Made by a program: the position numbers and the translations under genes. Source: Oscillospiraceae bacterium (GTDB lineage: Bacteria; Bacillota; Clostridia; Oscillospirales; Oscillospiraceae). From it: DNA of 64,000 nt. Within the stretch, counting starts at the first letter, position 1, and each line of letters starts with the position of its first letter. The notes under the pieces were generated by a model. It was not told the origin of the DNA, made no database searches, and worked only from the letters and a program-made list of their open reading frames with translations. Below, piece by piece: positions 1 through 64,000 of this stretch. Where the stretch lies: assembly GCA_009785525.1 (NCBI GenBank), contig WQWC01000002.1, positions 1-64,000 of the forward strand, given 5' to 3'.

Positions 1-297
1 AACAGTTGTCGCTTTCCAAGCAAAGTCGCCATTGGGCGGTACAATTCCGGTAACTTTGTGACCGTGGATTCGGGCATAGACCGTTGGAATGATAGTCTTG
101 TCGCGTTCTAAGCCAACCGCAATCTGATCTATACCGTGACCCTCAATATACTGACGATAGATTCGCCGTACAATCACGGCGGACTCATCATCAATGACCC
201 AGAACTTTGGGTTGTCGGGATTGCGTTTGTAGCCGTAGGGTGGCTTAGTGGTAAGTGGTTCGCCGTTGCTCCCTTTGACGCGGTAGGCAAGGCGTCG
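1..297 (-). pseudogene. Large serine recombinase fragment (left-edge partial, N-terminally truncated)
   Basis: Reading the minus strand from 297 to the window edge gives 99 open codons containing GEPLTTKPPYGYKRNPDN, then IDDESAVIVRRIYRQYIEG and GIDQIAVGLERD. This is the typical start of the recombinase domain of the large serine recombinases (TnpX/CcrB-like) that move Firmicute transposons and conjugative elements. The N-terminal resolvase domain with its catalytic serine should lie upstream (positions above 300), but that stretch carries stops in this frame and no recognisable homology, so the gene is broken at about position 298. The C-terminal part runs off the left edge. I infer a decayed mobile-element remnant; the family assignment rests on motif recognition only. 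Confidence 0.7.
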
Positions 298-606
298 TCA
301 TGCCAATTACCCTCTTATTGTAGCTTAGGCGATGAATTGGAACAAGGCGCACAGGGCCCTAAATGGCCTGTTGCGCAGCTTGTCGGGTGTGCCCGAACCC
401 CTCAAAATTGCCGCAGAGCGACAATTTTCTAAGCCGGCATTTGCCGTCTACTCGAACCCCCGTTGGAGGAATGCTAACGGTCACAAGTGAATTGGTGACG
501 GCACGTTTCATGCCCCCACGACAATGTCTCGATACAGCGTGCCTTGGTGTGGCATAATCCAAAAAATTTTAGTCTCGCTCGTGGCGGGTAATAGTTTTTG
601 GAACAG

Positions 607-640
607 AAAAAAGCCTGACCGGAAAATTCCAATCAGACTT
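607..640 (-). terminator. Possible Rho-independent terminator
   Basis: On the minus strand the arms AGTCTGA and TCAGGCT pair (one G-T pair) around a loop that can itself pair GGAA with TTCC, and six T residues follow. No gene is recognised just upstream on that strand, so it may be a leftover of the degraded element. Confidence 0.4.
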
Positions 641-774
641 GTGTGAAAATGATATTTGTGGTAGAATTACTCTTGAATTAACTCGGTTTTGTAAACATTG
701 TTGTTTGACCGGCTCGTAAAGCACTAGTGTTTGCAGGGGTTGCGGTAGAATCCCCTAAGAACGTCCGCACCATG

Positions 775-807
775 AAAAAAGCCTATGGCCGTGGCTATAG
801 GCTTTTT
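775..807. terminator. Bidirectional terminator-like hairpin
   Basis: AAAAAGCCTAT pairs perfectly with ATAGGCTTTTT around a short GC-rich loop. T-runs flank the stem on both strands, so it could stop transcription in either direction. Confidence 0.5.
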
Positions 808-976
808 GCTTTTCGTGATAATTAAGCTGATTCTGACGTTTGGGGACTGTTACCCCAAAATCAGCCAAGTGAACTTTAGACATTTCCGGACACGAACTGA
901 ACCCGAAACGGTAATGATTTTAGGTGTCCTAGAAAAAACAAAGAAACCTGTACCCATTGAGACAACAAGTCCTGAC

Positions 977-1009
977 AAAAGCGAGGCGAAGACAGAGCGT
1001 CTTCGCCTC
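977..1009 (-). terminator. Terminator of the downstream solute-binding protein gene
   Basis: An 11-bp perfect stem, GAGGCGAAGAC with GTCTTCGCCTC, closes a 5-nt loop and is followed on the minus strand by a short T-rich tail. It lies about 40 bases after the stop codon at 1048 and recurs almost identically after the paralogous gene (3070-3100). Confidence 0.75.
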
Positions 1010-1047
1010 ACTGATACTATGCAACAAAGTGTCATTTAGCCATTTAC

Positions 1048-2772
1048 CTAGTAGGTACCTTCTTCACGCAGAAACAGTCTGTACCAGAACAGCATGTGGT
1101 CAGCTGGCAAAATGCCGCCAACGCTCGGGTGATTAATGCGCATAGTACCATCCAGCCACAGTGGGATAAGATCCAGTCTATCCCAATCCAGCATGTATCT
1201 CTGGAAATCCTGGAATTCTTCTGTGCGGTCACCAATAAGGCCGAGCGCATCGATCATATCCTCTATTTCTTCACTGGGAACAAGTGAACGGAAAGACGGC
1301 AGGGTTACATCCCTGTGCCGGAAGTTGACTCTTACACTGTCACCCGGGGTAAACCAGCTGTGGTAAAACGCGATCATAAGCTGATTCGGGCCCCAGCCGG
1401 TTTCACGCCGGAGTTCTGTGTGGTCAGCGCCGACCATTACGTTAATGGTTGATTCAATTCCGATAGCCTGAAGCATGGACTGAATCGCAACAGCGTGTGA
1501 TTCGCTTACCATACCAGGTTGCGGCAGAAGCTCTAGCACAATCTCACCGGGAGCAAAACCCGCTTCAGCAAGCAGCTCTCTGGCTCTTGTCGGGTTGTAT
1601 GCCGGTGCGCCGAAGTCCGGGTCATAAATGTGTCCGGCGAATTGCGGGGGTATGAATTGCCGTACTGGTAAGTGAACGCCGAAGCCGAGCGAGTCTGTAA
1701 TCATTTGGCGGTCGATCGCCATTGATATCGCCTGACGTACAAGCGGATTCATCAGCGGGGAATCCGGCGGGGCGTCATTCTGCATAATAAATGATACAGT
1801 TCGGTTAGGCAGTACAGTTATGCGATAGCCTTCTGCCAGGAACTCGCCGGCTTGCGCAGGGGAGCTGGCCGCTACAGAGTGAACCCTCATGTCGCCGTCA
1901 GCGCGCAGAGCTATTGATTGCATCAGCTCATCGCCGAGGTAAACGATCTGCACGCCATCAAGATATGGGCGGTCTTCCATAAAGTAGTTCTCAAAACGCT
2001 CAAAATAAACGTGTGAGTCTGTTACATGCTCTACAACTCTGAACGGGCCCGCGCTTATCGGGTTTTCCCACAGCCAGTCAAGACCGTAATCAGGATGTTC
2101 ATACAGCAGTCTGGATATAACCCACGCAATATTATGTAACGGGAGCGAGTTATCGTTTTCGTAATACCACCAACGGACGCTTAATGGGCCCGTTATCTCA
2201 ACATCATGCACGTTAGTGGGGCGTACTCCGTGATACCAACCTCTGTGCGCCATCCACAAGACGAGTTCGGCATCAACCGGCTCAGCATCATGAAGCGGAT
2301 GCGGATGCAGAACAATGTTCTCGTGCAATCTGTGCTCTACATAGTAAAGCTGCCTTTCTTCGTCAAAGCCCCAGTCATAACCGGCGGAGAGGACGAGTCT
2401 TGTCTGCCCGTTAGGCCACTGTGCCGTCAGGCCGGCTGAAAAAGGCTCAGTAACCGCCGCGAATCCAAGCAGGGGATCCCACGGGTTACCGAATCGTGCG
2501 GGGCCGGAGCCGCCCGGCGCAAAGACCAGGGTACCGCCGTGACGTGCGTCAGGGTCGCGTGCACCGCCAGCGCCTATTAAGGCATCGTCAGGAACAAGGT
2601 CATCTGCATCCGGTATAAGTCCGCCGTACGGTGGCTCGGTTTGAGTCACGTCACCCGGGACCGTAGGATCCGTTGGATCTGCAGTGTCCACCGTGTCGGT
2701 GGCGCAGGCTGCCAAAATCGGCAACAACATCAGAATCGCTATGAGTATGCCTAAGTACCTCTTCTTTTTCAT
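1048..2772 (-). CDS. Peptide-type ABC transporter substrate-binding lipoprotein (family 5), copy 1
   Basis: A 574-residue extracellular solute-binding protein of the oligopeptide/nickel (SBP family 5) type. It has a basic N-terminus, a hydrophobic signal stretch and a lipobox (LAAC, lipid-modified Cys23), followed by an acidic Thr/Asp/Pro-rich linker, so it is expected to be anchored to the outer face of the membrane and to capture peptides or related ligands. FGNPWDPLLGF, GPFRVVEHVTDSHVYFERF and PLVRQAISMAIDRQ are family-like segments. AAGGAGG lies 10 bases before the ATG. Its neighbour at 3138-4862 is a same-length paralogue; the two differ mainly in the linker and in a few patches, for example residues 170-190. 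No permease or ATPase genes lie nearby, so the partner transporter must be elsewhere. The ligand is unknown. Confidence 0.88.
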   Translation of the reverse strand: MKKKRYLGILIAILMLLPILAACATDTVDTADPTDPTVPGDVTQTEPPYGGLIPDADDLVPDDALIGAGGARDPDARHGGTLVFAPGGSGPARFGNPWDPLLGFAAVTEPFSAGLTAQWPNGQTRLVLSAGYDWGFDEERQLYYVEHRLHENIVLHPHPLHDAEPVDAELVLWMAHRGWYHGVRPTNVHDVEITGPLSVRWWYYENDNSLPLHNIAWVISRLLYEHPDYGLDWLWENPISAGPFRVVEHVTDSHVYFERFENYFMEDRPYLDGVQIVYLGDELMQSIALRADGDMRVHSVAASSPAQAGEFLAEGYRITVLPNRTVSFIMQNDAPPDSPLMNPLVRQAISMAIDRQMITDSLGFGVHLPVRQFIPPQFAGHIYDPDFGAPAYNPTRARELLAEAGFAPGEIVLELLPQPGMVSESHAVAIQSMLQAIGIESTINVMVGADHTELRRETGWGPNQLMIAFYHSWFTPGDSVRVNFRHRDVTLPSFRSLVPSEEIEDMIDALGLIGDRTEEFQDFQRYMLDWDRLDLIPLWLDGTMRINHPSVGGILPADHMLFWYRLFLREEGTY

Positions 2773-3069
2773 TGTTACTGTTCCTCCTTAAATTTAGTTT
2801 TTCATTTCTAATTCTTCTGTTTCTGGAATTAGGTATGGCTTATTATAGCATATCTGAAAAACACTAAGCAACTCTTTTTTTAGCAAAATCGCTAGCTATA
2901 TTGACAAAGTGTTCACCCTTCATTTGTGCAATATAACTAGTCTCGCAGCACCTCCATGCCGCACACATAATAACCATGCTGATGGTTTTTTCTTTTGAGT
3001 AGCGTATATGGCTATGAGCGAGTTCTTTTTAATTCCTTTATACCATAGTGACAACAAGTCCTGATAAAA
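2773..3069. other. Intergenic region between the duplicated SBP genes
   Basis: It holds the promoter and leader of copy 1. Sequence shared with the region upstream of copy 2 extends to about 2970 and then stops, leaving roughly 80 unshared bases before the copied downstream sequence resumes near 3049. A weak hairpin (AACCAT/ATGGTT followed by T's) lies near 2971-2998 on the plus strand. No gene is seen. Confidence 0.6.
2842..2871 (-). promoter_or_regulatory. Sigma-A promoter of SBP copy 1
   Basis: On the minus strand TTGCTT, an 18-base spacer and TATAAT lie about 70 bases upstream of the ATG. The same promoter and leader are repeated almost unchanged before the second copy. Confidence 0.75.
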
Positions 3070-3100
3070 GTGAGGCGAAGACATTGCGTCTTCGCCTCAC
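3070..3100 (-). terminator. Terminator of SBP copy 2
   Basis: A 13-bp stem, GTGAGGCGAAGAC with GTCTTCGCCTCAC, closes a 5-nt loop and is followed on the minus strand by CTTTTATC. It is the counterpart of the hairpin at 977-1009. Confidence 0.75.
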
Positions 3101-3137
3101 TAATACTATGTGACAAAGTGTCACTTAGCCAATTTAC

Positions 3138-4862
3138 TTAGTAGGTACCTTCTTCACGCAGAAACAGTCTGTACCAGAACAGCATGTGGTCAGCCGGCAA
3201 AATGCCGCCGACTTGTGGGTGATTAATGCGCATCATACCTTGTTGCCACAGCGGGATAAGGTGCAGTCTATTCCAATCCAGCATGTATCTCTGGAAATCC
3301 TGGAACTCTGCTGTGCGGTCACCAATGAGGCCGAGCTCATCGATCATTTCCTCAATTTCATCGCCCGGAACAAGTGAAATCCAAGTCGGCAGAGTTACGT
3401 CTCTGTGACGGAAGTTTGCTCTTGCACTATCGCCCGGGGTAAACCAAGAGATATAGTTACCGATCATCAGCTGATCCGGACCCCAGCCTGTTTCACGGCG
3501 GAGCTCTGAGTGGTCAGCACCAACCATTATGGTGATGGTTGATTCAATGCCAACAGCCTGAAGCATGGATTGAATCGCAACAGCCTGTGAGTCTGTTACA
3601 GAAGACGGCTGCGGCAGAAGCTCTAGCACGATCTCGCCGGGAGCAAAGCCTGCTTCAGCAAGCAGTTCTCTGGCTCTTGCCGGGTTGTATGCCGGTGCAC
3701 CGAACTCCGGGTCATAAATGTGTCCGGCAAATTGCGGAGGTACGAATTGCAGTGTAGGTACGTGAACACCGAATCCAAGCGAGTCTGTAATCATTTGGCG
3801 GTTGATTGCCATCGATATCGCCTGACGTACAAGCGGATTCATCAACGGAGCATCTGCCGGGGCGTCATTCTGCATAACAAAGGTTATCGTTTGATTAGGC
3901 AGTGAGGTTATGCGATAGCCCGCCGCCAGGAACTCACCGGCTTGTGCGGGGGAGCTGGCCGCTACAGAGTGAACTCTCATCTCGCCGTCGGCACGCAGCG
4001 CTATTGATTGCATCAGCTCATCGCCGAGGTAAACGATCTGGACACCGTCAAGATACGGACGGTCTTCCATAAAGTAGTTCTCAAAACGCTCAAAGTAAAC
4101 GTGTGAGTCTGTTACATGCTCTACAACCCTGAACGGGCCTGCGCTTATCGGGTTTTCGTTCAGCCAGTCAAGACCGTAATCAGGATGTTCGTATATCAGT
4201 CTGGATATAACCCATGCAACATTATGTAAGGGGCGCGAGTTATCGTTTTCGTACCACCACCAACGGACGCTTAACGGGCCAGTTATTTCAACATCATGCA
4301 ACTGGACGGAACGAGTGATGCCGTTTTCCCAAGCTGTTAGCTGCATCCAATAGATGAGTTCAGCGTCAACCGGCTCAGCTTCGTGAAGCGGATGCGGGTG
4401 TAGGACAATGTTCTCGTGCAGTGTATGTTCTACATAGTAAAGTTGTCTTGCCTCATCAAATCCCCAGTCATAACCGGCGGAGAGAACGAGTCTTGTCTGC
4501 CCGTTCGGCCATTGTGCTGTCAGTCCGGCCGTAAAAGGCTCAGTAACCGTCGCGAAACCAAGCAGGGGATCCCACGGGTTACCGAACTGTGCAGGGCCGG
4601 AGCCGCCCGGTGCGAAGACCAAGGTACCGCCGTGACGTGCGTCAGGATCGCGCTCGCCGTCAAAGCCTTCTCTTCCGTCAGGAACATGGGCATCCGCATC
4701 CGGCATAAGGTCGCTATACGGTGGCTCGGTTTGAGTCACGTCACCCGGAACCGTAGGATCCGTTGGATCTGCAGTGTCCACCGTGTCGGTGGCACAGGCT
4801 GCCAAAATCGGCAACAACATCAGAATCGCTATGAGTATGCCTAAGTACCTCTTCTTTTTCAT
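3138..4862 (-). CDS. Peptide-type ABC transporter substrate-binding lipoprotein (family 5), copy 2
   Basis: A 574-residue paralogue of the gene at 1048-2772, with identical signal peptide and lipobox (LAAC) and near-identical flanking DNA, so the pair arose by a tandem duplication of about 2.1 kb that included promoter and terminator. Differences cluster in the post-lipobox linker, around residues 165-195 (YWMQLTAWENGITRS here against LWMAHRGWYHGVRPT in copy 1) and near the C-terminus (WFTPGDSARANF, PLWQQGMMRI). If these patches line the pocket, as is plausible for this fold, the copies may have diverged in ligand choice. It is the upstream copy in transcription order and has its own promoter at 4932-4961. 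Confidence 0.88.
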   Translation of the reverse strand: MKKKRYLGILIAILMLLPILAACATDTVDTADPTDPTVPGDVTQTEPPYSDLMPDADAHVPDGREGFDGERDPDARHGGTLVFAPGGSGPAQFGNPWDPLLGFATVTEPFTAGLTAQWPNGQTRLVLSAGYDWGFDEARQLYYVEHTLHENIVLHPHPLHEAEPVDAELIYWMQLTAWENGITRSVQLHDVEITGPLSVRWWWYENDNSRPLHNVAWVISRLIYEHPDYGLDWLNENPISAGPFRVVEHVTDSHVYFERFENYFMEDRPYLDGVQIVYLGDELMQSIALRADGEMRVHSVAASSPAQAGEFLAAGYRITSLPNQTITFVMQNDAPADAPLMNPLVRQAISMAINRQMITDSLGFGVHVPTLQFVPPQFAGHIYDPEFGAPAYNPARARELLAEAGFAPGEIVLELLPQPSSVTDSQAVAIQSMLQAVGIESTITIMVGADHSELRRETGWGPDQLMIGNYISWFTPGDSARANFRHRDVTLPTWISLVPGDEIEEMIDELGLIGDRTAEFQDFQRYMLDWNRLHLIPLWQQGMMRINHPQVGGILPADHMLFWYRLFLREEGTY

Positions 4863-4931
4863 TGTTACTGTTCCTCCTTAAATTTAATTTTTCATTTCTA
4901 ATTCTTCTGTTTCTAGAATTAGGTATGGCTT

Positions 4932-4961
4932 ATTATAGCATATCTGAAAAACACTAAGCAA
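4932..4961 (-). promoter_or_regulatory. Sigma-A promoter of SBP copy 2
   Basis: TTGCTT-N18-TATAAT on the minus strand, identical in layout to the promoter at 2842-2871, followed by an AAGGAGG ribosome site before the ATG at 4862. Confidence 0.75.
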
Positions 4962-5138
4962 CTCTTTTTTTGGCAAAAGCGCTATCCATATTGACAAAGT
5001 GTTCACCTTATATCTGTGCAATGTCACCAATTTCGCAGCGCCTCCAACACGCACACATAAAGTAACGGCGCAGCTTGCGCCACGCCGTCCACATCTTAAA
5101 ACTCTTCTTGCGTCAAAATTATTAAAAAGTCTTGAACA

Positions 5139-5177
5139 TGACAAAAGAGCATCGATATAATCAACGCTCTTTTGTCA
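5139..5177 (-). terminator. Hairpin downstream of tRNA-Ala
   Basis: TGACAAAAGAGC and GCTCTTTTGTCA form a perfect 12-bp inverted repeat around a 15-nt loop about 70 bases after the tRNA on the minus strand. It lacks a strong T-run outside the stem (the T's are inside the arm), so terminator function is probable rather than certain. Between 4962 and 5138 only the duplicated SBP upstream sequence is seen. Confidence 0.5.
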
Positions 5178-5246
5178 TCTGCCTGCCACCGAACCATCAC
5201 GGAGAAACCACCAACGAAAAAAATATGAGTTCTAGCAGGATTTGTT

Positions 5247-5322
5247 TGGTGGACCCGAAGAGGATCGAACTCTCGACCTCTGCATTGCGAACGCAGCGCT
5301 CTCCCAGCTGAGCTACGGGCCC
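5247..5322 (-). tRNA. tRNA-Ala (anticodon CGC)
   Basis: The minus strand folds into a complete cloverleaf of 76 nt. The acceptor GGGCCCG pairs with CGGGTCC and carries the G3-U70 pair that marks alanine tRNAs. The D arm is GCTC...GAGC, the anticodon loop TTCGCAA gives anticodon CGC (reads GCG), and the T loop is TTCGATC. The 3' end ACCA is encoded, with A as discriminator base. It stands alone with no other tRNA nearby. Confidence 0.95.
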
Positions 5323-5429
5323 ATACGCTGCCGCGGAAACCGGCGATTCCCGCGGCAGTGTATTCATTATATACAGATACTTCGGCTTTGTAAAGCTGAA
5401 AATCAAAAAATTTGCCTATGCGTAAGTGC

Positions 5430-6383
5430 CTAACTCACCATATCAAATATTCTTAAAATGGTAACTATAGACTGCTCGCGGGTGAAGAGCCCATGTGGGT
5501 TGAAAGTGTTGTTCCCAACACCTCCCATTATTCCTGCGGCTTGGACTTTCCCTACACTTTCAATGGACCAGGAAGCTATTGTTGAATTATCTGCAAACGT
5601 TGGTTCTGCCGGGGGCAAAGGATGCCCCAAAGCAGTCATCAAACGAGTGAGAATTAAAGATGCTTGTTCCCGGTTAAATGCCATATTGGGAGAGAAATTA
5701 CCATGCCCTGTGCCGGTGACTATGCCTATATATGCTGCTTTCTGAATGTTTATACAATCAGTATCGTTGAATTGGACACGTCCAGTTATTTCTCTGCCTG
5801 TTACTGTTTCGTAGAGTGATACTGCAAGTGCAGTAAAATCTCCACGAGTTATACGGTTGCTGTAGTGGTTTTGTATATGCGCTGGAACAAGTCCGGCAGC
5901 TACAGCACTGTTTATTCCTTCATGTGCCCAGGCACTGGCAGTATCTAAATTGGGAGAACCACCTGATGGAGAAGCTGTATCAGGAACAACAAAGATAATT
6001 ATTACTGAATGCCTTGATATCCTTCCAATGTTTAGGTTGTTACTAGTAACACCGTTGAATCTAATCCTATCTAAAACATATCCAGGGATATCCAAACCTA
6101 TTGAATATTCTCCATATGTAGTCGTAGTGAAGTGTATAGATCGAGTATGATGAGTATACTGTTCCCTAAGTGAAATGTTTCTGACTTGAGTGCCATTTAC
6201 ATTGAATGATATATAGCCGTCAAATACAAGTGTATCATCATTTCTTAAAACGTTTATTCCTACGTGAAACCCTTCATTCGCGGCTACAGTTGTAGTCATA
6301 TCTGCCATTAGTCCTACCATTAGTGCCAAGGTTAGTACGATGCAGAGAATCTTCCGCGTTGTTTTTTGAGTTGTTGTTTTCAT
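5430..6383 (-). CDS. Secreted protein with S-layer homology (SLH) domains
   Basis: A 317-residue exported protein. The start chosen is the ATG at 6383 because AAGGAG lies 9 bases upstream; an in-frame start further up lacks one. Residues 1-35 form a signal peptide (basic MKTTTQKTTRK, then a hydrophobic core, cleavage probably near VAANEG). A beta-rich domain of about 110 residues follows, then two to three SLH repeats (AHEGINSAVAAGLVP...ITRGDFTALAV; AYIGIVTGTGHGNFSPN..FNREQASLIL; VQAAGIMGGVGNNTFNP...FTREQSIV). SLH repeats bind pyruvylated secondary cell-wall polymer, so the protein should sit on the wall surface. The N-terminal domain is not recognised. A hairpin with a T-run lies in its leader (6427-6465). 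Confidence 0.85.
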   Translation of the reverse strand: MKTTTQKTTRKILCIVLTLALMVGLMADMTTTVAANEGFHVGINVLRNDDTLVFDGYISFNVNGTQVRNISLREQYTHHTRSIHFTTTTYGEYSIGLDIPGYVLDRIRFNGVTSNNLNIGRISRHSVIIIFVVPDTASPSGGSPNLDTASAWAHEGINSAVAAGLVPAHIQNHYSNRITRGDFTALAVSLYETVTGREITGRVQFNDTDCINIQKAAYIGIVTGTGHGNFSPNMAFNREQASLILTRLMTALGHPLPPAEPTFADNSTIASWSIESVGKVQAAGIMGGVGNNTFNPHGLFTREQSIVTILRIFDMVS

Positions 6384-6426
6384 AAATCCAATCTCCTTAA
6401 AAATTTGTTTTTGAATTAAAGCACAC

Positions 6427-6465
6427 AAAAAGACGGGCGCTTTCCATTTAGAAAAGCAACCCGCC
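6427..6465 (-). terminator. Terminator-like hairpin in the leader of the SLH gene
   Basis: On the minus strand GGCGGG and GCTTTTC pair with GGAAAGC and CCCGTC across a TT bulge, and the stem is followed directly by five T's and then the SLH ribosome site. Only 43 bases separate it from the ATG and no promoter is seen in between, so it would terminate or attenuate transcription coming from further upstream on the minus strand. Confidence 0.5.
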
Positions 6466-6510
6466 TGTTAATGTTTATTTCTATGGACACTAAAGAGGCA
6501 AAGCTACGCT

Positions 6511-6594
<84 letters not shown>

Positions 6595-6739
6595 AAAAGC
6601 GTTGCGCAAATCATCGCGTTTGTCAACTCCTTGTGTCGAATTTCACCTCATTATGCCATGCTTCGCAAAATTTGTCAATCTAGATTTTTCCCAAAGCTTT
6701 CAGAACACAGCCAGTGTCAACAAGCATCTGCACGCTTCA

Positions 6740-6768
6740 TTGACACTGATTCCTTTCATATATATAAT
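6740..6768 (+). promoter_or_regulatory. Sigma-A promoter of the GH3 beta-glucosidase gene
   Basis: A perfect TTGACA, a 17-base spacer and a perfect TATAAT, ending 33 bases before the ATG at 6802. Its position argues that translation starts at 6802 and not in the microsatellite. Confidence 0.9.
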
Positions 6769-6801
6769 ATAAGAAAAATTATTGAGAGGCAGGGAATATA
6801 T

Positions 6802-9042
6802 ATGGACATTCAAAAAATCATATCAGAAATGACTGTGGAAGAAAAAGCCTCACTGTGTTCCGGCGCGAGTTTTTGGGACACCGTGGCGATTGAACGTTTG
6901 GGAATACCCGCTATCACAGTATCCGATGGTCCGCACGGTTTGCGCAGACAACGGGAAGACGCAGATCATCTCGGCATCTCCCAAAGCGTACCCGCCACTT
7001 GCTTCCCGACCGGGTGCGCGACTGCGTGCTCGTTTGACGAGGAATTAATCGCGGAAATGGGCAAGGCCATCGCCGTAGAATGCATCGCTGAAGATGTGTC
7101 CATCGTCCTCGGCCCCGGCGCGAATATCAAGCGCTCTCCCCTTTGCGGCAGGAACTTTGAGTATTTTTCAGAGGATCCGTATCTGTCCACGAAAATGGCG
7201 GCGGCGCATATAAAGGGTGTGCAATCCACTGGTGTGGGGACATCTTTGAAGCATTATGCAGCCAATAATCAGGAGACCCTGCGCCTGTGCATAAGTGCTG
7301 AAATAGATGAGCGGACGCTGCGGGAGATATACCTGGCTTCATTCGAGGGGGCGGTGAAAGAAGGCCAGCCCACAACCGTTATGTGTGCATACAACAAAGT
7401 CAACGGGGAATATGCCTCTGAAAACGAATATCTGCTCACACAGATTCTGCGGGATGAATGGGGATTTGACGGCTTTGTCGTAAGCGATTGGGGCGCGGTG
7501 AATGACCGGGTCAAAAGCCTGGCCTCCGGACTTGAGCTTGAAATGCCCACTTCTGATGGCGTAAACGATGCCCGGGTCGTCGAAGCAGTCAAGTCCGGCA
7601 AGCTGGATGAGGCTGTTTTAGACAAGGCTGCGGCACGGTTGCTTAAAGTTATTTTTGACACCCAAATTACGGAGGCGCAAAAAGCGAAACACCCCCTTGA
7701 CCTAAATAAAAACAACGAAAAAGCCCGCGCAATTGCCGCCGAATGCATAGTGCTGCTTAAAAATGAAGATTCCCTTTTGCCTATATCCGGCGATAAAAAA
7801 GTAGCGTTCGTCGGCGAGTTTTTTGAAAAGCCGCGATATCAGGGCGGAGGAAGTTCGCACATCAACCCCTATAAAATCACACCCGCAAAAGAATCCATGA
7901 ACATATTCCCGAATGCGGCTTACGCACAAGGTTTCAGTATTGACAAAGATGAAACGGATGAGACTCTGCTGGCATCCGCCGTGAAACTTGCGCAAGACAG
8001 CGACATTTGCGTGATATTCGCGGGATTGCCTGACCGTTATGAGTCTGAGGGTTACGACCGCAAGCATATGCGCCTGCCGGATAATCAAATCCGCCTGATT
8101 GAAGAAATAGCCAAAATGCAGCCAAACTGCGTGGTAGTCCTGCACAATGGCAGTCCAGTGGAAATGCCCTGGATTCACAGCATCAAATCCGTGGTGGAAG
8201 CATATTTGGGCGGACAGGCGACAGGAGTTGCGGTTATGGATGTATTAAGCGGCGCGGCAAACCCAAGTGGGAAGCTGGCGGAGACATTCCCGCTGCGGTT
8301 GCAGGACAATCCGTCCTATCTGAACTTCCCCGGTGACAGAGACAAAGTTGAGTACCGCGAGGGTGTGTTTATCGGCTACCGCTATTACGAAAAGAAGGAA
8401 ATCCCGGTACTGTTCCCGTTCGGACACGGATTGAGCTATACAAGCTTTGAGTATTCAAAGCTCACGATTGACCGGGACGAGGTATTGGACACCGATTGCG
8501 TGACTGTTTCCGTCAATATTAAAAATACGGGCAGCCGCGCGGGGAAAGAAATCGTACAACTGTATGTTGCCCCGAAGTCAAACACAGTAGTCCGGCCGAT
8601 AAAAGAGCTCAAAGGCTTCAAAAAGATCAGCCTCAACTCCGGGGAGGAAAAGACTGTTACATTCAGCTTGGATAAACGCTCATTCGCGTTCTATGACACG
8701 GAATTGAAAGACTGGCGGGTCGAGGCTGGGAAGTACGGTATCTTGATAGGCGCATCATCCCAAGATATCCGCCTTGAAAAAGACATAATTGTCAAGCCTG
8801 TGATTCCCTATAATCGCCCGATCACAGTAAACTCACCTGTTGCGGAGGCGATGGAAGACCCGAAAGTCGCCGCATTTCTCAACAAACTCAGGGAAACAGT
8901 GCCAAATCCGCCGCACCTGGATGAAAATAATCCCATGGCGGATATGTTCGCGGCCATGGCAAATGAATTGCCGCTCAGGTCTTCGGCCATGTTCTTCGGC
9001 AGAATGATTACCCAGGCCGATTTGGACGAAGTTTTGAAATAA
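6802..9042 (+). CDS. bglB: GH3 family beta-glucosidase (BglB type)
   Basis: A 746-residue glycoside hydrolase family 3 enzyme that cleaves terminal beta-glucosyl residues from cello-oligosaccharides or plant glycosides. There is no signal peptide, so it is probably cytoplasmic. The N-terminal TIM-barrel domain shows ITVSDGPHGLR, GPGANIKRSPLCGRNFEYFSEDP, LKHYAANNQE and the nucleophile motif GFVVSDWGA (Asp229). The second domain (about 330-560) carries the GGGSSH and KRHMRLPDNQ-like regions, and a fibronectin-III-like C-terminal domain (about 600-680) is typical of the family. The frame stays open upstream into the TTGC repeat, but the promoter at 6740-6768 and the loss of homology upstream favour ATG 6802. 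A strong terminator follows. No transporter gene is adjacent. Confidence 0.92.
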   Translation: MDIQKIISEMTVEEKASLCSGASFWDTVAIERLGIPAITVSDGPHGLRRQREDADHLGISQSVPATCFPTGCATACSFDEELIAEMGKAIAVECIAEDVSIVLGPGANIKRSPLCGRNFEYFSEDPYLSTKMAAAHIKGVQSTGVGTSLKHYAANNQETLRLCISAEIDERTLREIYLASFEGAVKEGQPTTVMCAYNKVNGEYASENEYLLTQILRDEWGFDGFVVSDWGAVNDRVKSLASGLELEMPTSDGVNDARVVEAVKSGKLDEAVLDKAAARLLKVIFDTQITEAQKAKHPLDLNKNNEKARAIAAECIVLLKNEDSLLPISGDKKVAFVGEFFEKPRYQGGGSSHINPYKITPAKESMNIFPNAAYAQGFSIDKDETDETLLASAVKLAQDSDICVIFAGLPDRYESEGYDRKHMRLPDNQIRLIEEIAKMQPNCVVVLHNGSPVEMPWIHSIKSVVEAYLGGQATGVAVMDVLSGAANPSGKLAETFPLRLQDNPSYLNFPGDRDKVEYREGVFIGYRYYEKKEIPVLFPFGHGLSYTSFEYSKLTIDRDEVLDTDCVTVSVNIKNTGSRAGKEIVQLYVAPKSNTVVRPIKELKGFKKISLNSGEEKTVTFSLDKRSFAFYDTELKDWRVEAGKYGILIGASSQDIRLEKDIIVKPVIPYNRPITVNSPVAEAMEDPKVAAFLNKLRETVPNPPHLDENNPMADMFAAMANELPLRSSAMFFGRMITQADLDEVLK

Positions 9043-9048
9043 CAGCAA

Positions 9049-9086
9049 AAAACAAGACCCGCGCTGATTAGCGCGGGTCTTGTTTT
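9049..9086 (+). terminator. Terminator after bglB
   Basis: A perfect 17-bp stem, AAAACAAGACCCGCGCT with AGCGCGGGTCTTGTTTT, closes a GATT loop and ends in T-rich sequence. The flanking A-run also allows function on the minus strand for the convergent DinB-like gene. Confidence 0.92.
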
Positions 9087-9102
9087 GTTGAGGCAGCTGT
9101 TG

Positions 9103-9585
9103 TTACATCCAGATATCCTCTAATCCATTTTCAATCAGCATCTTGTTCATCTCACCCGTGTGCGCGGCTAATTCGCGCATTATGTAGAGATCCAGCCCTA
9201 GGTGAGTTTCGCTTATCGGCGGGCCACCTGGCGGAATCGGGGCTGTGACGCTATCGTCGTCAATAGACTCCAGCGCCTTATTTGCCCGCGCGACCGCTTC
9301 CTCATAATAAGCGATAAGTTCCCTTTTACCGGGAAGCGTTTCGGCGGTGGCGCCTTTCCACGGTCCGAATGGCAGGTTGTTTCTGAATTCCGGGTCCTGA
9401 TAGCCGCCGGCGACCGCGCCGTCAATGAATTCGGCTAGGTGATAGGCTATACGGCTTGGGATATAGTATGCGTCCCCATGCGGCTCAAACCACTTGCCTT
9501 CCGGAAATGCGTCCAGAATCCCCCTGATGGTGGCGAAGGATTTCTGGTACTGCGTTCTGACATCGTTTGCTAATATGTTGCTCAT
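9103..9585 (-). CDS. DinB-like / DUF664 family protein
   Basis: A 160-residue protein with the four-helix-bundle look of the DinB/YfiT superfamily. It has an N-terminal helix, IAYHLAEFIDG (conserved His49) and a C-terminal ELAAHTGEMNKM with His142. Such histidines bind a metal ion in the family, whose members include thiol-dependent transferases and damage-inducible proteins of unknown role. AGGAGG sits 5 bases before the ATG. It is a single-gene unit, convergent with bglB across the shared terminator. Substrate and pathway cannot be read from the sequence. Confidence 0.75.
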   Translation of the reverse strand: MSNILANDVRTQYQKSFATIRGILDAFPEGKWFEPHGDAYYIPSRIAYHLAEFIDGAVAGGYQDPEFRNNLPFGPWKGATAETLPGKRELIAYYEEAVARANKALESIDDDSVTAPIPPGGPPISETHLGLDLYIMRELAAHTGEMNKMLIENGLEDIWM

Positions 9586-9643
9586 GTCGGCCTCCTATTG
9601 TTGTTAATAATTAATGATACCTGTTTGTATACTGATTATCACC

Positions 9644-9671
9644 ATTATAACACTTCCGCCGCACGAATCAA
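9644..9671 (-). promoter_or_regulatory. Promoter of the DinB-like gene
   Basis: TTGATT-N16-TATAAT on the minus strand, about 60 bases upstream of the ATG at 9585. Confidence 0.65.
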
Positions 9672-9717
9672 CAGGGAAATCGTAAAGGTTGTGGACATTT
9701 GCATTGATGCGGCACAT

Positions 9718-9767
9718 GTAGGGCGCACTGTGTGCGCCCTCGGGAGGTCGGGGACGACCGCCCCTAC
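9718..9767. repeat. Family A palindromic repeat, copy 1
   Basis: It begins GTAGGGCGCACTGTGTGCGCCC and ends CGACCGCCCCTAC. Each half is its own hairpin (GGGCGCAC with GTGCGCCC; GTCGGGG with CGACCGCC imperfect). It lies between the ATP-grasp and DinB-like genes. Confidence 0.85.
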
Positions 9768-9821
9768 AAATGCAATTTATCCGCTCCCATAGCAAGCGTC
9801 TTTTATTTGCCGCACCGAAGA

Positions 9822-11126
9822 CTATGATTCATAGATAATATTGCCGGCGAAATAATCCATGCCGACATGCGTGTTATTCATCCCGCTTGCGTTTTCCGCG
9901 GGATTGTGTGCGCCGGTGTCATTTGCGCTGAGATTGAATTTGATTTTTGACGCGCCTATTTTCGCATTTCCCCTGGCCTCATCGGGCGAAGCGCCAGTGC
10001 CAATTACATATGCATATCTATGGCCCATTGACGCAGGCGGTCTCAGGATAGTCCCCTTCTTCGGTTTGACATATACGTGCGTAACTCCGGGCCAGTTCCG
10101 CGCCATGTTTTTCCCTGTGACTTTTGTCAGAGTGCCCTCTCCCGGCACGACAATGTATTGAAGAAACGTCTCCTTTGTATATTTGCGCTCAATATCCGGT
10201 GCAAGTCCAACAGCAGCTTTCAGCGTTTCTTTTGTTAAATTGATGCCGTAAGCCGTCTCGATAAGCAAATTCATGGCGCCGCCGGATATTCTGGGATTTG
10301 CTTCAATCAACTTCCATTCGTTATCAAATTGCCGGAGTTCAAGATGACAGGGGCCGTCCCGCATACTGTGGGCCAGTACGATTGATTGGGCGGCCTCTTT
10401 CAATCGGCGGAAAAAATCGCTGTCATCATCGGTAATGATTTGATACCCCGTGACAATGAATCTGCCGGAAAATATAATCTCCTGCCCGACAACCGCTATT
10501 ACATGCACTTTGCCGTTTAATGTAAGCGTTTCTACCAAATACTGCGGGCCGGGTATATATTTTTCCACAAGCACGGGATCGTCCGGGTATCGCCGACGGA
10601 GGTTTGCAAATGCATTTTGATATTGCCGTGTGTCAGCTGCCATATGTACATCCTTCGATGAGGACGACACGGGGGCTTTCAATACCACCGGCATTTGGAT
10701 TGCCGTCTCGTCTCCCGGCGCATCTCCGTCTATAATTTGATAGGGCGGTGAATACGGCGTCCCGCTCAAGGCGTTTCTTGATTTTGTCTTGTCAAGCATA
10801 ATCTCTATCGTCTCTTCGGTGAAAGATTTCAGCCCGAATTCACGGGATAAGCACGCCGCAGTATGGCAATGGGGGTCGATAAAACTCACGATCGCGCAAA
10901 TGGAAAAACGATCCTGATCAATCCGGTCAATGGCACGTCTGACGTCGTTTATATTCTCTAAATTGCACATTCTCATAGAATGTACATGCGGAAAGTCCAA
11001 TCTCTTATCAAAAAAAGACTTTCGGTCCGTCAGCAAAACGGTATAATAATGCATCTCGTCAGAGGCTTTTATCGCCTCATAACTTGAACCGGATTTATTC
11101 GCGCCTATGAAAACGATCGTTTTCAT
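9822..11126 (-). CDS. ATP-grasp ligase-like protein
   Basis: A 434-residue protein with a Rossmann-like N-terminal domain (MKTIVFIGANKSGSSYEAI), a central ATP-grasp fold (VVLKAPVSSSSKDVHM, LVEKYIPGPQYLVETLTL) and the metal/ATP-binding end CHLELRQFDNEWKLIEANP-RISGG. Proteins of this layout ligate a carboxylate, through an acyl-phosphate, to an amine, as in L-amino acid ligases and carbamoyl-phosphate-synthetase-like enzymes. It starts on the base after the stop codon of the YheC/D-type gene, so the two are co-translated. No precursor peptide, peptide exporter or carrier protein is visible nearby. The substrate is unknown; a dipeptide, or a modified spore or cell-wall compound, is only a guess. 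Confidence 0.8.
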   Translation of the reverse strand: MKTIVFIGANKSGSSYEAIKASDEMHYYTVLLTDRKSFFDKRLDFPHVHSMRMCNLENINDVRRAIDRIDQDRFSICAIVSFIDPHCHTAACLSREFGLKSFTEETIEIMLDKTKSRNALSGTPYSPPYQIIDGDAPGDETAIQMPVVLKAPVSSSSKDVHMAADTRQYQNAFANLRRRYPDDPVLVEKYIPGPQYLVETLTLNGKVHVIAVVGQEIIFSGRFIVTGYQIITDDDSDFFRRLKEAAQSIVLAHSMRDGPCHLELRQFDNEWKLIEANPRISGGAMNLLIETAYGINLTKETLKAAVGLAPDIERKYTKETFLQYIVVPGEGTLTKVTGKNMARNWPGVTHVYVKPKKGTILRPPASMGHRYAYVIGTGASPDEARGNAKIGASKIKFNLSANDTGAHNPAENASGMNNTHVGMDYFAGNIIYES

Positions 11127-12167
11127 CTATATAACCTCGCTATTCTTGTCGGCAAGGTACATCGCGTACCTTACGGTGTTTGTTATCACATTTAAATCTA
11201 CATTAATCGAAGGGGGATGCCCGGGTCTCCAGTTTACCTCATAAATAAAGATCTTTTGGTCTTTATCAAGCCCTATGTCGATTCCCAGTTCGTTCAATTC
11301 TTCGCCGTAAAGCTCCCGTTGTATTTCGTCCATATGCGCGGCGAACTGTAATGAAAACATTTCGATATATTTATGTATGTCATAATACCGCTCACCGAAC
11401 TCATTTTTTAAGAAACTTGTGAACTCACCCGTATATCCGCCCTGGGCGATATTGCACACTATGCTGCCGTTTGACGATATCCGCGGATAGATAATCGGTG
11501 TCACCCACTCACCGTTATGGCTTTTCTGCACATGCAGCCTTAAATCGTACGGCGCGCCCGATTTTGTCCGGCAATTTAAATACGGCTGAACAATATATTC
11601 ATCGTGCTTTATTTTGTCCAGTATGAAGTCCGCCATAGAATTGGTATCATGTCTTGCTTCCGCCGCGCCGGATAGTATTTTAAACTCACTGCCCTCTTTT
11701 TTAACATAGTAAATATCAATCCCTTGGCGTCCCCACGAGGGTTTTAATACCACTTTCGGATATCTTTGCAGAAAAGCAAAAAAATCCTCCGCCGATGAGA
11801 CTTTTTCCGACAGTATGAGGTAATCTGAGTATTTCTTGTATTTCATCAGATTACGATACACGGTCATCTTGCTGCCGACAGAAAAGCTGGTAAACGGGAT
11901 TTTTTGCCGTAGCGCTTTGGCTGTTTTTAATTGCTTATTTCCGGAAAATCCGGTTGCGTTATATATAACATCCGGGTAACGGCTGACGGTGCTTATCCAT
12001 TCGCCTCCGTCGTATTTATGTCCGTTTATTATGCCTTTTTCAAAATCCACCGCGCCGGGGGAGAAATACAGCAACTCGGCTCCTTCAGCTTTGGCAACCG
12101 CGGCAAAAGCATACGCCCTGTTTAATCCCGCGGGGCTTTTTCTGTAGTGCATGTAACCTATCAACAT
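11127..12167 (-). CDS. YheC/YheD-type endospore coat-associated ATP-grasp protein
   Basis: A 346-residue protein resembling the YheC/YheD family, which in Bacillus is linked to the spore coat and has an ATP-grasp fold. Recognised stretches are VIYNATGF, a lid segment KVVLKPSWGRQGIDIYYV, YIVQPYLNCRTKSGAPYDLRLHVQ, ARISSNGSIV-type PRISSNGSIVCNIAQGG and the C-terminal LGIDIGLDKDQKIFIYEVNWRPG, where the ELGIDIG and E-N pair are typical ATP/metal ligands. The ATG has GGAG upstream. It is the first gene of a two-gene unit with the ATP-grasp gene at 9822-11126. Spore involvement is inferred from the family. Confidence 0.8.
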   Translation of the reverse strand: MLIGYMHYRKSPAGLNRAYAFAAVAKAEGAELLYFSPGAVDFEKGIINGHKYDGGEWISTVSRYPDVIYNATGFSGNKQLKTAKALRQKIPFTSFSVGSKMTVYRNLMKYKKYSDYLILSEKVSSAEDFFAFLQRYPKVVLKPSWGRQGIDIYYVKKEGSEFKILSGAAEARHDTNSMADFILDKIKHDEYIVQPYLNCRTKSGAPYDLRLHVQKSHNGEWVTPIIYPRISSNGSIVCNIAQGGYTGEFTSFLKNEFGERYYDIHKYIEMFSLQFAAHMDEIQRELYGEELNELGIDIGLDKDQKIFIYEVNWRPGHPPSINVDLNVITNTVRYAMYLADKNSEVI

Positions 12168-12288
12168 ATAGCGATCTCCGATTGATTTGTGTTGTACTGT
12201 AGTTTATGCGCGGGGAGCGTGATGGGTGCAACTAGTGGGATGTACAACCACCCCGTCTTCCCACAAAACCGCATTAAACGTTTCATAG

Positions 12289-12317
12289 TTGATAAACTTC
12301 ACCCCTTGTGGTATAAT
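12289..12317 (+). promoter_or_regulatory. Sigma-A promoter of metG
   Basis: TTGATA-N17-TATAAT, 37 bases upstream of the ATG at 12355, with AAGGAGG in the leader. No T-box or SAM riboswitch fits in this short leader. Confidence 0.85.
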
Positions 12318-12354
12318 GGCAAGATAGACTAAATATTATTAAGGAGGTCCGGTA

Positions 12355-13923
12355 ATGGACAAGGGGACATTTTACATCACAACGCCGATTTATTATCCAT
12401 CGGACAAGTTGCATATTGGGCACACATATTGCACCGTGGCGACCGATGCGATGGCGAGGTACAAGCGAATGCGCGGGTACGATGTTATGTTCCTGACAGG
12501 CACGGACGAGCATGGACAGAAGATCGCTGAGCGGGCGGAATCTGCCGGGGTTTCACCAAAAGAATTTGTGGACGGCATCGTCTGCGGTCCTAACGGAATA
12601 ATTGACTTGTGGAAGCGGATGAATATCTCTTACGACAGATTCATCCGCACGACTGACGATTATCATATAGAGGCTATACAAAAGATTTTCCGCGCCCTTT
12701 ACGACAAGGGCGATATATACAAAGGTGCGTATAAGGGCCTGTACTGCACACCGTGCGAAGCGTTCTGGACTCAAAGCCAGCTTCAGGACGGCAACTGCCC
12801 CGATTGCGGGCGTGAGGTTAAATATGCCGAGGAGGAGGCATACTTCTTCCGCCAGTCCAAATACGCCGGCAGATTGATGGAACTGCTGTCAGGCGGGGAA
12901 TTCTTACAGCCAGCCCCAAGAGTTAACGAGATGGTCAACAACTTCCTGAAACCCGGGCTAGAGGATCTATGCGTATCGCGCACATCAATCACATGGGGTG
13001 TGCCGGTGGATTTTGATCCCGATCACGTAGTTTACGTCTGGGTGGATGCGTTGTTTAACTACATGACGGCGCTGGGGTATCAAAACGACAAATACGACGA
13101 TCTGGAATGCTATTGGCCGTGCGATGTGCATTTTATCGGCAAGGAGATTGTCAGGCCGCACTCGATTATATGGCCGTCAATGCTGATGGCGCTAGACCTG
13201 CCGTTGCCGAAAAAAGTGTTTGGCACAGGCTGGCTTATATTCGATGGTGAGAAGATGAGTAAATCGAAGGGCAATGTGGTTGACCCTATCATACTTGCAG
13301 ACCGCTATGGTGTTGATGCGTTACGATATTTTCTGCTACGCGAGTACACTTTTGGATCTGACGGTAATTTTACAAACGAGCTGCTGATAACACGGATAAA
13401 TGCCGATCTCGCGAACGATATCGGCAACTTGGTGTCACGCTCTGTCGCGATGGTGGACAAATATTTTGACGGGATGCTGCCGTCTGAACACGAATCCGGC
13501 CCGGAGGATGCGGAGCTTATCGCGATGGCTGAGAATTTGCGCGAAGCGTATGAATCGAATATGGAACGTTTCGCGTTCCAGAACGCCTTGGCGGAGATTT
13601 TTAAAGTCACGTCCCGCGCAAATAAATATATCGACGAAACCGCGCCGTGGATTTTGGCGAAAGACGAGGGTCAAAAACCAAGACTCGCCGCCGTGCTGTA
13701 TAATCTGCTGGAGACAATAAGAATCTGCACAGTCCTGCTCCAGCCGTTTATGCCGGACACATGCGTCAAAATTTTCGAGCAAATCGGCGTTGACGAAGCA
13801 CTGACGCAATACGACACCGCCGCTGATTTCGGCAGCCTGCCGAAATCCACAGCCGTAAGCAAAGGCCCGGTGATTTTCCCAAGAATAGACTTGAAAAAAG
13901 AGCTTGAGGAACTGATGTTGTAA
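12355..13923 (+). CDS. metG: Methionyl-tRNA synthetase (short form)
   Basis: A 522-residue class I aminoacyl-tRNA synthetase that charges tRNA-Met. It contains the signature HIGH (residues 20-23), the zinc knuckle cysteines YCTPCEAF and CPDCGRE, WFPYVWVDAL-like VVYVWVDALFNY, and KMSKSKGNVV near residue 300, followed by the helical anticodon-binding domain (ANKYIDETAPWILAK). The protein ends after that domain; the OB-fold tRNA-binding/dimerisation domain carried at the C-terminus of many bacterial MetRS proteins (about 650 residues in Bacillus) is absent. AAGGAGG precedes the ATG. Confidence 0.96.
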   Translation: MDKGTFYITTPIYYPSDKLHIGHTYCTVATDAMARYKRMRGYDVMFLTGTDEHGQKIAERAESAGVSPKEFVDGIVCGPNGIIDLWKRMNISYDRFIRTTDDYHIEAIQKIFRALYDKGDIYKGAYKGLYCTPCEAFWTQSQLQDGNCPDCGREVKYAEEEAYFFRQSKYAGRLMELLSGGEFLQPAPRVNEMVNNFLKPGLEDLCVSRTSITWGVPVDFDPDHVVYVWVDALFNYMTALGYQNDKYDDLECYWPCDVHFIGKEIVRPHSIIWPSMLMALDLPLPKKVFGTGWLIFDGEKMSKSKGNVVDPIILADRYGVDALRYFLLREYTFGSDGNFTNELLITRINADLANDIGNLVSRSVAMVDKYFDGMLPSEHESGPEDAELIAMAENLREAYESNMERFAFQNALAEIFKVTSRANKYIDETAPWILAKDEGQKPRLAAVLYNLLETIRICTVLLQPFMPDTCVKIFEQIGVDEALTQYDTAADFGSLPKSTAVSKGPVIFPRIDLKKELEELML

Positions 13924-13981
13924 CGGACAATTTATAGAGTGCCGCACCGTTTTGAAAGCGACGAAACAGCAAAGAATGTCG

Positions 13982-14003
13982 CGTCGGGGGCGTTGCGCCC
14001 TAC
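13982..14003. repeat. Family A half repeat
   Basis: GGGGGCGTTGCGCCCTAC is the right-hand half of the family A repeat, ending in CCCTAC, in the gap between metG and uppP. Confidence 0.6.
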
Positions 14004-14028
14004 ATCTATCTATTAAGGGGTGTATGTT

Positions 14029-14868
14029 GTGTTTATAATCATGGCAATTTTTCTCGGCATTGTGCAGGGGATAACCGAATTTATCCCAATCTCCAGCTCC
14101 GGCCATCTCGCGATACTGCAGAACATTTTTTCACTGGGGTATGACGAAGAGGCGCATATGTTCTTCAATGTGCTCTTACATCTTGGTACACTGACTTCAA
14201 TCTGCCTGGTATACAAGCAGGAGCTAAAGGGTATGATTTCAGACACCTTGGATCATATACGGAATCGCGACGAAATCGATTCCGACGAACCATTGAAACC
14301 CAACGTCAGAATGGTGATTTTCATACTTGCCGCTACGGTACCGCTTATTCTGGGGCTGATATTCCGCAGGCAGGTGGAGCGGCTGTTTATGAACACCGGG
14401 TTCATCGGGTTCGCACTGCTTATCACTGGCGGATTGCTGTTCGTGTCCGACAGATACATAAAAACAGGCGACAAAAAGGAAAAAACAATAACGCTGGTGG
14501 ACGCGATTATAGTCGGACTCGCACAAGCGGTCGCCGTTATTCCGGGATTGTCACGATCAGGCACGACGATTGCAGTTGGTATGACAAGAGGATTTAACAG
14601 AAGTTTTGCGGTTAGGTTCTCCCTGCTGTTATCCATACCGGCAGTGGTCGGGGCGGGGCTTGTCGAGCTGGTCTCGGCATTCAGGATAGGCATTAATGTA
14701 TCAATGATCCCTGCGTATCTGATTGGAATGATATTCGCGGCGGTTGTGGGCTATTTCTCGGTCCAGCTTCTGCGGCGGCTTGCAACGCAGAAGGGCAAGT
14801 TCGGCAAAATCGCCTACTACTGTTGGGGAGTCGGCGTGCTGACGATTTTGCTTTCGATTGTTTTGTAG
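14029..14868 (+). CDS. uppP: Undecaprenyl-diphosphatase
   Basis: A 279-residue integral membrane enzyme that dephosphorylates undecaprenyl diphosphate to recycle the lipid carrier for peptidoglycan synthesis; overexpression in other bacteria gives bacitracin resistance. The family signatures GIVQGITEFIPISSSGHL near the N-terminus and GLSRSGTTIAVGMTRG are intact, with about eight hydrophobic segments. The GTG at 14029 is chosen because AAGGGG ends 8 bases before it; the GTG at 14020 overlaps that site, and the ATG at 14041 is also possible. Confidence 0.93.
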   Translation: MFIIMAIFLGIVQGITEFIPISSSGHLAILQNIFSLGYDEEAHMFFNVLLHLGTLTSICLVYKQELKGMISDTLDHIRNRDEIDSDEPLKPNVRMVIFILAATVPLILGLIFRRQVERLFMNTGFIGFALLITGGLLFVSDRYIKTGDKKEKTITLVDAIIVGLAQAVAVIPGLSRSGTTIAVGMTRGFNRSFAVRFSLLLSIPAVVGAGLVELVSAFRIGINVSMIPAYLIGMIFAAVVGYFSVQLLRRLATQKGKFGKIAYYCWGVGVLTILLSIVL

Positions 14869-14888
14869 GCGTGCGCGCCTAATGAATA

Positions 14889-14930
14889 GTGAAAAGTGAA
14901 GAACGAATAATTTTTCACTTTTCATTTTTA
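14889..14930 (+). terminator. Terminator-like hairpin between uppP and ftsK
   Basis: GTGAAAAGTGAA pairs with TTCACTTTTCAT (one G-T pair) around a 13-nt loop and is followed by ATTTTTA. A short GCAAG/CTTGC hairpin follows before the ftsK ribosome site. Confidence 0.6.
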
Positions 14931-14965
14931 ATTAGGCAAGCGCAGCTTGCCGCAAGAGGTGAAAA

Positions 14966-17440
14966 ATGGCACAGACTAAAAAACCAATCAAAAAATCAAA
15001 AACACCGCAGAACTCATCCGCAGCGTCCAAGCCGCCCCGGCGGCGGGAGATTGCGGCTGTTGTTGCGTTTATACTCGCGATATTCTCGTTCATCGGGTAT
15101 TTTAACACCGACGGCGCGTTTATCGGGTTCTTCCGGGGACTTGTCACCGGACTTGTCGGGCCGGGGTTCTTTGCGCTCCCTCCGGCGCTTTTATTGTGTA
15201 CTGTTATACTGATCTTCCACAGGGGCAGGCCGGTGCGGTTTCGGATTACCTGCACACTGCTGATGACTGCCGTCGTCGGCGCGTTATGGCACGTATTCAC
15301 GACAAGCGCCGGAGATTACTCGATATCGTTCAGGATGATCGGTGAACTCTGGCTTGACGGGCGGCAGCTGTTATCCGGCGGGGCCGTCAGCGGGACGCTG
15401 GCAGCGATTTTTGCCGCGCTGTTCAGCTCTGTCGGGGCAGTGGTGGTACTCATATGCCTCGGGTTGTTTCTTGTCCTCGCCGCATTGAACAAAACGATTA
15501 CTGATTTGGTAGACGCCTATAAAAACCGTGATCGGCGAGACTACGTGCCGGAGCCGTATCCGGAAAAGGAACCTCCGCGCAGAAACTCACAGCGTCCGTC
15601 GGCGCCCAGGTCGAGACGCAGGCGGGCGATAGATATCCCGATTGACGATGACCATCCCCCGGTGCCGGATCATTTCCAGCAGCCGCCGGAGCTTCCGTAC
15701 AGTCCGGAGCCGCATGCAGCGGAAGAGATAGGGCAAGAGGATGTGCATCTGAATATCCCGTTTATGGAGCAGCGGCGAAGTTCTTCCTCCTCTCCATTCC
15801 CTCCCCTGCCTACTGATGACGTGCCGCCCCCGGTTGACGATACACCGGCGGCTGTCACTGACCCTCCCCCCGCACCGAAATCGGAGCCGGAGGCTGATCC
15901 GGTGTTTGAGCCCATTCCGGCAGAAGGCGAATATGTATTCCCACCGATTGAGCTTTTGACGCAAGGTTCCCAAGCGGCAAAACCCGATGGAACGGAAGAA
16001 GTGCGGATAAATTCCGAAAGATTGGAAGCGGCGTTCAAAAGCTTTGGCATTAACGTAAAGATTCAAAACGCCGTGAGAGGTCCGTCTGTCACCAGATACG
16101 AAGCGGAGCTGGAGGCCGGAATCAAGCTGAACAAGCTGACAAGCCTGGCCGATGATATTGCACTATCTCTTGGCGCGTCCGGCGTCAGAATCGCCGCGAT
16201 GCCGAATAAGATTTCCACCGTCGGTGTGGAAGTCCCGAATAAGCTTATCAGCAAAGTCCATCTGCGGGAAATTATAGAGTCGCCGGAATTCAGGCTTGCG
16301 AAGTCTAAGCTGACATTTGCAATTGGCATGGATATTACCGGTGAGGCTGTCGTCGGCAACATCGCCAAACTACCGCATATGCTGGTCGCGGGGACAACCG
16401 GTTCAGGCAAATCGGTCTGCCTGAACTCGCTGATTCTCAGCATACTTTACAAAGCCACACCGGACGATGTACGGCTTATTATGATTGACCCAAAAATGGT
16501 AGAGTTTAAAGTCTACAACTCGATACCGCACCTGCTTGTCCCAGTCGTCACCGATATTAAAAAAGCTTCCGGAGCCCTGCAATGGGCGGTAGTCGAAATG
16601 ATGAAGCGGTACAATATGTTTGCCGAGACAAACGCACGGGATCTAGAGGGGTATAACGAAGTTGTCAAACGCATTGATGATCGTGACCCGCTGCCTCAAA
16701 TTGTCGTGGTGATAGACGAGCTTGCCGACCTTATGATGACGGCGGCGAAAGAAGTTGAGGAATCAATCTGCCGCGTGGCGCAGATGGGCAGGGCGGCCGG
16801 GATCCACCTTGTCATAGCGACGCAGAGCCCGAGGGCCGACGTTATAACCGGCCTGATGAAAGCGAACATCCCGTCCAGAATCGCGTTGAAAGTCGCAAGC
16901 GCACTGGAATCGCGGATTATCCTCGACTCCGGCGGCAATGCCGAAAAGCTGGTAGGCAACGGCGACATGCTGTACGCGCCTATCGGCACGACCAAGCCAC
17001 AGAGGCTGCAGGGAACCTGGGTATCGGACGCAGAGCGGGAGAACGTTGTCGAATTCATCAAGCGCAGCGGCGAATCGCGTTATTCGGAAGAGGTCATAAT
17101 AGAAATAGAAAAAGCCGCCGAGGACAAGGGTAAAGACACAACTGTTCAAGAGGACTCAGGAGACACGGACGAGTTGCTGCCGCAAGCGGTGGATGTGATA
17201 TTCGAGACAGGACAGGCGTCAGTCTCAATGCTTCAGCGCCGATTGAAACTGGGATACTCCCGCGCGGCGCGGATTGTTGACCAGATGGAGCGGATGGGTG
17301 TAGTCGGCCCGTTTGAAGGCTCAAAACCGCGCACTCTGCTGATCACACGCGACCAATGGCGGGAAATGCAGTATATCTCCGGCAATGCGCCGGCTGATAC
17401 CGAGCAACCGAAGATTGACGATTATGATGTTGATATTTGA
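14966..17440 (+). CDS. ftsK: DNA translocase FtsK/SpoIIIE
   Basis: An 824-residue septal DNA pump that moves chromosomal DNA through the closing division or sporulation septum. The first 180 residues hold four membrane segments (for example AAVVAFILAIFSFIGYF and AVVVLICLGLFLVLAAL). A Pro/Glu-rich linker spans about 185-330. The motor domain has the Walker A motif AGTTGSGKSV (about residue 475-484) and the Walker B motif VVVIDELADLMM (about 579), with the family segment GIHLVIATQSPRADVITG. The C-terminal gamma winged helix (ASVSMLQRRLKLGYSRAARI) reads DNA orientation sequences. The ATG follows AAGAGGTG. The stop overlaps the start of the HAD gene. From sequence alone FtsK and SpoIIIE cannot be told apart. 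Confidence 0.95.
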   Translation: MAQTKKPIKKSKTPQNSSAASKPPRRREIAAVVAFILAIFSFIGYFNTDGAFIGFFRGLVTGLVGPGFFALPPALLLCTVILIFHRGRPVRFRITCTLLMTAVVGALWHVFTTSAGDYSISFRMIGELWLDGRQLLSGGAVSGTLAAIFAALFSSVGAVVVLICLGLFLVLAALNKTITDLVDAYKNRDRRDYVPEPYPEKEPPRRNSQRPSAPRSRRRRAIDIPIDDDHPPVPDHFQQPPELPYSPEPHAAEEIGQEDVHLNIPFMEQRRSSSSSPFPPLPTDDVPPPVDDTPAAVTDPPPAPKSEPEADPVFEPIPAEGEYVFPPIELLTQGSQAAKPDGTEEVRINSERLEAAFKSFGINVKIQNAVRGPSVTRYEAELEAGIKLNKLTSLADDIALSLGASGVRIAAMPNKISTVGVEVPNKLISKVHLREIIESPEFRLAKSKLTFAIGMDITGEAVVGNIAKLPHMLVAGTTGSGKSVCLNSLILSILYKATPDDVRLIMIDPKMVEFKVYNSIPHLLVPVVTDIKKASGALQWAVVEMMKRYNMFAETNARDLEGYNEVVKRIDDRDPLPQIVVVIDELADLMMTAAKEVEESICRVAQMGRAAGIHLVIATQSPRADVITGLMKANIPSRIALKVASALESRIILDSGGNAEKLVGNGDMLYAPIGTTKPQRLQGTWVSDAERENVVEFIKRSGESRYSEEVIIEIEKAAEDKGKDTTVQEDSGDTDELLPQAVDVIFETGQASVSMLQRRLKLGYSRAARIVDQMERMGVVGPFEGSKPRTLLITRDQWREMQYISGNAPADTEQPKIDDYDVDI

Positions 17441-17921
17441 CCTGGACGGCACACTGTTTCAGGCAAAGCCGGTGTTTCGTCTCGCCGGAGAAGGCGTTGA
17501 TTTTTCGTTGGAAAAACTGCTGGATTCCGTAAGCGCTGCCGGGGAGCTTTTCCCCGGCGCTTTTGAGGTTGTGCAACTTCTGCACACGGCGGGATATCGG
17601 ATGTATATCTGCTCCCAAAGCCCGGCGGCATATATTGAAAAAGTCCTCGAACACACGGGAATATCCCGTTTCTTCGAGGGTTATAAAAGCGCGGAGGGGT
17701 ACGACTCAAAATCAAAACCAATCCGCGAACTGGCGCAAGGGCACCCGGCAATAGTGATAGGCGACACCCATGGCGATATAACCGCCGCAAAGCAAAACGG
17801 CATGAAATCAATTGCGGTTATGTATGGATACGGCAACAAAGCGCTGCTGGCCCCGGCTGATGCGTTTGCGGAATCGCCGGGGGGTATTGTTAGGTGCGTA
17901 GAGTGGATTATGCGACTGTAG
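17424..17921 (+). CDS. HAD-family phosphatase (phosphoglycolate phosphatase-like)
   Basis: A 165-residue haloacid dehalogenase hydrolase. Motif I is IFDLDGTLF at the very N-terminus, motif II ICSQS, motif III the lysine in SKSKPIREL, and motif IV VIGDTHGDITAAKQNG. The DLDGT position fixes the start at ATG 17424 or the next codon, overlapping the ftsK stop by 17 bases. A cap of about 60 residues suggests a small-molecule phosphatase. Its stop codon TAG (17919-17921) is part of the family A repeat end CTGTAGGGAC, so the repeat abuts or supplies the C-terminus. Confidence 0.85.
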   Translation: MMLIFDLDGTLFQAKPVFRLAGEGVDFSLEKLLDSVSAAGELFPGAFEVVQLLHTAGYRMYICSQSPAAYIEKVLEHTGISRFFEGYKSAEGYDSKSKPIRELAQGHPAIVIGDTHGDITAAKQNGMKSIAVMYGYGNKALLAPADAFAESPGGIVRCVEWIMRL

Positions 17922-18050
17922 GGACGGCCGGGTTGTTTGATTGACCATGTGCGGAAGAACTGCCGCACCATGTAGGGGACGATGGTAATCGTCCCTGCAC
18001 AACAATGGTAAACGGCGTAATCTACCGGGCGGATTGCCATCCGCCCCTAC
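17918..18050. repeat. Family A palindromic repeat, composite copy
   Basis: It starts GTAGGGACGG and ends CATCCGCCCCTAC. In between are a second GTAGGGGACGATGGTAATCGTCCC unit and GGGCGGATTGCCATCCGCCC, so it looks like two or three repeat units side by side. Its left end supplies the TAG of the HAD gene and its right end, on the other strand, the TAG of the activase gene. Confidence 0.85.
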
Positions 18051-18949
18051 AACGCTCCCGCCGCGCCTGCAAACGCGGGGAGTCTGTACTCCCTGCGCAG
18101 CATATCGGCCAAACGAATCAACTCCCGCTCCCATGCTTCACGGGATGGAAACTCGTAGCCCTCCATTGGATATGCAAGTCCCAGCGCGGCGTATTTTTCC
18201 GTACCCAGCGGGCGGTACGGCAGAAACTGCAGTGCCTCGACTCTGCCGCCAAGTGCGTCCCGCACAAATTCCCCGATTGCGCGGATATCACGTTCGTCGG
18301 AGTTAAATCCTGGTACTACAGGCGTGCGGATTACAAGTTTTTTGCCCAGCTCCACAGTTCGGATCAAGTTACGCAGAATTAGCTCGTTCCCCTGACCGAT
18401 TACGGCCCTAATCTTATCGCTGTCCATGTGCTTCAAGTCGGCTATCACTAAATCCGTATACCGATAAACCGCCTCCATATGCTCTGCGGGGCAGTAAAGT
18501 GCGGTTTCTATACAGGTGTTTATTCCGGATTTTTTGCAGGACTTTAACAATTCTGCGGCAAACTGCCATTGAAGCATAACCTCCCCGCCGGTGAGCGTAA
18601 CGCCGCCGCCGGTACGATCATAGAAACTGCGGTCGCTTTCGATTATCCGCATAAGCTCCGGAACAGCTTTCCACTCGCCAAAAAGTTTTTTAGCCCTCGG
18701 CGGGCAAATTTCAGCGGCGGATTCTGGGGATAGCCCGGCGCAAAGACCACATTTTTCCTCCCCTATGCACAGCGCTGGATAAAACCCAAGTCGGGGGCGC
18801 ATCTCAAGGCATTCCGGATTAGAGCACCAAGGGCAATTCAGCGGACAGCCCATAAAGAACGCCGATGTCCGGATCCCCGGCCCGTCGTGAATAGAATAAT
18901 GCTGCACGCGGCTAATCAGCCCGCGCAAATCGTTTGGATGTGTTTGCAT
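18047..18949 (-). CDS. Glycyl-radical enzyme activating protein (radical SAM)
   Basis: A 300-residue radical SAM enzyme of the pyruvate-formate-lyase-activase family, which installs a glycyl radical on a partner enzyme. The start ATG 18949 gives LISRVQHYSIHDGPGIRT followed by GCPLNCPWCSNPE with the CxxxCxxC cluster (Cys35, 39, 42). An insert with four further cysteines (CIGEEKCGLC...CPP) points to an extra iron-sulfur site, as in activases of dehydratase- and decarboxylase-type enzymes rather than PFL itself. TLTGGEVMLQ is the SAM-binding glycine motif. No glycyl-radical enzyme gene lies in the window, so the partner is unknown. The start codon overlaps that of the divergent mobA by 2 bases. 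The TAG stop lies in a family A repeat. Confidence 0.88.
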   Translation of the reverse strand: MQTHPNDLRGLISRVQHYSIHDGPGIRTSAFFMGCPLNCPWCSNPECLEMRPRLGFYPALCIGEEKCGLCAGLSPESAAEICPPRAKKLFGEWKAVPELMRIIESDRSFYDRTGGGVTLTGGEVMLQWQFAAELLKSCKKSGINTCIETALYCPAEHMEAVYRYTDLVIADLKHMDSDKIRAVIGQGNELILRNLIRTVELGKKLVIRTPVVPGFNSDERDIRAIGEFVRDALGGRVEALQFLPYRPLGTEKYAALGLAYPMEGYEFPSREAWERELIRLADMLRREYRLPAFAGAAGAL

Positions 18950-19529
18950 GAATACTAAACTCCCGGTGATAATTTTAGCAGGAGGCAAAAGCCGCAGGAT
19001 GGGGCGGGATAAACTCGCGCTGAAAATCGGCGACAGCACGCTTTTGCAATCTATTGTAACACGATTCTCCCAAAACTTCAAAGTATACCTCAGCGTCGCC
19101 GATGTTACGAAATACCCGGAGATTGAGGCCGAGCGTATTGCCGATATCCACAAAGGCGCCGGGCCTATCGGCGGGCTTTTCTCGGCGTTGACGGCAGTAT
19201 CGGCTGACGGCGTATTCCTGACAGCGGCTGATTTACCAAATGTCACAGCGGAGGCGGCGCTTCGCGTGTGCGAACTATCGCAAGACTGCACCGCCGGAGT
19301 AATACGCCTGCCGGACGGGCGGCTGGAGCCGCTGTTCGCGTTCTACAGCTGCAAACTGCTGGACCAATGCAGGCGATTGATTGAACAAGGCGACTATCGA
19401 ATGACAGAAATTTTACGTGCCGATGGGGTGCGATTCATAGAACTGCATGAACTCGGCGAGCTCTGGAACGAAAATCTGCTGAAGAATGTAAATTATCCTG
19501 AGGATTATCTTGAAATATCGGGCGGGTAG
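18948..19529 (+). CDS. mobA: Molybdenum cofactor guanylyltransferase MobA
   Basis: A 193-residue nucleotidyltransferase that attaches GMP to molybdopterin to make the guanine dinucleotide form of the cofactor. The N-terminal signature LAGGKSRRMGRDKL, the GPIGGLFSAL segment and the metal-binding TAADLPN are all present. The ATG at 18948 has no strong ribosome site and overlaps the divergent activase start; a later start would cut the signature, so it is kept. No other cofactor genes or molybdoenzymes are in view, and MobA-like proteins of other specificity cannot be excluded. Confidence 0.85.
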   Translation: MNTKLPVIILAGGKSRRMGRDKLALKIGDSTLLQSIVTRFSQNFKVYLSVADVTKYPEIEAERIADIHKGAGPIGGLFSALTAVSADGVFLTAADLPNVTAEAALRVCELSQDCTAGVIRLPDGRLEPLFAFYSCKLLDQCRRLIEQGDYRMTEILRADGVRFIELHELGELWNENLLKNVNYPEDYLEISGG

Positions 19530-19559
19530 TGCTAGAATGTTAAACATAATTGTGGGAAC

Positions 19560-19582
19560 GGGCGGCCACAGGCCGCCCCTAC
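19560..19582. repeat. Family A half repeat
   Basis: A single hairpin half, GGGCGGCCACAGGCCGCCC followed by CTAC, between mobA and the cupin gene. Confidence 0.8.
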
Positions 19583-19610
19583 ACGAATACAAAAAAGGAC
19601 GGTTGAACAC

Positions 19611-19976
19611 ATGAGTTATAAGATCACACGCAGAAATGAAGCTGTTACTTACGAGGCGCCGGGCCACTTCGACGTACGCACAACAAGGCTGCATGATGTC
19701 GGCGATGTAAACTCCGGCATAGTCACAATGGGCTTGAGCCACTTCCTGCCGGGCGGCAAAACTACTTATGGTGCGAACACTAAAGAGACGATCTATTACG
19801 TGGTTGATGGGCAGATGTATATTGAGAGCGAAGTCGATACCCCAAACGAAGTTAAGACAACGCTGTATGCCGGAGATTCATATCACTGCGGCCCGAACAC
19901 AAAAAAATCAGTACTGAACAACGGCGCGACAGCCTGCCAGATGTTAGTCGTGCTGATAACCCCGCCGGAAGCGTAA
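19611..19976 (+). CDS. Cupin-domain protein
   Basis: A 121-residue single-domain cupin (double-stranded beta-helix). The two conserved cupin segments appear as LSHFLPGGKTTYGANTKETIYYVVDGQMYI and LYAGDSYHCGPNTKKSVLNN, each split here by the natural domain order. Cupins bind a metal and act as isomerases, dioxygenases or sensors; the usual metal histidines are partly replaced here (only one His in the second motif), so catalysis is uncertain. AAGGA precedes the ATG. The next gene starts 2 bases after its stop, so the two form a unit. Confidence 0.8.
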   Translation: MSYKITRRNEAVTYEAPGHFDVRTTRLHDVGDVNSGIVTMGLSHFLPGGKTTYGANTKETIYYVVDGQMYIESEVDTPNEVKTTLYAGDSYHCGPNTKKSVLNNGATACQMLVVLITPPEA

Positions 19977-19978
19977 TC

Positions 19979-21622
19979 TTGCTGAAATTATCGAACATCC
20001 GGTTAACTGAAAAACTCGATATCCCCGCCTTGCGTAAAATCGCGGCGGGGATTTTGGGCATTGCGGAGACTGAGGTCAACAACCTCTCAATCCAGAAACT
20101 GTCTATAGATGCCCGCAAAAAACCGCGCGTTGAGTTTGTGTATACGCTCATAGCGGAGGTCACGAATGCGCGGACTTTAACCCTCAAAACCAACGTATCT
20201 TCATACATTCAGCCGGAGCCGTATCAGTTCCCGCAACCGCGAGCTGCGATAAAACCTGTAATCGTCGGCACAGGACCGGCAGGATTATTCGCGGCGCTGT
20301 GCTTGGCTGAAGCCGGAATCAAATGCGTGATTCTTGAACGCGGAAAGCCGGTGGAAGAGCGAATTCGGGATATCTCGCGCTTCTGGCTGACGGGGGAATT
20401 AGACCCGGATTCCAACGTACAGTTCGGCGAAGGCGGCGCGGGCACATTTTCAGACGGCAAGCTGACAACCGGGATTTCCGACCCGCGTGTGCGGTACGTG
20501 TTTGAACGATTGGCTGAATTCGGCGCACCGGATGAAATTCTGTACTTAGCCAAGCCGCATGTTGGGACGGACAACCTGCGCGGCGTGGTGAAACGTATCC
20601 GAGAGCGGCTGATTGAACTCGGCTGTGATATCAGATTTGGCCACCGGCTTGTGGATATCGAAGTCTCGAACACACAATTGCAGAGCATCACCGTGGAAGC
20701 CGGGGACGCGCGCTACTCCATCGAAACGGACAAGCTGATTCTCGCGCCCGGTAACAGCGCACGCGATACATTTGAAATGCTGCACAAGCGCGGGGTTCAA
20801 CTTTTGCCGAAAAACTTCTCCGTCGGTGTGCGGATAGAACATTTGCAGAGTGAGATTGACAGATCACAGTATGGCACGGCACCCGTAGGGGCGATTATCA
20901 ATCGCCCGCGGATGACCACCACCAGCCGTCCGCGGGCGGCAGATTGCCGCCCCTATGTCTCATCTCATAGTATCCCCGCGTCAGATTACAAGCTGGTAAC
21001 GCACTTGCCCAATGGGCGGAGTGTCTACACATTCTGCGTCTGCCCCGGCGGATACGTCGTTGCCTCATCGTCAGAGCAATCCGGGGTCGTCACAAACGGC
21101 ATGAGCGAGTTTTTGCGCGATGGCACAAACTGCAACGGCGCGATTCTGGCGGCAGTTACGCCGGAAGACTTCGGACACGCTCCGCTGGCGGGAATCGAAT
21201 TCCAGCGCAAGCTTGAACACGCTGCGTTCATGGCAGGCGGCGGGAATTTTCACGCCCCTGCCCAATTGGTGGGGGACTTTCTGCGAAGAATTCCATCCAC
21301 AGGCGCGGGCAAAGTATCCCCAACCTACCGCCCGGGTGTGAGGTTCTGCAATCTGTGGGACGTGTTGCCGGAGCTTATCTGTGAAGCAATTGCTGATGCG
21401 TTACCTGACTTTGCCCGACGGGTCTCGGCGTTCGGCACCCCCGACGCAGTGCTGACGGCGGTAGAATCTCGCAGCTCCTGCCCTGTGAGGATTGAGCGGG
21501 AGGATTGCGAGACAGTCGGCATCCACGGAATCTTCCCTTGCGGCGAGGGGGCCGGATATGCGGGGGGCATAATATCAGCCGCAGTTGACGGTATGCGCTG
21601 CGCGGAGGCAGTCAACATGTAG
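19979..21622 (+). CDS. FAD-dependent oxidoreductase (COG2509 type) with an in-frame repeat insertion
   Basis: A 547-residue protein of the family of uncharacterised FAD-utilising dehydrogenases. Residues 1-75 form the small N-terminal domain usual in this family. The dinucleotide-binding motif is VGTGPAGLFAA (glycines from 97). VQFGEGGAGTFSDGKLTTG, HVGTDNLRGVVKRIR and the C-terminal FPCGEGAGYAGGIISAAVDG are family hallmarks. It starts with TTG, 2 bases after the cupin stop, with GGAAG upstream. Residues about 303-327 are encoded by a complete family A repeat (20885-20956), inserted in frame between QYG and the SDYKLVTHLPNGR segment. The reading frame is preserved, so the protein may be functional with an extra loop. 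Confidence 0.85.
   Translation: MLKLSNIRLTEKLDIPALRKIAAGILGIAETEVNNLSIQKLSIDARKKPRVEFVYTLIAEVTNARTLTLKTNVSSYIQPEPYQFPQPRAAIKPVIVGTGPAGLFAALCLAEAGIKCVILERGKPVEERIRDISRFWLTGELDPDSNVQFGEGGAGTFSDGKLTTGISDPRVRYVFERLAEFGAPDEILYLAKPHVGTDNLRGVVKRIRERLIELGCDIRFGHRLVDIEVSNTQLQSITVEAGDARYSIETDKLILAPGNSARDTFEMLHKRGVQLLPKNFSVGVRIEHLQSEIDRSQYGTAPVGAIINRPRMTTTSRPRAADCRPYVSSHSIPASDYKLVTHLPNGRSVYTFCVCPGGYVVASSSEQSGVVTNGMSEFLRDGTNCNGAILAAVTPEDFGHAPLAGIEFQRKLEHAAFMAGGGNFHAPAQLVGDFLRRIPSTGAGKVSPTYRPGVRFCNLWDVLPELICEAIADALPDFARRVSAFGTPDAVLTAVESRSSCPVRIEREDCETVGIHGIFPCGEGAGYAGGIISAAVDGMRCAEAVNM
20885..20956. repeat. Family A palindromic repeat inside a coding region
   Basis: Left half GTAGGGGCGATTATCAATCG then CCCGCGG; right half CCGCGGGCGG, AGATTGCC, GCCCCTATG. 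The halves are mutually inverted and each forms its own hairpin. It is 72 bases, a multiple of three, and it is read in frame in the FAD oxidoreductase gene. Confidence 0.9.
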
Positions 21623-21669
21623 TTATGACTGTTGAATTTGTAAAAATCGAATAAAAACCACGAAATTAC

Positions 21670-21698
21670 TTGACTTGGGTTGCGCCAGAGTATAGAAT
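21670..21698 (+). promoter_or_regulatory. Promoter of the BKACE cluster
   Basis: TTGACT-N17-TAGAAT, about 75 bases before the cyclase ATG at 21772. TTAGGAGG is the ribosome site. Confidence 0.65.
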
Positions 21699-21771
21699 TT
21701 GGTTTAGTTGTAAAATAGACTTGCTATGCGGTCTGATAATTGAAGTTTATAATATTTAGGAGGACAAAACT

Positions 21772-22674
21772 ATGGCATATATGCCGCTTGACAAAAGCAA
21801 ACTACACCTTGACAGATCGAAGATGACAAAAATTTATGACCTCTCGGCCCCCTGGGGATCGGATACCCCGCTGTGGCCATTCCCTGGTGTAAGGCAAGAT
21901 CTGCTGTTCCCGCGCGGACAGTATCTGGAGCGGTTCCACAAGCGCACCATGACGTATACCGGAACGCTTCACGCGGGGACGCATATGGATGCGCCGAACC
22001 ACGTCTTGCACGAAGAAGAAGTGGACAGGCCGCGCAACGGGTACAGCCTGGATGAAATTCCGCTTGAATACTGCATCGGTTCCGGTGTTGTTCTTGATAT
22101 GAGATATCTCAAAGACGAGTTCAACGCAAAGTGGGACGCCGCGGGCGGCGACCCGAAAAAATTCGGGGAGATTTGGGTTGAGCTGAAGCCGGAGCATTTT
22201 GAGAAAGCCCTGAAAAAAGACGGGCTTGAAATCCGCGAGAATGACTGGGTTGTTGTCAATACCGGGTTCCAACATTTTTGGCGGCTCAACAACGACAAAT
22301 ATTACAACTACTATCCTGGCATGGGGCCTGATGTCGCTAAATGGCTGATTTTTGAGAAGAAAATCAAAGGTATCGCCGGCACTTGGGGCGCGACAGACGC
22401 ACCGCTGTGGCACCATCCGCTGAAAGAGCAAATGCCTTGGTTGGATGAGAACTATCGCACAGCGACAGGCAAAGACCCGACTGTCGAGTATCCGGATTAC
22501 GAGCCCTGCCACCGCCTGTTCATGCAACATGGTGTCTGCACGATTGAAAACGCCGGCGGCAACATGGACGAAGTGACAGGCAAACGCATGACAATCGCCG
22601 CATTCCCGTTCAGATGCGAAATGGCCGACGGTGGGTTTGTAAGGCTGGTTGCTTGGGAAGAGGGCTCGTTTTAG
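21772..22674 (+). CDS. Cyclase-family metal-dependent hydrolase (KynB-like fold)
   Basis: A 300-residue member of the cyclase superfamily that includes kynurenine formamidase and isatin hydrolase. The metal motif HAGTHMDAPNH (residues 67-77) is intact, with IYDLSAPWGSDTPLWP upstream and WGATDAPLWHHP, EPCHRLFMQHGVCTIEN downstream. Family members hydrolyse amide or lactone bonds with zinc or manganese. It is the first gene of a cluster with a hydroxyacyl-CoA dehydrogenase-like protein, BKACE and a CoA-transferase, so it may open a ring or cleave an amide to deliver a beta-hydroxy acid. The substrate is unknown. Confidence 0.85.
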   Translation: MAYMPLDKSKLHLDRSKMTKIYDLSAPWGSDTPLWPFPGVRQDLLFPRGQYLERFHKRTMTYTGTLHAGTHMDAPNHVLHEEEVDRPRNGYSLDEIPLEYCIGSGVVLDMRYLKDEFNAKWDAAGGDPKKFGEIWVELKPEHFEKALKKDGLEIRENDWVVVNTGFQHFWRLNNDKYYNYYPGMGPDVAKWLIFEKKIKGIAGTWGATDAPLWHHPLKEQMPWLDENYRTATGKDPTVEYPDYEPCHRLFMQHGVCTIENAGGNMDEVTGKRMTIAAFPFRCEMADGGFVRLVAWEEGSF

Positions 22675-22699
22675 GTCTTTTTACTCTGACTTAAGGAGA

Positions 22700-22817
22700 C
22701 ATCCCCCTTTCCCCCTTCGTGCGCGAAGGGGGCTTGAGACGAAGGACGAAAGACGAGATTGGTTTTCCCTTGCCCCCATCCAAAGCCCCCTTCGCGCACG
22801 AAGGGGGAAGGGGGATG
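22700..22817. repeat. Family C palindromic repeat with long terminal inverted repeats
   Basis: The left end CATCCCCCTTTCCCCCTTCG and the right end CGAAGGGGGAAGGGGGATG are parts of about 35-base inverted repeats that differ by one base. Each arm itself contains the hairpin CCCCCTTCG-tgcg-CGAAGGGGG. About 45 unrelated bases lie between the arms. It separates the cyclase and dehydrogenase genes. Confidence 0.85.
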
Positions 22818-22858
22818 CCCTTTTCGCCTGACCCGCAAATTTTACACAGGAGTGAGTT

Positions 22859-23821
22859 ATGAAAACATTAAACGATATAAAGAAAATCGCCGTACTGGGC
22901 GGCGGAACCATGGGGCCCGGGATTGCGCAGATGTTCTCTATGGGCGGATTCCCCGTTACACTGTGGACACGCAGTGAGAAAACGCTGGATCAAGCGAGGG
23001 AAACTCTGCATAGCAGCCTGAAAACTTTCGTAGAAGAAGATCTGCTGGAGGCCGGCAAACTTGACGAAACGTATAACCGCGTGACTTTCACGAATAACCT
23101 GAGCGACGCAGTCCGCGGCGCGGATTTTATCATGGAAACGATTGTCGAGAACAAAGACGCGAAAACAGAGCTGTTCAACAACATTGACGCGGACATCGGT
23201 GACAACGCCATCGTAGCGTCCAACACATCGGGGCTTGATGTGTTTGCGCTGATGCCTAAACATAGGCTGAAGCAGGCGGTCATAGCGCACTGGTATTCCC
23301 CGCCGCAGCTTATCCCGCTGGTGGAAGTCGTCAAATGCGAAGAGGCTCCGCAGGAATATTGCGATATTACAGTTGATCTGCTTGAAACATGCGGCAAAAC
23401 TGCTGTTGTGATGAAAAAGTTTATTCAGGGATATATCGCCAACCGTATGCAGATGTGTCTGAATCAGGAGCTGTTTTATCTCTTAGACAACGGTTACTGC
23501 ACGCCGGAGGATATTGACAAAGCTGTGAAGACAAGCTTTATCCCCCGCGCCGTTGTGCTGGGCCTGTGCAAACGCGCCGATTTCGGCGGACTTGATATGA
23601 CGGCCAACAACTTTAAGAACAAAAGTTACACAATGCCGCCTGAAGTCGATATGCCGACCAGTCTGCAAGGCTATCTCGACAGGGGCGAGCTTGGTTTCAA
23701 AACCGGCAAAGGCTTCTATGACTATTCCGGTGAGGACAAGCAAGAATTGCTTGCCAAACGCGACAAACAGCTGTTTGAGGCTTTTAAGCTGGCTAAAAAG
23801 TTTATGGATGATCCTGTATAA
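22859..23821 (+). CDS. 3-hydroxyacyl-CoA dehydrogenase-family protein
   Basis: A 320-residue NAD-dependent dehydrogenase. The N-terminal Rossmann motif is IAVLGGGTMGPGIAQMF (GGGTMG 14-19). The catalytic part shows SNTSGLDVF and the family histidine in IAHWYSPPQLIPLVEVV (His144), followed by the helical C-terminal domain with YIANRMQMCLNQE and GELGFKTGKGFYDYS. HWYSPP in place of the usual HFFNP puts it with the lambda-crystallin, carnitine-dehydrogenase or L-gulonate-dehydrogenase-like branch rather than with classic Hbd. In this cluster it would oxidise a beta-hydroxy acid to the beta-keto acid used by BKACE. GGAGTGAG precedes the ATG. Confidence 0.88.
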   Translation: MKTLNDIKKIAVLGGGTMGPGIAQMFSMGGFPVTLWTRSEKTLDQARETLHSSLKTFVEEDLLEAGKLDETYNRVTFTNNLSDAVRGADFIMETIVENKDAKTELFNNIDADIGDNAIVASNTSGLDVFALMPKHRLKQAVIAHWYSPPQLIPLVEVVKCEEAPQEYCDITVDLLETCGKTAVVMKKFIQGYIANRMQMCLNQELFYLLDNGYCTPEDIDKAVKTSFIPRAVVLGLCKRADFGGLDMTANNFKNKSYTMPPEVDMPTSLQGYLDRGELGFKTGKGFYDYSGEDKQELLAKRDKQLFEAFKLAKKFMDDPV

Positions 23822-23857
23822 GGAGGGCGCATTGCGCGTCCGTCCAGGCGCACCCTT

Positions 23858-23946
23858 GTAGGGGCGGATACCCACATCCGCCCGTTATTACCGCAATTAC
23901 CACAAATACGTCGATATTTCGGGACGATGTGGGCATCGTCCCCTAC
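23858..23946. repeat. Family A palindromic repeat
   Basis: It runs from GTAGGGGCGGATACCCACATCCGCCC to GGGACGATGTGGGCATCGTC-CCCTAC; both halves form hairpins with different cores. A further partial unit (GGGCGCATTGCGCG) lies just upstream near 23825. It lies inside the BKACE cluster. Confidence 0.88.
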
Positions 23947-23981
23947 AACGATTACCAAACAAATATGAAAGGATGTTTAAT

Positions 23982-24893
23982 ATGGCTAAGTCAAATAAAG
24001 TTATGATTCAAGTTTGTCTCTGCGGGGCGGGGACTAAGAAGGAACACGCACCGACTGTTCCGTATACTCCGACCGAGATTTCTGAGCAGATAGTGGCCTG
24101 CGCCAAGGCCGGTGCTTCTATCGCGCATATCCATGTGCGTGAGGATAAGGAAGTTGATGGCAAAATGGAGATCGGCTACAAGTCGATGAGCCTTACTAAA
24201 TTTGCCGAGACTGTGGAGCTTACTCGTGAAGCATGCAAGAAAGCCGGGGTTGATATTCTCATCAACCTGACGACTTCAGGTGGCGAATATGAGGACAATA
24301 AGCGTCTGGAGCACCTTGGCGCGCTGCGGCCTGAAATGTGCTCGTTCGACCCGAACACCTTGAACTGGAACAACGCGTATGTTTTTGAGAATCATCCGCG
24401 TTTCTTGAACTATCTGGCGCAAGAAGTTGTTAAATACGACATCAAGCCGGAGTTTGAGATTTTTGACACAGGGCATATTGATTCGGCTATGTTCTATGTT
24501 AATAAGCACAACATTCTGGGGACGCCGCATCTTCAATTCATCATGGGTGTCGGCGGATCAATGCCTGGTTCGGCTGAAAACTTGGCGTTCATGGTCGGCA
24601 AACTGCCCGCGGGTGCTACTTGGAGCGTATCAGGTATCGGCAGACACCATCTTCCGATGATGCTGGCAGGTCTTGCATTAGGATGCGATGGTCTGAGAGT
24701 TGGACTGGAAGATAACATCTATTACTCAAAAGGCGTTGTCGCCACAAACGTGCAACTGGTAGAGAGAGCGGTGGAACTTGCAAAAATGGCCCAGCGCGAT
24801 ATCGCCACAGCCGAAGACGCGCGTGAGCTTATGGGAATCACACGCAACTGTCTGCGCGATGAAAAGACAAATCCGCCGACGTGGAAGCCGTAA
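23982..24893 (+). CDS. Beta-keto acid cleavage enzyme (BKACE / Kce family, DUF849)
   Basis: A 303-residue TIM-barrel zinc enzyme of the family whose founder is 3-keto-5-aminohexanoate cleavage enzyme of lysine fermentation. Family members react a beta-keto acid with acetyl-CoA to give acetoacetate and a new CoA ester. Zinc ligands are in AGASIAHIHVR (His49, His51), and INLTTSGG, FEIFDTGHI, GRHHLPMM and GLRVGLEDNIYY are hallmarks. ATG 23982 is chosen because AAAGGA lies 9 bases upstream. KamA, KamDE, Kdd and Kal of the lysine pathway are not in the window, so the substrate is probably different or the pathway is split. Confidence 0.9.
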   Translation: MAKSNKVMIQVCLCGAGTKKEHAPTVPYTPTEISEQIVACAKAGASIAHIHVREDKEVDGKMEIGYKSMSLTKFAETVELTREACKKAGVDILINLTTSGGEYEDNKRLEHLGALRPEMCSFDPNTLNWNNAYVFENHPRFLNYLAQEVVKYDIKPEFEIFDTGHIDSAMFYVNKHNILGTPHLQFIMGVGGSMPGSAENLAFMVGKLPAGATWSVSGIGRHHLPMMLAGLALGCDGLRVGLEDNIYYSKGVVATNVQLVERAVELAKMAQRDIATAEDARELMGITRNCLRDEKTNPPTWKP

Positions 24894-24909
24894 ATTGTAA
24901 ACTATTAAG

Positions 24910-24948
24910 GTGTTGACACAGGCTCATAGAAATGACCTGTGTCAACAC
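24910..24948. promoter_or_regulatory. Perfect 13-bp inverted repeat upstream of the CoA-transferase genes
   Basis: GTGTTGACACAGG and CCTGTGTCAACAC are perfectly complementary across a 13-nt spacer. There is no T-run, so it is not a standard terminator. It could be a regulator-binding site or an mRNA-stabilising hairpin between BKACE and the CoA-transferase genes. It does not belong to repeat families A, B or C. Confidence 0.6.
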
Positions 24949-24971
24949 ACTGATTTCAAAGGAGACATCTC

Positions 24972-25634
24972 ATGGCAAAAGATAAAGTTGTGTCACTCTC
25001 GCAAGCTATGGAAAAAATCCGCGACGGGCAGACAGTGCTGATTCCCGGATTTGTCAACACCGGCGTTCCGGAAATGCTTATTAAGGGAATTATCGAAAAA
25101 GGCTGCAAGGATTTTGAAGTTATATCAAACAACACCAGCGTGAAAGGGCAGGGAATCGGTCTGTTGGTGCATGAGGGCAGGATTAAGCACGTCACCTGCT
25201 CGCATATCGGCAGCAACACAGAGACTGTTGAAAAAGTGCTTGCCGGGGAGCTGAACGTCACATTCGTCCCACAGGGCACGCTTGTCGAGCGCGTACGCGC
25301 CGGCGGGGCCGGAATCGGCGGCGTGCTGACACAGACAGGAATGGGAACCCCGATTGCCGAGGGTAAAGACGTCATCACCGTCAATGGCAAAGACTATTTG
25401 CTGGAGCTGCCGCTTCGGGGAGATATTGCACTGATTCACGCGTGGAAGGCCGACAAAATGGGCAACGTTGTGTATCACCGCACGGCGCGGAATTTTAACC
25501 AAGTGTTCGCAACGGCGGCAGACTGGGTGATTGTTGAAGCAGAAGAGATAGTGGAAGTCGGGGAACTTGACCCCGATTTGATTATGACGCCCGGTGCGCT
25601 TGTGGACGCCGTCGTCAAATGCGGGGAGGTGTAA
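24972..25634 (+). CDS. 3-oxoacid CoA-transferase, subunit A
   Basis: A 220-residue alpha subunit of the family I CoA-transferases (AtoD/ScoA type), which exchange CoA between acyl-CoA and free acids such as acetate and acetoacetate. VLIPGFVNTGVPEMLIKGI holds the CoA-binding glycine loop, and VPQGTLVERVRAGGAGIGGVLT and GDIALIHAWKADKMGNVVY are typical. GGAGACA precedes the ATG. It sits 5 bases upstream of the beta subunit gene and downstream of BKACE, so it would recycle the acetoacetate or product CoA ester of that reaction. Confidence 0.92.
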   Translation: MAKDKVVSLSQAMEKIRDGQTVLIPGFVNTGVPEMLIKGIIEKGCKDFEVISNNTSVKGQGIGLLVHEGRIKHVTCSHIGSNTETVEKVLAGELNVTFVPQGTLVERVRAGGAGIGGVLTQTGMGTPIAEGKDVITVNGKDYLLELPLRGDIALIHAWKADKMGNVVYHRTARNFNQVFATAADWVIVEAEEIVEVGELDPDLIMTPGALVDAVVKCGEV

Positions 25635-25639
25635 GGCGT

Positions 25640-26293
25640 ATGACAGGCAGAGAATTGATAGCGATGAGAACGGCAAAGTTCTTTGAAGACGGGAATCTTG
25701 TCAATTTGGGCATAGGAATGCCGACGATGTGCCTTGACTTCCTACCGGCGGGTGTTGACGTTTGGGTGCAGTCTGAAAACGGCGTGATTGGCCTTGACAG
25801 AAAACCACAAGAAGGCGAATATGCCGACCCCGATGTTGTAGACGCCTCCGGCCAGACGTCGCTGATGCGCACCGGCGGATGCTGTTTTGACAGTTTTGCA
25901 TCGTTCGGCTATATTCGCGGCGGGCATGTGGATATCACAGTGTTGGGCGCGTACGAGGTTGACGGAGCCGGGAATCTGGCTAACTGGATGGTTCCGGGCA
26001 AAGCCGTTGCCGGAATGGGCGGGGCGATGGATCTTGTCGTCGGCGCGCGTAAAGTTATAATTATGACGGAGCACTGCGACAAAAAGGGCAACCCGAAAAT
26101 CTTGAAAAACTGCACACTTCCGCTGACTGCCGTCGGCGCGGTAGATTACATCGTGTCCGAACTATGTGTCCTGCGCCGTACCGACGCGGGTCTGGTTTTA
26201 GAAGAACTCGCCCCAGGAGTATCGGTTGAAGACGTGATTGCAAAAACCGGCGCGGAGTTGATTGTACCGGCCGAAATAGGCTGTATGGTTTAA
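25640..26293 (+). CDS. 3-oxoacid CoA-transferase, subunit B
   Basis: A 217-residue beta subunit (AtoA/ScoB type). The catalytic glutamate, which forms the glutamyl-CoA intermediate, is in VQSENGVIG (Glu46). VNLGIGMPT, GGHVDITVLGAYEVD, MGGAMDLVVGARKVI and EHCDKKGNPKI are family segments. ATG 25640 is preferred over an earlier in-frame ATG because GGGGAGGTG lies 8 bases before it and because homology starts at MTGRELIA. It is the last gene of the cluster before a hairpin. Confidence 0.92.
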   Translation: MTGRELIAMRTAKFFEDGNLVNLGIGMPTMCLDFLPAGVDVWVQSENGVIGLDRKPQEGEYADPDVVDASGQTSLMRTGGCCFDSFASFGYIRGGHVDITVLGAYEVDGAGNLANWMVPGKAVAGMGGAMDLVVGARKVIIMTEHCDKKGNPKILKNCTLPLTAVGAVDYIVSELCVLRRTDAGLVLEELAPGVSVEDVIAKTGAELIVPAEIGCMV

Positions 26294-26309
26294 GATTAAA
26301 CGTGTGATC

Positions 26310-26331
26310 GCGGGCGCACATTGTGCGCCCG
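26310..26331. repeat. Family A core hairpin at the end of the BKACE cluster
   Basis: CGGGCGCACATTGTGCGCCCG is an isolated family A-type hairpin followed by TTATT. It may stop or stabilise the cluster transcript before ychF. Confidence 0.7.
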
Positions 26332-26359
26332 TTATTAAATTATCCCCTTGGAGGAAAGA

Positions 26360-27439
26360 ATGAAATTAGGAATAGTCGGGTTGCCGAATGTCGGCAAATC
26401 CACGCTCTTCAGCGCTATAACAGAAGTATCGGCAGAGGCCGCGAATTATCCGTTTTGTACTATTGAGCCTAATGTAGGCGTTGTCCCAGTGCCGGACAGT
26501 CGGCTGGATTTTCTGCGGGATATATACTCGCCGAAAAAATACACGCCCGCCGTTATTGAGTTTGTCGATATCGCAGGCTTGGTTCGCGGCGCGTCAAAAG
26601 GCGAGGGGCTGGGGAATCGGTTTCTGGCCAATATACGGGAGACAAGCGCCATCATCCATGTTGTCCGGTGCTTTGACGATGAAAATGTAATCCACGTTGA
26701 GGGTGCAGCGAACCCGGCGAGGGATGTTGAGATAATTAACATGGAGCTTATCTTCGCCGACATGGAGATGGTTGAACGCCGAATCGACAAAGCGCAAAAA
26801 GCCGCGAAAGGCGACAAGAAATTTGTACGCGAGGCGGAAATTTTCACCGCGCTGCTATCCCATCTGGAAAGTGGCAATCCAGCACGGACTTTCGACTGCT
26901 CTAAAGAAGATTTTGTAATTATCGAAACGGCAGATTTAATCAGCCTGAAGCCGGTGATCTATCTTGCGAATATATCAGAGACAGATGGGCTAAATCCACA
27001 CTTCGGCACGTTGTGGGAGATTGCTGAAAAAGAGGGCGCGATAGCCGAGGCGATCTGCGCCAAAGCTGAGAAAGAAGTCGCTGAACTGCCGCCGGAAGAA
27101 CGCCCTGAATATCTCGCGGAGCTTGGAATCAGCGAATCCGGCCTTGATAAGCTGATACGCGGGTCGTACGATCTCTTGGGCTTGATCTCGTTTCTGACAG
27201 GCGGGCCGGAGGAAGTCCGCGCTTGGACAATCCGCCAAGGCACAAAAGCCCCGCAAGCGGCGGGGAAAATCCACTCGGATTTCGAGCGAGGATTTATCAG
27301 GGCCGAAACTGTGGCGTTCGCCGACCTTGAAGCCGCAGGCTCCATGACCGTGGCGAAAGAACGCGGCCTTGTCCGGTCAGAGGGTAAAGAATATGTAATG
27401 CGCGACGGGGATGTCGTGCTGTTCAGGTTCAACGTATGA
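26360..27439 (+). CDS. ychF: Ribosome-binding ATPase YchF
   Basis: A 359-residue Obg-family P-loop protein that binds ribosomes and prefers ATP to GTP. G1 is GIVGLPNVGKST, switch/G3 is DIAGLVRGASKGEGLGNRFL, the nucleotide-specificity region is PVIYLANISE (the family's altered NKxD, explaining ATP use), and the C-terminal TGS-like domain ends in KGLVRSEGKEYVMRDGDVVLFRFNV-type sequence. ATG 26360 is chosen, 5 bases after GGAGG. The gene overlaps the DUF1624 gene by 4 bases. Confidence 0.96.
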   Translation: MKLGIVGLPNVGKSTLFSAITEVSAEAANYPFCTIEPNVGVVPVPDSRLDFLRDIYSPKKYTPAVIEFVDIAGLVRGASKGEGLGNRFLANIRETSAIIHVVRCFDDENVIHVEGAANPARDVEIINMELIFADMEMVERRIDKAQKAAKGDKKFVREAEIFTALLSHLESGNPARTFDCSKEDFVIIETADLISLKPVIYLANISETDGLNPHFGTLWEIAEKEGAIAEAICAKAEKEVAELPPEERPEYLAELGISESGLDKLIRGSYDLLGLISFLTGGPEEVRAWTIRQGTKAPQAAGKIHSDFERGFIRAETVAFADLEAAGSMTVAKERGLVRSEGKEYVMRDGDVVLFRFNV

Positions 27440-28164
27440 GCGACTATTTAGACGCGGACACACTCCGGCGGGAGCGGATTGAGCTGATTGACACTTTGCG
27501 CGGGCTGTCCGTTGTCCTAATGGTCGCACATCACTTTCTATACAATCTGGTTTATTTTCTAGGTGCACCGGGTTGGCTTTTTTCCAACCCGGTGTTTGAC
27601 GTGCTGCACTATATATTCGCCGGGCTTTTTATCGCGCTGTCCGGCGTGTCCAGCCGGTTTTCGCAGAGCAATGTCAAACGCGGACTGAAAGTTATCGCCC
27701 TCGCGATCTGCATAACTGTCGTGACACATTTTATGGATATGCCAATAATTTTCGGCATCCTGCATCTGCTTGGATTCTCAATGCTGTTTTTCGGGCTGAC
27801 AAGCAGGTTGTGGGATAAAATCCCGGTGAAAGCAACTCCGTTTATATATGCCGCGCTGATAATCGCCTCTGCCTTGGCTACGGCGCATTTCACACCAGCA
27901 TCAAATCATCTTTGGATGTTCGGTTGGCCGGGTCCGGGATTTCTCAGTTACGATTATTTCCCGATTTTGCCGTGGTTTTTTGTATTTATGTTCGGCACAA
28001 GCTTGGGCGTTTATATCAATGCACACAAATTCCCAGCGTGGTTTTACAAAACGTATAATATTCCCGTCTTCCCGAAAGTCGGCAGGCGTGCACTATTAAT
28101 ATATATCCTGCATCAGCCGATTTTGTATACGATTACAATGGGAATCAGGTGGATTATAAGATAG
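27436..28164 (+). CDS. DUF1624 / HGSNAT catalytic-domain membrane protein
   Basis: A 242-residue polytopic membrane protein of the heparan-alpha-glucosaminide N-acetyltransferase-like family. RRERIELIDTLRGLSVVLMVAHHFLYNLVYF carries the ID-RGL/H motif typical of this acyltransferase group, followed by about six more hydrophobic segments and ALLIYILHQPILYTI at the end. Family members move acyl groups across membranes, but bacterial substrates are mostly unknown. It is translationally coupled to ychF (ATGA overlap). The stop TAG at 28162-28164 abuts a family A repeat. Confidence 0.85.
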   Translation: MSDYLDADTLRRERIELIDTLRGLSVVLMVAHHFLYNLVYFLGAPGWLFSNPVFDVLHYIFAGLFIALSGVSSRFSQSNVKRGLKVIALAICITVVTHFMDMPIIFGILHLLGFSMLFFGLTSRLWDKIPVKATPFIYAALIIASALATAHFTPASNHLWMFGWPGPGFLSYDYFPILPWFFVFMFGTSLGVYINAHKFPAWFYKTYNIPVFPKVGRRALLIYILHQPILYTITMGIRWIIR

Positions 28165-28216
28165 TAGAGGCGGTCATCCCTGACTGCCCTCGAGCGACCG
28201 GAAGGATCGCCCCTAC
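28164..28216. repeat. Family A palindromic repeat (degenerate)
   Basis: GTAGAGGCGGTCATCCCTGACTGCCC at the left and GAAGGATCGCCCCTAC at the right. It lies directly after the DUF1624 stop codon. Confidence 0.7.
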
Positions 28217-28239
28217 AAACGCACGATATATCCCGCACC

Positions 28240-29310
28240 CTACTTCCACAACTGAACATACCCCCTGTCATTCAGCTGCTTCAGTACAACAAGGCCAATC
28301 GGAAACAGCACCATACCGAACACACCTATCGTGGAAAACCCGATATACATTGCCAGCAGCGTCGTAATCGGCGGCAGGCCGATTTGACTGCCCACCAGCT
28401 TTGGTTCCAGTATATTGCGCACAATCGCAATCACGCCGAACGTGATAACAAGCGTGACGGCGCGGGCAAAGTTGCCGGTGATAAGTGAGACAATCGCCCA
28501 GGGGACAAGTATGCTGCCCACCCCAATCAATGGAATCAAGTCGATTATTGCGATTATCAGCGCCAAGACTATCGCGAATTGAATCCGCAGTATCAAAAAC
28601 GCGATGAGCAGCTGTATAAACGCGGCACCGGATAACATCGCCTCTGCCTTAAACCATTTGCCGAACACACGGACAAGCCCGGTGCGGAACTCGCGCACGG
28701 CTTTGTGCCGGTCTTCCGGCAACTGGCGCATGATAAACGCCGCGACATCGCTGTATCCGCTTGAGATAAAGTATGTGCTGACGGCACAAGTGAAGATAAA
28801 TATGGCAATCCGTGGGCTGAAAGAAGCGGCTGACGTGATAAGTCCCAACAGCCAACCCGTGGCGGTGCCCAAAAAATCGGAACCAGCGTTTGCGAATGCG
28901 TCCAGCGCGTTTTGAAAGTAATCCTGCATTTCAAGCGGCGCGCTTGTGATGTATACGTTAATCCTGTCGCGCATGTCTGAAATAAACGATGAAACCTCCG
29001 TCAGCAGCGCCGGCAAATCCCGCGCCAGCGCCGTCAGTTCATAGATAATCCGCCAGATAATAGCGACTGTCAGGGCTATCAATGCCAAAAAAACCAGAAC
29101 GGTGCACAAAGCCGAGGCAATTGCCCGCTTGAATTTCAACTTTTTTGTAAAGAGTCTGACAAGCGGCTCTATAAGCCTGGAGATCACGAACGCGATTATA
29201 AACGGCAGCAGCCACGGCAGCGCGTACTTAAACAAAAGCCACACGGCGAGTACGCCCAAGGCAAAATAGACAAGCTTCAACCCGCGCCGCAGATGCTTAT
29301 TCTCCGGCAT
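28240..29310 (-). CDS. ytvI: AI-2E-type transporter, YtvI family
   Basis: A 356-residue membrane protein of the AI-2E/PerM family with about eight hydrophobic segments. ALGVLAVWLLFKYALPWLLPF and the long extracytoplasmic loop between ELTALARDLPALLTEV and AISTYFISS-type sequence match sporulation integral membrane protein YtvI. The C-terminal half has the family signature IAIIDLIPLIGVGSILVPWA. Transport activity of YtvI is not settled in Bacillus. It is a single gene convergent with ychF-DUF1624. GGTGCAGC-type spacing upstream gives only a modest ribosome site (AGAGGTG). Confidence 0.85.
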   Translation of the reverse strand: MPENKHLRRGLKLVYFALGVLAVWLLFKYALPWLLPFIIAFVISRLIEPLVRLFTKKLKFKRAIASALCTVLVFLALIALTVAIIWRIIYELTALARDLPALLTEVSSFISDMRDRINVYITSAPLEMQDYFQNALDAFANAGSDFLGTATGWLLGLITSAASFSPRIAIFIFTCAVSTYFISSGYSDVAAFIMRQLPEDRHKAVREFRTGLVRVFGKWFKAEAMLSGAAFIQLLIAFLILRIQFAIVLALIIAIIDLIPLIGVGSILVPWAIVSLITGNFARAVTLVITFGVIAIVRNILEPKLVGSQIGLPPITTLLAMYIGFSTIGVFGMVLFPIGLVVLKQLNDRGYVQLWK

Positions 29311-29446
29311 TGCTGCACCTCTTTTCGTTGGAAAGTGTTGCGGTCGTCGTGTGGGGGATGCGGCAAAACACCAGGCTCTGCGGGACCGCCCTCTTTACTA
29401 AAAAGGGCAGGGGACGAGAGATTTTGGATTTTGCCTCACATGAACG
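29311..29446. other. Gap between ytvI and the MITE-like repeat
   Basis: No gene is seen. A small hairpin (GCCCT...AGGGC around TTTACTAAAA) lies near 29391-29408. With the repeat at 29447-29575 and the hom promoter this accounts for the 400-base gap. Confidence 0.5.
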
Positions 29447-29575
29447 GGCCATGTAGGGGACGCCGTCCTCAGCGTCCCGCCGTACCCCCGTCCAAATCTT
29501 CGTACCCCCGTTTTTCCCGCAAACCGGCGGAAAATCCGACAACGGGGCGCGGGCAACCGCGTCCCCTACATGGCC
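29447..29575. repeat. Family A element with 17-bp perfect terminal inverted repeats (MITE-like)
   Basis: GGCCATGTAGGGGACGC at 29447-29463 is exactly complementary to GCGTCCCCTACATGGCC at 29559-29575, giving a 129-base element. The interior has a CGTACCCCCGT direct duplication. No open reading frame is inside, so any movement would need an enzyme from elsewhere. Confidence 0.85.
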
Positions 29576-29608
29576 GGCGGAACCGCCCCAAAATTTCCAA
29601 TTCATAAC

Positions 29609-29637
29609 TTGCACTTTTCTCTGCATTGTGATATTAT
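29609..29637 (+). promoter_or_regulatory. Promoter of hom-lysC
   Basis: TTGCAC-N17-TATTAT, about 80 bases before the GTG start of hom. No lysine or threonine riboswitch/leader peptide is evident in the leader. Confidence 0.65.
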
Positions 29638-29717
29638 ATTTCAGCCGTATGAGAGTATCGGCTCGAATTTTGCGGCATGGGTTATTTTATAACCGTTTTG
29701 AACATGAGGTGAAACAA

Positions 29718-30926
29718 GTGATAGAAGTTGCTGTGCTTGGGTTTGGCGTTGTTGGATCCGGCATTGTGGAAGTACTTGACAAGAACTCGGCCGAAATAAC
29801 AAGAAACGCGGGGCAGGAGATTCGGGTTAAATATATTCTGGATATGCGGGATTTCCCCGGCAGTCCTTATGAGCGTCTGCTGGTGAAAGATTTCGGCATT
29901 ATCGAACGCGACCCCGGTGTTAGCATTGTTGTAGAGGCTATCGGCGGGGCCGGGCAGGCTTTTGATTTTGCACGGAGAACCCTGTCCGCGGGAAAGAGCC
30001 TTGTCACCTCGAACAAAGAGCTTGTAGCGGAACGCGGGTACGAGCTTTTGCAGTTGGCAGGCGAAAAAGGCGTGAACTTTTTGTTCGAGGCGGCGGTCGG
30101 CGGCGGTATTCCCGTAATCAGGCCGGTCGCACAGTGCTTGTCGGCAAATAAGATAAGTGAAATTTACGGCATACTCAACGGCACAACTAATTATATATTA
30201 TCAGAGATGGAAAAAAACGGCGCGGAATTTTCCGCCGCATTAGCCGATGCGCAGAAAAAAGGCTACGCGGAGCAGGATCCGACGGCCGATATCGAAGGAA
30301 CAGATGCCTGTCGTAAAATCTGCATTTTGTCGTCACTGGCGTTCGGCAAGCATATATACCCGGATTTCGTGCCGGCGGAGGGAATCACCGGCGTCACGAG
30401 AGACGACATGCAGTTCGCCGGGTCACTGGGATATAGGATTAAATTACTGGGCAGGGCGAGAGCCGTGCAGGATAAAATCGCGGCCTACGTCGCGCCGCAT
30501 TTGGTGAGTTTCGACAACATACTCTCCGGCGTTTCCGGTGTGACAAACGGCGTCACCGTGCGCGGCAACGCTTCCGGCGATATTGTACTCGTCGGCGCCG
30601 GGGCTGGGAAGCTGCCGACAGCCAGCGCGGCGGTGGCAGACGTGATTGATGCTGTTAAGCACATGTACGCCAAAAAGCAGATCAGCTGGCAGAACGGTGA
30701 TAAATCTGACACGGTTGCCCCCAGTGTGCTGGAGTCCTCGTGGTATATCAGGACCAACGCCGAGAGAAGCAAAATCGAGCGCGAGTTCGGCGAAGTAGTA
30801 TTCGCAGAATCCGCGCCGGGCGCGACAGCTTTCAAAACGGCTGTGATGAGTGGAAAAAAAGTGAATGATATTTTAGCACGCGGGATTAACGCACTTTCGC
30901 TGTTCCGCGTGATGGGGGATTATTAG
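29718..30926 (+). CDS. hom: Homoserine dehydrogenase
   Basis: A 402-residue enzyme that reduces aspartate semialdehyde to homoserine on the way to threonine and methionine. The Rossmann motif is VAVLGFGVVGSGIVEVL, and the catalytic region shows YGILNGTTNYILSEM, YAEQDPTADIEGTDACRKICILS with the active-site lysine. The C-terminus is short and lacks a clear full-length ACT domain (about 430 residues is usual with ACT), so allosteric control may be weak. GTG 29718 is chosen because GAGGTG lies 6 bases upstream; the open frame extends further but without homology. lysC follows 18 bases after its stop. Confidence 0.95.
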   Translation: MIEVAVLGFGVVGSGIVEVLDKNSAEITRNAGQEIRVKYILDMRDFPGSPYERLLVKDFGIIERDPGVSIVVEAIGGAGQAFDFARRTLSAGKSLVTSNKELVAERGYELLQLAGEKGVNFLFEAAVGGGIPVIRPVAQCLSANKISEIYGILNGTTNYILSEMEKNGAEFSAALADAQKKGYAEQDPTADIEGTDACRKICILSSLAFGKHIYPDFVPAEGITGVTRDDMQFAGSLGYRIKLLGRARAVQDKIAAYVAPHLVSFDNILSGVSGVTNGVTVRGNASGDIVLVGAGAGKLPTASAAVADVIDAVKHMYAKKQISWQNGDKSDTVAPSVLESSWYIRTNAERSKIEREFGEVVFAESAPGATAFKTAVMSGKKVNDILARGINALSLFRVMGDY

Positions 30927-30944
30927 AAGTCCGGAGGAAAACAA

Positions 30945-32159
30945 ATGGCGCTGATTGTACAAAAATACGGTGGCAGTTCCGTGGCAGATGCCGAGTGTAT
31001 AGAACGCGTGGCATGGCGGATTGCCGAGTCATATACGGAGGGGCACGACATGGTTGTCGTACTCTCCGCCCAGGGCGACACCACCGATGATTTGATCGCG
31101 AAAGCGAATGAGATAAACGAGAAGCCGTCCAAGCGGGAGATGGACATGCTGCTGTCCACCGGGGAGCAGATGTCAGTCGCGTTGATGGCAATGGCGCTGG
31201 AGAAAATCGGCCTGCCGGTGGTGTCGCTTACTGGGTGGCAGATCGGTATGCAGACTGATGATAACTACGGCTCCGCCAAAATCAAAAAAGTCACGGCAAG
31301 CAGGATAAAAACAGAGCTGGACAGGCGCAGAATCGTGCTTGTTGCCGGATTCCAAGGTGTTAACAGATACGACGATATAACAACGCTGGGCAGGGGCGGA
31401 TCTGACACCACGGCAGTCGCGATAGCCGCGAATCTAAACGCAGATGTATGCCAGATATTCACAGACGTTGACGGGGTGTACACAAGTGACCCTCGAAAAA
31501 TCCAGGGCGCACATAAGCTGGATGAGATTACATACGACGAAATGCTGGAACTCGCGTCCCTCGGCGCCCAGGTGCTGCACAACCGGGCGGTTGAAATGGC
31601 GAAGCTGTATGCCGTTAAGCTGGAGGTGCTGTCAAGCTTTGAGAAAAAGTCCGGCACAGAAGTCAAGGAGGTTACTAAAGTGGAACAAACAAAAATAAGC
31701 GGCGTGGCTAAAGACGCGGATATCGCGAGAATCGCAATAGTCGGCGTGAAAAATGAGCCGGGGATAGCTTATAAAATATTCAGACTGCTAGCGCGGGAGG
31801 ATATTAACGTCGATATTATACTACAGTCAATAGGCCGCGGACATGAGCTTTCAGAGACTAAAGACATAAGCTTCACCGTTGCTAGAGCAGATATGGATAG
31901 GGCCCGTGAACTGCTTGAGGAAAACAAACAATCGCTGGGATATTCTGAAATCAGCGTTACAGATAAAGTTGCCAAAGTTAGCATAGTCGGCGCGGGGATG
32001 ATGGCAGCTTCCGGAATAGCAGCCACGATGTTTGAGGCGCTGTATGAGGCGAAGGTGAATATCGCGATGATTTCAACCAGTGAAATCAAAGTCTCCGTCC
32101 TGGTGGATGAATCCGAAGCCGACCGCGCGGTACAGGCGATCCATGCGAAGTTTTTTTGA
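30945..32159 (+). CDS. lysC: Aspartate kinase
   Basis: A 404-residue aspartokinase that phosphorylates aspartate, the first step to lysine, threonine and methionine. The signature KYGGSSVADAE is at the N-terminus, TTLGRGGSDTTAVAIA follows near residue 150, and the C-terminal third carries two ACT domains (IAIVGVKNEPGIAYKIFRLL and VSIVGAGMMAASGIAATMF) that bind effector amino acids. GGAGG precedes the ATG. It is co-transcribed with hom. Confidence 0.96.
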   Translation: MALIVQKYGGSSVADAECIERVAWRIAESYTEGHDMVVVLSAQGDTTDDLIAKANEINEKPSKREMDMLLSTGEQMSVALMAMALEKIGLPVVSLTGWQIGMQTDDNYGSAKIKKVTASRIKTELDRRRIVLVAGFQGVNRYDDITTLGRGGSDTTAVAIAANLNADVCQIFTDVDGVYTSDPRKIQGAHKLDEITYDEMLELASLGAQVLHNRAVEMAKLYAVKLEVLSSFEKKSGTEVKEVTKVEQTKISGVAKDADIARIAIVGVKNEPGIAYKIFRLLAREDINVDIILQSIGRGHELSETKDISFTVARADMDRARELLEENKQSLGYSEISVTDKVAKVSIVGAGMMAASGIAATMFEALYEAKVNIAMISTSEIKVSVLVDESEADRAVQAIHAKFF

Positions 32160-32190
32160 GTAGTTAGTTTCAAGCACAGTGCGCCTTATA

Positions 32191-32297
32191 ACCACCCCGG
32201 CGGCTTCGCCGCCACCCCTCCAAGGAGGGGAATGGGACGAGGATGCCGCACCAAAATTCCCCTCCCGCGGAGGGGTGCGCCGCAGGGTCAGGGTGGT
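32191..32297. repeat. Family B palindromic repeat
   Basis: It begins ACCACCCCGGCGGCTTCGCC, contains CCCCTCCAAGGAGGGGAA and its inverse TTCCCCTCCCGCGGAGGGG, and ends in AGGGTGGTCCC. Nested complementary arms can fold into one long cruciform. It fills most of the lysC to URO-D gap (32160-32371). Confidence 0.88.
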
Positions 32298-32371
32298 CCC
32301 ACCAGTCCCCCAACGTCACATCCCGAGCATCAGAACCAACAACAAAATTATTTTATGGAGGTTTTTAAAAT

Positions 32372-33385
32372 ATGACCAAAAAAGAAGCATTTTTATCCTT
32401 AATGAGAGGCGACAAGCCGCAAAAATGGCAGGGATACGGGTTTGAGCCGTTCCCGAAGGTAATGTTTCACTGCTTTATCGACCCTATCTCTATCTGGGAT
32501 ATCCTGTTCATCAACGGGCCTAGCGTCATTGATAACTGGGGCGTGGAACACCGCTATCTTCCGGAGCAAGGCGACCCCGGCATCATCCCGATGGTCAACG
32601 AGAAGAATCAGGTTATCAAAGACATCACAAAATGGCGCGACTATGTCACATTCCCGGAAATTCCGACCGGCCTTGACTGGTCTGACGCGAAAAAGCAAAT
32701 CGCCGAAGTGGATAGAGACGAGTATTTCGTAATGGTCCCCACTTTCCGTGGATTGTTTGAGAGACTGCACTGCCTTATGACATTCGAGGAATGCCTGATG
32801 GCGATGTACACCGACCCGGATGAAGTGAACGAGTTCTTCACCGAGTATACAGAGTGGAAACTGAAAGTTATAGAGCAGCTGATAGACGAGCTGAAGCCCG
32901 ATATCCTCCACTCTCACGACGACTGGGGATCAAAAGACGCGCTGTTCTTCTCACCGGACAAGTTCCGTGATCTGTTGAAGCCGCATTATCAGAAAATTTA
33001 CGGTTATGTCAAAAAACGCGGCGTGATGATTCAACACCATGCAGACTGCTATATCACAGGGCTTGAGAAAGACATGGTAGAGCTCGGCATAGATATGTGG
33101 CAGGGCGCATTGCCGTCTAACGACATTCCGTTGATCCAAAAGAACACCGGCGGTAAAATGATGATTATGGGCGGCATTGACCAGGGCGTCATCGACCACC
33201 CGAAAGGCGTTGTATCAGAAGATACGATCCGCGCGGAAGTCAGACGTGCAATAGACGCATACGCTCCGGGCGGCGCGTTTGTGCCTTGCATCGGCAGTAT
33301 CACATGCCTGAACGACTGGGTTGACGAAATAGTCATCGACGAATGTAACCGCTACGGCGCTGAATGGCTGAAAAAGCAAGCGTAA
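32372..33385 (+). CDS. Uroporphyrinogen decarboxylase (URO-D)-fold methyltransferase-like protein
   Basis: A 337-residue protein of the URO-D superfamily, closer to corrinoid/coenzyme M or corrinoid/folate methyltransferases (MtaA/CmuA-like) than to HemE. PDILHSHDDWGSKDALFFSP and VMIQHHADCYITGLEKDMVELGID show the His...Cys pair used as zinc ligands in the methyltransferases. It ends with a URO-D-like GGAFVPCIGSITCLNDW. GGAGG precedes the ATG. No corrinoid protein, methyltransferase partner or heme genes are adjacent, so the reaction is unknown. Confidence 0.82.
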   Translation: MTKKEAFLSLMRGDKPQKWQGYGFEPFPKVMFHCFIDPISIWDILFINGPSVIDNWGVEHRYLPEQGDPGIIPMVNEKNQVIKDITKWRDYVTFPEIPTGLDWSDAKKQIAEVDRDEYFVMVPTFRGLFERLHCLMTFEECLMAMYTDPDEVNEFFTEYTEWKLKVIEQLIDELKPDILHSHDDWGSKDALFFSPDKFRDLLKPHYQKIYGYVKKRGVMIQHHADCYITGLEKDMVELGIDMWQGALPSNDIPLIQKNTGGKMMIMGGIDQGVIDHPKGVVSEDTIRAEVRRAIDAYAPGGAFVPCIGSITCLNDWVDEIVIDECNRYGAEWLKKQA

Positions 33386-33392
33386 ACGCTTG

Positions 33393-33447
33393 CAGATAGA
33401 AAAAGAGTTAAGAGCTTTTATTTAGCTCTTAACTCTTTTTCTATCTG
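33393..33447. terminator. Strong bidirectional terminator
   Basis: A perfect 24-bp stem starts CAGATAGAAAAAGAGTTAAG and closes on a TTTATTT loop. It lies between the convergent URO-D and hslO genes and contains A/T-runs suited to termination on both strands. Confidence 0.92.
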
Positions 33448-33460
33448 TCGCTTAACACAT

Positions 33461-34318
33461 TTATCCCGCAATTTCATCAGGCTCAAAATAATACACCGCG
33501 TCGCAAAACTGACATTTTACCTCCACCGGCTCGCCCACTCTCACCATGTCGTCAATTTCGTATTTGGGCAGGCTGCGCACTGCTTTGAAAAACCGCTCTC
33601 TGCTGCATGTGCATCTGTATTCCACCGCGCGGCGTTCTGTGATACGTGGCTCAAATCCGGCCATGACGGAATCCAGCAACGTCTCAGGGTCGTGATCTTT
33701 CAGGACATCGGTCACTGCTCCCGTTTCTGCCACGTTTTTCTCCACCTTGTCAATTATTCCATCCGGCGCGCCGGGCAGAAGCTGGACGATATATCCGCCC
33801 GCCGCCAAAACCGAACCTTCACTCCCCACCAATACGCCCAGGGCGCAGGCTGTCGGAATCTGCTCGCTCTCGGCGAAATATCTGGTGAAATCCTCCGCGA
33901 TTTCGCCGTTGACAAGCTCCACCGACCCGGCGTACGGCTCTTTTTCGCCGAAATCCCGGATAACTGACAGCGTCCCGGCATTCCCGACTGCGCCGCCGAC
34001 GTCAAGCTTGCCTTTTTCGTTAAGCGGCAGTTCCGCATTCGGATTGCGCACGAATCCGCGCACGTTACCCTCATTGTCCGAAACGGCGATAATCGTACCC
34101 GCAGGCCCGCCGCCGTCAATCCGGATGGTCAGCGAGGCTCCATCTTTTTTCAGCCACTCGCCAATGATAGCCGCCGCTGCCAGCGTCCGCCCCAGCGCCG
34201 CCGTTGTAACGCGTGATAGTCCGTGGATTTTCCGCACATGTTCAGTCAGCTCCCGCGACGTGATGACTGAAATTGAAACAAATCCGTCCGCTGATATCGC
34301 TTTAATAATCTCATCCAT
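33461..34318 (-). CDS. hslO: 33 kDa chaperonin Hsp33
   Basis: A 285-residue redox-switched chaperone that becomes active on oxidation. The C-terminal zinc site CTC (Cys236, 238) plus CQFC (Cys269, 272) is intact. The N-terminal domain shows TTAALGRTLAAAAIIGEWLK and GGGPAGTIIAVSDNEGNVRGFV, with ACALGVLVGSEGSVLAAGGYIVQLLPGA downstream. It is the last gene of an operon with the HAD phosphatase, methyltransferase and yerC, starting on the base after the HAD stop codon. Confidence 0.95.
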   Translation of the reverse strand: MDEIIKAISADGFVSISVITSRELTEHVRKIHGLSRVTTAALGRTLAAAAIIGEWLKKDGASLTIRIDGGGPAGTIIAVSDNEGNVRGFVRNPNAELPLNEKGKLDVGGAVGNAGTLSVIRDFGEKEPYAGSVELVNGEIAEDFTRYFAESEQIPTACALGVLVGSEGSVLAAGGYIVQLLPGAPDGIIDKVEKNVAETGAVTDVLKDHDPETLLDSVMAGFEPRITERRAVEYRCTCSRERFFKAVRSLPKYEIDDMVRVGEPVEVKCQFCDAVYYFEPDEIAG

Positions 34319-35059
34319 CTATTTCAGTCCCTCCAATACCGATATCAACTCATTCCAGTCTTGAATATGCAAATGCTCACATTGTGGCAACACACCCTTG
34401 GGTGCATTTTGCCCTCGCCATGGGTTTTCCATCGTCTCATCCTCGTACCACACCGGGAATATTCCGATCGCCGCTGAGCCTTCAATATCCGCTTTAATGC
34501 TATCACCGCAATACCACACATCCTCGGCGGACAGTCCGGCTTTTTTCAGCGCAAGCTCAAACAACATTGGATTCGGCTTGCGGAACATGTATTCACTTGA
34601 AGCGATGATAAACTCAAATTTGTTTCGCGGCAGCAGGCGGTTAACTCGCTCAGTCAGCGCAACTTCAGAAAAGCTGGCGTTGCTGATAACCCCGCTTCTT
34701 ATACCGTTTGCGTTGATGTAGTCAATTATCTCGTCCGCGTTCGGCATGACCGCACCAGCGGAAACGTTATCCCACAAAATTTTCTCCGCCGCCGCAGATG
34801 AGACGGACAGCTCTATTCCAAGATACTCACACACAAATTTTTGATGTTGCCATTGATGCAACTCCAGCCCCGCTTCACGCGCAGGCCCCATCTTACTAAA
34901 TATTGCGCTGTCAAAGTCATTAACTTGCTCCGGCGTCAGGCTGTTTTTGTTACTCTTTATATATTGAAACAACGCCTCCCAACCGCGCAGAAAATCAGAG
35001 TCCGGCTCACAAAGCAAAGTATCTCCGTAGTCGAATATTATCATTTTTGGTGTTTTCAT
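34319..35059 (-). CDS. HAD-family hydrolase
   Basis: A 246-residue subfamily IA HAD hydrolase. Motif I is MIIFDYGDTLLC (Asp to Tyr-Gly-Asp variant DYGDT), motif II VISNASFSE, motif III FRKPNPMLFELAL with the conserved lysine, and motif IV VWYCGDSIKADIEGSAAIG. An alpha-helical cap spans about 20-90. The substrate is unknown. It overlaps the methyltransferase gene by 4 bases (ATGA) and abuts hslO. Confidence 0.88.
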   Translation of the reverse strand: MKTPKMIIFDYGDTLLCEPDSDFLRGWEALFQYIKSNKNSLTPEQVNDFDSAIFSKMGPAREAGLELHQWQHQKFVCEYLGIELSVSSAAAEKILWDNVSAGAVMPNADEIIDYINANGIRSGVISNASFSEVALTERVNRLLPRNKFEFIIASSEYMFRKPNPMLFELALKKAGLSAEDVWYCGDSIKADIEGSAAIGIFPVWYEDETMENPWRGQNAPKGVLPQCEHLHIQDWNELISVLEGLK

Positions 35060-35802
35060 AAACTGCCTTTCTTCCGTGCGGCGAGGAAAATCCGCGCTTC
35101 GTCTTCTGTCGGCGCTCTTATCTCCAGTTCCCCGAAGAATTTTATGTCTGTGAAACCCACTTCTTCCAGCGTTCTGAGTAACTCTTGCGGCTCATGCGCG
35201 TATTCTATGTGCTCTTCGCTGCCGCGTGTCCAAAATTCCCCGGATTTCGCGAACACATCCATACCATAGAAACAGGCGTTGTCCACCTCGTTAAACTCAG
35301 CCCGCCATACGCAGAACACGTCGTCGGTCTCATCTAGGAAAACCGAACCATCCAGATTCCGCAGCTTGCGTGGGGTGTTTATGTCAAAAATAAAGACGCC
35401 GCTGGGATCTAGAAACAACTCAACACGCCGGAACACTTCGCGGAGCAGCTCCGGCGGCAGATAATTCACGCCGTCTAGTGCGCAGATGGCGGCGTTGACT
35501 GTCCCGTAAAGATCAAGCGCTTCCATGGGTTGGCAGATAAACATCGGCGGGATTTCGCTTCCCGTTTCCTTCTGCATGGCGGCGCTGAGCATTTCGGGTG
35601 ACGAATCAACCCCGATCATCTCATATCCGCGTGAGGCCAGCAGGTGAGTCAGCGTCCCCGTTCCGCAGGCGAGATCCAATATTGTTTTGACGTTCAACCC
35701 ATAGAGACAAAAAATCTCCCCGTAAAAGTCCGCAAAGGCTTTATACGGCACGTCTTCGGTGAGACTGTCATAAAACCGGGCGAGCGATGAATACGCGTTC
35801 AT
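35056..35802 (-). CDS. SAM-dependent methyltransferase
   Basis: A 248-residue class I methyltransferase. The SAM motif I is ILDLACGTGTLTHLLASRG followed by the acidic residue of motif II in MIGVDSSPEML; ALDGVNYLPPELLREVF and GVFIFDINTPRKL continue the fold. It resembles the YqeM/YrrT-like small-molecule or RNA methyltransferases; the target cannot be named. It overlaps both neighbours by 4 bases, so it is translationally coupled. Confidence 0.88.
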   Translation of the reverse strand: MNAYSSLARFYDSLTEDVPYKAFADFYGEIFCLYGLNVKTILDLACGTGTLTHLLASRGYEMIGVDSSPEMLSAAMQKETGSEIPPMFICQPMEALDLYGTVNAAICALDGVNYLPPELLREVFRRVELFLDPSGVFIFDINTPRKLRNLDGSVFLDETDDVFCVWRAEFNEVDNACFYGMDVFAKSGEFWTRGSEEHIEYAHEPQELLRTLEEVGFTDIKFFGELEIRAPTEDEARIFLAARKKGSL

Positions 35803-36086
35803 TTATCCTCCAGTCTGCCAAAGACAAGATCGTACCCGCCGGAGCCATACTGAAGACTTCTGTTCACACGGCTTATCGTTGCGCTGGATGCACCGGTATG
35901 CTCCAGAATCGAGTTATAGATATGCCCTTCGTTTAAGAGCTGCGCGACATGATATCGCTGCTCCATGGCACGCAACTCCGTGACGGAACACAGGTCGTCA
36001 AAAAAATTGACGCATTCTTCAAGCGTCTTTAAAGTGAGAATTGCCTCATACATCTGCATATACGGCTCTCTCTTTTTCTTGTTCAT
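35799..36086 (-). CDS. yerC: YerC/YecD family TrpR-like transcriptional regulator
   Basis: A 95-residue helical DNA-binding protein of the TrpR-related YerC/YecD family found in Firmicutes. The helix-turn-helix is SILEHTGASSATISRVNRSL, and LTLKTLEECVNFFDDLCSVTELRAMEQR is the conserved dimerisation region. The ligand and targets are unknown. It is the first gene of a four-gene operon. A promoter lies at 36173-36201. Confidence 0.92.
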   Translation of the reverse strand: MNKKKREPYMQMYEAILTLKTLEECVNFFDDLCSVTELRAMEQRYHVAQLLNEGHIYNSILEHTGASSATISRVNRSLQYGSGGYDLVFGRLEDK

Positions 36087-36172
36087 CGTCGCTCCCTCCC
36101 CTAGGATTGATATAAAACTTTGGAACGCATTCCCCCACCTGCGGCGTGGGAATACAAGTTTAGCAATAATAC

Positions 36173-36201
36173 ATTTTACAGTATTAAAGAGCTAAAGTAA
36201 A
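36173..36201 (-). promoter_or_regulatory. Promoter of the yerC operon
   Basis: TTTACT-N17-TAAAAT on the minus strand, about 85 bases upstream of the yerC ATG; GGGGAGGGAG serves as the ribosome site. Confidence 0.6.
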
Positions 36202-36257
36202 GAGTTTTCAATATTTTGCGTTCGCGCCTCATAAATATATAGGCAGGGGGGACGTTT

Positions 36258-36950
36258 ATGGTTGAAATAACGACAGTACGGATTGCTGAAGAGCTGACGA
36301 ACGACGGCGTAACCTTGATAGTTGTATCAATCGGCTATCCTCACGTCTTGGGACTTGAAAAAATGACCGGGAGCAGAATAAACGGATTCTACAAACACCA
36401 GGCCGCGCGGCTTTTACGGCATATAAAAAAGCGGATTCTGCCGGAAGCCGCCACCCAGCACACGCTGGCTTTGACGAAAAGCTCGTCGTTCAAGCCGTTT
36501 GAAATATCTTCAACTTTCACGGTATCATTCAGCAGCAACGATATCCTGAGCATATACAGAGACGTGCATATCCGCGCCGGAAATCAGCGCGTGACGGAGC
36601 GCATCGGCGAGACGTTTTGCCTAAAATCCGGGTGGTTTTATGAGCTTGAGGCGTTTTTCCTACCGGATACGAATTTTCGCAAAATCCTGATAAAAAACGC
36701 CGCTAAGTCAGCGGCAGATCAACAAAAATCTGGTACGCACAAGTATTTTGAGAATTTTGCCAAATTGATCCGAAAAAACTTTTCTCGACGCAATTTCTAT
36801 ATCGCTAACGAAGGTTTATCCATTTTCTTTGACCAGCTAACCATCGCGCCAAGAGCCGAAGGGATACCTGCTTTTACGCTGGAATTCTCTGAGGAATTCG
36901 GCCCCGTGCTGCCGGCGCATACGAAAACATCTGTGTGGAAATTCCGTTAA
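36258..36950 (+). CDS. DUF3298/RsiV-like domain protein, cytoplasmic
   Basis: A 230-residue protein that resembles the DUF3298/DUF4163 fold known from anti-sigma factor RsiV and deacetylase PdaC: VSIGYPHVLGLE..INGFYKHQA, then SFSSNDILSIYRDVHIRAGNQRV, GWFYELEAFFLPD, FYIANEGLSIFFDQLTIAPRAEG and PAFTLEFSE. Unlike RsiV it has no membrane segment or signal peptide. GGCAGGGGGGA precedes the ATG. It stands alone upstream of a tiny Asn/Ser/Gln-rich gene. Function unknown. Confidence 0.7.
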   Translation: MVEITTVRIAEELTNDGVTLIVVSIGYPHVLGLEKMTGSRINGFYKHQAARLLRHIKKRILPEAATQHTLALTKSSSFKPFEISSTFTVSFSSNDILSIYRDVHIRAGNQRVTERIGETFCLKSGWFYELEAFFLPDTNFRKILIKNAAKSAADQQKSGTHKYFENFAKLIRKNFSRRNFYIANEGLSIFFDQLTIAPRAEGIPAFTLEFSEEFGPVLPAHTKTSVWKFR

Positions 36951-37135
36951 AACCGTCTTGAAAAACTGATCGCATGTTGCATAACGATTACTGCGTAATA
37001 ATTATACGGGACAATTTTGAGCCGGGGCACAGAGATGCAGCCACATGGCACATTATACAATTCGTTGCGCTCACTGTATAATTCAACTGTTGTTTGAGCA
37101 AAATATGGTCAGTTTATTTTAAGGAGGTGGACGCA

Positions 37136-37288
37136 GTGGCAAAAAACAAGAACAACAAGAACTCAAACAGCGGCCATAATAAATCTCAATCGCAATCTTC
37201 TCAGTCTCAAACGACGGACAATAACAGTCAAAACAAGACTCAGACTAACGACAGCAACAGCACTCAGAAATCCCAGAACGCCAGATAA
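37136..37288 (+). CDS. Small Asn/Ser/Gln-rich protein (possible spore protein)
   Basis: A 50-residue peptide beginning MAKNKNNKNSNSGHNKS, nearly all Asn, Ser, Gln, Lys and Thr. AAGGAGG lies 8 bases before a GTG at 37136, and a perfect terminator follows, so it is very likely expressed. In composition it resembles gamma-type small acid-soluble spore proteins, but it lacks their repeats, so that role is only a suggestion. The 185-base gap before it has an ATTATACA/TGTATAAT inverted repeat and no other gene. Confidence 0.65.
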   Translation: MAKNKNNKNSNSGHNKSQSQSSQSQTTDNNSQNKTQTNDSNSTQKSQNAR

Positions 37289-37310
37289 ATACCTAGTATA
37301 CGCAAAAAAT

Positions 37311-37354
37311 AAGGACGCCGGATATGTTGAGTAATATCCGGCGTCCTTGTTTTT
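37311..37354. terminator. Bidirectional terminator
   Basis: A perfect 15-bp stem, AAGGACGCCGGATAT with ATATCCGGCGTCCTT, closes an 8-nt loop and is followed by GTTTTTA. It serves the small Asn-rich gene and, from the other side, the CD1247-type gene. Confidence 0.9.
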
Positions 37355-37793
37355 ATTCTGTTTCGTTGTCCTCGTTATCATCTTCGTCGCCAAATTCAAA
37401 TTCAAGCTCTTTGCCGCAGGCCGGGCAAATGGCCGAGCCGCTGACTAACGCCGATTCGCCAATCTCAAATTCTTCCCCGCAGGCGGGGCATTCCACATCG
37501 CAGGCGAATTCGCCCTGACAATGCTCGCAATCGCACTCACAGTCGTCATCGTCGAAATCATCATCGTCGTCATCGGCAAAAAGAACCTCTTCAAAGTCCG
37601 ACAGCGTATCCGTGATTGCGTCAATCTCTTCTTCTATATCGACCGTTGCCTCGGCCAGCGCTTCGATGTCATCAGCCATATCGGCCAAGGTGTCGATAAT
37701 CGCTGCCATAAGCTTTCCTTCTTTTGATTCAGCGTCTAGGCCAAGCCCTTCGGCAAGTCCTTTTAAATACGCAACTTTCTCCCTTATTGACAT
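37353..37793 (-). CDS. CD1247-type zinc-ribbon protein
   Basis: A 146-residue protein. The N-terminus MSIREKVAYLKGLAEGLGLD matches the conserved CD1247 N-terminal domain seen in Clostridia, followed by a helical acidic region, a DDDDDDFDDDD tract and cysteine pairs CECDCEHC, CDVECPACGEEF and CPACGKELEF that make two zinc ribbons. The very acidic, metal-binding design suggests protein or nucleic-acid contacts. It lies just downstream of efp, the same neighbourhood as in other Clostridia. Function unknown. Confidence 0.85.
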   Translation of the reverse strand: MSIREKVAYLKGLAEGLGLDAESKEGKLMAAIIDTLADMADDIEALAEATVDIEEEIDAITDTLSDFEEVLFADDDDDDFDDDDCECDCEHCQGEFACDVECPACGEEFEIGESALVSGSAICPACGKELEFEFGDEDDNEDNETE

Positions 37794-37823
37794 TTGTTTT
37801 CCACCTCCATTATTAGTTCAAGC

Positions 37824-38387
37824 CTAACCCTTGGCCCGCTCAAGATATTCACCCGTTCTTGTATCTATGCGAATTTTTTCACCCTCGCTGATAAAAAGCG
37901 GGACTTTAACTTCTGCCCCGGTCTCCACCGTGGCGGGTTTCATCACATTGGTCGCCGTGTCGCCCTTGTGGCCGGGGTCTGTTTGCGTGATTGTCAGATC
38001 CACGAAGTTCGGCGGATCAACATTGAACACCTTGCCCTTGTAGGAATGCACCGTGCAATTCATGTTCTCTTTGACAAACTTGAAGTTGTCTCCAAGAAGG
38101 CTCTTGTCAATCGGCTCCTGCTCATAGGACTCGAGGTCCATAAAATAGTATAGATCCCCGTCATTGTAGCTGTACTCCATATCGCGGCGCTCTACAAACG
38201 CGTTTTCAAATTTATCCGATGGATTGAATGAGTTCTCCACCACAGCGCCGGTTATAACATTTCTCAATTTCGTGCGGACAAATGCCGCGCCTTTCCCCGG
38301 CTTCACGTGCTGGAACTCTACCACCTGCATTACTTTGCCGTCCCATTCAAACGTAACACCGTTTTTAAAATCACCTGCTGAAATCAT
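37824..38387 (-). CDS. efp: Translation elongation factor P
   Basis: A 187-residue three-domain protein that relieves ribosome stalling at proline runs. [21 protein letters not shown] contains the loop lysine (Lys32) that contacts the tRNA acceptor and is modified in some bacteria. The C-terminal [22 protein letters not shown] and [17 protein letters not shown] are typical. No modification enzyme (EpmA, YmfI, EarP) is next to it. It belongs to the cluster yqeG-pepP-efp-CD1247. Confidence 0.97.
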
Positions 38388-38467
38388 TTTCTGTTCCCCC
38401 TCGTAGTGTCTTCTTTATCAATGTATTTTATCCCATTTTGACTGATATTGCAAGAATTATTATATCG

Positions 38468-39535
38468 TTATAAAACCGTCAGCTTTTTAGGCAGATTCGT
38501 TATATTCTCACATCCAGTTTCCGTGATGTAAAGCACATCTTCGATCCTAACGCCGAATTTACCCGGCAGATAAATCCCAGGCTCGGCGGAGATTACAGTA
38601 CCCGATGGGATTATATCGCGAACTCCCGGGGCCGCCCTCGGCGATTCATGCACTTCAAGCCCGATGCCGTGGCCGAAGCCATGGCCGAAATAATCGCCGA
38701 ATCCAGCCTCTTCGATTACTGTTCGCGCAGCGTTGTCGATGTCTTCCCCCGGAATCCCAACACGTGCGGCGGCGATGCCGGCCTCCTGCGCATGAAGCAC
38801 TGTCTCGTATACTTTGATCATCTCATCGCTTGGTCGGCCGATACACAGCGTTCTGGTAGTATCACTGCACCAGCCGTTGAGCTTGACGCCGAAATCAATC
38901 GTCAGAAATCCTTTTTCGATTTTCCTGTCCCCCGGCACACCGTGCGGCAGACTTGACCGTTCAGCCGATACAACGATCGGCGGAAATGACACATCATCAG
39001 CCCCGTTTTGCAACATCCGGCAGATAAGCTCCGCCGCCAGCTGTTTTTCGGTTATATCCGTGCTGATTATCGGCAAAATTTCCTCAAATGACTTCTCCGC
39101 GACACGCTGCGCCGTTTTCATTTTGGCTAAATCGCTCTCCGATTTGGCGGCACGCAAGATTTCCAAAAACTTCTGATTGGGCCGAAGTTCCGCCGTTAGC
39201 TTTTCTGACCAATCTTTGTACTCAGCATATGTGACCGCACCGTCTTCAAATCCCGCTTCTGATACTCCATTTTCCGCGAAAGCCTCATTCAATTTTGCCG
39301 TATAGGGCTCCTGCTTCGTGATTAGTATAACTTCCGCATGCTCCGAAACGGCAGTCTTTGCGGCCTCTATGTATCGGAAATCGGTGAAGAACCACGCCTT
39401 GCTTTCCGTCACAAGCAGCATCCCGGCGCTGGATGGAAATCCGGTGGCGAACAGCCTATTGACAGTGCTTGAGATTAACATGGCTTTGCAGTCCGCTTTT
39501 GCCAGGGCGAGTTTGATTCTTTCGATATTTTCCAT
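38468..39535 (-). CDS. Xaa-Pro aminopeptidase / M24 family metallopeptidase
   Basis: A 355-residue peptidase that removes N-terminal residues before proline. The N-terminal creatinase-like domain precedes the pita-bread catalytic domain with its five metal ligands in TIDFGVKLNGWCSDTTRT (two Asp), GHGFGHGIGLEVHESPRAAPG (His), AEPGIY (Glu) and GVRIEDVLYI (Glu). Start ATG 39535 is chosen because AGGAAGTG lies 6 bases upstream. The PepQ/YqhT-type gene is commonly next to efp in Firmicutes, as here. Confidence 0.93.
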   Translation of the reverse strand: MENIERIKLALAKADCKAMLISSTVNRLFATGFPSSAGMLLVTESKAWFFTDFRYIEAAKTAVSEHAEVILITKQEPYTAKLNEAFAENGVSEAGFEDGAVTYAEYKDWSEKLTAELRPNQKFLEILRAAKSESDLAKMKTAQRVAEKSFEEILPIISTDITEKQLAAELICRMLQNGADDVSFPPIVVSAERSSLPHGVPGDRKIEKGFLTIDFGVKLNGWCSDTTRTLCIGRPSDEMIKVYETVLHAQEAGIAAARVGIPGEDIDNAARTVIEEAGFGDYFGHGFGHGIGLEVHESPRAAPGVRDIIPSGTVISAEPGIYLPGKFGVRIEDVLYITETGCENITNLPKKLTVL

Positions 39536-39540
39536 AATCG

Positions 39541-40038
39541 TCACTTCCTGTTCTTGCACGCTAATCTAAATGGTATTTCAAGCATGTATCTGATTGCGTA
39601 AATTGGATTTTTGCATTTTATCGGGCGCAAGAGTATCGACAAGACTCCCGCCGAGTTCGCGGCCAGCGTATCGGTGAAAATCTGGTCACCCGCAAGAGCG
39701 GACTCGTGGGCCTCGCGGTTCGCGGATATCATCGCTGCGAGAACGCTTTTTGGCGACGGTTTTCCCGCAACACTGATGGCTTCAACTCCGAGCTGTTGGG
39801 CGAAAGACGCCACCCGCTCTTTTCTGTGGGTGTTTGAGATGATGTATAGCTCAATACCGCTGTCTTTCATATCAGCCGCCCATTGGCTGACTTCGTCAGT
39901 CAGCTTTGTTTGCCCATACGCGGCCAGCGTGTTGTCGAGATCTAGCATTAAAAATTTGATGCCAAGTTTTTTCAGAAAACCCGGCTCAATATCCGTCACA
40001 TCGCGGAATGAATACTTCGGTATAGGAGAAAAGCTCAT
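39541..40038 (-). CDS. yqeG: YqeG-family HAD phosphatase
   Basis: A 165-residue HAD subfamily IIIA phosphatase. Motif I is FLMLDLDNTLAAYG, motif II IISNTHRKERV, motif III GKPSPKSVL and motif IV ALAGDQIFTDTLAANSAG. YRFRDVTDIEPGFLKKLGIK-type N-terminus and a C-terminal tail RLACKNRK fit YqeG. The ATG at 40038 is preferred over longer in-frame starts because GGAGG lies 6 bases upstream. It is the first gene of the minus-strand cluster ending in efp and CD1247. Confidence 0.92.
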   Translation of the reverse strand: MSFSPIPKYSFRDVTDIEPGFLKKLGIKFLMLDLDNTLAAYGQTKLTDEVSQWAADMKDSGIELYIISNTHRKERVASFAQQLGVEAISVAGKPSPKSVLAAMISANREAHESALAGDQIFTDTLAANSAGVLSILLRPIKCKNPIYAIRYMLEIPFRLACKNRK

Positions 40039-40101
40039 AACAAGCCTCCAAACAGCATAATTATTAGTGATTCGTGAATTAAAATCGGGGGAGGTGTGCA
40101 A

Positions 40102-40890
40102 TTGTCCGGTACAACAAAAATAATAATCGCAGCCCCTCCTGAGTTTGAGCGTGTTGTTGCGAATTCCGGCGGCATTGTTGCCCATATGAGCTACAGGATA
40201 GGACACGGCTTCCGGCTGTACCGTTCACAGCGCGCGTCCGGCATACACGGCGGACTTATGGTTCTTGATACCGACGGATTCACCGGCGGCGGACCGCTAG
40301 CGTCGTTGATTGCCGATATAATCAGCGAATGCGGCAGGAGAGCTTTTACAGGCATAATAATCAACGCTGGGGCCAGTTCAGCTTCACCCACGCAGATATC
40401 GCTTTCCGCGGCACTGGCGAAAGAGGCGGCTAAACACGATCTTGCGTATTTCGTGCCGGAGACTTTGTCCGAAACCGGGGATCGCACGATTGTCCGCATC
40501 TCGGCGGCAATTTCCGGCGGGACGCTGAATCGGCGGCTTGCCGACGCCATCGAAAAATACGGTGTGGATCGCCTGGCAATTGAGACAGAGCGCGTCCGGG
40601 TGGACTTTACGCTCCCGGCTATGACCGGGGTGGGGCGCGAGTTATCGAATGCCGAGTTCCGTGTGCTTATTGACAGATATGACCCAAAGTCATTTTTCTC
40701 CCCGGAGTTGATGGTGAATTATTTTACATATCACAACGAGCACGGCACGCATTTCGTCTTGCACGACAACGCGGAAAGCCTGCGGCGCAAGCTGACAGCC
40801 GTGTCAGACGCAGAAATTGAACACGCTTTTTTATTCTATCCGCGCGTTGCTGACATATTCGGTGAAATATTTGCAACCGACAACCCTTAG
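40102..40890 (+). CDS. Conserved-looking hypothetical protein, possible TIM barrel
   Basis: A 262-residue protein I do not recognise. Alternating short hydrophobic strands and helices (HGGLMVLDTDG, FTGIIINAGAS, HDLAYFVPETL, RLAIETERVRVDFTLPA, AFLFYPRVADI) suggest an alpha/beta barrel, possibly glycosidase-like. The TTG at 40102 sits 7 bases after GGGGAGG and is the likely start; a GTG at 40096 overlaps that site. It is divergent from yqeG with only 63 bases between. The stop TAG (40888-40890) coincides with the edge of a family A repeat. No signal peptide. Confidence 0.6.
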   Translation: MSGTTKIIIAAPPEFERVVANSGGIVAHMSYRIGHGFRLYRSQRASGIHGGLMVLDTDGFTGGGPLASLIADIISECGRRAFTGIIINAGASSASPTQISLSAALAKEAAKHDLAYFVPETLSETGDRTIVRISAAISGGTLNRRLADAIEKYGVDRLAIETERVRVDFTLPAMTGVGRELSNAEFRVLIDRYDPKSFFSPELMVNYFTYHNEHGTHFVLHDNAESLRRKLTAVSDAEIEHAFLFYPRVADIFGEIFATDNP

Positions 40891-40972
40891 GGACACAGTG
40901 TGCGCCCGCAGATTTCATTGCGCCTTTTGATCGTTGCGCGTAGTTAGCGGGCGAACAATGTTCGCCCCTACA
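40887..40972. repeat. Family A palindromic repeat between convergent genes
   Basis: Left end TTAGGGACACAGTGTGCGCCC, right end GGGCGAACAATGTTCGCCCCTAC. Its two ends hold the stop codons of the two convergent genes (40888-40890 plus strand; 40968-40970 minus strand). Confidence 0.88.
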
Positions 40973-41171
40973 GGCGGCCGGCAAAATCTCCGCCCGGCCT
41001 CTCCACCTTCTTTATATTTTTCTCAGCCCTCACACGCGGAATCATAATTTCATGTCCGCAGCCGCAGCACCTTAGCCTAAAATCCGCACCAACACGCAGT
41101 GTCTGCCATTCGGTGGAGCCGCATGGGTGCTTTTTTTTCAGCGACAGAACATCTCCCGGCCTTATGTCCAT
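40968..41171 (-). CDS. DUF951 family zinc-ribbon-like protein
   Basis: A 67-residue protein. MDIRPGDVLSLKKKHPCGSTEWQTLRVGADFRLRCCGCGHEIMIPR is a close match to the DUF951 pattern of Firmicutes, with cysteines at HPCGS and RCCGCGH able to bind zinc. The usual family length is about 65. It lies 10 bases downstream of glyA. The stop TAG and probably the last codons derive from the family A repeat end CTGTAGGGGCG. Function unknown. Confidence 0.85.
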   Translation of the reverse strand: MDIRPGDVLSLKKKHPCGSTEWQTLRVGADFRLRCCGCGHEIMIPRVRAEKNIKKVERPGGDFAGRL

Positions 41172-41180
41172 TTTAGCGAA

Positions 41181-42428
41181 TCAATCATAAAGCGGGCGCT
41201 TTTCGCACAGCTTGTTGACCTCGTCCCTGATATACTGCATCTTCGAGTCATAATCTGACGCCGTAAGGTAGATAAGCTCGGCGACTTTGCGCATGTCATC
41301 CTCACAAAATCCGCGGCTTGTCACAGCTGGGGTGCCAAGACGTATGCCGCTTGTCACAGCCGAACTTTCCGGGTCAAACGGTATCTTGTTCTTGTTTACA
41401 GTAATATATACCTCGTCAAGCATTTTCTCCATATCTCGTCCGGTTCTGTTGAATTTGCGGAGATCCACAAGCATCAAGTGATTATCCGTACCACCTGACA
41501 CAAGGTCGAATCCGCGCTCTATCAAGCGCTCCGCCAATGCCTTGGCGTTTTTGCGGACTTGCTTTTGATATTCTTTAAACTCCGGCTTCAACGCTTCACC
41601 AAACGCGACGGCTTTCGCCGCGATAATGTGCATCAGCGGGCCACCCTGCGCGCCGGGGAAAACGGCTGAATTTACCTTTTTCGCAAGCGCTTCATCATTC
41701 GTCAAAATCAACCCGCCCCTGGGGCCTCGCAGCGTCTTATGCGTCGTGGTTGTCACGATGTCGGCATACGGCACGGGACTCGGATGTTCCCCGGCTGCGA
41801 CAAGACCCGCTATGTGCGCCATATCTACCATTAAATATGCGCCCGTTTCTTTGGCGATTTCAGCAAACTTCTTGAAATCAATGACACGCGAATATGCCGA
41901 CGCACCGGCTATAATCATTTTCGGCCTATGCTCTTTTGCAAGGCGGTATACCTCGTCGTAATTTATAAGATTAGTGTCGGGCGTGACTTCATATTGGACA
42001 ACGTTGTAATATTTGCCGGAAAAATTCGCCGGATTGCCATGCGTCAAATGCCCGCCGTGGTCGAGATTCATGCCCAAAATAGTATCCCCCGGATTTGTCA
42101 GAACCATGAACGCCGCGTAATTCGCCGTCGCCCCTGAATGCGGCTGTACGTTGGCGAAATTGGCGTTGAATAGCTTTTTTGCCCGCTCAATCGCGATGGA
42201 TTCGGCAACATCTACCTCCTCACATCCGCCATAGTAACGTTTTCCCGGATACCCTTCGGCGTATTTGTTTGTCAGAATCGTCCCGGCCGTTGCAAGAACG
42301 GCCTCACTCACGCAATTTTCAGATGCTATAAGCTCAATATTCCTGCGCTGGCGTGCGTATTCCTTCTCTATCGCCGCGCCTATCTCCGGGTCATAGTCTT
42401 TAATAAACGACATTGTCTCTCTAATCAC
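41181..42428 (-). CDS. glyA: Serine hydroxymethyltransferase
   Basis: A 415-residue PLP enzyme that interconverts serine and glycine with tetrahydrofolate. Markers are [49 protein letters not shown] and the PLP lysine in [15 protein letters not shown]. The GTG at 42428 has GGAGGG 6 bases upstream; ATG five codons later is an alternative. A good promoter lies at 42486-42515. DUF951 follows closely. Confidence 0.96.
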
Positions 42429-42485
42429 TGCCGGCCCTCCATTTACACATGCTTCACATCTTTTAGACGTAAAACGATTTGAATC

Positions 42486-42515
42486 ATTATATCAGATTTT
42501 GTTGGGTTTTATCAA
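42486..42515 (-). promoter_or_regulatory. Promoter of glyA
   Basis: TTGATA-N18-TATAAT on the minus strand, about 60 bases upstream of the GTG start. Confidence 0.8.
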
Positions 42516-42615
42516 CTGATTTCTTGTAAATAAAAACGTTTTTTGGATCGGTGTCCCCTGCACAGGCGGGGGAAACGCCTACGCCCAGTATGTGTGGTTT
42601 GCGATAATCAATATA

Positions 42616-42643
42616 GCGGGACGTTGAGGACGCCGTTCCCTGC
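42616..42643. repeat. Family A partial repeat
   Basis: GCGGGACGTTGAGGACGCCG followed by TTCCCTGC; read on the minus strand it resembles the GGGGACGCTGTCCTCAGCGTC half found at 43797. Confidence 0.65.
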
Positions 42644-42660
42644 AGACAAAAACACCGTCC

Positions 42661-42690
42661 ACAGCCCCCTTCGCGCACGAAGGGGGCTGT
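42661..42690. repeat. Family C hairpin at the end of azlCD
   Basis: ACAGCCCCCTTCG and CGAAGGGGGCTGT pair perfectly around CGCA, 3 bases after the azlD stop codon. It may end or protect the azlCD transcript. Confidence 0.85.
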
Positions 42691-42692
42691 CC

Positions 42693-43022
42693 TCAAAACA
42701 CAAACTGCACCAATAGCATATATATCGCCGTTCCCGCCGCTATCGACAGCAGCGTGTTCTTCCTCCATATATGCAGTGCCGCCACCGCGATTATGGCGAT
42801 GATTTCCGGCAAGCCGTGCGGAGCCGCAGTTAACTCTATATATCGCAGACAGTACACAACCAACATGCTGATCGCCGCCGTCGGCAGCATTTTGCCCAGA
42901 TAATGCACATATCGCGGTGCGGATAAGGCGTTCGGGAAGAACACAAACGGCAGGAACCGTGTTATCGCGGTGCCAGCGGCCAAAATTGCTATTATTATAA
43001 GCGCTTGAATCGTGGTCAGCAT
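42693..43022 (-). CDS. azlD: Branched-chain amino acid exporter small subunit AzlD
   Basis: A 109-residue membrane protein with three to four hydrophobic segments (TIQALIIIAILAAGTAITRFLPFVFF, MLPTAAISMLVVYCL, LPEIIAIIAVAALHIWR). It pairs with AzlC as a two-component exporter of branched-chain amino acids. The ATG at 43022 overlaps the azlC stop by one base (TGATG), with GGAGG upstream. Confidence 0.92.
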   Translation of the reverse strand: MLTTIQALIIIAILAAGTAITRFLPFVFFPNALSAPRYVHYLGKMLPTAAISMLVVYCLRYIELTAAPHGLPEIIAIIAVAALHIWRKNTLLSIAAGTAIYMLLVQFVF

Positions 43023-43723
43023 CAGTCCTCCGCCCCTTTCTCCAGCTTTTTGCGGAATATGGTCAGGCACGCGATTATAAGAATCATCGCGGGGATTATA
43101 AAGTTATCCGCACCGAAAATCAACAGGCTAACCGTTGCCGCACCGAGGCCGATTAGCGCCGGTGAGTGATTCTTTTGCGCACGCCACTGGTTGAGAAATA
43201 TGACCACGAAAAAAGCTGTCATCACAAAGTCTATTCCGTATGTATCGAATCTCAAAAGCGGCCCAATAAGCCCACCCGCAACGCCGCCGAGTATCCAATA
43301 GCTCTGATTCAGCAATGTCACAGACAGCATAAACGCCCGCTTGTCCACCTCCGGCGGCGGCTCTGCCGTGCAGAGGATGGAAAACGTCTCATCGCACATG
43401 CCGAAGATGAGATACGGCTTTACTTTACCGGTTCCGCCGTATTTTTCCAACATAGATATGCCGTAAAACAAATGCCGCGCGTTTACTGAGATTGCTATCA
43501 AAAACGCGTGAAGCGGATCAAAGACGGATGTCAGTAAACTGATGCCGATAAATTGCAAAGCCCCCGCGAAAACGACGCTGCTGGTCAATAGTATCCACAG
43601 CACGCCGTATCCCCGGGCGCTCATCAGTATACCGTAAGCCGCGCCCAAAAAGGCAAATCCGGTCAGCACCGGTATCGTATGCGGGAACGCCGCTTTCATC
43701 GCAGACGGCAGATTTTTCAGCAT
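43022..43723 (-). CDS. azlC: Branched-chain amino acid exporter large subunit AzlC
   Basis: A 233-residue membrane protein of the AzlC family, which exports branched-chain amino acids with AzlD. FPHTIPVLTGFAFLGAAYGILM, VFAGALQFIGISLL and NARHLFYGISMLEKY are family segments. ATG 43723 is the best start by homology and length; a GTG at 43795 extends the frame into repeat DNA and has no ribosome site. Upstream is a long family A repeat block. Confidence 0.92.
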   Translation of the reverse strand: MLKNLPSAMKAAFPHTIPVLTGFAFLGAAYGILMSARGYGVLWILLTSSVVFAGALQFIGISLLTSVFDPLHAFLIAISVNARHLFYGISMLEKYGGTGKVKPYLIFGMCDETFSILCTAEPPPEVDKRAFMLSVTLLNQSYWILGGVAGGLIGPLLRFDTYGIDFVMTAFFVVIFLNQWRAQKNHSPALIGLGAATVSLLIFGADNFIIPAMILIIACLTIFRKKLEKGAED

Positions 43724-43796
43724 AAAATCATCAGCTTTCTTGTAAATTTGGACGGCCCATTTCGAGCCGTCCGTTAAAATTGCATTATAGGCCACT

Positions 43797-43939
43797 TGCA
43801 GGGGACGCTGTCCTCAGCGTCCCGCGTTATACGACGGCACTTCGTAGGGACGGTCGCCCCCGACCGCCCGCGGATGACCGGGGCGGTCGCCCATACATAT
43901 AGCCGGATCCCCCACGGGCGGATTACCATCCGCCCCTAC
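43797..43939. repeat. Family A composite repeat block
   Basis: Several units in series: GGGGACGCTGTCCTCAGCGTC-CCGC, GTAGGGACGGTCGCCCCCGACCGCCC, GGGGCGGTCGCCC and GGGCGGATTACCATCCGCCC-CTAC. It fills the gap between azlC and the SAD-domain ATPase gene. Confidence 0.88.
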
Positions 43940-43964
43940 AAAGCTGTAATATCTGGGACAACCT

Positions 43965-44900
43965 TTACGAAAATCGGATTTTGTTGATATTCTTTAATTC
44001 CGTGTCATCACTAATTATCCGCCCGACGACGACATAGACGTCGTTTATTCTGTCATACAGCGGCTCTTTTATCAAGGCAAAGCTTTCTATTTCACCGGTT
44101 GTCCGCACGTGGATTCGCGGACCTGTGCATTCTATCAGGTGATCCCCAGTCATAATGTGATTCTCATCATGATAGCTTACGGGCAAATCTTGATCTATTA
44201 GCTGTTTTACCTTGTTCTCAAGATCATAGAGGTCCAAGTCTGGCTTTTCATTAAACGTAAGCACAAATCCACGCCGTATGTCGCCATAGTAGAAGTCATG
44301 CAAGTTATAGTCCCGCTCTATTATATAGTGCGTAAGGTCTTCGGCTGTGTGCAGTTTTTTTCTATAAATAAGCGACGGGAACACAAGGTTGTGTATCTCT
44401 TCCGGCAGTGGCCCGAACAATGTTGGCCTTGTAACTATTATCTCCTCGCCTATGCCGACTAGCAAGTCGGCGTTTATTTTTAAATGCGGATACAGCAAAT
44501 CAAAATGCTCAATAACAAGCCGCCGCCCGTGCTTTAACGCGCCTCTTACGAACTCGCAAATTTCATACATCTGCGTAAAAGCCATCTGGAACCGGATATC
44601 CAGGTGGTATGTTGTCGCGTCAAAATCCTGCTGGTTGAAATTCAAGCGCATCTGCATAATTTTGCCGGATGTCAATCCACTGTCGTTGTTAACAAGTTCA
44701 AGCCCGGGGAACATACCTTTTGTTATGATCGATTTCCCTGAACCTGCGTCCCCGATAATCCCGATTAGTTTATCGTTGAAGTCCAGATGGTGGTTAGATA
44801 TCTGTTCACCCAGCAACAAAAGCCGCCCTTTTCCGCACGGCGCGAAATACCGTGCGTACATAAGCGAGTGCTTTATTATGTTTAGTTGCTGTTTTTTCAT
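43965..44900 (-). CDS. P-loop ATPase with an alanyl-tRNA-synthetase-like SAD domain
   Basis: A 311-residue two-domain protein. The N-terminal half is a P-loop NTPase with Walker A GDAGSGKS (residues 50-57), and IEHFDLLYPHL in the Walker B region, reminiscent of uridine-kinase-like proteins. The C-terminal half resembles the second additional domain of AlaRS/ThrRS: LENKVKQLIDQDLPV matches the VNxxIxxNLPV segment, and ECTGPRIHVRTTGEI matches CGGTHVxxTGEI, with Cys258 and His264 standing for two of the editing-site metal ligands (spacing enlarged by two). The first HxxxH motif of true editing domains is not in its usual place. It follows mal and the glutamate mutase genes on the same strand, with a repeat between. 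GAGGAGG precedes the ATG. Role unknown. Confidence 0.75.
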   Translation of the reverse strand: MKKQQLNIIKHSLMYARYFAPCGKGRLLLLGEQISNHHLDFNDKLIGIIGDAGSGKSIITKGMFPGLELVNNDSGLTSGKIMQMRLNFNQQDFDATTYHLDIRFQMAFTQMYEICEFVRGALKHGRRLVIEHFDLLYPHLKINADLLVGIGEEIIVTRPTLFGPLPEEIHNLVFPSLIYRKKLHTAEDLTHYIIERDYNLHDFYYGDIRRGFVLTFNEKPDLDLYDLENKVKQLIDQDLPVSYHDENHIMTGDHLIECTGPRIHVRTTGEIESFALIKEPLYDRINDVYVVVGRIISDDTELKNINKIRFS

Positions 44901-44926
44901 CTAAACCTCCTCGGCCTGTACGCGTA

Positions 44927-45096
44927 CTGTAGGGGCGAACTGTGTTCGCCCGCCGTCTCCTCGATTCCAATGCAAGGAGAACCCTTGTAGGGGCGGTCAT
45001 TGTCCGTCCGTGAAAGCCGTTGCACCGCCGCAGTGCGTTCATTGACCGTACACCTAATAACAGGGGACGGCGGACGCACAATGCGCGCCCCTACAG
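44927..45096. repeat. Family A long repeat with 12-bp terminal inverted repeats
   Basis: ACTGTAGGGGCG at the left is complementary to CGCCCCTACAGT at the right. Inside are GGGGCGAACTGTGTTCGCCC and further units (GTAGGGGCGGTCATTGTCCG; GGACGCACAATGCGCGCCCC). The right end supplies the stop codon of mal. Confidence 0.88.
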
Positions 45097-46332
45097 TGCG
45101 TCTTTAAGCGCCAATATCCTATTCATCTCATTAAAAACGATCATAAACCCTTCGTCAACGCCCATGCCGGGCTTTGCCAGAATTTGCGCTGGTTTTGTCG
45201 CCATTGCGATATGCGCCGATACTTGGGCTGACCTATCCGTCTCATTGCAAGTCCCGCCTAAGTACGCGCCGAAATCATTTTGTTTGCAGTACAGCACGGC
45301 CTCTATTGAGTTATCGATGCCGCCGAGATCGGGAGTTTTTACCTGCGCCATGTGCCCGGCTTTGGCGTTTGTGAACTCGATGACATCCTCCACCGTGTTA
45401 CACCATTCGTCCGCCACGATTTCGCACTGAGTCCCCTGTTTGTCCAGCATTTCCCGAAGCTTTGCCAACCCCTCGATCTGCGCACCACGGGAGCCTAGGT
45501 CAATTGGCCCCTCTATCCGCACCGCTAACGGCGACGCGGCTTTTGCGACCTTATCAAGACATTTTGCTATCTTATCCAGGTCGTTGCCGAACTCAAGCCC
45601 CATTGTTCCGTACACGTCAATATGCAATATGGGGTTGTACCCAGCGTAAGGCGCCAGCTGCTCCGTGCGTTTGGCAAGCCAGGCGACGTATTCTATCAGC
45701 GTTTCGCCGTTTTGTCCCAGCTTTTTCAGGTTGTTGATCAGTCCGTGCGGCAAAACATCCGCGCCTTTTATCACCATGCTGTCCACATTTTTGTACCGCT
45801 CATCACCAGATTGCGAAAATATCGGGATCAGCTTGTCTGATACGGCAAGACCGTACTCTTCCGCGACAATTTTAGCCATGATAGTCTTCCGGCTCTTCGC
45901 GACAGCGTCCAGAATCGCCTGGGTGACGCCGTATCTGATGGCTGTGTGAAGCAATCCGCCCGTTTGGGAGTTTATGTGCTTATCGGCAAGGTGAGCCATG
46001 TCTTTAAAGTTGGTAATTTCACGCCCAACAAAAAGCGGCTTGATCTCACGCTCAATAATCGGTATGAAATCCGCCGCCAGAAACAGCGGGTCGCGTCCGC
46101 CCGCGCCCGAATATTGCACAGCCGCGCAATCGCCAAAAGCGATTTGCCCGTCGTCCAGGATAAACATCACCGATACTGATTCACCGGCCATGCGTATTTT
46201 TGTAAAACCCTCTGTCACCGGCTCACCGATATAAGTATTGCCATCCTCACGCGCACCGGCTTTGATAGCGGCCTGGTCATCAAAGAAAAACCCTGTATAT
46301 CCTGGTGCGCACACTATATCTTTAATCTTCAT
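45091..46332 (-). CDS. mal: Methylaspartate ammonia-lyase
   Basis: A 413-residue enolase-superfamily enzyme (EC 4.3.1.2) that deaminates (2S,3S)-3-methylaspartate to mesaconate in glutamate fermentation. YTGFFFDDQAAIKAGA at the N-terminus, HIDVYGTMG, RIEGPIDLGSR and EIVADEWCN carry metal ligands, and MAQVKTPDLGG holds the catalytic lysine (Lys332, equivalent to Lys331 of the Clostridium enzyme). It follows glmE in the glutamate mutase operon; together they convert glutamate to mesaconate and ammonia. The TAG stop is part of a family A repeat. Confidence 0.96.
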   Translation of the reverse strand: MKIKDIVCAPGYTGFFFDDQAAIKAGAREDGNTYIGEPVTEGFTKIRMAGESVSVMFILDDGQIAFGDCAAVQYSGAGGRDPLFLAADFIPIIEREIKPLFVGREITNFKDMAHLADKHINSQTGGLLHTAIRYGVTQAILDAVAKSRKTIMAKIVAEEYGLAVSDKLIPIFSQSGDERYKNVDSMVIKGADVLPHGLINNLKKLGQNGETLIEYVAWLAKRTEQLAPYAGYNPILHIDVYGTMGLEFGNDLDKIAKCLDKVAKAASPLAVRIEGPIDLGSRGAQIEGLAKLREMLDKQGTQCEIVADEWCNTVEDVIEFTNAKAGHMAQVKTPDLGGIDNSIEAVLYCKQNDFGAYLGGTCNETDRSAQVSAHIAMATKPAQILAKPGMGVDEGFMIVFNEMNRILALKDAL

Positions 46333-46349
46333 TGTTTGTCCCCTTCTTC

Positions 46350-46428
46350 AGTAGGGGCGGTTATTAACCGCCCGCAATTCTACTCAATGTTACCTTGATT
46401 TGCGGGCGATTAATAATCGCCCCTACAG
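46350..46428. repeat. Family A palindromic repeat, nearly ideal copy
   Basis: GTAGGGGCGGTTATTAACCG-CCCGC at the left and GCGGGCGATTAATAATCG-CCCCTAC at the right are inverted with respect to each other, and each is itself palindromic. The cores differ (GGTTATTAACC against GATTAATAATC) but both stay self-complementary. It lies between glmE and mal. Confidence 0.93.
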
Positions 46429-46454
46429 CATCAACGCTTTTTTCCGCCACAGTT

Positions 46455-47921
46455 TCAACCATTCGGCCTGCCCACCAGATAGCCTTTCCCGATGGCATAA
46501 ATATCGTCAATAACCATTTGGAAACTCACTTCCCTGTTTTCGACTTTAGCGCGCTCCTCAAGCTTCTGCCTGTGGAAGTTCTTGATTTCATCGTTAAACG
46601 GCATGTATCCGCAATTCAGGAAGCGCACAGCGCCTGCGTTGTCCCTCGCCGGGAGAATTTTACCGGCATTGTATCTACTCGGCGCAAACGGTATGTCGAT
46701 TACACCGGCTTCAAACGCGCGAACTGTTCCGATTGCCAGGTCTCCGCCGCCCAGTTCTTCGACTTTTTGCATGATGCACGCGATTTCCTGCATGATGATA
46801 TCAACTTCCGCGTTGACCTCAGCAGCGTCAAGTAAACTTTGGTCGCGCAGCATGGATACAACTTGTTTAGTCGCCCTCAATCCTTCGGCGTTTGCTTGCA
46901 TTGTCGGGATCCCCATCGCCTCATGCGGGGTTTTTACTATAACCTTTGTCGCCTTCGACAGCGCCGCCGCCGCAGCGCCCCATGATATAACACCGAACGC
47001 CTTGGCTTCATCCGTCGGGAATCCGCCCATCCATTGATGAAGCACCGTAGTAACCGTAACGCCTGAATATCCGAATTTGTTGAGGTAATAATTCACCGCT
47101 TTTTCAAGACTCTTTATCGCCGCAACGTCTTGGATTAAATTGCCGCATTGACCGTAGCCGACCGTGATGTCACGGCAGCCTTGTTCGGCGGCCAATATGC
47201 TTTCCAAAACCGCCACGGTGTTCGATATGCACGGCGGTACTAACGTCCCGGTAAGCGGCCCGAACGGCTCACGATTTATTGTCACACCGGCTTCTTGATA
47301 CAAACCGATAAGCCTGTCGCAATACTGCCAGTCAGATATCGTCTTCTCAAGCGAGTGATTTTTTGAATACGGAATGTTGTACGAAATCCCGCCGCCCTCG
47401 TAAGACGTAAATCCACCGGCGATTGCGATTTCCGTCAAAAGCCGTGCGTCCGGCGTACCGTGCCTCACCTGCACCGGGATGTTCACGGCGCTTGTCACTT
47501 TTTGCGCGACTTCCACACCGTAGTTGACAAGCGGGAAGCCGTTCAGCATCGGCCTATCCTCACGAATTGACTCTTCAATACCCGCCTGCGCCTCTTTGTA
47601 TCTGTTGTGGCGCGTGTAGCTGTCTATTGTCGTCGGGAGAAGATCGGCCTCGCCTTCTTCTTCCAAGTATTTCAGCAGCTTAATATGCTCGGCAATCACA
47701 GGTACTCCGGCGCGCGGCTGAATCAGCGTCTCGCCGGTGGCCTGCGCGGTTTTCAGCTTTTCGGAGAAGCGCTTTTCCCCCGCAATCGATTTCTGATAGG
47801 CAACAGCCTTGTCAAAATCAACCTCCGCACCCGTTTGCCATTGGGTCAAAACCTCTTTTTGCAACGCGTAGAAACTCTCATCGGACAGTTTTTTGTTTTT
47901 AAGATTTGTATCCATAATCAC
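46455..47921 (-). CDS. glmE: Glutamate mutase (methylaspartate mutase) epsilon subunit
   Basis: A 488-residue catalytic TIM-barrel subunit of the coenzyme-B12-dependent mutase (EC 5.4.99.1) that rearranges glutamate to 3-methylaspartate. [55 protein letters not shown] and [13 protein letters not shown] are family-specific. It starts with GTG at 47921, overlapping the glmL stop (ATGTGA), with AAGGAAG upstream. It needs GlmS for B12 binding and is followed by mal. Confidence 0.97.
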
Positions 47922-49291
47922 ATATCTTCCTTGTTCATAAGTTCTTTTTTCATAATTGACAGAGCCGATTTTTTGTCCACCCTAGTCAAAAGCCCCATGG
48001 CTGTCAGGATATTGTTTCTGTCGATTATAATTTTCGGATTCTCAGGCTTCAGTATATCATAATCCGCTTTGGAATACAGCGCTTTCGCCATGATATCTTC
48101 CGGCGCGTCACTGTTTATAACGCTGCCGCCGGTGCCGAAAAGATACTTTGTCTTTGTCAGGTCTTTGCCTGTTTGTATCTGCACTTCGCCCATGTTCGTG
48201 TACACAGTTTCAAGACGGCCCGCGTGACGGTTCATTGATATCCGCACGCATTCACCAGCTAAGGCGTTGTCTATTTTCGCGTCTGTTGAGCCCGGTGGGA
48301 ACACGGCACTCGTGTCTTGTGCGCACTTTCTACTATGCTCTATCACATCTTCCGGTGATGCGCCAGAGGCAGCTGCTATACGCTCAATCCCAGCCTCTTT
48401 AATCAGGCTGTCGATACTGTATCGTACGCCTAAATCACCTTCTATAGACCTTTTGGCAAATGGTTCGCGGAGACCTTTTTCTATAACCGCCGAGTTTTCC
48501 GGCAGCCCATCCGCCATTGAGTATACGTCCGTTGTCGCACCGCCAACATCGACTGCCGTGAGCGTCCCAAAGTCACTCAATGCCTCACACGCATTGAACA
48601 CGGCAAGCGGTGTCGGAATAATCTCCAGCGACATCATCGCGTTTGCTTCCGCGAGGCCTTTCGCGTCTATGATCCGCCGTATAAACAGCTCCCGAATCGC
48701 GGCCTTGGCAGATTCAATATTCAGCTTGTTTAGCTCCGGCATTACGTTTTCGGTGATGACAGCTTCTTTCCCGCCGCTTTCAAGAATCCGCGCGACTTCG
48801 TCCGCCGCCGACTTGTTCCCCGCGACAACGACCGGGAAACTGCATTCAATCCGGGCGATTTTTTCGGCATTGTTCAGTATCACGTCTTTGTTGCCGCCGT
48901 CTATACCGCCGGATAGCAGTATCATGTCCGGTTTGTAGTCAAAAATCTCCGCAAGTTCGGCGTCAGACAAGTCGTAAGAATACGTCGCGATAAGTTTCGC
49001 CCCGGCGGAGCTTGCCGCCAATTTCGCCGCGTTCGACGTAAGGCGCGGGACTAATCCCACCGCTATCATCTTCAAACCGCCGGCCGCACTGCTCGCTGCG
49101 AGGCGTTTGTCGTAGTCAAGCCGCCCTATATCCTTTTCGAGCTTATCAAGCGCATTAGCGTACCCATCAAGAATGTTGGTCTGAACCGTTGTATACGCCG
49201 CGCTTGTACCCAGGGTTCGCAAATCTTGCATGTCGATTGCGGTAAGCTTTGTATACGTGCTTCCGAAATCCGCGCACAGTATATATCTCAT
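47918..49291 (-). CDS. glmL: Methylaspartate mutase accessory protein GlmL (MutL)
   Basis: A 457-residue ASKHA-type ATPase found with glutamate mutase, thought to reactivate or protect the B12 enzyme. [20 protein letters not shown] is the phosphate-1 region, [27 protein letters not shown] and [14 protein letters not shown] complete the nucleotide-binding site, and [10 protein letters not shown] lies near the end. ATG 49291 is chosen by homology; a TTG at 49303 would overlap glmS by 8 bases. It lies between glmS and glmE in the usual order. Confidence 0.94.
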
Positions 49292-49295
49292 ATCG

Positions 49296-49709
49296 CTAGC
49301 CAATGCCCAGGTCGCTTTTTATTTCCGCTATTTCTTCGTCAAGATCGGCGCTTGGCGGATACACCCGGTCAAACCCCATGTTTTTGAAAGTCTTCTCCAC
49401 CTGCGTGAAATCGGCCTTGCCGACAACAAGGTTGCCGCCCACATACAGGCGGATATCGCCAATCCCGGCCTCCTGACATTTCTCCCGCAATCCTCTGCAA
49501 TCTATATCTCCGTGACCGTAGAGCGATGAAACCAAAATAGCGGCCGCGTCAGATTCGATCGCCGCCTCGATAAACTCTTCCTGACTTACCATAACACCGA
49601 GGTTAATCACGGTAAATCCGGCATTTGTGAACGCAAAGTCCAGAATCTTGTTGCCTACAGCGTGAACATCCGCGCCAATCACACCGAGAACAACCGTAGA
49701 TGCTTGCAT
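49296..49709 (-). CDS. glmS: Glutamate mutase sigma (B12-binding) subunit
   Basis: A 137-residue cobalamin-binding subunit of methylaspartate mutase. The base-off/His-on motif DxHxxG is present as [11 protein letters not shown] (Asp14, His16, Gly19), followed by [11 protein letters not shown] and [12 protein letters not shown], which line the nucleotide-tail pocket. GGAGGAG precedes the ATG. It is the first gene of the operon glmS-glmL-glmE-mal. No cobalamin riboswitch is seen in the leader. Confidence 0.96.
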
Positions 49710-49774
49710 ACTCTATTCTCCTCCAAAATGTCCGTTTAGTGCTATGATCATGTGTGCTGATTTTTGGTCAATGA

Positions 49775-49803
49775 ATTGTATCATTGGGATTGTTGAAAGT
49801 CAA
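49775..49803 (-). promoter_or_regulatory. Promoter of the glutamate mutase operon
   Basis: TTGACT-N17-TACAAT on the minus strand, about 65 bases before the glmS ATG. Confidence 0.75.
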
Positions 49804-49823
49804 GTGGATACCATGTAGATAGA

Positions 49824-49916
49824 ACCATTCCACCCCTCCGCGGGAGGGAAATTTTGGCGCGGCATTTTTCCATTCCCCTCCTTGGAGGGGTGCCGTCCGC
49901 AGACGGCGGGGTGGTT
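49824..49916. repeat. Family B palindromic repeat
   Basis: ACCATTCCACCCCTCCGCGG then GAGGGAAATTTTGG, followed by ATTCCCCTCCTTGGAGGGG and TGCCG...CGGCGGGGTGGTT. It abuts a family A copy at its right end. Confidence 0.85.
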
Positions 49917-49996
49917 GTAGGGGCGGCCATGGGCCGTCCGTGGTATTTGCCATGGTTTCGGTGTGCCGGGGAACGGCGGACGCGCAATGCGCGCCC

Positions 49997-50000
<4 letters not shown>
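49917..50000. repeat. Family A palindromic repeat at the end of typA
   Basis: GTAGGGGCGGCCATGGGCCG on the left and GCGCAATGCGCGCCCCTAC on the right. The final CTA is the complement of the typA stop codon (49997-49999). Confidence 0.88.
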
Positions 50001-51811
<1,811 letters not shown>

Positions 51812-51850
51812 ATGTGTATGTCCTTTCTGATTTTGACACGATAACAATAT

Positions 51851-51879
51851 AGTATACCACGCACGCGGCGATTCGGCAA
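51851..51879 (-). promoter_or_regulatory. Promoter of typA
   Basis: TTGCCG-N17-TATACT on the minus strand, about 40 bases upstream of the TTG start. It is back to back with the promoter of the radical SAM gene, with 5 bases between the two. Confidence 0.75.
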
Positions 51880-51884
51880 ATATA

Positions 51885-51913
51885 TTTACAGCGGCAGTAA
51901 ACTGTGTTATAAT
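51885..51913 (+). promoter_or_regulatory. Promoter of the radical SAM/TIGR03915 pair
   Basis: TTTACA-N17-TATAAT on the plus strand. A family B repeat lies between this promoter and the gene, so the repeat is transcribed as leader RNA. Confidence 0.75.
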
Positions 51914-51930
51914 GATTGCACGAAATGGGG

Positions 51931-52035
51931 AACCACCCCGTCGGCTTCGCCGCCACCCCTCCAGAGGAGGGGAATGGGTAATGCCGCACAAAATTCCCCT
52001 CCTTCGGAGGGGTGTCCCGAAGGGGCGGGGTGGTT
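51931..52035. repeat. Family B palindromic repeat in a 5' leader
   Basis: ACCACCCCGTCGGCTTCGCC...CCCCTCCAGAGGAGGGGAAT, then AATTCCCCTCCTTCGGAGGGG and CCGAAGGGGCGGGGTGGTT. It can fold into a long hairpin about 40 bases before the next ATG. Confidence 0.88.
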
Positions 52036-52075
52036 CTTCCGTAACTGCAATCGAAGCAGCGGAGGAAGTCTCGAG

Positions 52076-53386
52076 ATGGACTTGATGGAGAAACTGACAA
52101 TCTTAACGAACGGCGCGAAATATGACGCGGCGTGTACTTCGTCCGGCTCGGACCGGCAGGGGAATACGCTGCCTGCCGGGTGCTGTCACTCGTTCTCCGC
52201 CGATGGGCGATGCATTAGTCTGTTGAAAATCCTGATGACGAATCACTGCGTTTATGATTGCAAATACTGTGTCAACAGATCAAGTAACGACTGTGAGCGC
52301 GCGACATTTACCCCTGCGGAACTCGCCGAACTGACGATAGAATTCTATAGACGCAATTATATTGAGGGGCTGTTCCTGTCCAGCGGCGTCTTAAAAAACC
52401 CGGATTATACGATGGAGCAGATGATACGCGTTATCGAAATTCTGAGATATGAACACAATTTCTGGGGATACATCCACGCGAAAACAATCCCTGGCGCGTC
52501 ACCGGAGAACGTGAGAAGGCTTGGATTCCTTGCCGACCGCCTGAGTATAAACATAGAATTGCCGAGCGAGCAGAGTTTGAATCTTCTGGCCCCCGGCAAA
52601 GACAAGCAGGCGATACTATCGCCGATGAAGCAGATACGAATTGAAGGTGAGCAAAATACGCGCGAACTCGCCGTCTATAGACATGCACCGAAATTCGCGC
52701 CGGCGGGACAGGCGACACAGATGATTATCGGCGCGAGCCCGGAATCCGATTACCAGATAATCCGCCTTGCGTCCGCGATGTACGGCAAATACGAACTGAA
52801 ACGTGTGTTCTACTCCGCATATATCCCAGCTATGGAGCATTCACTGCTGCCCGCGATTGATTCAAAGCCGCCGCTGTTGCGGGAGCACCGGCTATATCAG
52901 GCGGATTGGCTGATGCGACAGTACGGCTTTGACGCGGAGGAGATTTTGTCGCCAGAAATGCCGAACTTCAACCCGTATATGGACCCGAAATGCAACTGGG
53001 CGATCAACAATATGCACCTGTTCCCGTGCGATGTGAACGCCGCATCGTTGGAGGAATTACTGAGAGTTCCAGGTATCGGCCCCACCGGCGCGAAACGGAT
53101 TGTATCTGCGAGGAAAAACGGCAAGCTCGGCATGGCGGAATTAAAACGTATCGGCGTGGTACTAAAACGCGCGCAGTATTTTATACTCACGACTGACACT
53201 CCAGCGGGATCGCGCATGAGCCGCGACCTTGCCGCGCGGGCGCTGATCGATCCAAAGATTTACGCATTCGGGATGGAGCAAATGTCGCTGTTCGACGACA
53301 TTCAGGGACTGCCCGGTGCGCAGGATGTCGCATCAATACCGGACGCTGTGGAGGAGGCGGTGCTGTGCCTGGCCACGAATTTTTAA
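52076..53386 (+). CDS. Putative DNA modification/repair radical SAM protein (TIGR03916-like)
   Basis: A 436-residue radical SAM enzyme with a helix-hairpin-helix tail. LLKILMTNHCVYDCKYCVNR supplies the CxxxCxxC cluster cysteines, GLFLSSGV a SAM-binding strand, and VNAASLEELLRVPGIGPTGAKRIVSARK a DNA-binding HhH motif. The ATG at 52076 follows GGAGG at 10 bases; upstream in-frame codons are family B repeat. It overlaps the next gene by 22 bases. Proteins of this type are regularly paired with a TIGR03915 partner and are proposed to act in DNA repair or modification; the reaction is not established. Confidence 0.9.
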   Translation: MDLMEKLTILTNGAKYDAACTSSGSDRQGNTLPAGCCHSFSADGRCISLLKILMTNHCVYDCKYCVNRSSNDCERATFTPAELAELTIEFYRRNYIEGLFLSSGVLKNPDYTMEQMIRVIEILRYEHNFWGYIHAKTIPGASPENVRRLGFLADRLSINIELPSEQSLNLLAPGKDKQAILSPMKQIRIEGEQNTRELAVYRHAPKFAPAGQATQMIIGASPESDYQIIRLASAMYGKYELKRVFYSAYIPAMEHSLLPAIDSKPPLLREHRLYQADWLMRQYGFDAEEILSPEMPNFNPYMDPKCNWAINNMHLFPCDVNAASLEELLRVPGIGPTGAKRIVSARKNGKLGMAELKRIGVVLKRAQYFILTTDTPAGSRMSRDLAARALIDPKIYAFGMEQMSLFDDIQGLPGAQDVASIPDAVEEAVLCLATNF

Positions 53387-54180
53387 TCAAGCCCGCCGAC
53401 GTTGTTTACGTGTATGACGGCAGCTTTCCAGGGTTCCTGTGCTGTGTGCATGAAAGTGTGTATGCCTCGGAACTGCCGTTTGACATATTCCCCGACACCG
53501 ATGACGCGCCGCTGTCACTGATGGACGTAAAATATATCGAGACGGACGACGATAAAGCCCGGCGCGTTCACGCGTCTATACCCGCCAAAATATCAAAGCG
53601 TGCGGCAGAGCTCACACGCACGGTGTTTTTGAGTTGTATGAAACAGAAAGAACTGCGCCTGCTTGAGTTCCTGCTTCGCGCGTATCGTGAGGGCGGCGCG
53701 ATGCTCAACAATTTCGGCGACGCGATAATTTCCCCGTTGCTAAAGGCGGAAAAACATCTTCTCGGTGAAGCGCATTTGCTGAAAGGCTTCGTGCGGTTCG
53801 CCGATGTCGGCGGCGGATTGGTCGCGACAATAACGCCGAAGAATTATATACTGCCGTTCATCTCGGGGCATTTTACAAGCAGGTTCCGGGACGAGGATTT
53901 TATGATTTTCGACAAGACAAACCGCGCCGCGCTGGTTCATCAGCGGAATCCCCAACGAATCGGAGACTCGTTGGAATGGGTGCACGGCAAAGGCGAAATT
54001 ATCCGGATTGATAGCATCGAGTTCCCGGAAGTTTCGGAGCAAGAGGCAAAGTATCAATCACTGTGGAAGCGGTTTTATGACACCGTCGCAATCGAAGGCC
54101 GAGAAAACCCGCGCTGCCGAATGACGCACATGCCGAGGCGCTATTGGGAAAATATGCTGGAAGTGAAGGATTCGCTGTAG
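53365..54180 (+). CDS. TIGR03915-family putative DNA repair protein (DUF4130)
   Basis: A 271-residue partner of the radical SAM gene. YVYDGSFPGFLCCVHESVYASE is the hallmark N-terminus; HLLKGFVRFADVGGGLVATITPKNYILPFISGHFTSRF and FMIFDKTNRAALVHQ follow, and the C-terminal MTHMPRRYWENMLE resembles a uracil-DNA-glycosylase-linked tail. The start is GTG 53365, about 8 bases after GGAGGAGG inside the radical SAM gene, so the two are translationally coupled. Function unproven. Confidence 0.88.
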   Translation: MPGHEFLIKPADVVYVYDGSFPGFLCCVHESVYASELPFDIFPDTDDAPLSLMDVKYIETDDDKARRVHASIPAKISKRAAELTRTVFLSCMKQKELRLLEFLLRAYREGGAMLNNFGDAIISPLLKAEKHLLGEAHLLKGFVRFADVGGGLVATITPKNYILPFISGHFTSRFRDEDFMIFDKTNRAALVHQRNPQRIGDSLEWVHGKGEIIRIDSIEFPEVSEQEAKYQSLWKRFYDTVAIEGRENPRCRMTHMPRRYWENMLEVKDSL

Positions 54181-54187
54181 AGTGACG

Positions 54188-54217
54188 AAAAGCCCGCGAC
54201 CATAAGTCGCGGGCTTT
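54188..54217 (+). terminator. Terminator of the radical SAM pair
   Basis: AAAGCCCGCGAC and GTCGCGGGCTTT pair perfectly around CATAA, 8 bases after the stop codon; the T-run is short. Confidence 0.85.
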
Positions 54218-54237
54218 GATGTTTGTCTACGTTCAAT

Positions 54238-54319
54238 GTAGGGGACAGCGTCCTCGACGTCCTGCGGTTGAGTGTTCCGCCGGGTTGATCATAGGGACAG
54301 ATATGGAATCCGCCCCTAC
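54238..54319. repeat. Family A palindromic repeat
   Basis: GTAGGGGACAGCGTCCTCGACGTCCTGC at the left and GGAATCCGCCCCTACGC at the right. The right end holds the stop codon of the ABC ATPase gene. Confidence 0.85.
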
Positions 54320-55425
54320 GCGATTATCTCTTCGCTGTCTTTGTCGAATATGTACAGCTTTTCGCAGTCAACAGTCAGGCGGACGCTCTCGCCATGCCGA
54401 GCCGCACCGTGGGTTGGCAGGGTGGCGATAAGCTGCGTCTCACCGCACTTGACATACAGATACACGCCGGAACCTATCTGCTCAGACAGCTCCACCCGGG
54501 CGCTTATCAGGCAGGAATTTGCAATGCCCGCGTGTTCGCTTTCCATGTGAAAATCCTCCGGCCGTATGCCGAGAATGACGGGTTTGCCAATATATCTGTC
54601 CAGTGAACCGTCATATGTCCGAGACGCCGGAATTGTCAACTCACCTCCATCGAACACAGCGATCAAACTGCCGTCGCGGCGTTCAAGCATCGCCTCCAAA
54701 GTATTCATCTTCGGTGAACCAATGAATCCGGCGACGAACAGGTTACACGGGTGGTCGTACAGATTCTGCGGGGTATCCACCTGTTGTATGAAGCCGTCTT
54801 TCATAACAACCAGTCTGTCGCCCATTGTCATGGCCTCGGTCTGGTCGTGCGTGACGTACACAAACGTCGCACCCAGCTGATAGTGCAGCTTTTTTATCTC
54901 GGAGCGCATTTGTGTGCGCAGATTAGCGTCAAGATTGGACAGCGGCTCGTCCAGCAGGAATGCCGCCGGCTCCCGCACAATGGCGCGTCCCAGGGCCACG
55001 CGTTGCCGCTGGCCGCCGGAGAGGGCTTTCGGCTTCCGCTGCAAAAGATCGCCAAGATCAAGCACCTTTGCCACATCTTCAACCTTCTGGCGTATAATTT
55101 TCCTTGGCACACGGCGCAGTTTCAGGCCGAAGGCTATGTTATCAAAAACCGTTAAATGCGGATAGAGCGCGTAATTCTGAAACACCATTGAGATATCGCG
55201 GTTCTTAGGCGCCACATCATTTATCAGCCTGTCGCCGAGATAAAGTTCCCCGTCCGTTATATCCTCCAGCCCCGCTATCATGCGCAGGGTGGTGGATTTG
55301 CCGCAACCCGAAGGGCCGACCAGGACGACAAATTCCCGGTCGGCTATTTCCATACTAAAGCTTTGCACCGCGACCACGCCGTTTGGATATATTTTCCGCA
55401 CATTATTAAAGGTAATACCGGCCAT
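54316..55425 (-). CDS. ABC transporter ATP-binding protein, UgpC/MsmK type
   Basis: A 369-residue ATPase of the carbohydrate importer class. Walker A is GPSGCGKSTT, the Q-loop MVFQNYALYPHLTV, the signature LSGGQRQRVALGRAIVREP, Walker B FLLDEPLSNLD and the switch His in YVTHDQTEAM. The C-terminal third (about 240-369) forms the TOBE/OB regulatory domain of MalK/UgpC proteins. It ends a minus-strand cluster with sugar permeases, HlyD and a MacB-core protein, overlapping the MacB-core gene by one base. The TAG stop is in a repeat. Confidence 0.94.
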   Translation of the reverse strand: MAGITFNNVRKIYPNGVVAVQSFSMEIADREFVVLVGPSGCGKSTTLRMIAGLEDITDGELYLGDRLINDVAPKNRDISMVFQNYALYPHLTVFDNIAFGLKLRRVPRKIIRQKVEDVAKVLDLGDLLQRKPKALSGGQRQRVALGRAIVREPAAFLLDEPLSNLDANLRTQMRSEIKKLHYQLGATFVYVTHDQTEAMTMGDRLVVMKDGFIQQVDTPQNLYDHPCNLFVAGFIGSPKMNTLEAMLERRDGSLIAVFDGGELTIPASRTYDGSLDRYIGKPVILGIRPEDFHMESEHAGIANSCLISARVELSEQIGSGVYLYVKCGETQLIATLPTHGAARHGESVRLTVDCEKLYIFDKDSEEIIA

Positions 55426-56567
55426 TATGTAATCTCCTGTGTTTCTGATTCTTCTTCCTGTTCCCGCTGAACTTCCCGCATAATGTCGTCAACACTGTAT
55501 GCAACGGATTCTTCAATAACATTCAACAGGTATTTTTCAGCCTCGCGCTCGTCGCGTTCTGCACCCTTTTCGGCTATTATATGCTTGCCGCGATTTATTG
55601 CATAGCAAATGGCTTTCACGCCATAAATCACGCCGGACACGATTGGACACAGGACAAACGCCAGCGATAGTGCCAACAGCAGCGCCAGCCAATCCTCAGT
55701 ATAACGCGCGGCGTTTTCCCAGTAGGGGAAGACTATTCCGTCGGTTCGCATACTGCGTTCCCCAAATGCGGCGATTGTATTAAACGTGTTGGAAAGTGAG
55801 TATCTCGCACTGTTTTCAACAATGTGCGCATCGGCGGCAGGGAACGCTTCTGTCAGCGTTTCAAGGGCAAAGCCGGTGATAGGGTCGGGCAGAACTATCA
55901 TGTAGGTGCCTATTCCCGCGCTACCGCCCGTCAATTCGCGCAGGGACTCGTATGACATGAACATCCCGGCCCCGCCGCCGTAGGCTCTTACGGTTGCGAA
56001 ATCGGTATCGCGTGCGATAACTCCCGCGACGGTATGCGGGCGGTCACCTATCATTATCTCCATACCCGTGACCCGCACGGAACCAAACAACCGCCAGGCG
56101 AGTTCTTCGTCCAGCACGACGCGGTCTCTCATAAGGTCGTTCGGGGATATATAGCTGCCATCCCGCAGATGCAACGGGCGAAACAGGAAAAAGTCCCCGC
56201 CGACGCCAAATGCTTCTACCGGAAACGCTTCCCTGTCGCCGACGACAATGACTTCTCCAACAGCGGCCCAGGCATCTGTATAAAGCGTCCTGCCGTCAGT
56301 ATCTTCAAGTGAAGCGGCGACCAGTGCGGTGTCAATCGCGGCGCGAAGATGGTGGATGGCTTCTTCGTCGAGTCTAAAGTTATCTGGAATAAAAACTGAA
56401 AGCTGCGCGAAACGCTCACCGCTTTGTCCCGCCCAAGTCCTCGCGGCCTGTTGACTGCGGAGGGTTCCGCGGATCGAAGCGGACGCAATCAGACACGCAA
56501 AAAAGGCGAGCAGAAATAAGGCGTTCACCGCGATGATTGGTATTTTCTTTTTCAAGTTGGCAAACAC
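55425..56567 (-). CDS. MacB-type periplasmic core domain membrane protein lacking FtsX
   Basis: A 380-residue protein with an N-terminal membrane segment (IPIIAVNALFLLAFFACLIASASI), a large extracytoplasmic domain of the MacB_PCD type (residues about 40-285, including RDRVVLDEELAWRLFGS and GMEIMIGDRPHTVAGVIA) and a second membrane segment at about 300-330 (WLALLLALSLAFVLCPIVSGVIY), ending in a charged cytoplasmic tail. A complete MacB permease would have four membrane segments with an FtsX domain; only two are present. It sits between an HlyD adaptor and the ATPase, and probably builds a complex with them. No permease activity should be assumed. Confidence 0.75.
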   Translation of the reverse strand: MFANLKKKIPIIAVNALFLLAFFACLIASASIRGTLRSQQAARTWAGQSGERFAQLSVFIPDNFRLDEEAIHHLRAAIDTALVAASLEDTDGRTLYTDAWAAVGEVIVVGDREAFPVEAFGVGGDFFLFRPLHLRDGSYISPNDLMRDRVVLDEELAWRLFGSVRVTGMEIMIGDRPHTVAGVIARDTDFATVRAYGGGAGMFMSYESLRELTGGSAGIGTYMIVLPDPITGFALETLTEAFPAADAHIVENSARYSLSNTFNTIAAFGERSMRTDGIVFPYWENAARYTEDWLALLLALSLAFVLCPIVSGVIYGVKAICYAINRGKHIIAEKGAERDEREAEKYLLNVIEESVAYSVDDIMREVQREQEEESETQEIT

Positions 56568-56580
56568 CTGCCTATCTTAG

Positions 56581-56607
56581 TGTAGGGGCGGCATTCTGCC
56601 GCCCGTG
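56581..56607. repeat. Family A half repeat
   Basis: GTAGGGGCGGCATTCTGCCG followed by CCCGTGG, a single hairpin half between HlyD and the MacB-core gene. Confidence 0.8.
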
Positions 56608-56650
56608 GCTCACGAAATTTGTTATATTTCCCAGGTGCGAGAGATAACGG

Positions 56651-56690
56651 GGATATCCCCCTTCCCCCTTCATGCGTGAAGGGGGCTTTG
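56651..56690. repeat. Family C hairpin
   Basis: CCCCCTTCCCCCTTCATGCG then TGAAGGGGGCTTTG; CCCCCTTCA pairs with TGAAGGGGG. Confidence 0.8.
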
Positions 56691-56706
56691 GACAAGGGAC
56701 ATGGTG

Positions 56707-56812
56707 ACCACCCCGCCCCTGCGAGGCACCCCTCCAAGGAGGGGAATTTTGGTACGGTATTTTCCCAATCCCCCTCCTTGGAGGGGTGCCGCCCGCAGGC
56801 GGTGGGGTGGTT
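56707..56812. repeat. Family B palindromic repeat
   Basis: ACCACCCCGCCCCTGCGAGG, CCCCTCCAAGGAGGGGAATTTTGG split in two, then CCCCCTCCTTGGAGGGGTGC and GGTGGGGTGGTT. It completes a run of A, C and B repeats in one intergenic region (56568-56827). Confidence 0.88.
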
Positions 56813-56827
56813 GTTATAGAGGATGCC

Positions 56828-58993
56828 CTACGGATTATCCACAAGCCTCACTTGCATACCCGGTTCTATCGGGCTGCTTGACCTCGTAATCACAAAATCC
56901 CCCCAGTTTGATAGACCGCCGGTGACTGCGGTGCTTGTATCGTCGGACGCGAGAACCATTACATCCACCCGGGTCGCGATAAAGCGGTTGCCGAGCGGGC
57001 TGGGCCGCGACATCACCACAAGCACAAAGTCGCCGTTAGTATCGGACCGAATTGCGCTGTTCGGCACGATTACCTCGAAATTCTGACTTCTTTGCCCGAT
57101 GGTTATGTTGACCTGCGCCCCGCTCTCAACATCGCCCGAAACATCGAATTCCAGAATCCTGCTTGTGGCCGGATTTTGCGGGTCGTTTCTTATATTCGTC
57201 AGCACGGCGGTTATCTCGTCACCACCCCACCAGCCTCTTGTAACCTCGGCAGAGTCACCGATGGCGACCCTTCTGCTCTGATCTAACGTGACCGGGAAGC
57301 TAAGGGAAAAGCCCCTATCCACGACTTCTATGACCGCCAGCGGCTGGCCGCTTTGTGTCGGATTGCCGGGGGAGATATTTATAGCCCTGACTATCCCACT
57401 GACAGGTGAGAGGATTGTCCCACCCGCGTCATCTTCTTCGAGATTTGCTATCTCATCACGTTTTCTGTCAATCTGATCTCTGAGGTCGCGTCTTTCCAGC
57501 GCGGAGAGCGCGTTGTCAACGCCGTCGCGCCGTTGCGTCTCGGAAAGGTCAAAAACCATGTTTTCAAGCGTGGTTTGGAGAGTCCTGACGCTCTCATTTG
57601 CTGTCTGCCAGGCTGTTCTGTAGCCCAGCTGAAGCTCAAGTGCGGCCTCGGCAGCTGCGATATCGCGCCCCGCGTCGGCGAACGCTCGCTCCGCACTTGT
57701 AAGTTCCGCGTTGGCTTGTGTCAGCGCCGCCTCGGCAGCTGTCAACATCGATTCGGTGGATGTTAGCGCCCACTGCGCGTTTGTGAGTTCTGCATTGGCG
57801 CCTGTCAGCGCCGCCTGGGCGGCTGCCAGTGCCGCATTTGCTTCATTAAGCGCTCTTATCAATTGATCGCGGTCAACCGAATGGCCGCTCAAAATATTTT
57901 GCCGTTGCTGTTGAAGCAACGCCAGTGCGTTGTCTATCATGGTGAGATCCTCATCGAATCCCGTTATTATTTCATACGCTATGCGGTAACCGTGTGTTGC
58001 GGGCAGCCTTTGGGCTGCGGCGGCTTTATACACAGGAAACATGGGGTGAAGCCTTGCCTGCTGTTCATTTTGGACTAGTCCGTCATCAATCATTTCCGGT
58101 ATGGCAAGCTCGTTCTCAAGAGCTGTATACGCGGTGCCATGCACCAGCCAGGCAGCAGCTCTATCCGCCCGATTGGCGTTCCGTTCTTGCGTTCTAAGCG
58201 AAATTTGGTGATCTATCTCCATAAGGTTGGCTCCGCCCTGATTGTCCAGCGCGTTCTGCGCGACTCTCACGGCGGCAGTCCTCGTTTCCACAGTACCCTG
58301 CGCAGAGGTCACCGCGGTTTGGGCGGATGCTCTCGCAGTGTGGGCGTCGTCTCTCGTATCCCGGGCAGAGTTCCGTGCGGTTGTGGCGTATTCGACTGCG
58401 ATTTCGGCAGTCTCGATCCTGGTTTCAGCGTGGCTTGATTCTGCCCGCAGGAAGTCTACTGTGGCGCGGGCGGAGGCTATTTCCGCCGCGCTGTAGGGGA
58501 TAGCATTAAGCGCGGCCCGCGCCTCATCAACAGTTTCCCGCGCAATTCGGATATCGCGGTTTTCGCGGGAATAGTTCCCGTCAAGACTCGCGTTTATAAC
58601 CATTCTTTCGTACGAAAGCAGCAATGCGTCCAGCGCGGCACGCGCCGTGTCCAGCTCCGCACTTCCCGCACCCGCCAGCGTGAACAGCAAATCGCCGACC
58701 TCAACTTCATGACCGAGGCGCACGTTGACTTCAGTGACGGTGCGGGTCTGGTTCAGCACAACCTCAAAGCTGTCATTGGCCGCGATTGTACCCGTGCCGC
58801 GTATTCTGGCGTTTATGCTACCGGACATCGCGTACTGCGCGGCAACCTCCGGCAATGCGCGATTCATTATGGTGTTAGAAAAAAAGGTCAGAGCCAGCAT
58901 AACTGCCAAAAAAGCGATCGCCGCGTTTTTGACCCAGCCTCTCTTTTTTACACTCTGTTCTTTATCCTTAACTTCAACAATTTCAACTGCCAT
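56828..58993 (-). CDS. HlyD/RND-type membrane-fusion adaptor with very long coiled coil
   Basis: A 721-residue adaptor. A membrane anchor (WVKNAAIAFLAVMLALTFFS) is followed by a split lipoyl/barrel-sandwich domain: GTGTIAANDSFEVVLNQTRTV...LGHEVEVGDLLFTL at about residue 67-108 and GGTILSPVSGIVRAINISPGNPTQSGQPLAVIE near 535-570. Between them lie some 400 residues of Ala/Glu/Arg-rich helix, including near-repeats such as AALTGANAELTNAQ and AALTQANAELTSAE, which predict a long coiled-coil hairpin. C-terminal beta-barrel and membrane-proximal domains end in GMQVRLVDNP. It lies 7 bases after the sugar permease gene, an unusual partner for an importer. In Gram-positives HlyD proteins bridge to the cell wall or to MacB-type pumps. 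Confidence 0.88.
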   Translation of the reverse strand: MAVEIVEVKDKEQSVKKRGWVKNAAIAFLAVMLALTFFSNTIMNRALPEVAAQYAMSGSINARIRGTGTIAANDSFEVVLNQTRTVTEVNVRLGHEVEVGDLLFTLAGAGSAELDTARAALDALLLSYERMVINASLDGNYSRENRDIRIARETVDEARAALNAIPYSAAEIASARATVDFLRAESSHAETRIETAEIAVEYATTARNSARDTRDDAHTARASAQTAVTSAQGTVETRTAAVRVAQNALDNQGGANLMEIDHQISLRTQERNANRADRAAAWLVHGTAYTALENELAIPEMIDDGLVQNEQQARLHPMFPVYKAAAAQRLPATHGYRIAYEIITGFDEDLTMIDNALALLQQQRQNILSGHSVDRDQLIRALNEANAALAAAQAALTGANAELTNAQWALTSTESMLTAAEAALTQANAELTSAERAFADAGRDIAAAEAALELQLGYRTAWQTANESVRTLQTTLENMVFDLSETQRRDGVDNALSALERRDLRDQIDRKRDEIANLEEDDAGGTILSPVSGIVRAINISPGNPTQSGQPLAVIEVVDRGFSLSFPVTLDQSRRVAIGDSAEVTRGWWGGDEITAVLTNIRNDPQNPATSRILEFDVSGDVESGAQVNITIGQRSQNFEVIVPNSAIRSDTNGDFVLVVMSRPSPLGNRFIATRVDVMVLASDDTSTAVTGGLSNWGDFVITRSSSPIEPGMQVRLVDNP

Positions 58994-59000
58994 TTTCCAA

Positions 59001-59885
59001 TTATCCTTTCACTGAACCTGAATGCATTATGCCCTCAACCAGGGCCTCCTCACCGTGGAGGAATAAAAGCAGCGGCGGTATCATGTAGATCACCGCGACC
59101 GCGAAAGCTATGCCGACCTCGCCCGCGTTTATAGTCGCTAAATATACCGACAGCGGCTGTGTATCCGCATCCGGAAGCAGTATAATCGGCAACTCTACCA
59201 TGTTCCAATAATCTATAAACACCAGTATTGCAATGGAGTATAACGCGCTTCGGCACTGCGGAAGGCAAATTTTGGTAAATACTTGCCATTCATTTGCGCC
59301 GTCAAGCTTTGCCGCTTCTATCAGCGACGCGGGTATACGGCGCATGAATTTTGTCAGCAGGAACACGGAAAAAGGCGCAAAGGCCCCTGGGAAAATAATT
59401 GCCCACCGTGTGTTTAAAATGCCGAGCCAATCTGCGACAATAAAATTCGGCACGACGGTGACCTGATACGGCATCAGCATAAGTATTATGTAAAAGAAAA
59501 ACAGAACGTTTTTTAACTTGCCCTGATACCGTGTAAAACTATACGCCGCGAACGACGCTATGCCAACTTGCAAGATGACGATGGGGATGACAAGTCTGAT
59601 AGAGTTCCAGAACTTCAACAAATATTCTGGACTGCGGAAAAGCACCGTTTCGTATTGGCTGAAGCTCACCCGGTCAGGTATGAATTTTAAATTAACGCTG
59701 TCCCCAACATAGGTGGTGCCGCCAGGTCTCGCACTCTCGAAAATCATGCCGTAGTTGGCGTCTATTTCGCTTTGGGTCATAAAAGAGTTCGTCACCGTCA
59801 GCACTGTCGGCATAAGAAAGCCAATCGCGAATACCGCCGCCAAAAGAAACAGCACCGTACGGCCTATGATCCGCCCCTGTCTCAT
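59001..59885 (-). CDS. Sugar ABC transporter permease, MalG type
   Basis: A 294-residue inner-membrane permease of the carbohydrate uptake transporter-1 family. Six hydrophobic segments are visible. The EAA loop that docks the ATPase is EAAKLDGANEWQVFTKICLPQCR. It has a long first extracytoplasmic loop (SQYETVLFRSPEYLLKF). It overlaps the MalF-type gene by 4 bases and is followed by hlyD. Confidence 0.93.
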   Translation of the reverse strand: MRQGRIIGRTVLFLLAAVFAIGFLMPTVLTVTNSFMTQSEIDANYGMIFESARPGGTTYVGDSVNLKFIPDRVSFSQYETVLFRSPEYLLKFWNSIRLVIPIVILQVGIASFAAYSFTRYQGKLKNVLFFFYIILMLMPYQVTVVPNFIVADWLGILNTRWAIIFPGAFAPFSVFLLTKFMRRIPASLIEAAKLDGANEWQVFTKICLPQCRSALYSIAILVFIDYWNMVELPIILLPDADTQPLSVYLATINAGEVGIAFAVAVIYMIPPLLLFLHGEEALVEGIMHSGSVKG

Positions 59886-60775
59886 CCCTCCACGTCCTTT
59901 CCGTAGCGGTTTTCGATTATGAACAACACCGCTATTATTATCACCATGGCAACAGCCATGATAACCGCGGCGGACGCAAGCCGCTGATAATCCAACGCGC
60001 GGAAGATGTTATTCATAAAGTGCTGAAGCATGTACAAGCCCCCATACGGGTAATTCCCCGTCAGCAGATACGCCTCCCGGAACACTTTGAACGAGTTTAT
60101 GAGGGACAAAATCGTAACAAACAACATCGTCGGCGACAGATACCGGAGTTTTACGGCAAACAGTTTATATAACGGCCCCGCGCCCTCAACATCCGCGACT
60201 TCCAGCAATTCACGCGGGATATTGCTCAGCGCCGCCATGAACAGTATCATGTTATAGCCAAGGTTTTTCCATAAAAACAGCACCACAACGACAAGCTGGT
60301 TATGCTCTGATTGCAGCCAGTCCAGCCTGTCCACGCCGAATCTCAGCAGAAACTCGTTTATCGCGCCGTCAAAATGGAACAATACCTGCCATATCAGGAC
60401 AATCGACGCTACCGGGACCATTAATGGACTCAGAAAAAACGTGCGGAAGTGGCTTTTCAACGGAATCCGCGCCTCCAGCAGCAATGCAAGCGCCAGCGCC
60501 AGAATCACCGCCAACGGCACGGCGATCAATGAGAATCGCAACGTGTTGACGGCCGCCGTTGTAAACGCCCGGTTCTGTAGCAGTGCGACGAAGTTGTCCA
60601 AGAATACAAAGTTTCCCTGTATGGGGTTATCTATCATGGAGTAGTATACGATAACAAAAAATGGAACCATGTAAAACACCGCCACGCCGATAAAGCTTGG
60701 CGCTAGCCAAATCCAGCCGTTTATGCTGTCACGTGAACGTACGCTCCGGCGTTTTATGAATTCTTTCAGCTTCAC
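59882..60775 (-). CDS. Sugar ABC transporter permease, MalF type
   Basis: A 297-residue permease of the CUT1 family with six membrane segments; the EAA loop reads EVADVEGAGPLYKLFAVKLRYL. The GTG start at 60775 is chosen because AAGGAG lies 7 bases before it; earlier in-frame codons lack a ribosome site. It forms the translocation pair with the MalG-type protein. The solute-binding lipoprotein gene lies upstream, across a 405-base stretch full of repeats. Confidence 0.92.
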   Translation of the reverse strand: MKLKEFIKRRSVRSRDSINGWIWLAPSFIGVAVFYMVPFFVIVYYSMIDNPIQGNFVFLDNFVALLQNRAFTTAAVNTLRFSLIAVPLAVILALALALLLEARIPLKSHFRTFFLSPLMVPVASIVLIWQVLFHFDGAINEFLLRFGVDRLDWLQSEHNQLVVVVLFLWKNLGYNMILFMAALSNIPRELLEVADVEGAGPLYKLFAVKLRYLSPTMLFVTILSLINSFKVFREAYLLTGNYPYGGLYMLQHFMNNIFRALDYQRLASAAVIMAVAMVIIIAVLFIIENRYGKDVEG

Positions 60776-60820
60776 ACGGTTTCTCCTTTTGTGTGGTATG
60801 TGGGGGCATTGCAATTATCC

Positions 60821-60845
60821 GCGGGCGCACAGTGTGCGCCCCTAC
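60821..60845. repeat. Family A half repeat
   Basis: GCGGGCGCACAGTGTGCGCC followed by CCTAC, a single right-hand half with a GCACAGTGTGC core. Confidence 0.85.
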
Positions 60846-60857
60846 GGGGGGACGAAG

Positions 60858-60993
60858 AACCACCCCGCCCCTATGGGGCACCCCTCCACGGGAGGGGAAT
60901 TTTTGTAGGGCGCGGCAACCTGACGCGCCGTGTGTATCGCGTTCCTAATTCCCCTCCTTTGGAGGGGTTGGCGGCGAAGCCGACGGGGTGGTT
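60858..60993. repeat. Family B palindromic repeat with a nested family A-like unit
   Basis: Ends are ACCACCCCGCCCCTATGGGG and GCCGACGGGGTGGTTT. Between the two CCCCTCC/GGAGGGG hairpins lies GTAGGGCGCGGCAACCTGAC-GCGCC (60905-60930), which looks like a family A unit placed inside B. Confidence 0.8.
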
Positions 60994-61097
60994 TGTGCGA
61001 CACGCCGCGGTACAATTACCGCAAATCCAACACGGGGCACAGAGGACTGCGTCCCCTATACGGTCAACGCATAAGTGTCCGGGTCATCCCCGCCCAT

Positions 61098-61147
61098 GTA
61101 GGGGCGACCGTCCCGGTCGCCCGCGGGCACACTGCGTGCGCCCCTAC
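61098..61147. repeat. Family A palindromic repeat, compact copy
   Basis: GTAGGGGCGACCGTCCCGGTCG-CCCGC followed directly by GCGGGCACACTGCGTGCG-CCCCTAC. A further degenerate piece (GGGGCACAGAGGACTGCG-TCCCCTA) is at 61031-61056. Together with the two repeats before it this accounts for the gap 60776-61180; no gene is seen there. Confidence 0.9.
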
Positions 61148-61180
61148 ACAGTTTGCAGTAATGGTATTATGGGATGTCCC

Positions 61181-63520
61181 CTAACTCCGCTCCGCTATGA
61201 ATATTGACGCGCGGCTTTGTATAACCCTTGCGGCATCCTGAGCGGTTCTTCGGCCGCTAAAGAAGTCGGCCGCGCCTTCGGTGATTATGTCCATCAGATC
61301 CTGGTCATGGTTGAATGTCCCGGAGACTGAGTCTATAAGCTCCATTATCTGGTCAATGTCTTGCTGGGTTGACGCGTATATATTTATCGACATGGTACCC
61401 CAACCCATGCCCCAAACCGAAATCTCGACTTTATTGCCGTCCTCGTCGATGTAGTAATGTTCAATCGTCATGGCGTCTTCAACTCTTTCATCGAACACGG
61501 CCCTATTTGTCGGGAAGTTCCACTGTACATTCTCACGCTGCCACTCTTCGGTAAGTATCGTACGTACGAACGCCCAAGCACCGTCCGGGTCGGACGCTCT
61601 GCTGGTTATCGCAAGCCCCGTGCCGGTTTCCAGCACGTGACCGCTTCTGCTCGCGGTCGGGAACCCTTTGAACACTATGTCCCCGCCGAACGTTGCCCTA
61701 TCCATCTGTATGCGTTGAAAATCATTGACCCACGTAGTCTGCATTATCTGCCGGCCTTCGCCGATCAAATCATCCATCTCCATCATCATATCGCGCCGGG
61801 TGTCCATTTCAAAATCCCAATCAAACTCATCCGGGAATGTATACGCAAACTCAAGAAGCTGGACAAACTCGTCACTGTCAAAATGGGTCGTTCCCGCTGC
61901 CCAGTCAACGTGTTCGTTTATAGTCATCATAACGAACTGCATCAGGAAACTTTCTCTGGTGAAGCCCATGCCCAGCGGCATATCTGCCTGGGGATTGTTC
62001 TGCAGTACCTGCCTGAACTCGTTCATGTTCCAGCCCATATTCGGCCCCAAGACCGCAGGATTACCGACCAGGGTGGATACGGCGAAGTTCGGGAATACCT
62101 TATAAAGCCCGCCATTGACCTCGGTCACGCTGAACACGCTTTCAATAAAGTCACCTCTGTTAAGCACCGGATCCGCGTCAATAAACTGATATAAGTCCAC
62201 AAGCAACCCCCGGGCAACGTATTGGTTGAATGGCAGGTCTCTCGACAAATTCAGGATATCGGGTACCCTGCCGGCGATAAGCTCTGTCGTCAGTCTGGTA
62301 AACCCGGCCTGCCAGTCATCCGCGGTGGCGAACTCCATAAAGTCGGTCACCTCTATGCGGTACGTAGGATTTGTTCTGTTGAATTGTATGATAGCGCCGC
62401 GCAGCTGCCAGTCCAGCCCGACTGTCGCCATCGTGATTATCGTTCTCGGCGGAAGACTGTCGTAAGGCACTCGCGTGAGTATAATAATCTCAAAGCGCGA
62501 CTCCCCTGTCGTTCTGTTCCATGAACGGTTGGTGACCAGCACCCGCCCGTCCGGCAGGATTACTATGTTCTCCAATCCGTCACCGTGAATGTCACTGCCA
62601 ATCCAGCTGAGTAGTCTGACACTCTCGCCCGTGTCTGCTTCAACCCCGGACAGGCCAATCCCGTCGTCGAAAATAACGCTGTGCACGCCGTCTCCCGTGA
62701 AAACAGTACGTGCGTTAAACGGTATTTCTATATTTTCGCCAAAGCCTCTGGACGCAAAATCTATCGTCCGCAGTCTGCGTCCGCTTTCCACCCACTCGGA
62801 AAATGCGATGGAGCCATCCGGCAATCTGACAAGCTGCTCAATCCAACTATCAACCTCAAGCCGGAACAGCGACCGACCGGTGTTGTCCAGCACATAAATC
62901 GCGCCGTCGGTAGCTACATAGATGTTGCCGTGCCCGTCAATATTAAACGTCCTGAGGAAAAAATGCGGGTCATTAGTCAGGTCGCTGACGTCTGTCGACA
63001 AAAGCTCCGACCCGGTGTTGTCCAGCTTGCGCAGCATCATTACACTTCCGATTTCATAGTGGAACTCCCACATTTCCCATTCTTCCCCATCGAAGTCTTC
63101 CGGCACATCCAAACCCCAGAAGGATCCACTTTCGGCAACCCAGATGTTCCCTCCGTCATCAACGCGTATGGCATTTATGCCCACACCGCCCATGGCGCCT
63201 TCCGGCGGTTCTGGCGGGGTGTAGTTTGGCAGTTCCGTAAAGTTTGTGCCGTCAATATTCACGGCAAAGAGTGAATTCGCGGAAGTTCCGGCCTCTTCAT
63301 CAAAAACCCAAGATGAAAAATAAAGTCTGCCGTTGGAATACGCGAGGTTGTCCATGCTTGTGATACCGTCCGGGAGCGTTACATATTCCGGCACGAAAAC
63401 GAATTCCGGCGTCTCCGCCAGGCCGTCGTCGGCATCGCTCCTTCCGCAGCCTGCCAGTGCCAAAACAAGCATTATCGCCGCCATTGTCGCGGCTATTGTA
63501 CGTTTTAAATTCTTCTTCAA
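61181..63520 (-). CDS. Beta-propeller/solute-binding protein (family 1) fusion lipoprotein
   Basis: A 779-residue lipoprotein with lipobox LAGC (Cys25). Residues about 45-370 carry repeated short motifs of a beta-propeller: NGRLYFSSWVF, IRVDDGGNIWVAESG, FNIDGHGNIYVATDGAIYVLD, LVRLPDGSIAFSEW and IVILPDGRVLVTNRSW. From about 375 an extracellular sugar-binding SBP_bac_1 fold begins (IITMATVGLDWQLRGAIIQFNRTNP), with SRASDPDGAWAFVRTILTEEWQ near the end. It should be the ligand receptor for the permease genes downstream. The start is a TTG with GAGGAGAG upstream. The stop TAGGGGACA resembles a repeat edge. Confidence 0.85.
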   Translation of the reverse strand: MKKNLKRTIAATMAAIMLVLALAGCGRSDADDGLAETPEFVFVPEYVTLPDGITSMDNLAYSNGRLYFSSWVFDEEAGTSANSLFAVNIDGTNFTELPNYTPPEPPEGAMGGVGINAIRVDDGGNIWVAESGSFWGLDVPEDFDGEEWEMWEFHYEIGSVMMLRKLDNTGSELLSTDVSDLTNDPHFFLRTFNIDGHGNIYVATDGAIYVLDNTGRSLFRLEVDSWIEQLVRLPDGSIAFSEWVESGRRLRTIDFASRGFGENIEIPFNARTVFTGDGVHSVIFDDGIGLSGVEADTGESVRLLSWIGSDIHGDGLENIVILPDGRVLVTNRSWNRTTGESRFEIIILTRVPYDSLPPRTIITMATVGLDWQLRGAIIQFNRTNPTYRIEVTDFMEFATADDWQAGFTRLTTELIAGRVPDILNLSRDLPFNQYVARGLLVDLYQFIDADPVLNRGDFIESVFSVTEVNGGLYKVFPNFAVSTLVGNPAVLGPNMGWNMNEFRQVLQNNPQADMPLGMGFTRESFLMQFVMMTINEHVDWAAGTTHFDSDEFVQLLEFAYTFPDEFDWDFEMDTRRDMMMEMDDLIGEGRQIMQTTWVNDFQRIQMDRATFGGDIVFKGFPTASRSGHVLETGTGLAITSRASDPDGAWAFVRTILTEEWQRENVQWNFPTNRAVFDERVEDAMTIEHYYIDEDGNKVEISVWGMGWGTMSINIYASTQQDIDQIMELIDSVSGTFNHDQDLMDIITEGAADFFSGRRTAQDAARVIQSRASIFIAERS

Positions 63521-63627
63521 AATTATCTCTCCTCATACTAAATCACGAATAAAAAATGGCTTGTCGCTCACTTTTGACATTCATCGTAGCATCATCTTAT
63601 TATGAAGTTATTAAGACAAACAAAGTC

Positions 63628-63657
63628 ATTTTATTACGAATTTATTAAAAGTGACAA
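63628..63657 (-). promoter_or_regulatory. Promoter of the transporter/HlyD cluster
   Basis: TTGTCA-N18-TAAAAT on the minus strand, about 105 bases upstream of the TTG start. AAGTCATTTTA is repeated twice around it (63623-63633 and 63656-63666), possibly an operator. Confidence 0.55.
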
Positions 63658-63853
63658 GTCATTTTAAATGTATGACGAAAAAGGCGGGCTTTATGTTCCG
63701 TCTTTTTTGCGGAATTTCCGTATGTGTGTTATTTTAGCATATCTTGTGTCTGTTTTCAATAGTTAAAGGAAAAAACGCAATATTTGGATGAACCCGTCAC
63801 GTCAGTTACAAATCATCCGCCGCCTGGCACGTGCTTGTTGTTGATTCGACCCT
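63658..63853. other. Upstream region of the transporter cluster
   Basis: About 200 bases, AT-rich, without a convincing gene, tRNA or terminator. It could hold regulator sites for the cluster; none is recognised. Confidence 0.4.
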
Positions 63854-63905
63854 GTAGGGGACGTCGTACCGACGTCCTGCGGGCGACCGAGACGGTCTCC
63901 CCTAC
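63854..63905. repeat. Family A palindromic repeat, compact copy
   Basis: GTAGGGGACGTCGTACCGACGTC-CTGC followed by GCGGGCGACCGAGACGGTCTC-CCCTAC. The remaining bases to 64000 show only a weak hairpin and no gene. Confidence 0.88.
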
Positions 63906-64000
63906 AACGTAAAAGCAAAAACATCCTTTACAGCTCACAACCTACGGTCGGCGGGTGTTTTGTACCCCGCTTCCATATTTCTGCGTTTTTTTCACAACAT

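Follow-up and report, generated by a model that had tools for sequence, protein, structure and literature searches.

The 64,000-nucleotide stretch of Oscillospiraceae DNA analysed here (the window) carries seven genes whose stop codon lies within the end of a dispersed hairpin repeat. As the initial annotation had claimed, all seven open frames end on the TAG of a GTAGGGG-type end, and they do so on both strands. Read directly, the stop TAGs lie at 17919-17921 and 40888-40890 on the plus strand and at 18049-18047, 40970-40968, 45093-45091, 49999-49997 and 54318-54316 on the minus strand. Five of these stops have an intact GTAGGGG with its hairpin and two have a decayed copy. Six of the seven proteins have Pfam matches (HAD hydrolase, radical SAM, DUF951, methylaspartate ammonia-lyase, TypA/BipA and ABC ATPase); the protein encoded by 40096-40890 has none, and its orthologue is present in a relative, G017, whose DNA identity to the host genome of the window (G000) is roughly 77-89%. 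Four of five window copies folded at -15 to -17 kcal/mol and the mal copy at -13.2 kcal/mol, with z-scores of -1.3 to -4.1.

The HAD-family gene (17385-17921) is stopped by a decayed repeat head, TAGGGACGGCC (17918-17940, plus strand), and in the G017 orthologue, which ends CTG-TAG, the hairpin is intact (score 9). A second repeat on the same strand, GTAGGGGACGATGGTAATCGTCCC (17972-17995), has its TAG 54 nt beyond the HAD stop, and an intact minus-strand repeat (18027-18050, hairpin -16.7 kcal/mol) stops the radical-SAM activase gene (18047-19291), where G017 reads TTG-TAA-GGGCGG. The decayed end CTTAGGGACAC (40887-40908, plus strand) stops the hypothetical gene 40096-40890, and its convergent partner, an intact minus-strand repeat (40949-40971), stops DUF951. 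The sharing of one repeat by these two convergent genes (40887-40972), noted initially, is real, and both ends are common to G017; the G017 orthologues of the two genes with decayed copies likewise end TAG-GG. Downstream of mal (45091-46332), which is stopped by an intact minus-strand copy of the GCGCGC subfamily (45072-45094), lies a cluster with two repeats in the opposite orientation (44929-44951 and 44987-45009, plus strand; the latter has a hairpin score below 6). In G017, mal stops at the same codon position with TGA and has no repeat. An intact minus-strand copy of the same subfamily (49978-50000) stops typA and has an opposite-strand partner downstream of the gene (49917-49939, plus strand); the typA stop is at the same codon in relatives, as TAG in G017 and G006 and as TAA in G040, with no repeat at any of them. 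The ABC ATPase gene (54316-55425) is stopped by an intact minus-strand repeat (54295-54319), with a plus-strand partner downstream (54238-54262, hairpin score below 6), and its G017 orthologue is three codons longer and lacks the repeat. Two weaker cases did not hold up: the stop at 28240 is TAG-GGTGCGGG, with a repeat head 27 nt downstream that has no stop-supplying role, and TAGGGGACATCCC at 61181 scores 3.3 on the hairpin test, with a G017 orthologue ending in TAA.

Within the first 464 kb, a hairpin accompanied 81 of 166 GTAGGG heads, compared with 10 of 191 GATGGG, 14 of 223 GGATGG, 11 of 175 GTCGGG and 7 of 154 GAAGGG control heads, and G precedes TAG in 76% of heads away from stops. The strict repeat pattern occurs 54 times forward and 53 times in reverse in G000, while the reversed pattern gave 0 and 2. 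Among 196 GTAGGGG elements, a set picked by hairpin score and hence favouring pairing, there are 54 different 5' arms with pairing kept, pairs 4-8 switching between GC, CG, AT and TA. Most copies are intergenic and 3' of genes, only 37 of 281 heads in G000 being inside a called gene. Convergent spacers hold 47 heads in 26.5 kb versus 26 in 37.3 kb of divergent spacers in G000, and 11 in 9.1 kb versus 1 in 19.6 kb in G017. An opposite-strand partner 30-250 nt downstream was found for 11 of 25 stop-supplying copies versus 106 of 195 other GTAG copies in G000, and for 5 of 10 versus 16 of 40 in G017. At gathering scores, Rfam returned only a tRNA (5250-5322) in the window and no family for the repeat. 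With GTAG at the hairpin end, a covarying stem, dispersed 3' intergenic copies and inverted pairs, the repeats fit the GTAG super-family of REP elements, which are GTAG-tagged hairpins often forming inverted pairs with the GTAG ends outermost.

The excess of repeat TAGs at stop codons extends beyond the window, as the initial annotation requires, and involves both strands. Genes were called with our own script on 1,216,025 bases of G000 and 749,934 bases of G017; the script missed the HAD and DUF951 genes, so in the window its count at stops errs on the low side. Of the 281 hairpin-bearing heads in G000, 25 have their TAG exactly as a called stop, whereas each of the positions 1-60 downstream of stops holds 1.17 heads on average (Poisson p about 1e-24). 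The corresponding figures in G017 were 11 of 67 and a mean of 0.38, although one of the eleven (L217:17607) is not a repeat on reading. GGG followed 46 of 303 TAG stops, 17 of 397 TAA stops and 6 of 274 TGA stops in G000, and 26 of 174, 7 of 278 and 1 of 167, respectively, in G017. A comparison of 80 typA loci, including those of G017, G006 and G040, yielded 31 heads, none within 60 nt of a called stop on its own strand; with loci this short, the comparison has little power.

Any frame entering such a repeat would meet its TAG one time in three, so that gene calls might coincide with repeats by artefact or chance. Two in three heads would then be entered out of frame, and reading through a head within 60 nt was seen only three times in G000 and never in G017 (p about 1e-9 and 6e-6), with C19:33593 alone of the three resembling a true repeat. 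Six of the seven window genes also belong to conserved families, and orthologues share their end codon at 16 of the 21 loci compared (see below). Chance placement is ruled out by the control heads, the offset counts and this scarcity of read-through, and we give an artefactual origin next to no credence. In many genes the stop codon itself is supplied by the GTAG end of a hairpin repeat.

Protein ends were compared between G000 and G017, with outgroups at a few loci, so that for most pairs a difference may reflect either gain or loss. Of 36 heads with their TAG at a called stop (25 from G000 and 11 from G017), 12 (10 and 2) lacked a gene end to compare within the sequence sampled from the other genome; among the remaining 24, L217:17607 was dropped and two loci that had turned up in both genomes were each entered a single time, leaving 21 loci, with the DUF951 and 40888 cases outside this count. 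The gene ends at the same codon in both genomes at 16 loci and differs by 1-6 codons at five. The other genome lacks the repeat at the stop at 11 loci. The initial annotation had expected that such orthologues would not reach the same end codon by way of an unrelated stop; at five of the 11 this was so, but at the other six the stop is at the same codon, as TAA (C2:84001 and the activase), TAG (typA) or TGA (mal, C7:32865 and L232:1331). Its further proposal that the repeat had rewritten C-termini applies to at most five of the 21 loci and is not the general outcome; ends also differ at 9 of 56 genes with a repeat 1-60 nt downstream, which is not significantly different (Fisher p 0.51). As ends are mostly at the same codon, even where no repeat is present, the repeats in most cases sit at a stop position that already existed, and wholesale rewriting of C-termini is unsupported.

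How did the repeats come to lie there? We lean, with some reserve, towards the view that stop copies arrived by insertion at or just before the stop and survive by means of their in-frame TAG. A repeat would insert there, or perhaps arrive by exchange between repeats, and the G of the tag may already be present at the target; the TAG, if in frame, would stop translation at once and the copy would survive, while out-of-frame insertions would presumably be removed by selection. This is consistent with the covarying hairpin family, the exact-stop excess in two genomes, the scarce read-through and the shared stop codons, and an in-frame TAG in the tag is the likely reason that repeats at gene ends persist. 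At C2:84001, the one locus that could be aligned on both flanks (the others have diverged), repeat-free G017 reads AAATCG-TAA, then 18 nt and the ATG of the next gene, and G000 reads AAATCG-TAG-GGGCG, with 256 nt including repeats between the stop and the start of the same next gene. A simple insertion, however, leaves unexplained four loci (C3:28751, C10:28904, C10:9604 and C19:23602) with hairpins at the same TAG in both genomes but with different stems on reading. A frame filter alone also predicts no more insertions at the exact stop than at its neighbours. Clean cases with the same codon and no repeat in G017 number four at the exact stop (C2:84001, typA, mal and C7:32865) versus 19 over 60 downstream positions, so that targeting or longer retention must add something.

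That addition might be a moving machinery that prefers stop codons as targets (for example, G followed by T-purine-purine), the TAG of the tag replacing TAA, TGA or TAG in place. Where the repeat is absent, the same-codon cases carry all three stop codons: TCG-TAA (C2:84001), GAC-TAG (typA), ATG-TGA (mal), AGG-TGA (C7:32865) and GTG-TGA (L232:1331). In addition, G000 heads away from stops have T at -2 in 60% and C at -4 and -5 in about 40%, and the GTAG tag helps to choose CT or CA cleavage sites in other systems, as described in the available text of PMC8266576. As for the G that insertion may find already at its target, the repeat-free genome has it before the junction in seven of nine readable cases (the proportion for all genes is 0.298; p 0.004). 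This statistic is post hoc: the nine were those that could be read, taken without C2:111142 and the activase, and C8:5839 was scored as not G. In G017, C rather than G precedes the typA stop, and at five of the 11 loci compared with a repeat-free genome the ends do not share a codon. Moreover, in E. coli MG1655 (450 kb scanned, with heads found by sequence pattern without a hairpin test) only one of 80 REP-like heads supplies a stop, that of rcsC, compared with 25 of 281 in G000 (Fisher p 0.014), and 15 of the 80 lie inside called genes. We regard stop targeting as a possible but rather unlikely explanation. An elaboration, in which the hairpins act as portable stop codons that integrate at a G|stop junction, replace any of the three stops in place and stay pinned while their stems are exchanged, all without a resident RAYT, seems doubtful to us.

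Alternatively, the TAG and hairpin might be kept as a putative end signal acting in termination, ribosome stalling or protection of the mRNA 3' end. The four loci with different stems at the same TAG would agree with this (only C3:28751 and C10:9604 reach a hairpin score of at least 6 in the two genomes alike), as would the folding energies of the window copies; in E. coli, a REP lying no more than 15 nt from a stop can reduce translation, as cited in the available part of PMC12306157. On the other hand, the repeat is absent from the stop in one genome at 11 of 21 loci, and where it is shared the hairpin has decayed in one genome at HAD, C6:45818, C21:34430, L242:9819 and L250:6861. The role in transcription termination that had been suggested for the window repeats is unsupported: TTTT occurs in the 12 nt after the hairpin in only 3 of 25 stop-supplying copies in G000 and 0 of 10 in G017. 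As most hairpins lack a T-run, they are not intrinsic terminators. Retention as an end signal is improbable as the main explanation, although either targeting or selection for an end signal may possibly contribute at gene ends.

A repeat lying just downstream of a gene could also become its stop after loss or deletion of the original one. C2:111142 and L232:1331 might be such cases, since the other genome has TGA followed by a TAGGG head at a distance of 14 and 12 nt, respectively, and a small deletion could account for them without any insertion; the stems of these heads differ between the genomes, however. Stop loss predicts longer proteins in the genome with the repeat, and this was seen at only one of 21 loci. 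Single loci may fit this route, but as a general one it is disfavoured and most unlikely.

In REPtron/RAYT systems, GTAG plus a palindrome, the form that the G000 repeats also have, is the substrate of TnpA-REP (PMC8266576 and PMC2817692, as far as the available text goes). G000 differs in that we found no intact TnpA-REP (Y1) gene but only broken IS200-like pieces. Y1 matches were also lacking in the assemblies of G017, G024 and G011 (37, 520 and 67 strict copies), which are 85-96% complete. Some match occurs in 17 of 40 genomes, and full-length matches occur in G014 (70 copies) and G006 (25 copies). Neither the G000 loci nor 11 loci from relatives (L313-L323, G014 and G006 included), which reach about 1.5 kb on each side, showed a GTAG hairpin head beside Y1, further Y1 matches having no locus; two other TAGGG heads at the inspected loci do not have G as the first base. 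A RAYT beside the repeats is therefore rejected for the inspected loci.

Supplying of stops by GTAG REPs is already known from other bacteria: according to Di Nocera et al. (2013, PMC3733652), flanking ORFs often take their TAG stop from these termini. According to the available text of that paper, the super-family resembles the present repeats in having GTAG at one end and a short covarying stem-loop, in being dispersed, mostly between unidirectional or convergent genes, and in forming opposite-orientation dimers. E. coli REP/BIME, its GTAG-3 family, likewise shares with them the GTAG tag, the hairpin and paired inverted units downstream of genes. The hosts named there are Proteobacteria, Cyanobacteria, Chloroflexi and the PVC group, whereas the named relatives of our lineage are Bacillota, and that text gives neither a count nor a null for its statement on stops, whereas here stops were counted and compared with orthologues. 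Literature matches listed for the exact head string were unrelated by title. New in this work are the Bacillota host, the counted spike at stops, the lack of a Y1 gene with adjoining repeats and the orthologue test.

The spread of REP elements has been described as poorly understood (PMC8266576, available text). This lineage, in which about one in eleven sampled copies forms the stop of a gene, offers a close relative for comparing filled and empty sites and a genome in which no RAYT was found, so that target choice can be put to the test, as can selection by frame. As typA shows, a repeat can sit at the stop of a housekeeping gene while leaving the protein end unchanged.

All seven genes reported in the initial annotation to stop at a repeat TAG (those for the HAD phosphatase, the radical SAM activase, a hypothetical protein, DUF951, Mal, TypA and an ABC ATPase) do so on reading of the sequence, as the TAG closes an open frame in 7/7; Pfam backs the identities of six, the seventh protein having no match. 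Five of these stops carry intact GTAGGGG hairpins and two carry decayed copies. Within the window, spanning positions 1 to 64,000 of contig C2 in the 2.157-Mb assembly G000, there are 32 TAGGG-type repeat ends ("heads") with a hairpin score of at least 6, four of which coincide with a called stop; DUF951, missed by the gene caller, provides a fifth. The nearest named relatives of the G000 TypA protein are from Oscillospiraceae assemblies (93%, 87% and 85% identity). The window also contains tandem 574-aa ORFs (1048-2772 and 3138-4862), around which 300-nt stretches spaced 2,090-2,093 bp apart share 86-96% identity, and a run of TTGC units (6495-6606) at the start of a large ORF (6511-9042).

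The excess of repeat TAGs at stops extends beyond the window. A home-made gene caller yielded 980 genes in 1,216,025 bases of G000, with 281 heads, and 658 genes in 749,934 bases of the related genome G017, with 67 heads. The head TAG was exactly the called stop in 25 of the 281 heads in G000, compared to 70 heads over offsets 1 to 60 downstream of the stop (mean 1.17 each) and 3 in total over offsets -60 to -1. The corresponding figures for G017 were 11 of 67 (including one that does not read as a repeat), 23 (0.38 each) and 0. For a frame entering the repeat, the TAG is expected to be in frame one time in three, yet the counts were 25 versus 3 in G000 (p about 1e-9) and 11 versus 0 in G017 (p about 6e-6), demonstrating a clear frame bias. 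The placement of repeat TAGs at stops is a real feature and is statistically strong. TAG stops were also commoner in G000 (303/974) and G017 (174/619) than in the typA loci of named genomes considered next (22/220). E. coli MG1655 (450 kb) had a single head at a stop, that of rcsC, among 80 REP-like heads found by a sequence-pattern search to which the hairpin test was not applied. None of the 31 heads in a set of 80 typA loci from named genomes (425,903 bases, G017 and the relatives G006 and G040 included) was at a stop, a comparison of low power given how short the loci are. The spike may therefore be unequal in strength between lineages.

The initial annotation had also proposed that the repeat rewrote C-termini. 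Thirty-six heads with TAG at a stop gave 24 with a comparable orthologue end, and 21 loci after one non-repeat was removed and two double-found loci were merged. Wholesale rewriting was not supported, as the stop lies at the identical codon in both genomes at 16 of the 21 loci while the other five differ by 1-6 codons. Ten loci have a TAG head at the stop in both genomes; in the other genome it reads TAG-GG at nine of them and TAG-TGGGCG at C19:23602, and at several the hairpin has decayed. Four loci (C3:28751, C10:28904, C10:9604 and C19:23602) share the TAG stop but have different stems in G000 and G017 on reading, as if stems had been exchanged around a fixed tag. At the remaining 11 loci, the other genome has no repeat at the stop. 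The codon is unchanged at six of them, where the repeat-free stop is TAA at C2:84001, TAG at typA, TGA at mal, C7:32865 and L232:1331 (a locus from a relative), and TAA followed by GGGCGG, perhaps a repeat relic, at the activase gene. At the other five, the genome with the repeat is shorter by 6 (C2:81787), 4 (C8:5839), 3 (ABC ATPase) or 1 (L232:2245) codons, or longer by 1 (C2:111142). Where the repeat lies 1-60 nt past the stop instead, gene length was unchanged in 47/56 cases (Fisher p 0.51). Two more relatives place the typA stop at the same codon, as TAG in G006 and TAA in G040. The cleanest filled/empty pair is C2:84001, at which the flanks align on both sides and take in the next gene's start; the stop-to-start distance is 18 nt in G017 versus 256 nt in G000.

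The hairpin begins directly after the stop (-13 to -17 kcal/mol in five folded window copies). Intrinsic terminators were ruled out because most hairpins lack a T-run, which follows only 3 of 25. Selection of the repeat as an end signal, also raised initially, found no support in the genome comparison. A statement quoted in PMC12306157 attributes ribosome stalling to E. coli REPs that lie within 15 nt of a stop. The simplest account is that the elements would insert at the 3' ends of genes, and that copies at or just before the stop would be tolerated only if the TAG of the tag is in frame; this would explain both the bias in frame and why the proteins change so little. The account only partly explains the excess at the exact stop position over its neighbours, so a preference for certain targets, or copies being kept longer once they serve as the stop, likely contributes. 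Of nine readable cases, seven already have G before the junction in the genome that lacks the repeat, versus 0.298 overall (p 0.004, post hoc). Few as these nine sites are, this would be consistent with a target that includes the initial G of GTAG.

The strict form of the repeat, GTAGGGGCG-N(2-16)-CGCCC, has 54 forward and 53 reverse copies in G000, where the reversed pattern has 0 and 2; the strict form is present in 26 of 40 genomes searched, G000 included. The 196 GTAGGGG elements chosen by hairpin score comprise 54 distinct 5' arms, with 3' arms altered to pair, and copies are frequently found in facing pairs with the GTAG ends outermost. These features agree with those of the GTAG super-family of REPs described by Di Nocera et al. 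2013 (PMC3733652), a paper in which GTAG ends are said often to supply the TAG stop of neighbouring ORFs. A subfamily with a GCGCGC stem is at a stop in 7/30 copies versus 18/251 for the remainder in the G000 sample. Two other families are present in the window: a second hairpin repeat, CCCCCTTCGCGCACGAAGGGGG (22701-22816, 42655-42686 and 56655-56692), with a related stretch between GTAG repeats at C2:111142, and a third, CACCCCTCCAAGGAGGGGAATTTT (32190-32297, 49831-49918, 51931-52034, 56707-56814 and 60859-60993), which adjoins GTAG repeats at typA.

In G000 a search with the transposase profile PF01797 picked up nothing beyond broken IS200-like pieces; G017, G011 and G024 gave no match, the last being a genome of the same family with 520 strict copies in about 2.3 Mb. 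As the assemblies are 85-96% complete, the lack of an intact gene in these four genomes is suggestive but does not amount to proof. Two repeat carriers, G014 and G006, have full-length matches, and no GTAG hairpin was found in the loci around them.

Bacillota is absent from the GTAG host phyla listed in the accessible part of Di Nocera et al. 2013, in which respect the repeats described here differ. What is new here is the host lineage, together with the counted form of a property already known for GTAG REPs.
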